Below are positions 1-29,431 of a DNA stretch of 29,431 bases, piece by piece (positions within the stretch are counted from its first letter, which is position 1; each line of letters begins with the position of its first letter). Source of the stretch: a virus; IMG/VR virus record IMGVR_UViG_3300020468_000047, positions 1 to 29,431 of that record; one strand, given 5' to 3'. A program made the translations under genes and the position numbers. The notes beneath the pieces were generated by a model. The model was not told the origin of the DNA. It made no database searches and saw only the letters and a list, made by a program, of their open reading frames with translations.

Positions 1-1
1 T

Positions 2-14
2 GGTCGTTCATACG
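2..14. repeat. Left terminal 13-base repeat, possible cos
   Basis: GGTCGTTCATACG is identical to the last 13 bases of the window. Position 1 (T) does not match the base before the right copy (G), so the repeat is exactly 13 bases. It lies about 80 bases upstream of the small terminase gene, where lambda-type phages have cos. A filled-in 5' overhang of 12-14 bases would give this pattern. A short assembly overlap of a circular genome would look the same. Confidence 0.7.
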
Positions 15-48
15 CACGATATTTTTTTAGCGTGGAGTTCACAAGTCC

Positions 49-86
49 CTTTACACACTTTACAATGAAAATATACAGCCTTTACA
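49..86 (+). repeat. Three CTTTACA repeats, candidate terminase binding sites
   Basis: The heptamer CTTTACA occurs at 49-55, 58-64 and 80-86, in the same orientation, between the terminal repeat and the small terminase gene. In lambda the small terminase subunit binds repeated sites (cosB) between the cut site and its own gene, so this arrangement is compatible with a cosB-like element. The repeats are seen. The function is inference, and short AT-rich repeats can arise by chance. Confidence 0.35.
50..77 (+). promoter_or_regulatory. Candidate late promoter upstream of terS
   Basis: TTTACA (50-55), a 16-base spacer and TATACA (72-77) make a fair sigma70-like promoter. It would start transcription near 84, giving a leader of about 10 bases before the ATG at 94. 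It overlaps the CTTTACA repeats, so terminase binding could also affect transcription. No Shine-Dalgarno sequence precedes the ATG. Confidence 0.4.
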
Positions 87-93
87 AATATTT

Positions 94-594
94 ATGAGTT
101 TAATTTCATTTGCAGATCTAGCTACACTAAAAAACGTGTCAAGGCAAGCGATTTACGATAGAAAGCGTAGAGGATTTTTTAATAAAGCTATTGTAAAGCA
201 CAACGGAAAAGAGGTATTAAATTCAGAGATAGCTTTACAACTATGGGAGAAGAATGATGTAAATATTCCAAAACCAACAACAAAAAAGGAATTAAAAGAT
301 AAAATAGATAGCTTACCCGCTGATGAGATACCAGATTTTGCTGAAAGTAAGGCTAAAAGAGAGTTTTATTTAGCAGAATTAGCAAAATTAGACGTAGAAG
401 AGAAGAAAGAACAGTTAGTTAGTGTTGAAGAGATTAAAAAAAGCAGTTTTGTAAAGGCTAGAGCTATAAGAGAAGCATTAACAAATCTAGCTGATAGGTT
501 AAGTCATCAGTTAGCAGGTGAGGATGATGCAAGTGTTATACATAAAATTATTCATAGTGAACATAGAGAAGCACTAGAGAACTTATCACAATGA
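94..594 (+). CDS. terS: Terminase small subunit (Nu1-like)
   Basis: A 166-residue protein placed directly before the large terminase gene, as in lambda-type phages. Residues about 5-30 look like a DNA-binding helix-turn-helix of the MerR/Nu1 kind (ADLATLKNVSRQAIYDRKRR). The middle and C-terminal parts (about 85-165) are long charged helices suited to oligomerisation and contact with the large subunit. Its expected role is to recognise the packaging site and regulate the motor-nuclease. The last codons overlap the large-subunit ATG by 4 bases (ATGA), so the two are probably translationally coupled. The start at 94 is the first ATG and has no Shine-Dalgarno. Identity rests on helix-turn-helix and position. 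Confidence 0.8.
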   Translation: MSLISFADLATLKNVSRQAIYDRKRRGFFNKAIVKHNGKEVLNSEIALQLWEKNDVNIPKPTTKKELKDKIDSLPADEIPDFAESKAKREFYLAELAKLDVEEKKEQLVSVEEIKKSSFVKARAIREALTNLADRLSHQLAGEDDASVIHKIIHSEHREALENLSQ

Positions 595-2456
595 ACGCAT
601 GGGAAGAAGGATTTTTAGCAGGGTTAAGACCAGAAAAGTCTTTAACTGTTAGTGAGTGGTCAGATACTTATAGGATCTTGTCTAGTAAGGCTAGTGCAGA
701 ACCAGGTAAGTGGAGAACAAGTAGAACACCATACTTAAAAGAGCCTATGAATTGTTTAGGTACGCAAAGTCCTATACAACGTGTGGTGTTAATGTTTGCC
801 GCACAGACCGGGAAGACCGAGGCTCAGAACTGTTGGCTTGGCTATGTTATTGACCATGCCCCTGCACCTATGTTACTTGTACAACCTACTTTAGAAATGG
901 GGAAAAGGTTAAGTAAGCAAAGACTAGAAAGTATGATTAATGATACCCCTTGTTTAAGTGAAAAAATTGCACCTGCTAGAACTAGGGATAGTGGTAATAC
1001 ATTAAGCAATAAAGAATTTCCTGGTGGGATGATGCTAATTACAGGAGCAAATTCAGCAACAGGACTAAGATCAACACCATGCCGTTATATAAGTTGTGAT
1101 GAGGTGGATGCATTTCCATCTGATGCATCAGGTGAAGGTGATCCTGTAGCACTTGCGGAAAAGAGGGCAACAACATTTAGTACAAGAAAGAAAGTATTAC
1201 TTACATCTACCCCTACAATTAAAGATTTTTCAAGAATAGAAACTGAATATTTAGCATCGGATCAGAGATTATATTTTTTACCATGTCCCATTTGTAATGA
1301 ATATCAAGATTTACGATGGAAACAATTACAGAAAGATGACGAAAAAAATCCTAAATATAAATGTATACATTGTGGTGAGTTGTTTGATGAAAGCCATAAA
1401 ACAAAGATGTTAAGACAAGGTGAATGGAGGGCTATGAAAGAAGGGGACGGTGTTACGGCAGGTTTTAGGCTTAACGGTCTTTATTCACCCTTGGGATGGC
1501 TGTCGTGGCAAGAGATGTTAATGGAATTTAATAAAGCAAAAGGTGATGCACCACTAATAAAAACATTTGTAAATACTAGGCTTGCAGAGACATTCGAGAC
1601 CGACTATGTAAGTTCTATGAGTGCAGAGGGGTTATTAAAAAGATGTGAAAATTATGAACAGGCAACATGTCCAGAAGGGGTTTTATTTCTTACTCAAGGT
1701 GTTGACTGTCAGATAGATAGATTAGAAGTTAGTACATGGGGATGGGGTAAAGGAGAAGAAGCATTTTTAATTGATCATGTACAGCTATGGGGTGATCCTC
1801 ATCAGGCAGAAGTTTGGAAACAGCTAGAAATTATAATTAATCAACAATATGAACATGAGAATGGTAAAAGTTTAGTCCCTGTTATTAGTGCTGTGGACTC
1901 TGGCGGTTTACATACAAGTGAGGTTTATCAGTTTGCTAGAGAAAAAGTAGCACAGGGTGTAATAGCAATTAAAGGACAATCACAGGCAAATAAACCTGCG
2001 ATAGGTAGACCAACAAGAGTTGATATTAATTTTAGAAAAACAAATAGAGCTATAAAAAAAGGAGGGCAGGTCTATCCTTTAGGAGTTGACACTATAAAAA
2101 ATACTTTGATGGGTAGGCTTAAAAATAATAAGGTAGGTAGTAATGGCTATATACATTTTCATGCAAGTACAAGTGAAGATTATTTTAAACAGATAACAGC
2201 GGAAAGACAGATATTAAAAACTAACAGGAGTGGTTTTCAGGTTCCACAATGGGTTAAAAAGGCTACAACTAGGAATGAGTGTTTAGATACTTGGGTATAT
2301 AGTTACGCTGCTATGTGTTTTTATATAAGTAAATTTAATAGAAATACAGTATGGCAACAGTTAGAAAATAAATTAAATGAAACAGATAATGTAGTTAAAC
2401 AAAAAAAAGGTACAATAAAAAGAAGGCCAACAAATGACTTTGTTAACAACTGGTAA
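591..2456 (+). CDS. terL: Terminase large subunit, GpA family
   Basis: A 621-residue packaging ATPase-nuclease of the lambda GpA family, which cuts concatemers and pumps DNA into the prohead. The Walker A-like loop is AAQTGKTE with the lysine at residue 75. Walker B is CDEVDAF with the acidic pair at D170-E171. A zinc-ribbon-like pair (CPIC, then CIHC) lies at about residues 230-262. The C-terminal half should hold the RNase H-like nuclease; VDCQIDRLEVSTWGWG near residue 372 and AVDSGG near 435 fit its acidic strands. Length is close to lambda gpA (641 aa). GpA-type terminases usually make cohesive ends, which matters for the terminal repeat. The Walker A stretch has richer GC than its surroundings. 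Confidence 0.95.
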   Translation: MNAWEEGFLAGLRPEKSLTVSEWSDTYRILSSKASAEPGKWRTSRTPYLKEPMNCLGTQSPIQRVVLMFAAQTGKTEAQNCWLGYVIDHAPAPMLLVQPTLEMGKRLSKQRLESMINDTPCLSEKIAPARTRDSGNTLSNKEFPGGMMLITGANSATGLRSTPCRYISCDEVDAFPSDASGEGDPVALAEKRATTFSTRKKVLLTSTPTIKDFSRIETEYLASDQRLYFLPCPICNEYQDLRWKQLQKDDEKNPKYKCIHCGELFDESHKTKMLRQGEWRAMKEGDGVTAGFRLNGLYSPLGWLSWQEMLMEFNKAKGDAPLIKTFVNTRLAETFETDYVSSMSAEGLLKRCENYEQATCPEGVLFLTQGVDCQIDRLEVSTWGWGKGEEAFLIDHVQLWGDPHQAEVWKQLEIIINQQYEHENGKSLVPVISAVDSGGLHTSEVYQFAREKVAQGVIAIKGQSQANKPAIGRPTRVDINFRKTNRAIKKGGQVYPLGVDTIKNTLMGRLKNNKVGSNGYIHFHASTSEDYFKQITAERQILKTNRSGFQVPQWVKKATTRNECLDTWVYSYAAMCFYISKFNRNTVWQQLENKLNETDNVVKQKKGTIKRRPTNDFVNNW

Positions 2457-2461
2457 ACATT

Positions 2462-3043
2462 ATGTGGAAATCTGATCTACCAACTGTCATAACCGCTGGT
2501 ACAACTATTGAATGGGTAGATGAGGCAACGACCGCTGGGATAAACAAAACTATAAGCTCACCTGATTGGACATTAGAATATTATCTAAGAACAAACACAG
2601 CTAGTGAAGGTCATACAGCTACAGGTACGCAATATTCAGAGAGTACAGGATGGCAATTTACAATAAGTGCTACTGATAGTGCTGGTTTTGCCGCTGGTAA
2701 CTGGTTTTGGGTTGCTAGAGCATTTAAAAGCTCAGATGTATTTGAAATAGGTAGTGGTGAATTAGAAGTAAAACAAAACTTACAATATACTGGTACACCT
2801 TCTGCTATTGATAATAGATCACAAAATGAAATTGATTTAGATGCTGTAACCGCTGCAATTCGAGCTATAATAGCTGATAAGGCGGCTAAGTATTCTATAG
2901 GTGGTAGAAGTTTTGAGCGTATAAATTTACCAGAACTAAGAGCAAGAGAAGCAGAATTAAAAGCTAGAGTATTTAGCGAAAAGAGGTATAGTTTAATAAG
3001 TCAGGGTTTAGGAGACCCTAAAACACTCTATGTACGCTTTTAG
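2462..3043 (+). CDS. gpW-like head completion protein with N-terminal beta domain
   Basis: A 193-residue protein between terminase and portal, the place of gene W in lambda. Residues about 125-193 (IRAIIADKAAKYSIGGRSFE, then a helix with LPELRAREAELKAR, ending TLYVRF) resemble the short gpW fold that closes the filled head and receives the tail. Residues 1-110 are rich in Thr, Trp and Gly in alternating strands (TAGTTIEWVDEATT, WQFTISATD, GNWFWVARA) and look like an immunoglobulin-like domain. Lambda gpW is only 68 aa, so the N-terminal domain is an addition that may decorate the neck. The gpW call rests on position and weak pattern. Confidence 0.55.
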   Translation: MWKSDLPTVITAGTTIEWVDEATTAGINKTISSPDWTLEYYLRTNTASEGHTATGTQYSESTGWQFTISATDSAGFAAGNWFWVARAFKSSDVFEIGSGELEVKQNLQYTGTPSAIDNRSQNEIDLDAVTAAIRAIIADKAAKYSIGGRSFERINLPELRAREAELKARVFSEKRYSLISQGLGDPKTLYVRF

Positions 3044-3052
3044 GTAACTTAA

Positions 3053-4636
3053 ATGGGCTTAATTAATGCTTGGAGGGGCTTAATTTCCTCTAACGATGAT
3101 CTAAATAAACGTAGAAATCGTTTAAAAAGGATGTATTCGGGTGCAAGAGTAGATAGAACTAACCTTTCTTGGATTACACCTTTATCTTCTCCTGATCAAA
3201 GTTATAAAAATTCTATTAATACATTACGCAAAAGGGTACATGATTTAGTACGAAATAATAACTATGCAGCACAAGCAATAAGATATGCAACTAATCAAAT
3301 TGTAGGTCAGGGTGTAACAATGCAAGCGCAGATTAAAAGTCAGCGTGGCGGTACTCCTAATACTAGGATTAATGAAAGTATTGAAGGTGCATGGAGTAGA
3401 TGGGGAAGAAAAGATAGCTGTGATATTCGTGGTGTTTTATGTTTTTCTGAATTAGAAAGATTAGCTGTAAGATCAATGATAGAAAGCGGAGAATGTTTTA
3501 TTGTTATCCATAGAAAAGCATACGGCAGAAGTAAAATTCCTTTTTCATTAGAAGTATTAGAAGCAGAACAGTTAGATGAGGATTATAAAGGTGCTACTAA
3601 AAGCAATAAGAATGTATGGCGGTTAGGAATAGAGCTAAGTCCAGAAGGTAGGGCTGTAAGTTATGCGTTCCTAAAAAAACATCCTGGTGATACAAACTTT
3701 GCAACAGTACCAGAAGAAAGAAGGCATATTATTGTGCCTGCTAAAGATGTTATCCATTTGTTTATGCCGCTAAGACCAGGCCAACACAGGGGAGTCCCAT
3801 TCTTAGCTAGTGCTATAAACCATTTACATCAATTAGATGGATATATAGAAGCAACAGTAGTTGGACAACGTGCAAGCTCTGCACTAATGGGATTTATTAC
3901 AAGTCCAGAAGGTGAACTAGATGCAGGTGGTGAAGTATTTGATTATGAACGTGTAAGCGGATTTGAACCTGGTTCTTTTAAATATCTAGCACCAGGAGAA
4001 TCTATATCTGTACCTGATTTAGATAAAGCTAATGGAGAGTTTGAACCATTTGTAAGATCAATGCTCAGAAGCATGGCAAGCGGTTTGGGGTGCAGTTTCG
4101 AGGCTATAAGTTCTGACTACAGTCAATCTAATTACAGTAGTAGCAGGCTTGCAATGCTACAGGATAGAGATCACTGGAGAACAATACAGAAGATGTTAAA
4201 AGAAAGTTTTTATCAACCTATATTTGAAGCATGGTTAGAAATGGCAGTATTAAGTGGCACATTGTCATTGCCAACATATTCAACAACCCCTGAAGTGTAC
4301 GAGAAGGTCAGATGGGTATGCAGGGGTTATTCATATATTGATCCTCAAAAAGAAATTGCTGCCCAGCGTGATGCAATAAGGTCGGGCTTAAAAACGTTGT
4401 CACAATGTATTGCAGAAAATGGTGGGGATGTGGAAGAATTTTTCATTGCAAGACAGACAGAACTGGCAAAACTTGATGAACTAAATATTATTACTGATAG
4501 TGATCCATCAGCTACAAATAAATCAGGGGGCTCACAATATAAACCAGTAGGAACTATTGATCCTTTTGGTGATACGCAACCACCCACAGGTGAGGATGGA
4601 GAAAATGTAGCGGATGGTTCTGATGGCAGTTATTAA
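3053..4636 (+). CDS. Portal protein, lambda GpB family
   Basis: A 527-residue portal subunit. The portal is the dodecameric ring at one head vertex through which DNA enters and leaves. Family signatures are NNYAAQAIRYATNQIVGQG near residue 65-80, SMIESGECFIVIHRKAYG near 143, LEVLEAEQLDED, a ...RPGQHRGVPFLA motif near 245, and ISSDYSQSNYSSSRLAMLQD near 350, all typical of GpB portals. The length matches lambda gpB (533 aa). The C-terminus is a low-complexity acidic Gly/Ser tail. The gene's end overlaps the next start by 23 bases (or 14, if the next gene starts at 4623). Confidence 0.95.
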   Translation: MGLINAWRGLISSNDDLNKRRNRLKRMYSGARVDRTNLSWITPLSSPDQSYKNSINTLRKRVHDLVRNNNYAAQAIRYATNQIVGQGVTMQAQIKSQRGGTPNTRINESIEGAWSRWGRKDSCDIRGVLCFSELERLAVRSMIESGECFIVIHRKAYGRSKIPFSLEVLEAEQLDEDYKGATKSNKNVWRLGIELSPEGRAVSYAFLKKHPGDTNFATVPEERRHIIVPAKDVIHLFMPLRPGQHRGVPFLASAINHLHQLDGYIEATVVGQRASSALMGFITSPEGELDAGGEVFDYERVSGFEPGSFKYLAPGESISVPDLDKANGEFEPFVRSMLRSMASGLGCSFEAISSDYSQSNYSSSRLAMLQDRDHWRTIQKMLKESFYQPIFEAWLEMAVLSGTLSLPTYSTTPEVYEKVRWVCRGYSYIDPQKEIAAQRDAIRSGLKTLSQCIAENGGDVEEFFIARQTELAKLDELNIITDSDPSATNKSGGSQYKPVGTIDPFGDTQPPTGEDGENVADGSDGSY

Positions 4637-7202
4637 TGGCACTGAAATAGACCTTATGCCTTCAGGAGGTATGAAAGAAGAAGCACAAAGATTTAAAGAT
4701 TGGAGGGCTGAAGGAAAGAAAGGCGGTACAGAAGTAGCGGTAAGGAGGGCTAATCAAATATTAAGCGGTAATGAACTAACTCCAGATACAGTAATAAAGA
4801 TGTCAGCATGGTTTGCAAGACATGAATCAGATAAAACTGGACAAGGCTTTACACCCGATGAGGATGGCTACCCAAGTAAAGGCAGAGTAGCGTGGGCGGC
4901 CTGGGGTGGTGATGCAGGTAAAAGTTTTTCTGATGCAAAATCAGCTAGAATACAAGAATTAAGAAACAATGATTCTATGGCTAAAACAAAACGCTCAAAA
5001 TCTAAACGTGCAGAACCAGATGAGTTATCAGTAGGTGATTCTGTTAGATGGGGTGCAAGTGGCGGTACTGCTAGAGGTGTTATAGATTCTATTGAACGTG
5101 ATGGGACTATAAATGTACCTGATTCTGATTTTGAAATTACAGGAACAGAAGATGACCCCGCTGCATTAATTACTGTTTATAGAGAAAATGACGGAGAGTT
5201 TGAAGCAACAGATGTAAAGGTAGGTCATAAATTCAGCACACTAACTAAGATAGATACATTAAGAAGTGTTACAACTGTATTAAAACGTAGCGGTGAAACT
5301 TCTTTTTCTGCACAGGAAGATAACACATATGAGTTTAGTTTTTCTAGTACTTACCCTGTAGAAAGATCTTTTGGTACTGAGATACTAAGCCATGACGAGG
5401 GTGCAATAGATTTTGGTAGGCTAAATGGTGGCGTAGCTCCTGTGTTATGGAATCACGATATGGATTCTGTGATAGGTATTGTTCGTAATGCATATTTGGA
5501 CAAAGATAAGAAAAAAGCTAGAGCAGTTGTTGAATTAAGCAGAAATCCTAAGGCACAGGAAGTAAAAAGAGATATAGATGACGGTATTCTAAGTGCAATT
5601 AGCGTAGGCTATCGCATTTTAGAAATGGAAGAAAGAGAAATAGAAGGAACTAACGCATTTTTAGCTACAAGATGGGAACCGCATGAGGTAAGTGTTGTTG
5701 CTTCGCCTGCCGCACCAGATGTAGGTATTTCGAGAGGGTTAATTGATGAGAACACTATGCCTAGTGCTAAAAAACAAGATATAGTAGAAGATAAGCGTGT
5801 AAACGCAGCGTCATCTGACGCACAACCGTCAAATTCTAAAAAACAACTAACTATGGAAAAAGAACAACTTGATCTAGAAGTTGTGCGTAGTGAAGCTACT
5901 AAAAAGGCTCAATCCGCAGAACGCACAAGAATTAGAGAGATCAACTCCATGTGTGAAAAGCGTGGTTTTAGTGATTTAGCAGACCAACTAATTAATAATG
6001 GTTCTTCTGTTGATTCATGCAGACAGGCAATCTTAGAAAGAATAGATGCAAAGCCTATTGAAACTGCAAAGCCTATTGAAGAGCAGTTATCACCAAAAGA
6101 AAAAGAACAGTATGCTAGAAATTACAAAATCACATCTGGTATCAGAGGTCTTATCACAGGTGATTGGTCAGATAAATCTTCTGGTTTTGCTAGAGAGATT
6201 TCACAACAGATTGCTAAAGACTCTCAAAGATCTAACAGTAACGGATCTATTTTTATTCCTTATGGTGCTTTAGCTTCAAGGGCGACTTACGTCACAACGG
6301 GGGCTACGACTGGAGGTAACATTGTTGCAACCGACCTTTTAGCGGACGATTTTACCGAGGCGTTACGCAATTCTACGGTTATGGTTGGCCTGGGGGTTCA
6401 GACACTTTCTGGCCTAGTTGGAGATGTCGCGATTCCCAGGCGTTCAGGTGTTGCTTCAACAGGGTACTTAAGTTCTGAAACAGGTGCATTGTCACAAGCT
6501 GAGTCAACATTTGACCAAATTACAATGACACCTAAGACACTTGGTACATTGTCTAAATATTCTAGAAATATGCTTATTCAAGCAACTCCAGGAATTGAAG
6601 ATCTTATAAGGTCAGATTTAAGCTCAGGCATAAACGTTGGTCTAGATCTTGGAATCCTCAATGGTAGCGGTTCTTCTGGACAGCCGACCGGCCTATTACA
6701 ACAGAGTGGAATCGGAAGTGTAGCGATGGGAACTAATGGTGGTGCTATTACAGTAGATGCATTAGTTGACCTAGAAACAGCCATGATGGAAGACAATGCC
6801 GCTGTTAATGCTGATTCTATTTCTTATGTAACTAACGCTAAGGTGTTAGGTGCTATTAAGAAACTAAAAACATCAGGTGGTGAGTATCTTGTTAACAACA
6901 ACCTACAGGCAATAGGCAGAGGCGGTACACCATTAGTAGTTAATGGATATCCTTTAGCAATGACTAATCAAGTACCTAGCAACCTTACAAAAGGTTCTAC
7001 TTCTGGTTCTTGTTCTGCAGTTCTTATGGGTGACTTTAGCCAGGCAATTTTAGGGTTGTTTGGGTCGGGGCTGGAAATCACAGTTGGTGAAGATAGTGAC
7101 GACTTCGCGAAGAACTTAACATCTGTTAAGGGTGTAGTTGCATTTGATGTAGCTGTTAGACACGCTCAGTCATTCGCAGCGATCTTAGACGTAACCACAT
7201 AA
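4614..7202 (+). CDS. Head maturation protease fused to HK97-fold major capsid protein
   Basis: An 862-residue multidomain polyprotein. Residues about 1-115 carry a small domain (RFKDWRAEGKKGG, MSAWFARHESDKTGQGFTPD, WAAWGGDAG) that I associate with phage head genes. Residues about 135-210 look like a small SH3/Tudor-like barrel (VGDSVRWGASGGTARGVIDS). Residues about 225-375 are the prohead serine protease (U35/HK97 type), with His281 in LWNHD, Ser330 in SAISVGYR and the later EVSVVASPAAP. Residues about 410-530 are charged helices like a scaffolding delta domain. Residues about 540-862 are the capsid subunit, beginning near SNGSIFIPYGAL. Self-cleavage around 530-545 would release mature capsid. 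Start 4614 or 4623 are both possible. Confidence 0.9.
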   Translation: MVLMAVINGTEIDLMPSGGMKEEAQRFKDWRAEGKKGGTEVAVRRANQILSGNELTPDTVIKMSAWFARHESDKTGQGFTPDEDGYPSKGRVAWAAWGGDAGKSFSDAKSARIQELRNNDSMAKTKRSKSKRAEPDELSVGDSVRWGASGGTARGVIDSIERDGTINVPDSDFEITGTEDDPAALITVYRENDGEFEATDVKVGHKFSTLTKIDTLRSVTTVLKRSGETSFSAQEDNTYEFSFSSTYPVERSFGTEILSHDEGAIDFGRLNGGVAPVLWNHDMDSVIGIVRNAYLDKDKKKARAVVELSRNPKAQEVKRDIDDGILSAISVGYRILEMEEREIEGTNAFLATRWEPHEVSVVASPAAPDVGISRGLIDENTMPSAKKQDIVEDKRVNAASSDAQPSNSKKQLTMEKEQLDLEVVRSEATKKAQSAERTRIREINSMCEKRGFSDLADQLINNGSSVDSCRQAILERIDAKPIETAKPIEEQLSPKEKEQYARNYKITSGIRGLITGDWSDKSSGFAREISQQIAKDSQRSNSNGSIFIPYGALASRATYVTTGATTGGNIVATDLLADDFTEALRNSTVMVGLGVQTLSGLVGDVAIPRRSGVASTGYLSSETGALSQAESTFDQITMTPKTLGTLSKYSRNMLIQATPGIEDLIRSDLSSGINVGLDLGILNGSGSSGQPTGLLQQSGIGSVAMGTNGGAITVDALVDLETAMMEDNAAVNADSISYVTNAKVLGAIKKLKTSGGEYLVNNNLQAIGRGGTPLVVNGYPLAMTNQVPSNLTKGSTSGSCSAVLMGDFSQAILGLFGSGLEITVGEDSDDFAKNLTSVKGVVAFDVAVRHAQSFAAILDVTT

Positions 7203-7214
7203 TTGGTTTACTAT

Positions 7215-7243
7215 AAGGGGTGTAACAACCCCTTTTTTTTTTT
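7215..7243 (+). terminator. Rho-independent terminator after the capsid gene
   Basis: AAGGGGT (7215-7221), a six-base loop and ACCCCTT (7228-7234) form a 7-bp GC-rich stem followed by an unbroken run of 11 T (7233-7243). It lies 12 bases after the capsid stop codon. The T run ends directly at the ATG of the next gene, so tail genes must be reached by readthrough or from another promoter. Confidence 0.9.
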
Positions 7244-7408
7244 ATGAAAATTAAGTGCCTAAAAAATGTTTGTGCTAGTGGTGAAAGTTTAGTATCAGGC
7301 CAAACTTATGATGTGTCAGAAAAAGATGCAGAATTATTAATCTCAATGGGTAGAGCAGAAGTCTATACACCAAAACCAAAAGTAAAAAAAACAACAAGTA
7401 AAAAGTAA
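7244..7408 (+). CDS. Small head/connector-region protein
   Basis: A 54-residue basic protein: MKIKCLKNVCASGESLVSGQ opens it, followed by TYDVSEKDAELLISMGRAEV and a Lys-rich tail. The pattern of a small beta domain in which a helix leads to GRAE is common in tiny phage proteins found between capsid and connector genes. I know no demonstrated function. Its ATG touches the terminator T run and its stop abuts the next ATG with no gap. It has no Shine-Dalgarno. Composition and tight packing make it a convincing gene. Confidence 0.75.
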   Translation: MKIKCLKNVCASGESLVSGQTYDVSEKDAELLISMGRAEVYTPKPKVKKTTSKK

Positions 7409-7696
7409 ATGCCATTTACTGAAGATGCAACAACACAAAATGTATATCTAGATGATTTTGGTGTTAGCTGTACATCAGGTGGTACTACTGCAAAAGGAAT
7501 TTTAGAACAACCAGATCAAATACTTGCAGGGGATATGATTATAAGTACTGAATATGAATTGATTACAAAAACTTCTGATTTTGGTACTTTAGTTTCTGGG
7601 GATAGTATTACTGTTGATAGTGTTGCATATACTGTAAGAGATCTAAGAAAAGAAAATGATGGTGTATTTTGTCGTATTAGTCTACAGAAAACCTAA
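7409..7696 (+). CDS. Head-tail connector, lambda FII-like
   Basis: A 95-residue, mostly beta-strand protein. The ordering KGILEQPDQI, then GDSITVDSVAYTVRDLRKE, then a last strand RISLQKT is the pattern of the gpFII/Phage_attach family, which sits at the head neck and gives the tail its docking surface. It lies after the capsid gene and before the tail terminator, as expected except that the gene Z position between them is empty. Start codon immediately follows the previous stop; its own stop overlaps the next ATG by one base. Confidence 0.75.
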   Translation: MPFTEDATTQNVYLDDFGVSCTSGGTTAKGILEQPDQILAGDMIISTEYELITKTSDFGTLVSGDSITVDSVAYTVRDLRKENDGVFCRISLQKT

Positions 7697-8121
7697 TGAC
7701 TACTAAAAGAGAAACAATATTAGCAAGAATTGCAACAGTATTAGCTGGTACTACAGGTGTTTCTGATCGTATCTTTAGAAGTCGTACCACTGCATTAACA
7801 AGGGCTGAAACTCCTAGTATTATTATTGAGCCTCAGAATGATGTAGTAGAACAAACAACATCACTGCCAACTTTAGACCATACATTAACTGTAAGAATTA
7901 GTGTTGTTGTAAGAAGTGGAACACCACATCAAACGGCAGATCCTACAGTAGAAAATATGCACAGTAGATTAATGGCAGATTTAACAGTTAATGGTAATGC
8001 TATTGATATACAGCCTGCGGATACTTCATTTGAATTTATAGATGCGGATCAATCAGGCGGTATAATCGGTTGCGAATATGACATTAGATATAGAACAAAT
8101 GTTGATGATTTAAGTCAATGA
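7696..8121 (+). CDS. Tail terminator protein, lambda gpU-like
   Basis: A 141-residue protein. Features are an N-terminal helix (RETILARIATVLAGTTGVSD), then RIFRSRTTALTRAETPSIII, then strands with LDHTLTVRISVVVRSG. This is the usual outline of phage tail terminator proteins, which cap the tail tube at fixed length and bind the head connector. It is followed by the tail tube gene, the same order as U-V in lambda. Start overlaps the previous stop as TAATG. The fold assignment is by pattern only. Confidence 0.75.
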   Translation: MTTKRETILARIATVLAGTTGVSDRIFRSRTTALTRAETPSIIIEPQNDVVEQTTSLPTLDHTLTVRISVVVRSGTPHQTADPTVENMHSRLMADLTVNGNAIDIQPADTSFEFIDADQSGGIIGCEYDIRYRTNVDDLSQ

Positions 8122-8184
8122 TAGTTACATTATTTCTATAAGGGTTTATGATATGTACATAGTGTCTATTAGGTAATCAGGTAA

Positions 8185-9123
8185 ATGCCAAAACTACATA
8201 GAAAAAGATCCTTACTTGCAAAAATAGAAGGCAGTTATGGAAGTGACCCTACTGCTACAGGAAGTGCAAACTATGTAGAGGTAGTTGATTTAGAAATAGA
8301 ACCAGTAGCAAGTGATGAAGTAGAACAGGAAACTATTAGACCTTATCCTGGTAATTATCCTGTTTTATTAGCTAATACAAGAGTTAATCTTAGCTTTGGT
8401 GTTTTTATGGTAGGTTCTGGGAGTGCAGGGACAGCCCCAAAATATGACCCTATTTTAAAAGCCTGTGGTTTATCAGCAGCTACAGTTTCATCTACATCAG
8501 TTACCTATACACCTTCTACATTAGCTACACAAAGTAGTGTTACTTTTTATGTTAACTATGATGGTGTAAGACATAAGGTAACAGGTTGCAGGGGAACATT
8601 TTCTATTAGTTGTGCTGTTAATGAAATACCTCGTATAAATTTTGAAATGCAGGGGATATTTAATACACCAACCGATCAGGCGCTTCCGACTGTGACGAAA
8701 TCTCTCCAGCCGGATCCTGTGCTTTTTAAAAATGGAAATACCTCTAGTTTTTCTGTATTTGGCTTTTCTGGGGCTTTACAATCTTGGGAGTTAGAGTTTT
8801 CTAATGAAGTTATTTATAGAGAGTTAGTAGGCGGTACTAAAGAAGCTCTTATAACAGACCGTAGACCTTCAGGAACTATGGTTATTGAGGCAGTGGCATT
8901 ATCATCCAAAAACTTCTTTACACTGGCTACAGGTACAACTACAGGCACAAACACATGGAGTCACTCAGGCGGTGCAGGTAATATTGTTACTGTATCTTGT
9001 CCACAAACAGATTTAGGACAGCCTACCTATGAAGATTCTGATGGTATAACAATGCTTAATCTTCCATTCTACGCAACACCAACAGATGCAGGGTCAGATG
9101 AATTTTCGCTAGCATTCACTTAG
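8185..9123 (+). CDS. Major tail tube protein, lambda gpV-like
   Basis: A 312-residue beta-rich protein that should polymerise into the tail tube. The N-terminus (KLHRKRSLLAKIEGSYGSDP, then VEVVDLEIEPV) and the later alternating strands with NFEMQGIFNTP and GALQSWELEFSNEV are typical of siphovirus tube subunits. Its place between terminator and chaperone genes agrees. It is longer than lambda gpV (246 aa). A 63-base gap precedes it, with a half palindrome (GGGTTTA) and a TATGAT box but no convincing -35. A short patch near 8670-8720 has unusually high GC. Confidence 0.85.
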   Translation: MPKLHRKRSLLAKIEGSYGSDPTATGSANYVEVVDLEIEPVASDEVEQETIRPYPGNYPVLLANTRVNLSFGVFMVGSGSAGTAPKYDPILKACGLSAATVSSTSVTYTPSTLATQSSVTFYVNYDGVRHKVTGCRGTFSISCAVNEIPRINFEMQGIFNTPTDQALPTVTKSLQPDPVLFKNGNTSSFSVFGFSGALQSWELEFSNEVIYRELVGGTKEALITDRRPSGTMVIEAVALSSKNFFTLATGTTTGTNTWSHSGGAGNIVTVSCPQTDLGQPTYEDSDGITMLNLPFYATPTDAGSDEFSLAFT

Positions 9124-9140
9124 TTGCTAAGTAGTAGAAA

Positions 9141-9152
9141 AGGGTTTACCCT
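9141..9152. promoter_or_regulatory. Palindrome AGGGTTTACCCT between tail genes
   Basis: This 12-mer is the exact reverse complement of the element inside the promoter before the ERF gene (27485-27496). It lies in the 50-base gap between tail tube and chaperone genes. No good promoter surrounds it on either strand, so it may be an operator acting on elongation, a remnant, or chance. Confidence 0.35.
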
Positions 9153-9173
9153 AAAGAAGATTATAAAAAATTT

Positions 9174-9548
9174 ATGTTTATTTTAAAAAAAGAAGCAACT
9201 TTCACGCATCCAATTGTGTTTTATACTCCTTCTGATGGTGGTACACAAAATAAAGAAACATTTGACGCTATTTTTAAAATTATTCCACAATCTAGAATAA
9301 ATGAAATAGGAGTACAGGCACAAAAAAAACAAAAAGAATTAGACGAAGGTATATTTGACGGTGTAAAAATATCTGACTACATGATTGCAGATGAGATATT
9401 AGTAGGGTGGGATGGTATTACAGATGGTGAAAATCCTATACCTTTTACAACTGCTACAAAAAAACAATTATTAGACATTGCAGGTTTAGCAAATATATTA
9501 GTAGAAAAATATTTTACTGAAGTTACAAAACAAAAAACAAAAAACTAG
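9174..9548 (+). CDS. Tail assembly chaperone, lambda gpG-like
   Basis: A 124-residue chaperone predicted to coat the tape measure and recruit tube subunits. Evidence is position (between tail tube and tape measure), size (lambda gpG is 140 aa), the acidic-helical composition, and the -1 slippery heptamer directly before its stop codon. The last sense codons are ACA AAA AAC, then TAG, so most ribosomes stop here and a minority shift into the following frame. No Shine-Dalgarno precedes the ATG (AAAAAATTTATG). Confidence 0.85.
   Translation: MFILKKEATFTHPIVFYTPSDGGTQNKETFDAIFKIIPQSRINEIGVQAQKKQKELDEGIFDGVKISDYMIADEILVGWDGITDGENPIPFTTATKKQLLDIAGLANILVEKYFTEVTKQKTKN
9539..9545 (+). promoter_or_regulatory. 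Programmed -1 frameshift site A AAA AAC
   Basis: In the frame of the upstream chaperone gene the bases divide as A AAA AAC and are followed at once by TAG (9546-9548). This is a textbook X XXY YYZ heptamer. After a -1 slip the next codons are CTA GAA GGG GCT and the frame stays open to 9877. No stable downstream stem was established by eye. Confidence 0.88.
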
Positions 9549-9877
9549 AAGGGGCTGCATTGTTTTGGTGCGGTGATCGTGTTATAGATGAAACAGATAA
9601 AGATGATGCAGTCCTATTTGATCAGCCCATAGCAGAAAAAAAAGAAGCACAAATGTTTGAAGTATTAGAAGAAAACTGGCTATCTATTATATTATTTTTA
9701 GATATTCAAACTCAATGGAGAATGGATCAGGGTGTTATTTATGGTCTTGATTACAACGCTATTAATTGGTTATTTGAATTGAAAAAAGACGAAATAAAAA
9801 AACCTTTAGAAATACTTGCTGACTTACAGGTATTAGAGGCTAAAATAGTAGAAACATTTAATAAAGATAATAAATAA
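9545..9877 (+). CDS. Tail assembly chaperone T extension, read by -1 frameshift
   Basis: The 110 residues encoded here (from L-E-G-A-A-L-F-W-C-G) are the T part of a G-T fusion of about 234 residues. They lie in the -1 frame relative to the upstream chaperone, which is the lambda arrangement. There is no ATG or ribosome site at the front; a TTG at 9560 could be read as a start but has no support. The WCGDRVI and EENWLSIILFLDIQTQWRMD segments are helical, as expected for the part that contacts tube subunits. Its stop is 3 bases before the tape-measure start. Confidence 0.8.
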   Translation, partial: LEGAALFWCGDRVIDETDKDDAVLFDQPIAEKKEAQMFEVLEENWLSIILFLDIQTQWRMDQGVIYGLDYNAINWLFELKKDEIKKPLEILADLQVLEAKIVETFNKDNK

Positions 9878-9879
9878 TA

Positions 9880-11607
9880 ATGGATCTTTCTACCTCCTAT
9901 ACAATTAAGGCTCAGGTACAGGGTCAAAACCAGATAGGTGGATTACAAAAAAGTTTAGGTGGCTTAAAAACAACTACTAATAATACATCAGCGGCAATGA
10001 ATAAACTAAAAACAGCCGCTAGTAATGCTTTTGGAGTTTTAAAAAATCTAGCACCTGCTATAGGTGTAGCTGCAATGGGTAAATTTGTTAGTGACACTTT
10101 ATCTGCTGGTGATCGGTTGGAAAAATTTAGTCAATCAACAGGTGTTGCAGTTCCTTTACTAGATAAATTGCGTAAAGCTTCTGAATTAGCTGGAACTGAT
10201 TTTAAGACTTTAGTAAAAACCTTTCCAATGTTAGCTAATAATATAAATCAAGCTTCATTAGGTAATGCAAAGTTAGAAACGGCTTTTGGTGATTTAGGAG
10301 TAGCTGTACATAATACTGATGGTTCTTTAAGAGCTACTGATGTAGTACTTTTAGATATTGCTGATAAATTTGCAAATATGAAAGATGGGGTAGATAAAGC
10401 AAGTTTTGCCTATGATATTTTTGGAGGAAAAACAGGTGAACAATTAATACCTTTATTAAATGGTGGTCGTGAATCTATAGAAGCTTTAAGTACAACAATG
10501 ACAGAACATGGAGTTAAAAGAATGGCTGCATTTAACGATAGTATTACTAATATTCAACACGTTTTTCAAGATTTATTCGTAGTTTTAACTAATACTTTAT
10601 TACCTGTTTTAGAAAAGTTTGTTGGTGTTATAACTTTTCTCGTAAATAAATTTAATGGTTTACCTGGCCCAGTTCAGGCAATAATTGGTTCATTTGGTAT
10701 TTTAGTTCCTTTAGTAGTAACATTAGTGCCTTTATTTGCTGCTATGGTAATTTCTATTAAAGCTATAGCAGCGGTTAAAATGGGTGTTGTAATAGCAAAA
10801 ATAACAACTGCTTTTGGTGGGGTTTTAGTTGCTGTGAAAGCGGCCATTGTAGGTTTTGCACCTTTATTAGCAGCGGGTGCGATACCAGCGGCCATTATTG
10901 GTTTAGGTGTTCTTATATTTAAATTTAGAGATGAAATAGGTCAAGCATTTCTTGCCGTTGGGGATTTTTTAGTAGGTTTAAAAGATAGTTTTGTAACTAT
11001 GATGCAAATGATAGGCGAAACAATAAAGCGGCCATTTGCAAACTTTTCAGAATTTGTTAAAAATGCATTTACTGGGGTAGTAGATGGTATTAGTAGTGCT
11101 TTTAGATCAATTCCAAGAGTAGTCACCAACGCTATAAATGCTGCAACTGAACCTATAAGAAGATTTATAAGAACTATAAATAGAGCTTTAAAAAAATTAA
11201 GCAGTTTAGCGAGAAGAAGAAGAAAAACTAGTAATAGTGGCTCAAGTAATACAGGTGGTGGCTCAAGTAATTCAAGGAGAATGGCAGAAGGTGGAGTTGT
11301 TTCTAGCCCACAATTAATATATGCAGGTGAAGCAGGTAGTGAATATGTAATACCAGCACGTAAAGCAGGTGCATTTAGTAAAAATTATTTAGCAGGTATG
11401 AGAGGTGGTGCAGCAATACCAAGATTTGCAGAAGGCGGTTATATAAGCAGTCCAAATGTAAATATTACAACTGGTGCTGTAACGCAAATGGATGGGACTA
11501 ATTTTATAACTACATCTGATTTAAAAGCGGCTGTTAAAAGTGGTATAGATCAAACGCTAACATTAATACAATCAGATTTGAAAACTAGACGATCTTTAGG
11601 TATATAA
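9880..11607 (+). CDS. Tape measure protein
   Basis: A 575-residue protein setting tail length. The N-terminal 100 residues are helical with Gly/Asn-rich repeats (QNQIGGLQKSLGGLK). A hydrophobic stretch at about residues 265-350 (VPLVVTLVPLFAAMVISIKA and following) may insert in the host membrane. A basic Ser/Gly linker follows (RRRRKTSNSG). The C-terminal GGVVSSPQLIYAGEAGSEYV and AEGGYISSPN motifs are typical of tape measures. From the usual 1.5 angstrom per residue the tail would be under about 90 nm, short for a siphovirus; lambda gpH has 853 aa. Confidence 0.92.
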   Translation: MDLSTSYTIKAQVQGQNQIGGLQKSLGGLKTTTNNTSAAMNKLKTAASNAFGVLKNLAPAIGVAAMGKFVSDTLSAGDRLEKFSQSTGVAVPLLDKLRKASELAGTDFKTLVKTFPMLANNINQASLGNAKLETAFGDLGVAVHNTDGSLRATDVVLLDIADKFANMKDGVDKASFAYDIFGGKTGEQLIPLLNGGRESIEALSTTMTEHGVKRMAAFNDSITNIQHVFQDLFVVLTNTLLPVLEKFVGVITFLVNKFNGLPGPVQAIIGSFGILVPLVVTLVPLFAAMVISIKAIAAVKMGVVIAKITTAFGGVLVAVKAAIVGFAPLLAAGAIPAAIIGLGVLIFKFRDEIGQAFLAVGDFLVGLKDSFVTMMQMIGETIKRPFANFSEFVKNAFTGVVDGISSAFRSIPRVVTNAINAATEPIRRFIRTINRALKKLSSLARRRRKTSNSGSSNTGGGSSNSRRMAEGGVVSSPQLIYAGEAGSEYVIPARKAGAFSKNYLAGMRGGAAIPRFAEGGYISSPNVNITTGAVTQMDGTNFITTSDLKAAVKSGIDQTLTLIQSDLKTRRSLGI

Positions 11608-12114
11608 ATGGCTGATTTTGATATTTTAACGTTTCTTGAATATTACCCAGATAAATCTAGTGTTTTAGATAGTAATGCTAAAAGATCTCCTACCAATGCA
11701 TATCAAAATTTTTATCAGTCTGCACAAAATCTTACAGCGGATTCAGCAATAGATCAAACTATGAATTTTACATATCTTGCTTTTGATGCTAGTGGTTATG
11801 CCTCAACAGAGGCTAATAGTATAAATGATTTAAAAATTAATATAGCTGCTACTGCTGATATCGTAGATTTAACTGAAACTGCAATGACTGGAGATCGTCT
11901 TGTAATTGCTTCATTATATGTACAATCTATAGGTCAAGATATTTTTAGTAATTCTGCTAGTCTGGTAAGTAGATTTATAGGTACAATAGAATCAGCAACA
12001 ATAAATGAAACTACTGTTATATGGAATGTAAGTACTGCAATTTCTAAGCAAAAAGCACAAGTTCCAACAAAAAAAATTAGTAGTGATTTATTAGGGAGAT
12101 TTATAGTACCATGA
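11608..12114 (+). CDS. Probable distal tail / minor tail protein
   Basis: A 168-residue beta-rich protein right after the tape measure, where lambda has minor tail genes M and L. It shows GDRLVIASLYVQSIG and ISSDLLGRFIVP, resembling the DUF1833-type tail proteins I remember at this position, but I see no decisive motif. It is expected to join the tube end to the hub. Starts immediately after the tape-measure stop and overlaps the next gene by 4 bases (ATGA). Confidence 0.5.
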   Translation: MADFDILTFLEYYPDKSSVLDSNAKRSPTNAYQNFYQSAQNLTADSAIDQTMNFTYLAFDASGYASTEANSINDLKINIAATADIVDLTETAMTGDRLVIASLYVQSIGQDIFSNSASLVSRFIGTIESATINETTVIWNVSTAISKQKAQVPTKKISSDLLGRFIVP

Positions 12115-12329
12115 ATGATTTAATTTTTGCTATAGAAATAAATGCTATTTTAGAAGATGATACAGAAGTATCAGGTGTAATAGGTCTTATTTATAACAAT
12201 GAAAGAATATATAAATTAGCAGATGGTACTGTTTTAACAAGTACAAAAAAAATAAAAACTATAAAAAGTTCTAACGAAATAGCATCGACTGAATTATTAA
12301 TAAATATAATGTCTTTAGACAAAGGGTAA
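12111..12329 (+). CDS. Small tail-tip protein of unknown function
   Basis: A 72-residue protein with a strand-rich core (IEINAILEDDTEVSGVIGL, then YKLADGTVL) and a Lys-rich middle. It is not recognised. The ATGA overlap with the gene before and its position between distal tail and hub genes suggest a tail-tip role or an assembly factor. Confidence 0.55.
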   Translation: MNDLIFAIEINAILEDDTEVSGVIGLIYNNERIYKLADGTVLTSTKKIKTIKSSNEIASTELLINIMSLDKG

Positions 12330-12349
12330 ATAATTTATACTGTTTTATT

Positions 12350-14383
12350 ATGGAAAAAAGAACTTCTTTAGCACAACAACAAAAAACAGCAAAAATAGGG
12401 CAAGATTTAAATATATTAGATGAAAGTTTACAAAATTTTAAAAAGCCTAGTTCAGATTTAGACGTTAAACAAAGAATAGCAACTACAGGGGAAACAGTAC
12501 CTATAGTTTTTGGTAAAAGAGTCAATAATATTGGTGGCGTTTGGGTACAGCCAAGTCTTTTAAAAGCAGGTACATTTAATTTTAGGCAGAGTTATTTATT
12601 TGCAATATCACAGGGTGAAATAGTTGGAACACCTACTAAAGGTAGGTCATATACAGGAATAAAGAAAATTTTATTATTAGATGACAGTACAATTACAACA
12701 ACTAATATTTATAATTCCGCTGCAACATTAGCGGCTAATCCTAATACTTGCCCTATACAAGGCACTGGCTTATTTTGTGGATATGAAAATTATTCTTATT
12801 TAGTTCCTGTAATGCCTGCGAGCAGTGGGTTTTCTATTGGTAAGCAGCCAGATCTTTCAAAAGATTATTATACATTTAATGTACTTACAGTTGGTACAGG
12901 TGATACAAGTAATTCAAATTTTCAAGTATCTGTTCAATTGTTTGATGCAGAAACAGGCACAGACGTTACAGCTAATGTTCAAGCAGGTACCCCTTTATTT
13001 AGTCAATCAGGTACTCCCGCTGGACAACCAATAACGCAGACGTGGAATACAAGAGGAAGCGGCTCTAGTGGTTTAGATGCCCCTACATTAGGTGGTTTTA
13101 CTGTTGGTCATGTTCTTAGTTTAATTAATATTACAAGTGGTAGTTTAGCAGCACCATATAATGCTGAAACTGTAGCTTCTGGTGATGTTACACAAGCAGA
13201 TTTAGATAAAATAAATGCAATCAATAGCGGAAAAACTAATTTTTATAGAAAATATACTTTTTCTTCAGTAAATAACCAAGTTGTATCAACTAGTCCAGCT
13301 AGTACAGGGACTTTAACTGGTTGTCAACTTGAATGGATTGTCGGGAACAGAAACAATATAAATACTTATACTAATTTAGACAATTCAAGTTATGCAGATA
13401 TTACTTTTTTATCTATAAGCGGTCAGTTATTCGAGTCGCCATTTGAAGGTACATACCCATCAGAGACAAAACAGGTATATGTATTTTATGACGACGGCGT
13501 TAAAGTTGATTTATACAGTGCTGGATTATCTGGTTCTTCTTATACGCAGGGTGCAAGTAATCAATTCTTAGATTTAGCAATGTTCTTATTTACAATTTAT
13601 AAAAAAATTGATGGTAATAATACCGCTGATATAGTCGCACCTGTTGAAGTTGCAAATTTGCAATCATTATCTACATTTTGTACTAATAATAATATGTTTT
13701 TTAATGGTACTGTATCTAAATCAGTAAATATAATTGATTATATTACAACAATATCACCATATTATTTTCTATTATTTTTATCTGTTGGTGGCAAATATAA
13801 ATTTTCACCTATATTGCCATTAAATTCTAGTAATCAATTTGATACTTCTGCATTAACACCTACTGCAACTTTTACAGAAGCTAATATTATAAAGGGATCA
13901 TTGCAAAAAACATTTTTAAGTGTTGAAGAAAAAAGAAGTTTTATAGCAAATTGTATTTATAATGAATGCTCAACAACAGAAATTAGTAAGCAAAAAACTG
14001 TAACAGTAAGATTTACAGCAACTACAAATGATGCACCTACTGAACAATTTGATATGTCTGATTTTTGTGTTAATGTAAATCATGCAATTTTATATGCAAA
14101 ATTTGAGCTTTCTAGAAGAAAACATAGTACACATAGTATAAGTTTTTCAAGTCCCCTAATAACAGCTTCACTAATACCTACAAATATTATAAAAGTAGAG
14201 TTACAAAGAAAAAATAGCGTTGGAGATGATAGAACAGAAACTAACTACTATCAAGTTGATTCAATTACTTATGATAATGATGGAGTTAGTAATATAGATG
14301 CTACACATTTTCCATTAAATAATAGTAATGTTTCTGAAATTACAAATGAAATGCTTACAGGCAGTTTTAGTATTTTACAATGA
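12350..14383 (+). CDS. Tail tip / central hub protein, gpJ-like
   Basis: A 677-residue protein. Near residue 47 it has TGETVPIVFGKRVNNIGGVW, the usual opening of gpJ-type tip attachment proteins. Further on a FRQSYLFAISQGEI segment and a C-terminal region with NYYQVDSITYDNDGV fit the hub fold. Lambda gpJ is 1132 aa, so this is a short form without the C-terminal receptor-binding part; the fibres downstream could supply that. It overlaps the next gene by 4 bases (ATGA). No host-specificity claim can be made from the sequence. Confidence 0.7.
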   Translation: MEKRTSLAQQQKTAKIGQDLNILDESLQNFKKPSSDLDVKQRIATTGETVPIVFGKRVNNIGGVWVQPSLLKAGTFNFRQSYLFAISQGEIVGTPTKGRSYTGIKKILLLDDSTITTTNIYNSAATLAANPNTCPIQGTGLFCGYENYSYLVPVMPASSGFSIGKQPDLSKDYYTFNVLTVGTGDTSNSNFQVSVQLFDAETGTDVTANVQAGTPLFSQSGTPAGQPITQTWNTRGSGSSGLDAPTLGGFTVGHVLSLINITSGSLAAPYNAETVASGDVTQADLDKINAINSGKTNFYRKYTFSSVNNQVVSTSPASTGTLTGCQLEWIVGNRNNINTYTNLDNSSYADITFLSISGQLFESPFEGTYPSETKQVYVFYDDGVKVDLYSAGLSGSSYTQGASNQFLDLAMFLFTIYKKIDGNNTADIVAPVEVANLQSLSTFCTNNNMFFNGTVSKSVNIIDYITTISPYYFLLFLSVGGKYKFSPILPLNSSNQFDTSALTPTATFTEANIIKGSLQKTFLSVEEKRSFIANCIYNECSTTEISKQKTVTVRFTATTNDAPTEQFDMSDFCVNVNHAILYAKFELSRRKHSTHSISFSSPLITASLIPTNIIKVELQRKNSVGDDRTETNYYQVDSITYDNDGVSNIDATHFPLNNSNVSEITNEMLTGSFSILQ

Positions 14384-14751
14384 CTACTTTCCCTTCGTTA
14401 GAACCAGAAACAAGAGCATTAGTTTATGGTAATTATCCACAAAATGTACATACTGGATTAAGTGGCGTAAATGTAAGATTTAAATTAGCTAATAAACGTG
14501 TAGAGCAAAGACTAACTATAACTTACGAATACTTATCAGAAACACAGGCTCAAAGTTTGTTAACTCATTACAATACACAAAATGGGTCAATTGAACCTTT
14601 TGACTTATCAAGCTCAGTTTGGGCTGGTTATTCTACACCACCTGTAAGCAGTTCAAATTATAAATGGCGGTATGCATCTAGTTTTCAAATTAGTTTATCT
14701 TCACCAAACAGGTATAGTACATCTATAGAGCTAATTAGCGTACCTTTATAA
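14380..14751 (+). CDS. Tail tip protein, first of a paralogous pair
   Basis: A 123-residue protein starting TTFPSLEPETRALVYGNYPQ. It shares with the next gene the order: F-P, (R/A)LxY.G(N/D)(Y/F)P, RxxNxRxxQxLTxTY/F, LSETQA or LTETQV, then THYNTQNG or THYDTQSG, F..F, W.GY..PPV, and ISVP at the end. I know similar pairs in marine phage tail modules but no settled function. The overlap as ATGA with the hub gene and TAATG with the paralogue implies coupled expression. Confidence 0.6.
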   Translation: MTTFPSLEPETRALVYGNYPQNVHTGLSGVNVRFKLANKRVEQRLTITYEYLSETQAQSLLTHYNTQNGSIEPFDLSSSVWAGYSTPPVSSSNYKWRYASSFQISLSSPNRYSTSIELISVPL

Positions 14752-15251
14752 TGGCTACATTCCCTGCAATAATACCTTCTGCCAGATTATATACACCAGG
14801 TGATTTTCCTAGTGCTATACAATCTTCATCAACTGGCACTACAACAGGTTTTAGGCGTGGTAATAGGCGTATAAATCAAACTTTACAACTTACATTTAAC
14901 AACTTAACAGAAACACAGGTAAACCTTATAAGAACACATTATGATACTCAAAGTGGTACTTTTGAAATATTTTTGCTAGACGCTAGTACATGGAATGGAT
15001 ATACTTCACCGCCTGTGCCAGTTGTAAGTGATTTTGTATGGTTATATGCAACACCTCCAACAATTTCTGATGGTATTGTAAGTAAATGGAATGTAGAAGT
15101 TGAATTAATATCAGTACCTATAGATACAGGAGATGTAATTTATGATGCTGGGGATTCTAGTGCAACAGCAAGAGTTTATATATTAGATGCCTTAACAAGT
15201 AGCTCAACACCTGCTAGAACTAATATAATAGATGCAAGGAACTCAGCTTAA
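14751..15251 (+). CDS. Tail tip protein, second of a paralogous pair
   Basis: A 166-residue protein whose first ~125 residues match the preceding gene product in order and spacing (THYDTQSGTFEIF, WNGYTSPPV, VELISVPI). The extra ~40 C-terminal residues (SSATARVYILDALTSS) have no counterpart in the first copy. Tandem duplication followed by divergence is the simple explanation. They may form a hetero-oligomer at the tail tip. No Shine-Dalgarno; start overlaps the previous stop by one base. Confidence 0.6.
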   Translation: MATFPAIIPSARLYTPGDFPSAIQSSSTGTTTGFRRGNRRINQTLQLTFNNLTETQVNLIRTHYDTQSGTFEIFLLDASTWNGYTSPPVPVVSDFVWLYATPPTISDGIVSKWNVEVELISVPIDTGDVIYDAGDSSATARVYILDALTSSSTPARTNIIDARNSA

Positions 15252-15253
15252 TT

Positions 15254-17113
15254 ATGACGGTAACAATAACTGCTTTACAAAAACAAAGAAGAGATACGGC
15301 TAGTAATTGGACAAGTAATAACACAGTCTTATTAGCTGGAGAATTTGGATATGAAACAGATACAAAAAAATTTAAAATAGGTGATGGTACAACTACATGG
15401 CAATCACTTGATTATATTCCAATTCCAGATAGTAATAGATTATTAGCAGGTAATTTAACTGTAGGCGGTAATTTTACAGTTAATGGTACGACTACAACTA
15501 TAGATTCAACTACCCTTAGTGTTGAAGACAAAAACATAGAAATAGGCAAGGTCACTAGCCCTTCAGATACAACAGCGGATGGAGGGGGTATTACTTTAAA
15601 AGGTACAACTGACAAAACTTTTAATTGGGTAGATGCTACAGATTCATGGACATTATCAGAGCATCTTGATTTAGCATCAGCAAAAGTATTAAAAATTGCA
15701 GGTACTCAAATATTAAGTGCAACTGTATTGGGTAGTTCTGTTGTTAGTAGTTCATTAACATCATTAGGTACTATTGCTACAGGTGTTTGGCAGGGTACGG
15801 CAATAGGTTCTGCATATATGACCGCTGGAACTACCTCTGTAGCAGGTGCTCTACAATTAACAGATTCAACTACTAGCACATCTACAACAACAGCCGCAAC
15901 GCCTAATTCTGTAAAAACTGCTAAAGACACCGCTGATACTGCACAAACAACAGCAAATGCAGCCCTACCCAAAGCTGGCGGTGATATGACAGGTTCTATA
16001 GTTTTAGATAATGATAAAGAAGTTAGATTTAATGAGGCAGATGCTAATGGTTCTGCATATGTAGGTTTGAAAGGTGCTACTGATAAGGGTGCATCATCGA
16101 GCTATACAATTTCGTTGCCAGCGAGTTCACCAACAGCTAACCAAATATTAAAAGCAGATGCATCAACTCCAACCAATTTAGTATGGGCAGCGGATGCTGG
16201 AGGTATTGATGGGTCTTCCTTAAATGCATCTAATCTAGATTCAGGTACAATTCCAGATGCAAGATTTCCAGCTACTTTACCAGCGGCCTCAGCAACAAAT
16301 TTAACTGCAATTCCAGCGGCTAATTTAACAGGAACTTTGCCTGCAATTAACGGAGCAGCGTTACAAGGTCTTAATGCTAGTAACTTAGCGTCGGGTACAA
16401 TTGCTTTAGGATTAGTACCTACATTAAATCAGAATACAACAGGTACTTCAGGTGGTTTAACTGGTACACCTTCTATAACTGTTAATGTAGTTACCGCAGC
16501 TAGTCTTGATATTTCAGGTGATGCTGATATAGACGGTACTTTAGAAGCTGATGCAATTACAGTTGATGGCACTGCTTTAGCAACTTCAGCTACTACTGAT
16601 ACTACTGATGCTAGTAATATTTCTAGTGGTACTTTAGCCGCAGCTAGAGTTGCAACACTAAACCAGAATACAACAGGGTCAGCGGCAACACTAACAACTC
16701 CAAGAGCTATAAATGGTGTTAACTTTGATGGTTCTGCCGCTATAACTGTAACTGATTCAACAAAAATGCCACTAGCAGGTGGTACTTTTTCAGCAGAAGT
16801 AATTTTTCAAAAAGAAATAACTGAAACAGTATTTGCTATAACTGATGCTTCATCTGTTGCTTTAGATCCTATTAATGGAATGGTTCAAACTTGGACATTA
16901 GGAGCTAACAGAACTGCAACTGATAGTTTAACTACTGGTCAATCAATGCTGCTTATAATAACTGCTAGTGGGTCTAATTATTCATTAACTTGGCCTACTA
17001 TGACATGGAGTGGCGGTTCTGCACCTACATTAGGAGGAGCTACACCAACAGCAATAGAATTATTTAAGGTAGGTAGTACGTTATATGGTGCAAATGTTGG
17101 AGATTTAGGTTAA
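15254..17113 (+). CDS. Long tail fibre-like protein
   Basis: A 619-residue protein. Residues about 1-60 (RRDTASNWTSNNTVLLAGEF, YETDTKKFKIGDGTTTW) are the familiar N-terminal fibre domain that attaches phage fibres to the tail tip, as in major tropism determinant proteins. The rest is low-complexity Ala/Thr/Ser/Gly with repeats such as ASNLDSGTIPDARFP, ASNLASGTI and ASNISSGTLAAARV, suggestive of a trimeric beta-helical shaft. The C-terminal 100 residues may be a tip. The repeats mean assembly errors should be considered. Confidence 0.75.
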   Translation: MTVTITALQKQRRDTASNWTSNNTVLLAGEFGYETDTKKFKIGDGTTTWQSLDYIPIPDSNRLLAGNLTVGGNFTVNGTTTTIDSTTLSVEDKNIEIGKVTSPSDTTADGGGITLKGTTDKTFNWVDATDSWTLSEHLDLASAKVLKIAGTQILSATVLGSSVVSSSLTSLGTIATGVWQGTAIGSAYMTAGTTSVAGALQLTDSTTSTSTTTAATPNSVKTAKDTADTAQTTANAALPKAGGDMTGSIVLDNDKEVRFNEADANGSAYVGLKGATDKGASSSYTISLPASSPTANQILKADASTPTNLVWAADAGGIDGSSLNASNLDSGTIPDARFPATLPAASATNLTAIPAANLTGTLPAINGAALQGLNASNLASGTIALGLVPTLNQNTTGTSGGLTGTPSITVNVVTAASLDISGDADIDGTLEADAITVDGTALATSATTDTTDASNISSGTLAAARVATLNQNTTGSAATLTTPRAINGVNFDGSAAITVTDSTKMPLAGGTFSAEVIFQKEITETVFAITDASSVALDPINGMVQTWTLGANRTATDSLTTGQSMLLIITASGSNYSLTWPTMTWSGGSAPTLGGATPTAIELFKVGSTLYGANVGDLG

Positions 17114-17114
17114 T

Positions 17115-17948
17115 ATGAGAAATCATTTTCTAAGGGCTGCCGCTGGTAATGTTTCTGGCGGTAGTATAGTTACAACAGGTTTACACACATATTATGACCT
17201 TGGAAACACATCTTGCTATAACCCATCTTCAAGCCCAACAGCGGTTACAGATTTAACAGGTAATGGTAATAATTCAACTTATCAAAATACAGCGAGTTAT
17301 GGTAATCCAACTTTTAATAGTAATAATGGTGGTTTTGTAGAAATATCAAATGAACAAATTTTTTTAAAGAAAAATAGTGGGTCTACTGCTTTAGCATTTG
17401 GCACAGGTCAATTCACTATAGAATTTTTTATGAATATTAAAAGTGATGGTTTTAACATTTTTGGTGCAGCGGCAAGTGAATTTAATTACAGTCCGTTTAC
17501 TTTACGTACTCATACTTTTAATATAAATATAGGTACTTCGGGTAATGCAAGGGTAACAGGTGAAGGAATAGAAGGAAGTACCTCCACTAGCCATATTTTT
17601 GAACTTAATTTTTCAACAGGTGCATCTTTCGGGCCGCCTCCTATAATAAATATAGATTCAACTACCCAGAATTTAAATTTTGGTTGGGAACATTTTGTAG
17701 CATCTAGAGAAAATATGTCTGGTACTGGAATGAAATTTTATAGAAATAACTCTTTAATTAAAACTACTCTAAATCTCTGTAATTACACTTACCCTAGTGC
17801 AGGTTTTGCTCAAAATAGTATTGGTGAGAATTATATGAAAAATGCTAGTCATTTTGCAATTTTTAGAATTTACTCTGGTCATGCATTAACAGCAACAGAG
17901 GTAGATCAAAATTATCAAGCAGAAAAAGCACGTTTTGGGCTTTCATAG
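17115..17948 (+). CDS. LamG/concanavalin-like protein, possible host-binding
   Basis: A 277-residue protein with the outline of a LamG-type jelly-roll lectin fold: GLHTYYDLGNTSCYNP, VTDLTGNGNNSTYQN, TIEFFMN, HFVASRENMSGTGMKFY, then FAIFRIYSGHALTATEVDQN, the usual ending of such domains. These domains often bind glycans, so it may recognise host surface. It follows the fibre gene directly. No signal peptide, consistent with a virion component. Confidence 0.6.
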   Translation: MRNHFLRAAAGNVSGGSIVTTGLHTYYDLGNTSCYNPSSSPTAVTDLTGNGNNSTYQNTASYGNPTFNSNNGGFVEISNEQIFLKKNSGSTALAFGTGQFTIEFFMNIKSDGFNIFGAAASEFNYSPFTLRTHTFNINIGTSGNARVTGEGIEGSTSTSHIFELNFSTGASFGPPPIINIDSTTQNLNFGWEHFVASRENMSGTGMKFYRNNSLIKTTLNLCNYTYPSAGFAQNSIGENYMKNASHFAIFRIYSGHALTATEVDQNYQAEKARFGLS

Positions 17949-17961
17949 CTAGAATATTTAT

Positions 17962-18399
17962 ATGAACTATGCAATCATTGATGGTACTACTGTAAAAAGC
18001 ACTGGTACAATTCAACAACTATTTCCTAATACTAGTTTTCCTGTAAGTGGAGTTACAACAGATTTTTTGACAGAAAATAACGTAGTAGAAATTGTAGAAA
18101 CTCTCAGTTATACAACACCAACACAAAAGTTATCTACTGTAACTGCTTATGTTGATAGTGGTAAGGTTTATACGGTAAAGGTAGAATCTACTACAACAGA
18201 AGAACAAGCTACATTAACTTCTCAAAAATGGGACGAGGTAAGAAATCAAAGAAATACAATATTACAGGGTACAGATTGGATGGCTTGCAGTGATTTAACT
18301 TTATCTAATGATTGGAAAAATTTTAGGCAGTCTTTAAGAGATATTCCTAGTACACAATCAGACCCATTTAATATTACTTGGCCTACTTCTCCTAGCTAA
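17962..18399 (+). CDS. Tail fibre assembly/chaperone-like protein
   Basis: A 145-residue protein with a variable beta-rich N-terminal half and a C-terminal block (residues about 90-145) holding KWDEVRNQRN, LQGTDWM, DWKNFRQSLRDIP and ITWPTSPS. That block is characteristic of phage tail fibre assembly chaperones (Phage_tail_APC). Such proteins usually follow the fibre genes, as here. It probably helps fold or mount the fibre rather than being part of the mature particle. It is the last clear structural gene. Confidence 0.75.
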   Translation: MNYAIIDGTTVKSTGTIQQLFPNTSFPVSGVTTDFLTENNVVEIVETLSYTTPTQKLSTVTAYVDSGKVYTVKVESTTTEEQATLTSQKWDEVRNQRNTILQGTDWMACSDLTLSNDWKNFRQSLRDIPSTQSDPFNITWPTSPS

Positions 18400-18408
18400 A
18401 ATATTTAG

Positions 18409-18543
18409 TTACTTAGTTTGAGTTGTCATTTGCCTAGTCATCATCCCACCAATTAAATACAATGGAATGACACTTGGCAGAATTATAAGCATAGATATAA
18501 TACTTACATGACCTATAGCCTTTAATATTGCTTCTTTGACCAT
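18409..18543 (-). CDS. Tiny membrane protein (44 aa), antisense
   Basis: On the minus strand, ATG at 18543 and TAA at 18409-18411. Residues about 12-35 are one hydrophobic segment (HVSIISMLIILPSVIPLYLI) that ends in GGMMTRQMTTQTK. Composition and shape resemble small phage membrane proteins, possibly holin-like, but there is no family evidence. Its ATG overlaps that of the plus-strand gene at 18542 within CATG. It fills the one gap between plus-strand genes here, so I think it is real, with caution because it is short. Confidence 0.5.
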   Translation of the reverse strand: MVKEAILKAIGHVSIISMLIILPSVIPLYLIGGMMTRQMTTQTK

Positions 18544-18778
18544 GAGAAAAATTCTTGACGCTTTAACCATTTTAACGTTTTTACTTTTAAGTACAACCCT
18601 AGTAACCGCTGGAATTGCTTACAGGTATTTACGGTCAGAAAATTTTAAAAGCCAAGTTATGAACCAAATACTTTCTGAAGTATCTGGACTGTTACCGAAT
18701 GTTTTAGATAAAGGTTTACCTGATATAACAGGGCCATCCGTACCAACAACAAAAATTCCTGATATTCCTAAATTATAA
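18542..18778 (+). CDS. Small N-anchored membrane protein, cyanophage-like
   Basis: A 78-residue protein (MRKILDALTILTFLLLSTTL) with an N-terminal membrane helix at residues about 6-28, a short amphipathic section (FKSQVMNQILSEVSGLLPNV) and a Pro-rich tail. I associate this layout with a small-protein family of marine cyanophages. ATG at 18542 is preferred over an upstream in-frame TTG at 18536. Its function is unknown; lysis or envelope interaction are possibilities. Confidence 0.65.
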   Translation: MRKILDALTILTFLLLSTTLVTAGIAYRYLRSENFKSQVMNQILSEVSGLLPNVLDKGLPDITGPSVPTTKIPDIPKL

Positions 18779-18784
18779 GTTTAT

Positions 18785-19327
18785 ATGAATAACAATATTA
18801 TTAAAGGAATATCAGTAGGACTTGGAACTCTTTTTGTTGCTTCCAACTTTTATACGATTACTCTTTTAAGTAAAAAATCAAATCTACCAATGTTTGATTT
18901 ACCTGTTAGTAAATATTCTACTTATGAGATTGAAGCTGATATGCAAGGTTATAGAATTAGACATCGTATGCACGATCCAAGGATTATAGGATCAGTGGAG
19001 ACCAGTAAAAAGCCAGCAGGGTTCTTAGGAGCAAGTAAAGCTTTATCTACTAAAGAAACACAAAGAGTAGCTGGTGAAAAGGATGTAACAATTATTAACA
19101 ATGATGAACTTACAGCAAAGCAAATAGCTTGTATAAAAGAAAGGGCTAAAGGTGAATCTACAGGACAACTTATTGGAACGTCAGTAGCAACAGGAACAGG
19201 ACTTGTAACTTCATTAAGTAACGTACCTATGATTGGCTGGTTTTTGAGTGGCTTTGCTACAAATACAGCAAGAAGAGAAGGTGGTAAATTAGGAGGTAAT
19301 ATGGCTTCTGACTTCAACGATTGTTAA
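18785..19327 (+). CDS. Membrane-anchored protein with Gly-zipper tail, cyanophage-like
   Basis: A 180-residue protein. It has an N-terminal signal anchor (about residues 8-28), a middle segment with DMQGYRIRHRMHDPRI and KPAGFLGASKALSTKETQRV, and a C-terminal Gly/Ala-rich hydrophobic region (ESTGQLIGTSVATGTG, VPMIGWFLSGF, GGKLGG) that can form glycine zippers in a membrane. This order matches a family I recall near fibre/lysis genes of marine cyanophages. Its role is not known. The stop overlaps the next ATG as TAATG. Confidence 0.65.
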   Translation: MNNNIIKGISVGLGTLFVASNFYTITLLSKKSNLPMFDLPVSKYSTYEIEADMQGYRIRHRMHDPRIIGSVETSKKPAGFLGASKALSTKETQRVAGEKDVTIINNDELTAKQIACIKERAKGESTGQLIGTSVATGTGLVTSLSNVPMIGWFLSGFATNTARREGGKLGGNMASDFNDC

Positions 19328-19983
19328 TGCCTACGATTAAAGTTCCTGAGATAAAGATACCGAAAGTAGAAATACCAGAAACCCCTTATGTACCTGAAAC
19401 TGTACTGATAGGAGATAACCCTGCCTGTGATTTAATAAATAGAGATTTACAAATAACAGAAAACCCCACAATAGTTTTTCATAACAGAAAAGCTTATGCT
19501 ACTTGTTTTAATGGTCAAGAAGTTGCTGGTAATACACAGCCTATTAAAGCTCAACCAGAACCAAAAACATTTAGACCTATTGTTTATGATGCACAGGACA
19601 CTATAGAAACAGAAGGTACATATAATTACCAGAAAAAAGGGACTGAAACAAATATTAATTTAGGACAAAAAAAAGAGGAGGTAGAGATTGAAAAAGTACC
19701 CTGTCCACCAAAAAACGCACCCTATAGATCAGGGGATTGGCGTAATGAGATGAGGCTAGAAAAATTGGTAAAATGGGAACGTGGGTTATTGGAGGGTTCT
19801 TGTGACGCAATCTGGAAAGAAGTACCGTTTGTGGACCAATACATACCAACGGCTAGCGTTGTTGTCTCTACTGCTGTTATCGCTAGTGTGGCTGCGACTA
19901 CACCTGTTATTCTCCAGCTTGTAAAACCCCTAGTAAAAAATGTCATTAAAAAGCTAACAAAGAAGAAAGATAAGGTAGAATAA
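19327..19983 (+). CDS. Probable membrane-associated protein, cyanophage-like
   Basis: A 218-residue protein. It opens with alternating Pro/Lys/Ile repeats (PTIKVPEIKIPKVEIPETPY). Cysteines lie in NPACDLIN, YATCFNG, VPCPPKNAPYRSGDWRNEMR and GSCDAIW. A hydrophobic segment at about residues 168-200 precedes a Lys-rich C-terminus (KPLVKNVIKKLTKKK). CPPKNAPYRSGDWRNE is a motif I remember from marine cyanophage genes. Start 19327 is chosen because it overlaps the previous stop; an upstream TTG (19321) also exists. Function unknown; possibly a virion or envelope factor. Confidence 0.65.
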   Translation: MPTIKVPEIKIPKVEIPETPYVPETVLIGDNPACDLINRDLQITENPTIVFHNRKAYATCFNGQEVAGNTQPIKAQPEPKTFRPIVYDAQDTIETEGTYNYQKKGTETNINLGQKKEEVEIEKVPCPPKNAPYRSGDWRNEMRLEKLVKWERGLLEGSCDAIWKEVPFVDQYIPTASVVVSTAVIASVAATTPVILQLVKPLVKNVIKKLTKKKDKVE

Positions 19984-20055
19984 TGTATAAGCGATAAGCC
20001 CAGCATCATGTTATTAAGTTAGCCTCTGCTCTGTTGGATAGACTTATTACTTCTT

Positions 20056-20089
20056 TAGACAAGTAACTACCCGTAGCTTGTCTATTTTA
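20056..20089. terminator. Terminator between converging genes
   Basis: TAGACAAG (20056-20063) and CTTGTCTA (20077-20084) form an 8-bp stem. A second small stem lies inside it, CTA-CCCG-TAG. TTTT follows on the plus strand. It ends the late plus-strand operon 70 bases after its last gene. The stop codon of the converging minus gene is in the 3' arm. On the minus strand the U run is missing, so it acts mainly for the plus direction. Confidence 0.7.
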
Positions 20090-20690
20090 ATTTATGAGCA
20101 TGTGGTAATACTTGATTTGGAACGCTGGTTAATACAACATTTCTACAACTAACAGCATCATCTCCTACAAACTTAACACCGAGCTTAAGTTGCTGGCTAC
20201 AGATAGAGAGCCGATTTAGATTAACCTCTAGCTTTTTAGCTTGTAATAGAAACTCTTGATATTTTCTATAAGTCTGGGCTGCCTTTAAGCACTCATCATT
20301 AAATCGTTTTCCTAATGGTACTTGAATACTGATAGTCGCACCATATGAAAAGTTATGGTTTATCTGATCTAATCTTTCTTGCTCTGCTACATAAAGTATT
20401 TCACCAGGATTTGTAAGCTGACCTGTATCACTATCTTTTGCTTGGTTATATATATTTGTTCTTTGTATAGTGCTTCTAGGACTGTTGAAATATTCTCCTT
20501 TAGTTATAAAGGGATTAAAGCTTAAAGTAGGTGTTTGGCATTGAATACCATTGCTATACCTATGAGTTGGAAAAGATCCACTTATACTTTGAAAACCTTG
20601 ATTGACTACTGTAGATTGGGTACTAGATTGTGGATTACTTATAGTAGTTTCAGCAAAGACAGGACTAGTAAATAAAAGTCCTATTGAAAT
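20082..20690 (-). CDS. Exported cyanophage-like protein, start codon unclear
   Basis: The minus frame gives a signal-peptide-like stretch (LISIGLLFTSPVFA, then ETT) followed by about 190 residues with CQTPTLSFNPF, NPGEILYVAEQERLDQINHN, FSYGATISIQVPLGKR and LNRLSICSQQLKLGVKFVGD. The last two blocks resemble a family I recall from marine cyanophages. No ATG, GTG or TTG lies close before the signal sequence. The nearest standard starts are GTG near 20813 and ATG at 20849, both deep inside the previous gene in another frame. An ATT at 20690 or ATA at 20684, overlapping the previous stop, could serve. A sequence error is also possible. Confidence 0.6.
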   Translation of the reverse strand: MSIGLLFTSPVFAETTISNPQSSTQSTVVNQGFQSISGSFPTHRYSNGIQCQTPTLSFNPFITKGEYFNSPRSTIQRTNIYNQAKDSDTGQLTNPGEILYVAEQERLDQINHNFSYGATISIQVPLGKRFNDECLKAAQTYRKYQEFLLQAKKLEVNLNRLSICSQQLKLGVKFVGDDAVSCRNVVLTSVPNQVLPHAHKLK

Positions 20691-21109
20691 AAGGTTGTAG
20701 AAGTTTGTGTTGTTTCTATTGTTTGTGTTCGATTTATTATGCTTACTGCGTCTAAACCAGGAGCCATGAAGTTTTCTGTCAAAGAGAAAGCCTCGCCTTC
20801 GTTTACAACCTGCCACTGTGGTTTGCTTGTTAATTGAGGTGTTATCCATTCAAAATTAACTGCCCCTGCATTGCCTGTATTTTGACTTGTTGTATAGGTT
20901 GCTTCTGGGGAAATATAGGAATCAGTTTTAATATTAGATCCTGTAACTGAATATGCATAGCCAGAGTTATAGTTTTCAGTAATGATAACTTCATCTATTC
21001 TGCTAATACTTTTAGAATTTGATTGTATTTGGTTGGCAGCAAATCTTGGAGTTGTAGCTTTTGCATCTGAACTATAAAAAGCGATAAACAAAAGCAATAA
21101 CCATTTCAT
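20681..21109 (-). CDS. Secreted/surface protein, cyanophage-like
   Basis: A 142-residue protein with a clear signal peptide (MKWLLLLFIAFYSSDAKA) and a mature part rich in Ser/Thr. The motif ISRIDEVIITENYNSGYAYS is of a type I remember in marine cyanophage exported proteins. It shares VNEGEAFS..E with VNTGDAFS..E of the next gene upstream, suggesting a common fold. Starts as TAATG with the previous stop. Function unknown. Confidence 0.65.
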   Translation of the reverse strand: MKWLLLLFIAFYSSDAKATTPRFAANQIQSNSKSISRIDEVIITENYNSGYAYSVTGSNIKTDSYISPEATYTTSQNTGNAGAVNFEWITPQLTSKPQWQVVNEGEAFSLTENFMAPGLDAVSIINRTQTIETTQTSTTLFQ

Positions 21110-21636
21110 TAATCCAAGCCAAGAGTAATACTAGTTTGTAGCGTAGCTGTTGTACCAGCACCCATATCAGCCAAGTTAACAGTAAACGCACCACCGCTAT
21201 CCATTGTGATTGCTACAGAACCAGGGTCACCTCCAGAGATAACAGTGTTTTTACCAAGAAGAGGCAGTGATGGAACCGCCCCATTTGTTACTGTGGCAGA
21301 TAGTAAACTTGGAACTGCATCTGCTGCAATATAGGATTCTGAAGCAGAAAATGCATCGCCTGTATTTACGATGTTAAAGCTAGTGTCGTAATCAATAGTT
21401 GGAACACCACTAGCAATACCAGCATCAGCTAAATCAAGAGAACCGATTTGACCAGCTACTGTATTTGCTTTAGGAGCTACGTTTGTACCAGCTACACTAA
21501 TAGCTGCTGCAATTCTTTCTGAAGTAGCGGAAGCACCTAATGTAGAGACACTTGCTACTGATTGAAGCGTATGAGTGATGTCTGCAAAACTAGCTGTTGG
21601 AAGTGCTAGTAAAATCAAAGGAAGAAACTTTTTCAT
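21109..21636 (-). CDS. Secreted beta-rich protein, cyanophage-like
   Basis: A 175-residue protein with a classical signal peptide (MKKFLPLILLALPTASFA, cut before DITH). The mature part is Gly/Ala/Ser/Thr-rich beta structure: ATSERIAAAISVAGTNVAPK, IVNTGDAFSASESYIA, then GAGTTATLQTSITLGL at the end. This order strongly recalls a family of small marine cyanophage proteins of unknown role; adhesin or virion-surface function has been a natural guess. Its start overlaps the previous stop by 4 bases (ATGA). Confidence 0.7.
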   Translation of the reverse strand: MKKFLPLILLALPTASFADITHTLQSVASVSTLGASATSERIAAAISVAGTNVAPKANTVAGQIGSLDLADAGIASGVPTIDYDTSFNIVNTGDAFSASESYIAADAVPSLLSATVTNGAVPSLPLLGKNTVISGGDPGSVAITMDSGGAFTVNLADMGAGTTATLQTSITLGLD

Positions 21637-22007
21637 TTTTTGGATGATGGGGGGTCAATTACTTCAGCACCTTCAATTTTGATAGGTGTAATTACTCTTA
21701 TAGTCTGAACCATACCGTCACTTTGTGCAACTTTATCTTCTTTATTTTCTTTTTTACCACCATTTTTGCGTGATGCCTCAATTCCAAAAGTTGAAATCGC
21801 AGCAGTCAAAAGCGAAGCAGGGAAGGTTATATCTTTTGGTTCGTTACTGTAACCAGGGAGAGAAATATAGTTAAGGGATACTATAAAGCCACTCCAAACG
21901 ACAATACCTAAACGAACAAATAGACTGATAATTGCTAGTTGCTCCTCTTTGTCATCAAGACCTTCTTTTATTTTTTGAAGGGGGTTTTTCTTTTTTTCTT
22001 CTGCCAT
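21633..22007 (-). CDS. Two-helix membrane protein, cyanophage-like
   Basis: A 124-residue protein: charged N-terminus (MAEEKKKNPLQKIKEGLDDK), two membrane segments at about residues 24-48 (IISLFVRLGIVVWSGFIVSL) and 62-75 (FPASLLTAAISTFGI), then a Lys/Glu-rich tail. The pattern KNPLQKIKE..D.KEEQ.AI is familiar to me from marine cyanophages. It has a holin-like shape, two helices and charged ends, but no proof. It leads a tightly coupled four-gene minus-strand unit. Confidence 0.65.
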   Translation of the reverse strand: MAEEKKKNPLQKIKEGLDDKEEQLAIISLFVRLGIVVWSGFIVSLNYISLPGYSNEPKDITFPASLLTAAISTFGIEASRKNGGKKENKEDKVAQSDGMVQTIRVITPIKIEGAEVIDPPSSKK

Positions 22008-22053
22008 AATTAGTTTTATTAGTCATACTAGACATAATTAAGGATTTAAGCAA

Positions 22054-22215
22054 ATGACAGAGGTACAAGCAGCTTTACTAGGAGCAGCAGCTACAGCTTT
22101 TGTTATGGTGTTGTCAAACATGAGTAACCGTAGAGAACGTACCATAATAGATATTTACAACAGATTAAACCAGTTATCGCAAGCGGTTAGCAGATTAGAA
22201 GGCCAAAACCGCTAA
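22054..22215 (+). CDS. Tiny membrane/coiled-coil protein (53 aa)
   Basis: The gene encodes MTEVQAALLGAAATAFVMVL, then a basic turn (SNMSNRRERT) and a short amphipathic helix ending LEGQNR. One N-terminal membrane helix with a coiled-coil tail is typical of small phage proteins beside lysis or exported-protein genes. It diverges from the minus-strand cassette with only 46 bases between ATGs. A weak GGATTTAAG lies before the ATG. Confidence 0.65.
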   Translation: MTEVQAALLGAAATAFVMVLSNMSNRRERTIIDIYNRLNQLSQAVSRLEGQNR

Positions 22216-22249
22216 TGTTTGGTATCTTTTATATAAATAACATAACTAA

Positions 22250-22432
22250 ATGCTAAAAATTTTAAAACCTATACTACTTACATTTCTTTCTTCTTCTGCT
22301 TGTAAGGATTTAATTATTAGTCTTTTAAAAGAAATTTGCAAAAAAAGTTCTAATGATCTTGATAATAAAGCTGTAGAATTTCTAGAACAGCAATTATTTC
22401 CTAATAGAAAAATTAGTAGTTTACCTAGATAG
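22250..22432 (+). CDS. Small cyanophage-like protein (60 aa)
   Basis: A 60-residue protein (MLKILKPILLTFLSSSACKD, LLKEICKKSSNDLDNKAVEF, LEQQLFPNR). The order LKP.L..FL, LL.......D..AV..L...LFP is one I recall in marine cyanobacterial phages, usually near small membrane proteins. The amphipathic N-terminal helix may associate with membranes. Function unknown. It is followed directly by a promoter-like sequence and a terminator. Confidence 0.6.
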   Translation: MLKILKPILLTFLSSSACKDLIISLLKEICKKSSNDLDNKAVEFLEQQLFPNRKISSLPR

Positions 22433-22435
22433 CAC

Positions 22436-22464
22436 TTGCATTAAATGTAAATATAATATATTTT
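22436..22464 (+). promoter_or_regulatory. Candidate promoter for a short transcript
   Basis: TTGCAT (22436-22441), 17 bases and TATTTT (22459-22464), with a TATAAT also at 22452-22457 (poor spacing). Transcription would start near 22471 and reach the terminator at 22534, about 64 bases without an open frame. This would make a small RNA; the AT-rich sequence makes a chance promoter quite possible. Confidence 0.35.
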
Positions 22465-22500
22465 TGGTATGCCTATGATACGCAAAGCAGTGGGCAACTT

Positions 22501-22534
22501 AAACCCTTTAGATGGATTCCCCTAAGGGGTTTTT
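22501..22534 (+). terminator. Strong rho-independent terminator
   Basis: AAACCCTTTAG (22501-22511) pairs with CTAAGGGGTTT (22522-22532) over 11 bp with one G-U, across a 10-base loop, and five T end the element (22530-22534). It ends plus-strand transcription of the two small genes or of the putative short RNA. Confidence 0.85.
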
Positions 22535-22538
22535 GTAT

Positions 22539-22650
22539 GTCGGGAGATCGATCAAGTCCAATACTTGCCCTGTCTTTCCTATCCTTTCTTAGGTTTTGTA
22601 TAACTCTCAAGTTAAAGAAATCCACTTATTTAACTATCAGGCTTCCCGAC
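22539..22650. ncRNA. Candidate structured RNA, four-helix junction
   Basis: GTCGGGA (22539-22545) and TCCCGAC (22644-22650) form a 7-bp closing helix. Between them three hairpins can form: CAAGT/ACTTG, CCTA/TAGG and AGTTAAA/TTTAACT. The 112-base segment has no convincing ORF on either strand and lies between a terminator and the end of the leftward operon. The shape resembles a tRNA, but the usual D- and T-arm sequences are absent. The strand is not settled. Confidence 0.4.
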
Positions 22651-22660
22651 TATTTACATA

Positions 22661-22975
22661 TTAAAAAGGTAATGTTGATTGATTAAAAGATTCTGGTTTT
22701 TTTGGTAAACACCATAGATGTTCTTTTTTTCCATAGTTACCTATTACATATTCTTTTGTTTTTACTAGTTTGCCTTCATTAGATAAGTTTGTCATAGCTC
22801 GCCTAATAGAGGTTATAGGACAATTGATGTTAAGGATAGAAAGCACCATAGATGGACTAAGTGGCTTTTCATGCTGTAAAAAGCAGTTAATAATTTTTTG
22901 TTCTTGTGTTTTAGCTTTAGATATAGATTCAGCTAGTTCACTTGCATCTTCATTAATCGTATTATAAAAGGTCAT
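22661..22975 (-). CDS. Winged-helix DNA-binding protein
   Basis: A 104-residue protein. Residues about 24-92 make a winged helix: QEQKIINCFLQHEKPLSPSM, ITSIRRAMTNLSNEGKL as recognition helix, then the wing (VKTKEY...KKEHLWCL). Such proteins are frequent in phages and act as local regulators. Its own ATG is preceded by an excellent Shine-Dalgarno (AAGGAGGT) embedded in the end of the previous gene, with which it shares ATGA. The C-terminus, STLPF, resembles the SSB tip. The last gene of the leftward unit. Confidence 0.75.
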   Translation of the reverse strand: MTFYNTINEDASELAESISKAKTQEQKIINCFLQHEKPLSPSMVLSILNINCPITSIRRAMTNLSNEGKLVKTKEYVIGNYGKKEHLWCLPKKPESFNQSTLPF

Positions 22976-23112
22976 TTGTTTACCTCCTTACAAGCTAGTT
23001 CGTAGTTAGTTAATTGGTTATTACACGATATAACTGTCATGTCATATAGAGAAGATGAAAGGGCTGTATAAAACAACCCTGACGCTGCTAACATCATTAA
23101 AAAATTAGACAT
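22972..23112 (-). CDS. Tiny membrane or exported protein (46 aa)
   Basis: On the minus strand ATG at 23112, stop TGA at 22972-22974. It reads MSNFLMMLAASGLFYTALSS and ends with NYELACKEVNK; one hydrophobic segment near the N-terminus. GGAGG lies 9 bases before the ATG. It overlaps both neighbours (8 bases upstream, 3 bases downstream), and its last codons hold the ribosome site of the winged-helix gene. Translation here may serve to couple the next gene. Confidence 0.6.
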   Translation of the reverse strand: MSNFLMMLAASGLFYTALSSSLYDMTVISCNNQLTNYELACKEVNK

Positions 23113-23749
23113 TTTTGGTTTCCTCCATATTTTTCATTAGCTCAAATGCAAGATCAGATATTTTTTTTGATGCATCTGCATAATCTATTGCATCTTGCTT
23201 AGTCTCAAAACTTGCTCTTTCCTGTAAAAACTCTTTTGTAAAATGAACCCACATTAATCTTTTGCTTATGCCATCGTCATACCACTCAAGATTAATAACA
23301 CTTTTCTTTTCTAAGCCATTAAGTATTTTCCATATTTGTTTTCTAGTAAATAATTTATGCTTTTCCATTTCATTCATATAACTTGGCGCAAACTTATAAC
23401 CATCTTCGCAATTTAACATCCTATGCATATATTCATAGTCAGTATCACAAACAGAAAATAAATTACATCTATCTGTAAATTGACCTATAAGATTAAGAAA
23501 AATATTCTCTATATCTGTAAATACAAAATTATCTGTTGATACATTTTCATTTAAAATAATAAATTTCTTTTTATCATCTCTAAGAAAATGAATACCTACT
23601 CTAGATCCATATTTTGTTTTATCTGAATAAAGACCTTCTGTAGTAAAATCAGTATCAAAATGTTTTATATCTTTTACATCTCTATGGTGTCTTTTTTTGT
23701 CTAGTTCTTTACATTTTGTTTGGAACTGCTCTTTTGTTAAAGTAGTCAT
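23105..23749 (-). CDS. Unknown protein with C-terminal winged-helix-like segment
   Basis: A 214-residue protein from ATG 23749. A longer frame opens at 23794, but that ATG lies inside the promoter, upstream of the expected transcript start. AGAGG is 8 bases before the 23749 ATG. The N-terminus is basic (KELDKKRHHRDVKD). Residues about 130-175 (KHKLFTRKQIWKILNGLEKK, then strands with ISKRLMWVHFTKEF) look like a winged helix. It could be the regulator bound to the palindromes, or a replication initiator; I cannot decide. It has its own operator-carrying promoter. Confidence 0.65.
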   Translation of the reverse strand: MTTLTKEQFQTKCKELDKKRHHRDVKDIKHFDTDFTTEGLYSDKTKYGSRVGIHFLRDDKKKFIILNENVSTDNFVFTDIENIFLNLIGQFTDRCNLFSVCDTDYEYMHRMLNCEDGYKFAPSYMNEMEKHKLFTRKQIWKILNGLEKKSVINLEWYDDGISKRLMWVHFTKEFLQERASFETKQDAIDYADASKKISDLAFELMKNMEETKNV

Positions 23750-23782
23750 TTGGAAAACCTCTCGGTTGTTTGGTACATTCTT

Positions 23783-23811
23783 AATATACATCAAGGGTAT
23801 ACCCCTGTCAA
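23783..23811 (-). promoter_or_regulatory. Leftward promoter with palindromic operator
   Basis: On the minus strand TTGACA (23806-23811), a spacer of exactly 17 bases, and TATATT (23783-23788). The palindrome GGGTATACCC (23795-23804) lies wholly in the spacer. The -35 is a perfect consensus and overlaps the end of the Mom-like gene. A bound regulator would block polymerase. Confidence 0.8.
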
Positions 23812-24554
23812 GTTCTTTTAGGATATTCTTTTATATATTCCTGTATTTTAGATTTATAATATTTCTTTTCTGTCTTATTTCCTAAAAAATAAAAATATCT
23901 ACGCTTACTTTTCTGTGGTATAAATTTTGCATCTGGAAACATTTTTAATATTTCTTCTTTTTTTTGCGTTCCTAATTTTTGTCTTATTGATCTAGCACCA
24001 TATAATTTACCTTTTATTTCTACTCCAAATCTATCACTATCTCTATCATTTACTTTTGGGTTATTTTCACGCATAGACCCTATATATTTAAAATTACACG
24101 CTTGATAGATAGTACCTATTTCACCTGCTAACTCATCTACAGTTGCAGTAACTACTTTGTATTTATCAGGTAGCATTTTCATAGATTGGGTTATTAACTT
24201 ACTTGCACTATGTGGATGTGACCAATGAACACACGCACCCCTACTTAGTAAAATAATTTTTCCTGTATAATCAAATTTATCCCAATGTCCTAAGTTTTCA
24301 CTATATTCAGTGCTATAAACAACCGCACCACCTAAATTACCTTCAAAGTAAATACCATAACAATACTGAACCATAGCAGGCATACATTGTAACCATTCAT
24401 ATCTTTTTATTAAATTAGTAGCTGTTCTTACGTCTATTTCTTGTACAACTGCTTTTTTTATATCTGTATCTACTTTTTCCCACCATCTACCAAATAAATT
24501 ATGTGCATCTTCTACTTCCATCTGATCTTTTATTAACTTCTGATGTGCAATCAT
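23808..24554 (-). CDS. Mom-like GNAT protein, possible DNA base modification
   Basis: A 248-residue protein of GNAT-like outline. Near residue 66-81 YGIYFEGNLGGAVVYS, then LLSRGACVHWSHPHSASKLI (102-121), TVDELAGEIGTIYQACNFKY (138-157), then GKLYGARSIRQKLGT, and a C-terminal KSKRRYFYFLGNK and EYPKR. This order matches my memory of the Mom family, whose Mu member converts adenine in DNA to a carbamoylmethyl form and so blocks restriction. D140 and Y150 are candidate functional residues. Length fits (Mu Mom about 230 aa). It overlaps the nuclease-like gene by 4 bases (ATGA). Confidence 0.6.
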   Translation of the reverse strand: MIAHQKLIKDQMEVEDAHNLFGRWWEKVDTDIKKAVVQEIDVRTATNLIKRYEWLQCMPAMVQYCYGIYFEGNLGGAVVYSTEYSENLGHWDKFDYTGKIILLSRGACVHWSHPHSASKLITQSMKMLPDKYKVVTATVDELAGEIGTIYQACNFKYIGSMRENNPKVNDRDSDRFGVEIKGKLYGARSIRQKLGTQKKEEILKMFPDAKFIPQKSKRRYFYFLGNKTEKKYYKSKIQEYIKEYPKRT

Positions 24555-24922
24555 TTTATTAATTTTTTAAGATGTTCAATTTCATTTATAAGTCTTGCAA
24601 ATTGGTCAATAGTTTGAACAACACGCCAATTATCACCTTCTGCACAATTTGGCCTTTTATTAAACCTAACCATAGTAATAGCATGATCTACTTTTGCGTT
24701 TATTTTTTGTTGTTCTGATTCTCTAGGTTTTCTTAATACTGCTTCTGTTTTATTTTTCATGTCAGTTACCTGTACAACAGTATTTGGAATACCAGTTAAA
24801 TCACCTTTATCTTTTTCCATACCTGCCCCAAATCGTCTTTCAACTTCATAACCTGTTGCTTTTGACAGATAAATACAGGCTTCTCTTTCTGCCCTATCGC
24901 CCTTATTCTTTTGTGCGTTCAT
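24551..24922 (-). CDS. PD-(D/E)XK nuclease-like, resolvase type
   Basis: A 123-residue protein. The N-terminal helix (KNKGDRAEREACIYLS), YEVERRFGAG, then KDKGDLTGIP with D41, and VVQVTDMKN fit the small Holliday-junction-resolvase-like nucleases of phages. In relatives I remember, the last motif has E-x-K; here the corresponding positions are Q51 and T53, with D54-M55-K56 next. The nuclease may use the shifted D-x-K or be inactive. It lies between a coiled-coil gene and the Mom-like gene, overlapping each by 4 bases. Confidence 0.6.
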   Translation of the reverse strand: MNAQKNKGDRAEREACIYLSKATGYEVERRFGAGMEKDKGDLTGIPNTVVQVTDMKNKTEAVLRKPRESEQQKINAKVDHAITMVRFNKRPNCAEGDNWRVVQTIDQFARLINEIEHLKKLIK

Positions 24923-25188
24923 TTTTCTAATTCCTTAATTTTCTTTTTTAGTGCTTCATACTCTACTAAATATTCCTTAGTAGCAAACTCTGATTTATGG
25001 TTAAACATATAGCGATCACTTAAAGCACCTAACTGTACATGTAAATCATCAATCATTTTTTGTTTCTTTTCTTTAAATTCTTTACTTAATGCGTCTGGTT
25101 CTTTTGGGTTCTTAGTCCAATCAGCTACTAAACTAAGCAACTCTTTCACCCTTTTAAATGCCTGTTCTACTCTTTCTGTTGTTTTCAT
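24919..25188 (-). CDS. Helical protein of unknown function (89 aa)
   Basis: An 89-residue, charged, probably coiled-coil protein from MKTTERVEQAFKRVKELL to LKKKIKELEK. I choose ATG 25188 because it forms ATGA with the preceding stop; an upstream ATG at 25200 would add four residues. No family recognised. It is coupled on both sides by 4-base overlaps. Confidence 0.6.
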   Translation of the reverse strand: MKTTERVEQAFKRVKELLSLVADWTKNPKEPDALSKEFKEKKQKMIDDLHVQLGALSDRYMFNHKSEFATKEYLVEYEALKKKIKELEK

Positions 25189-25499
25189 CGCATCGCCCAT
25201 GTAAAGCCAGTTTCTAATTTAATTGCTATTCCTTCTTCTCTTTCCTGTTGTTCTTTATCTTCAATCGCATTTATCATATCTTTTTTAAATTGCTTTGTAG
25301 TATCACTATATTCCCACTTCTCAGGTTTGCGTTTGCGTGTTGCTTTAACACCATCAATACTAAAAGAACTCATAATAATACCTTCTTGATAATACTTTTC
25401 TAATATCATCTTCTTTTCTGTTATTTGTGTTTCTAATTCTTTTATTTGCAGTTGTGAAACTTTTATCTGCCTTAATAATTGTTCTGGTTGTACGTTCAT
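25185..25499 (-). CDS. Coiled-coil protein of unknown function (104 aa)
   Basis: A 104-residue protein. Residues 1-40 form a coiled coil (LLRQIKVSQLQIKELETQI), followed by a small beta segment (SFSIDGVKATRKRKPEKWEY), then an acidic helix (AIEDKEQQEREEGIAI) and a short end FTWAMR. This layout is common among small phage proteins near recombination genes, whose functions are mostly unknown. It overlaps the next gene by 4 bases. Only 2 bases separate it from the preceding stop. Confidence 0.6.
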   Translation of the reverse strand: MNVQPEQLLRQIKVSQLQIKELETQITEKKMILEKYYQEGIIMSSFSIDGVKATRKRKPEKWEYSDTTKQFKKDMINAIEDKEQQEREEGIAIKLETGFTWAMR

Positions 25500-25501
25500 G
25501 A

Positions 25502-25663
25502 TTAATAAAATTTATGCTCAGGATAAAGATCAGGTTGATAATCATCAGGTAAATAAAACAACCATTCTAAATACATTTTTGCAGCGTTCATAATTTGTCT
25601 ATCATCAAATTTAGCTAACCATTCTTCTCGGTCAATTTGTTCTAGTTCTTCTTCAAATGACAT
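25502..25663 (-). CDS. Small acidic protein (53 aa)
   Basis: Minus-strand ATG at 25663, TAA at 25502-25504. It reads MSFEEELEQIDREEWLAKFD, RQIMNAAKMYLEWLFYL, PDDYQPDLYPEHKFY: an acidic helix, a hydrophobic helix and a Tyr/Pro-rich end. I do not recognise it. It is the first gene after the operator-carrying promoter at 25699-25727 and would lead this transcript. Confidence 0.6.
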   Translation of the reverse strand: MSFEEELEQIDREEWLAKFDDRQIMNAAKMYLEWLFYLPDDYQPDLYPEHKFY

Positions 25664-25698
25664 AATTGTAAATTAATAAAGAACAACAGTTAAACATT

Positions 25699-25727
25699 AG
25701 TATGGGGTATACCCTCATATAATGCAA
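25699..25727 (-). promoter_or_regulatory. Leftward promoter with GGGTATACCC operator
   Basis: Minus strand TTGCAT (25722-25727), 17 bases, CATACT (25699-25704). GGGTATACCC (25705-25714) directly abuts the -10 box. A TATAAT on the plus strand (25718-25723) next to the same palindrome would point into the convergent nuclease gene and lacks a -35. The minus orientation is preferred because it faces genes from 25663 down. The -10 is weak (4 of 6). Confidence 0.55.
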
Positions 25728-25733
25728 CCCTTA

Positions 25734-26360
25734 CTAAAACTTTACCTGTTTATTAAAGTATAAACCCCTTGCCTCTTCATAATCATACATACATTCTGCA
25801 GGGCTATATTCTTGAGTTTTTATACCATCAGGTGTTATATAAATAATCCTACAAGTAAATAGAGTTATATCAGGATAGTTTTGATTTAACAAAGATACAT
25901 AACCACCCATCTGTAAACTATGATTCTTTTTCTTATATACTGCTTGTGTTTTGTAATCTGCAAGACATAATGCACCTGTATCTTTATGCTGCAAAATAAC
26001 ATCACAACTACCTGCAATATCTCTTTTTCTGTCAATCATTCTTAGTTCATTAACAACAGGTTCCCAAGTATTCCACATTCTATAATTTATAAGATGCTCA
26101 ACCCATCCTGAAAACTCTTTTGCATACGCTAGTGCTAGTGTTTTATCTTTTGTTTCACACCATATTTGTACAGCCTCATGTATTGTTGTACCTCTAGCCG
26201 CTGCTTTTTCCATGTTTTTACTGACAAAGTCATTTGGTTTTATAACATCACTAATAGATCTTGATACATATTTCTTACGTTTTAAATCGTAGTATTTATG
26301 TGGTTCTGGTAAGAACTGTACGAATGGATCTTGTACAAGAATATTTTTAATATTATCCAT
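25734..26360 (-). CDS. PD-(D/E)XK nuclease, RecB/Cas4-like exonuclease
   Basis: A 208-residue nuclease. Motifs in order: GTTIHEAVQIW with H61, NELRMI with E105, GSCDVIL with D120, LADYKTQ with D135-x-K137, and LQMGGY with Q150 and Y154. These are the metal-binding and catalytic positions of the RecB-type nuclease fold. It would resect DNA for annealing by the ERF protein and SSB encoded on the other strand. It overlaps the previous gene by 8 bases. Cas4 is the same fold but has an iron-sulphur cluster; no suitable cysteine set is present. Confidence 0.85.
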   Translation of the reverse strand: MDNIKNILVQDPFVQFLPEPHKYYDLKRKKYVSRSISDVIKPNDFVSKNMEKAAARGTTIHEAVQIWCETKDKTLALAYAKEFSGWVEHLINYRMWNTWEPVVNELRMIDRKRDIAGSCDVILQHKDTGALCLADYKTQAVYKKKNHSLQMGGYVSLLNQNYPDITLFTCRIIYITPDGIKTQEYSPAECMYDYEEARGLYFNKQVKF

Positions 26361-26616
26361 CTATTACAGGATCAAAAGTTACTTTACCTGTAAGACTATT
26401 AATATATTTTGGTAATTTATGTGTTGGTATAGAAGGTCTTGCACCATATTGAGTTTTTTGTATTCTTTTCCATTTGCCTGTACCAGTTTCCCTTTCATAA
26501 CCCATAGCCAAGAACCAACCACTAGGCGGTGTATCTAAGTCTTCTATCTTTATAAGACCTTTACTAATCATTCTTCTTAGTGTTCTTTTTGCACTGTTGC
26601 TAAATAAAATATCCAT
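26353..26616 (-). CDS. Small basic protein of unknown function (87 aa)
   Basis: An 87-residue basic protein. Residues about 5-30 (NSAKRTLRRMISKGLIKIED) may form a DNA-binding helix pair and are followed by PPSGWFLAMGYERETGTGKW. No family recognised. Overlaps of 1 base upstream and 8 bases downstream join it with the RHH-like and nuclease genes, so a role in DNA handling is plausible. Confidence 0.6.
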   Translation of the reverse strand: MDILFSNSAKRTLRRMISKGLIKIEDLDTPPSGWFLAMGYERETGTGKWKRIQKTQYGARPSIPTHKLPKYINSLTGKVTFDPVIDG

Positions 26617-27197
26617 TAGATTATGTTCCCCATGTCATCAAACTGTACAACCTTTTGATTTGGATGTGTAGATGTTTGTTCTGGTTCTTTATTAAACCTG
26701 TTTATACGTTTCTGTTGTTCTTCATAGTTACTAAGTTTTAAACCTTTCCAAGTACCTGCAAGCACTCCAGCGTCTAACTGGTCTTTCAAAGTTTGTTCAC
26801 CATACTTATCTATAAACTTTCTATATTCTGTTATCTGTAGTTTCCAAGCCTGTATAGATTTAGAACCTTTCTTAACTTTCCAGAAGTCAAGTATTAATTC
26901 TTCTAAGTGTATTAAGTCTTCTGGTATTATCTTTTCTTGTTTTTCTTTTTTATTAATTTTTTCTTTTTGTTCTTTTGTTTCTAACTCTTTCTTATCTTGT
27001 TCCTGTTCTTCTAAGTCTTTATTATCTTTATATATATAGGTTACATTATCTGTCAAATCTTCTTCTTTTTGTAATTTAGCGTTGTATGCCTCTTCTAAAA
27101 GCATATTAATAAACCCATTGGTTGTAATGTATTTGGGCTTTATAGCTGCGATCTTGTCTATTAAAGATCTGTCGATAGTTGGTCGAGTAGTGGTCAT
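26616..27197 (-). CDS. DNA-binding-like protein with coiled-coil linker
   Basis: A 193-residue protein. Residues about 5-38 (RPTIDRSLIDKIAAIKPKYI, then NGFINMLLEEAYNA) are like a ribbon-helix-helix. An extremely charged Lys/Glu-rich linker lies at about 45-90. The C-terminal domain (DFWKVKKGSKSIQAWKLQIT, YGEQTLKDQLDAGVLAGTWK) is similar to domains in phage replication or primosome-like proteins I recall, but I cannot name one. First gene of the leftward block; its ATG lies 25 bases from the ATGTAC-A-GTACAT palindrome. Confidence 0.55.
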   Translation of the reverse strand: MTTTRPTIDRSLIDKIAAIKPKYITTNGFINMLLEEAYNAKLQKEEDLTDNVTYIYKDNKDLEEQEQDKKELETKEQKEKINKKEKQEKIIPEDLIHLEELILDFWKVKKGSKSIQAWKLQITEYRKFIDKYGEQTLKDQLDAGVLAGTWKGLKLSNYEEQQKRINRFNKEPEQTSTHPNQKVVQFDDMGNII

Positions 27198-27221
27198 AAA
27201 TGGGACATAAAGGGACGATGT

Positions 27222-27234
27222 ATGTACAGTACAT
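27222..27234. promoter_or_regulatory. Palindrome ATGTACAGTACAT between divergent genes
   Basis: ATGTAC, one base, GTACAT: a perfect 13-base dyad in the 109-base region between the leftward and rightward blocks. TACATGTA lies near 27270 and TGTACA near 27350. It differs from the GGGTATACCC elements, so a second regulator is likely. The leftward promoter itself was not resolved. Confidence 0.5.
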
Positions 27235-27306
27235 GAACACAGGTAGAACAGGTTTACAACAGCCTACTACATGTATTGAATTAAAACTTTACAAACGCTA
27301 CATATA

Positions 27307-27504
27307 ATGTTATGTTTAGCACATAAGTCTACTAATGTTATGTCTTGTACATTAGATAAAAATAGACAGAAAAAACTGATTAGAGATCAGTTACAAGGAA
27401 TCAATGACCCTTTTGAGTTATTAGCAGAAGCGTTGGCAGATAATCAACGATTAAGACAGATTATTAACAACCACAATTGCCATAAGGGTAAACCCTCGAT
27501 ATAA
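27307..27504 (+). CDS. Small early protein (65 or 54 aa)
   Basis: An open frame from ATG 27307 or ATG 27340. The first ATG overlaps a TATAAT (27303-27308), so if that box is the -10 the real start is 27340. The C-terminal part (KKLIRDQLQGINDPFELLAE, ALADNQRLRQIINNH) is helical. Cro-like or other regulator is possible, with no direct evidence. Its end runs into the ERF promoter. Confidence 0.5.
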   Translation: MLCLAHKSTNVMSCTLDKNRQKKLIRDQLQGINDPFELLAEALADNQRLRQIINNHNCHKGKPSI

Positions 27505-27505
27505 T
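27477..27505 (+). promoter_or_regulatory. ERF-operon promoter with operator
   Basis: TTGCCA (27477-27482), a 17-base spacer, and consensus TATAAT (27500-27505). GGGTAAACCC (27486-27495) lies in the spacer, flanked by A and T to make the same 12-mer as at 9141-9152. Transcription should begin about 27512, giving a leader of about 15 bases. Confidence 0.8.
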
Positions 27506-27526
27506 AAGGAAAATAATTAAAACAAT

Positions 27527-28171
27527 TTGACAAAAGAAATAACTAAGGCACTCTGTAAATTTATACAGGAAGTCGGAACTATTGAAGAAAAAGCTAATGC
27601 GCAATTTGGTAAGTTTGCTGACCTATCAAGTGTATTATCTGTTGTTAATCCTGTATTAGCTAGGAATGGTTTAGTTGTAATACACACAACAGAAATACTA
27701 GAAGGTAGAAATATATTAGTTACTAACCTTATGCATATATCAGGAGAAGTAGTTGCATCTAAATATTTATTGCCATTAATAAAAGAAACAAGAGGCAATC
27801 CAATACACGCAGAAGGCGGTGCATTAACTTATTTCCGTAGATATTGTGAGCTAGGAATCTTAGGACAGAACGCAGGTATTCCAGACAATGACGGTGACTT
27901 TGCTAACCCTACAGTAGAAAAGGTTACACCAATAACAAAGCATAAACCTGTAGGTATGCCGCAGATATTAGATAAGGAAACAAGAGATCATTACCTTAAA
28001 AAAGTTGGTGAACTATATTTAAACAGCACCGACCTATATAAACAATTAACAGAAGCTATGTATGTAGAGTTTAGTTTTGATAAGACATCAGGTAAATTTT
28101 CTGATTACATACAAGAGCCTAAACATGTAACCTACATACAAACATGGTTAGATGCATACACAAATGATTGA
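27527..28171 (+). CDS. ERF-family single-strand annealing protein
   Basis: A 214-residue recombinase that anneals complementary single strands. Evidence is the ERF block GNPIHAEGGALTYFRRYCEL followed by GILGQNAGIPDNDGD, and the N-terminal FGKFADLSSVLSVVNPVLAR motif. It would work with the RecB-like nuclease and with SSB. Start is TTG at 27527 by necessity: TAA lies in frame at 27518 and no ATG occurs before residue 69. There is no Shine-Dalgarno at the normal distance. Confidence 0.85.
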   Translation: MTKEITKALCKFIQEVGTIEEKANAQFGKFADLSSVLSVVNPVLARNGLVVIHTTEILEGRNILVTNLMHISGEVVASKYLLPLIKETRGNPIHAEGGALTYFRRYCELGILGQNAGIPDNDGDFANPTVEKVTPITKHKPVGMPQILDKETRDHYLKKVGELYLNSTDLYKQLTEAMYVEFSFDKTSGKFSDYIQEPKHVTYIQTWLDAYTND

Positions 28172-28367
28172 TGAACCTAACAAACCTCTCGAAACAAGAC
28201 CTATTGGAGTTGCAGTATCTAACTGGAAGAACCGTTATCTTGTCTCCTCTAAGCTTACGCACACTAACCATAAGAAGTTTAGAGATTGGTGTAGAGCTAA
28301 CAACTATTCCTACTCATCAGGTATTAACTATCTGATTTCTAATTATTTACCCGAAAACAATGTTTAA
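28152..28367 (+). CDS. Small RHH-like protein
   Basis: A 71-residue protein (67 residues from the second ATG at 28164). A strand (NRYLVSSKLT) followed by helices HKKFRDWCRANNY and SSGINYLISNYL fits a ribbon-helix-helix DNA-binding fold. It overlaps ERF by 20 bases (8 from the second start) and SSB by 8 bases. It may regulate the recombination operon. No family name claimed. Confidence 0.6.
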   Translation: MHTQMIDEPNKPLETRPIGVAVSNWKNRYLVSSKLTHTNHKKFRDWCRANNYSYSSGINYLISNYLPENNV

Positions 28368-28704
28368 TGTATCAATCGCTGGCCGTCTTACTAAAGACGC
28401 TGAATATAAAAAGGCAGGGGCTTATGACATGGCAGCCTTTACTATTGCTGTATCACATGGACGTGACAAGACCTCATTTGTAGATTGCCAAGTCTGGGGT
28501 AAACGTTTTGAAACTGTATTAGATGCTTATAAGAAAGGATGCTTAGTAGCCGTATCAGGTGATGGTGAATATACATCATACGAAACAGAATCAGGTGAAA
28601 AAAGAAAACAATTAAGAGTTAATGTCAATAACTTTGTATTCCCTGAGAAGCGTACAGAACAAACACCACAGGCTACACTAGATACAGCAACCATACCTTT
28701 CTAA
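28360..28704 (+). CDS. ssb: Single-stranded DNA-binding protein
   Basis: A 114-residue OB-fold SSB. Signatures are MFNVSIAGRLTKDAEYK, MAAFTIAVSHG, KTSFVDCQVWGKRFETV, YKKGCLVAVSGDGEYTSYE and the final ATIPF. The IPF tip is the usual contact for partner proteins, though the usual acidic run before it is missing. It protects single strands during recombination and replication. TAATG overlap with the next gene. Confidence 0.9.
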   Translation: MFNVSIAGRLTKDAEYKKAGAYDMAAFTIAVSHGRDKTSFVDCQVWGKRFETVLDAYKKGCLVAVSGDGEYTSYETESGEKRKQLRVNVNNFVFPEKRTEQTPQATLDTATIPF

Positions 28705-29387
28705 TGGGTATTCAACTATCTATAGATCAAGACCTTAAAGGCTTTGAACGCTTTACTAAGAACTATAGAAAACAGTTACCATTCGCATCATCAGTAGCTA
28801 TTAACAATACTGCATTTGATATAAGAACAGCACTTAACAAAGGTACACTTGGTGCATTTAATAAGCCTACTAAGTTCACACAGAAAGCTTTTATAGTTAC
28901 TAAGTCTAAGAAAACAAACTTAGTTGCACATACATTTGCAGTAGATAAGGCTGGTAAGGATAGGGCTAGATACTTACGCTTCGGGGTAGAGGGTGGACAA
29001 AGACCACCTAAAGGTTTTGAAAGATACTTTGCTGGTCTACCTAATGACGGCACAATACCTAGCAATAGTTACTTTATGCCAACATCATTAGTTAAGACAG
29101 ATGGTAGTGGCAACATAACAAGAGCTACATTAAAGCGTATAACATCAGGTATAAATGCTAATGCTAGAGGTGGCTTTTTTATTGGTACACCTGCCAACAG
29201 TAGTAAACCACCTGGTGTATATAGGAGAAGTAGAGAGCAATTACAAACATACTTTGTTGCAACTACAAACAAACCTAACTACACAGGACGCTTTAACATA
29301 GATGCAATAGCTGGTAAGGTTGTACAACGTAGGTTTAACGCACACTTTGATAAGGCAATGTCTAAGGCTATAGCTACTGCTAAGTAA
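28704..29387 (+). CDS. gpZ-like minor tail / tail completion protein
   Basis: A 227-residue basic protein. The order is an N-terminal NYRKQLPFASSVAINNTAFD, then TKFTQKAFIVTKSKKTNL, a GVEGGQRPPKGFERYF segment and a C-terminal NAHFDKAMSKAIATAK. It resembles lambda gpZ-type tail completion proteins, which join tail and head. In lambda Z lies between FII and U; here the gene is after SSB and just before the packaging end. The assignment is by pattern. Confidence 0.55.
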   Translation: MGIQLSIDQDLKGFERFTKNYRKQLPFASSVAINNTAFDIRTALNKGTLGAFNKPTKFTQKAFIVTKSKKTNLVAHTFAVDKAGKDRARYLRFGVEGGQRPPKGFERYFAGLPNDGTIPSNSYFMPTSLVKTDGSGNITRATLKRITSGINANARGGFFIGTPANSSKPPGVYRRSREQLQTYFVATTNKPNYTGRFNIDAIAGKVVQRRFNAHFDKAMSKAIATAK

Positions 29388-29418
29388 CCACTAGGTTCTT
29401 TCTAGCTCTACTGTTGTG

Positions 29419-29431
29419 GGTCGTTCATACG
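29419..29431. repeat. Right terminal 13-base repeat, possible cos
   Basis: GGTCGTTCATACG, identical to bases 2-14. When the ends are joined once over the repeat, the arms GTGGGT and ACGCAC flank it with partial dyad symmetry (GTG/CAC and GT/AC), as seen in lambda-type cut sites. The 31 bases before it, after the gpZ-like gene, hold nothing else that I can see. Confidence 0.7.

Follow-up and report, generated by a model that had tools for sequence, protein, structure and literature searches.

The question raised by this locus is whether a short palindrome repeated in the promoters of a phage is the operator of a single regulator and, if so, which protein this regulator is. The window, that is, the whole stretch of DNA that was analyzed, is an IMG/VR virus record of 29,431 bp. 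Its gene order matches the Synechococcus siphoviruses S-CBS1 and S-CBS3, which by TerL (45% identical) and gene order are the closest named phages. Packaging, head, and tail genes lie on the plus strand and are followed by a replication and accessory region with genes for ERF, exonuclease, RusA-like, Mom-like, and SSB proteins. The phage group is marine and probably related to cyanobacterial phages; the S-CBS kinship, together with a relative of the winged-helix protein 22661 in the Prochlorococcus phage P-SSP7, points to picocyanobacteria as putative hosts. Among 10 early-region proteins of the window that were scanned we noticed neither an integrase nor a CI-like protein, the components of a prophage immunity system of the lambda CI type. 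In open-access papers we came across neither an operator nor a repressor or regulon described for uncultured S-CBS-like marine phages. Relatives of the ERF gene were retrieved on 25 contigs; for 19 contigs belonging to the group longer stretches were read, and together with the window these form a comparison set of 20 genomes.

The sequence GGGTAWACCC occurs exactly four times in the window, at positions 9142, 23795, 25705, and 27486, and the entire window contains no further site of the wider form GGGTWWACCC. In 3000 first-order Markov simulations four or more sites were never reached; 2845 simulated sequences had no site, 152 had one and 3 had two. A count of the sites had been proposed as a check in the initial annotation, and by this simulation it is beyond chance. 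The annotation had also placed the palindrome within the spacers of three promoters. This is borne out, as all four sites are exact and three of them lie inside 17-base spacers. The operator GGGTAAACCC (27486–27495) is found in the promoter TTGCCA-17-TATAAT (27477–27505, plus strand) of the operon encoding ERF, the 28152 protein, and SSB. This promoter matches the consensus in 11 of 12 positions and its hexamers are kept in relatives. The operator GGGTATACCC is present twice, at 25705–25714 in the promoter TTGCAT-17-CATACT of the RusA/Mom operon (25699–25727, minus strand) and at 23795–23804 in the cargo-gene promoter TTGACA-17-TATATT (23783–23811, minus strand, 11/12 matches), which belongs to a repeated cassette. 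The fourth operator, GGGTTTACCC (9142–9151), is flanked by the gene for the major tail protein and the tail-assembly gene 9174. Read on the minus strand, GGGTTTACCC is GGGTAAACCC; the copy of the 12-mer announced for 9141–9152 does exist, though as the reverse complement.

The palindrome follows the −35 hexamer at different distances, namely after 1 base in the promoter at 23783–23811, after 7 bases at 25699–25727 and after 3 bases at 27477–27505. The promoters at 23811–23783 (minus strand) and 27477–27505 (plus strand) are the two best sigma-70 matches between positions 20,000 and 29,431, and only 0.125% of random 10-mers from the window lie inside a promoter as good. The claim of matching spacing holds for all three promoters (17 bases each); as to promoter strength, the third, at 25727–25699, matches the consensus in only 7 of 12 positions, though it is conserved. 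Both of its hexamers and their spacing are kept, and the arrangement TTGCAT-7-GGGTATACCC-CATACT recurs in relatives. A plus-strand promoter at the 25705 site (TTAGTA-15-TATAAT) was set aside, since the conserved hexamers are those of the minus strand. A strong promoter at 18474, which has no site, is not conserved in relatives and was likewise discarded. At the 9142 site a conserved TTGC(A/T) element is located upstream at a constant distance of 12 bases in relatives. With a spacing of 17 bases it would give a speculative promoter TTGCTA-17-TACCCT (9124–9152, plus strand), whose poor −10 hexamer TACCCT would overlap the operator.

The sites recur at the same genes throughout the group. A site precedes the ERF gene in 16 of 16 genomes that hold it, though in one genome the strict pattern for this slot picked up an unrelated 10-mer as well. 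Before gene 25502, the slot of the RusA/Mom operon, it is present in 17 of 18 genomes, and a TTGACA-type promoter with operator is found in 19 of 20. The tail site in front of gene 9174 was recognized in 13 of 15 genomes by the strict pattern and in the remaining two by eye. In several relatives the block from 25502 to 22972 is inverted and relocated, and its operator travels along. The proposed conservation check turns out in favor of the sites and promoters, which occupy the same gene slots across the 20-genome group. This recurrence gives good support to the proposal that a single regulator serves promoters scattered over both strands; moreover, the sites move with the inverted operon and change together with one protein (see below). 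Some of its promoters may be early, as had been suggested; the regulon is, however, not purely early, because the conserved 9142 site sits in the tail-gene region.

Could the palindromes be without any regulator, as inherited parts of a repeated promoter or as a by-product of coding? The cassette is indeed conserved along its entire length, and the open reading frame 27307 ends within the 27486 site. Yet the same 10-mer is embedded in otherwise different promoters (TTGCAT-7, TTGCCA-3, TTGACA-1, and the tail site), and the centre of the operator changes jointly at several sites in the genomes L007 and L015. Coding constraint as the sole cause for the conservation of the 27486 site was rejected, as the last residues of the 27307 frame over the ERF promoter vary among relatives while the palindrome core stays. 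In our view it is very improbable that no regulator is involved.

The cassette itself is an unusual feature. It comprises promoter, operator, leader, and ribosome-binding site over about 65 bp and is conserved over its whole length; the palindrome sits inside the promoter, some 50 bases upstream of the start codon. In the window, the leader with the ribosome-binding site (ACCGAGAGGTTTTCCAA) occupies 23750–23782 on the minus strand, as judged from the consensus of the cassette copies, in which the leader with ACAACCGAGAGGTTTTCCAAATG is conserved as far as the start codon. We retrieved 86 IMG/VR stretches with the pattern TTGACANGGGTATACCC, compared with 7 for the same pattern with a control TTAA centre. 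About 101 distinct copies of the cassette (counted without 13 unrelated-looking stretches and including the variants TTTATA, TTAACA, and TTGCAA) precede about 33 clusters of mutually dissimilar small first genes (blastp, E = 1e-3), some of which are possibly mispredicted open reading frames. By blastn with a 51-mer we found no named phage that carries the cassette. We tentatively suggest, as a possibility that we hold to be less likely than not, that the cassette is a portable repressor-controlled expression site. Small genes would be swapped behind near-identical copies by recombination, so that each cargo would come immediately under the control of one co-evolving mini-repressor, and repressor allele and operator would switch together across the mosaic genomes.

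Which protein might recognize the site? Three candidates had been named in the initial annotation and none of them held up. The winged-helix-like protein 22661–22975 (minus strand, phrog_9069) was found in no more than 3 of the 20 genomes compared and is missing from most site-bearing relatives; conversely, most of its 72 relatives in IMG/VR are without the site. The protein 23105–23749 (minus strand), for which the scan gave no relative, is absent from most site-bearing genomes. The one related protein, in L174, is encoded behind the same cassette, and 23105 is therefore one of the many cargo genes. The third candidate, the small open reading frame 27307–27504 (plus strand), which runs with its last codons into the ERF promoter and operator, is conserved. 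It contains, however, no residue diagnostic of the operator type, and its tree does not group the genomes with altered operators.

The best candidate for the regulator is instead a protein that was absent from this list. Its gene, 28152–28367 on the plus strand (start at 28152 or 28164; 67–71 amino acids), lies behind the 27486 site between ERF and SSB. The first gene of the operon codes for the ERF-family single-strand annealing protein (27527–28171, plus strand, Pfam ERF 2.3e-13), and the gene after the putative repressor codes for an SSB-like protein (28360–28704, plus strand) that belongs to one family with the SSB annotated in S-CBS3. Wherever a genome of the set includes this region, which is so in 13 cases, the 28152 protein is present; a tblastn search found no relative in named phages.

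The proposal of this protein as the repressor is based on its covariation with the operator. On 28 contigs we counted both a readable 28152-type protein and a TTGACA or TTxATA cassette with GGGTATACCC, and all of these proteins read LVSSKL, LVSAKL or LVQSKL. The two contigs L007 and L015, whose proteins read MVGAKL, carry GGGTTAACCC or GGGTTAACCT at five sites and not a single GGGTATACCC, and GGGTTAACCC is in turn present in none of the 28 LVS[SA]KL/LVQSKL contigs. A hybrid, GGGTAAACC, is found with both kinds of protein, and a third MVGAKL contig (L022) is a fragment without cassette. Of the 7 matches of the TTAA-centre pattern two, L007 and L015, are known to belong to the group; the other five are presumably due to chance. 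We then counted as diagnostic those columns in which L007 and L015 share a residue not seen in any contig whose operator has the TATA centre. The 28152 protein has 4 such columns out of 53, two of them in the putative strand (L26M and S28G). No such column exists in ERF, SSB, exonuclease, RusA, 26616, 27307, 26353, 24919, or 25185; there is a single one in 21633 and in 25502, and 10 out of 219 were counted for the tail gene 28704. In the tree of the 28152 protein the MVGAKL versions cluster together (91/96), but the trees of ERF, SSB, and exonuclease place these genomes apart. Shared ancestry of one segment could still be the source of the covariation in L007 and L015, because the tree of gene 28704, which lies two genes downstream of 28152, groups them as well. 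We note that mosaic phage genomes share segments by descent and that there are only two genomes with altered operators.

These data also bear on other regulators. The same operator and regulon could be served by another core protein of the phage, such as 26616, 27307, 26353, 25185 or 24919. Almost every genome of the group has all five, and by eye 26616 resembles a ribbon-helix-helix protein at its N-terminus. None of them, however, has a residue that tracks the operator, and none of their trees groups both altered-operator genomes; 26616, moreover, occurs with two different N-termini while the operator is unchanged. We rejected 26616, which is conserved and does not track the operator type, and consider another core protein to be an unlikely regulator in general. 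It is also rather improbable that the phage exploits a regulator of its host. The operator allele follows a phage gene tree, which argues against a host protein. A host-encoded regulon was dismissed on a scan of one genome for each of 84,980 species, in which the promoter–operator pattern gave 7 matches, none of them in a cyanobacterial genome.

The sequence pattern of the 28152 protein resembles the ribbon-helix-helix repressors of the Arc/CopG type. Proteins of this family consist of a short N-terminal strand followed by two helices, and the obligate dimer inserts a two-stranded sheet into the major groove. With hhalign an alignment in register was obtained between the 28152 protein and manually entered sequences of Arc, Mnt, and CopG (P = 0.0011, with a probability of only 20%), and there are weak Arc-like PHROG matches. 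A match to SvtR had E = 0.005, with an unrelated mannosidase beside it at 0.007. Two AlphaFold2 monomer models contain both helices and lack the strand. Structural alignment matched the CopG, PutA, and StnY domains over their full length (Z = 4.1–4.6), and no structural match was found for the second model; the E-values of the Foldseek matches were above 1. The ribbon-helix-helix fold often binds paired sites, and a single 10 bp palindrome is short for it. We regard this fold as a well-founded guess.

The residues Gln9, Asn11, and Arg13 of Arc are those which contact the bases. In the alignment L26, S28, and K30 of the 28152 protein fall on these three positions; L26 and S28 differ between the two operator types and K30 is invariant. 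As this alignment was noticed after the covariation, it has the value of a consistency check rather than of an independent prediction. By covariation only (two genomes), the exchanges L26M and S28G in the putative strand would set the operator specificity. Work on the Arc–operator structure and on Arc/Mnt specificity is cited in PMC3325190.

We consider it probable that GGGTWWACCC is the operator of a phage-encoded repressor, and most likely this is the small ribbon-helix-helix-like protein 28152–28367. DNA binding and repression by this protein are what we infer: the direction of regulation from the position of the sites, and control of the repressor over its own expression from the location of its gene downstream of one of them. 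We suggest that regulation proceeds in the following steps. After entry, the host RNA polymerase would fire the promoters with operators, that is, those of the ERF/SSB operon, the RusA/Mom operon, and the cargo genes. The repressor encoded in the ERF operon would then accumulate, bind as a dimer in the spacers and exclude the polymerase. Finally, these promoters would be turned down together, the repressor's own promoter included. One tail-gene promoter is perhaps also under its control; the copy before the tail-assembly gene could restrain or time this promoter. An Arc/Cro-like autoregulated repressor of replication and accessory promoters is thus the most likely type of circuit.

Alternatively, the site might be bound by an activator, or by a switch which depends on a regulator and turns early genes off and tail genes on. 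The one conserved copy before the tail-assembly genes has a poor −10 hexamer, and ribbon-helix-helix proteins can act in both ways, AmrZ being described as both activator and repressor (PMC3325190). On the other hand, near-consensus promoters need no help. Sites between near-consensus hexamers usually repress. We therefore give an activator or switch only a small chance and prefer the plain repressor.

In summary, we propose a phage operator–repressor regulon with an unusual repeated cassette, and the observation is real, well conserved and better explained by the 28152 protein than by the earlier candidates. A natural pair of operator alleles, with a TATA or a TTAA centre, that goes with two positions in a protein only about 70 residues long offers a specificity code that can be directly tested. 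The repeated cassette further suggests a route by which small phages could add accessory genes and retain control over them.

How does this system compare with known ones? In S-CBS3, gp32 adjoins the SSB gene and is a positional and ribbon-helix-helix-like counterpart of the 28152 protein, although its strand reads QVQARL. In S-CBS1 a counterpart is absent as far as seen. GGGTAWACCC sites are absent from both phages, and we found no convincing repeated palindrome that could be their own operator. A close parallel in architecture is Arc of phage P22, a tiny phage repressor whose operator lies in the ant promoter between −35 and −10. The likeness extends to the 28152 protein, which aligns in register with the strand and helices of Arc; the sequence similarity is, however, too weak to claim descent. 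Arc has one operator, whereas here a short perfect palindrome is found at several promoters and before many cargo genes, and no integrase or prophage genes were noticed among the scanned proteins of the window. Dispersed sites for one phage repressor, with a motif that varies between relatives, are known from the stoperators of cluster A mycobacteriophages (PMC6550527, PMC9283540). These serve the immunity of temperate phages and are asymmetric sites of 13 bp, mostly in one orientation, up to about 30 in number and in many cases located outside promoters (PMC6550527, PMC9283540), whereas we find palindromes of 10 bp, four to six per genome and mostly in promoter spacers (three of four in the window). 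That one repeat closely precedes the start codons of numerous unrelated nonstructural genes has a precedent in the SAS/ESAS of cluster K mycobacteriophages, a nonpalindromic element of 13 bp located 3–7 bases before the start codon, for which a role in translation initiation was proposed and no binding protein is known (PMC3203893). Here, in contrast, the repeated unit is a whole sigma-70 promoter with a palindromic operator and a leader, and it comes with a candidate protein.

The divergent genes 26616 (minus strand, 26616-27197) and 27307 (plus strand) are separated by a gap at 27200-27300. No GGGTWWACCC palindrome, the operator motif, is found in this gap of the window, and the gap carries a near-palindrome of another kind, TGTACAGTACA. 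We suggest that the exonuclease operon may have a separate regulator. The C-terminal part of the 26616 protein is found joined to either of two N-termini, RPTIDRSLIDKI... or LRTRIDDNITEKI..., each of which looks ribbon-helix-helix-like by eye.

All 20 genomes of the group encode a peptide of 41-46 amino acids (at 22972-23112 on the minus strand in the window) that has a hydrophobic segment at its N-terminus, MSNFLMMLAASGLFYTALSSSLYDMTV...; its gene is frequently the first one after the cassette, that is, the repeated unit of promoter, operator and leader. Directly 5′ of the TTTATA variant of the cassette lies another conserved element, approximately TTACAATTTTGTAACA, which has features of an inverted repeat; its carriers include the related contigs L012, L021 and L026, among others.

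The operon downstream of the 25705 operator includes a gene for a Mom-like DNA modification protein (23808-24554, minus strand; Pfam Mom, 1.3e-22), which is shared with the relatives G002, G005 and G015 and is absent from the remaining relatives.

The winged-helix-like protein at 22661-22975 (minus strand), a candidate regulator in the initial annotation, has 72 close relatives in IMG/VR, most of them from phages without the palindrome. Prochlorococcus phage P-SSP7 also has a relative of it, at 53%. The gene seems to be widespread among marine phages.
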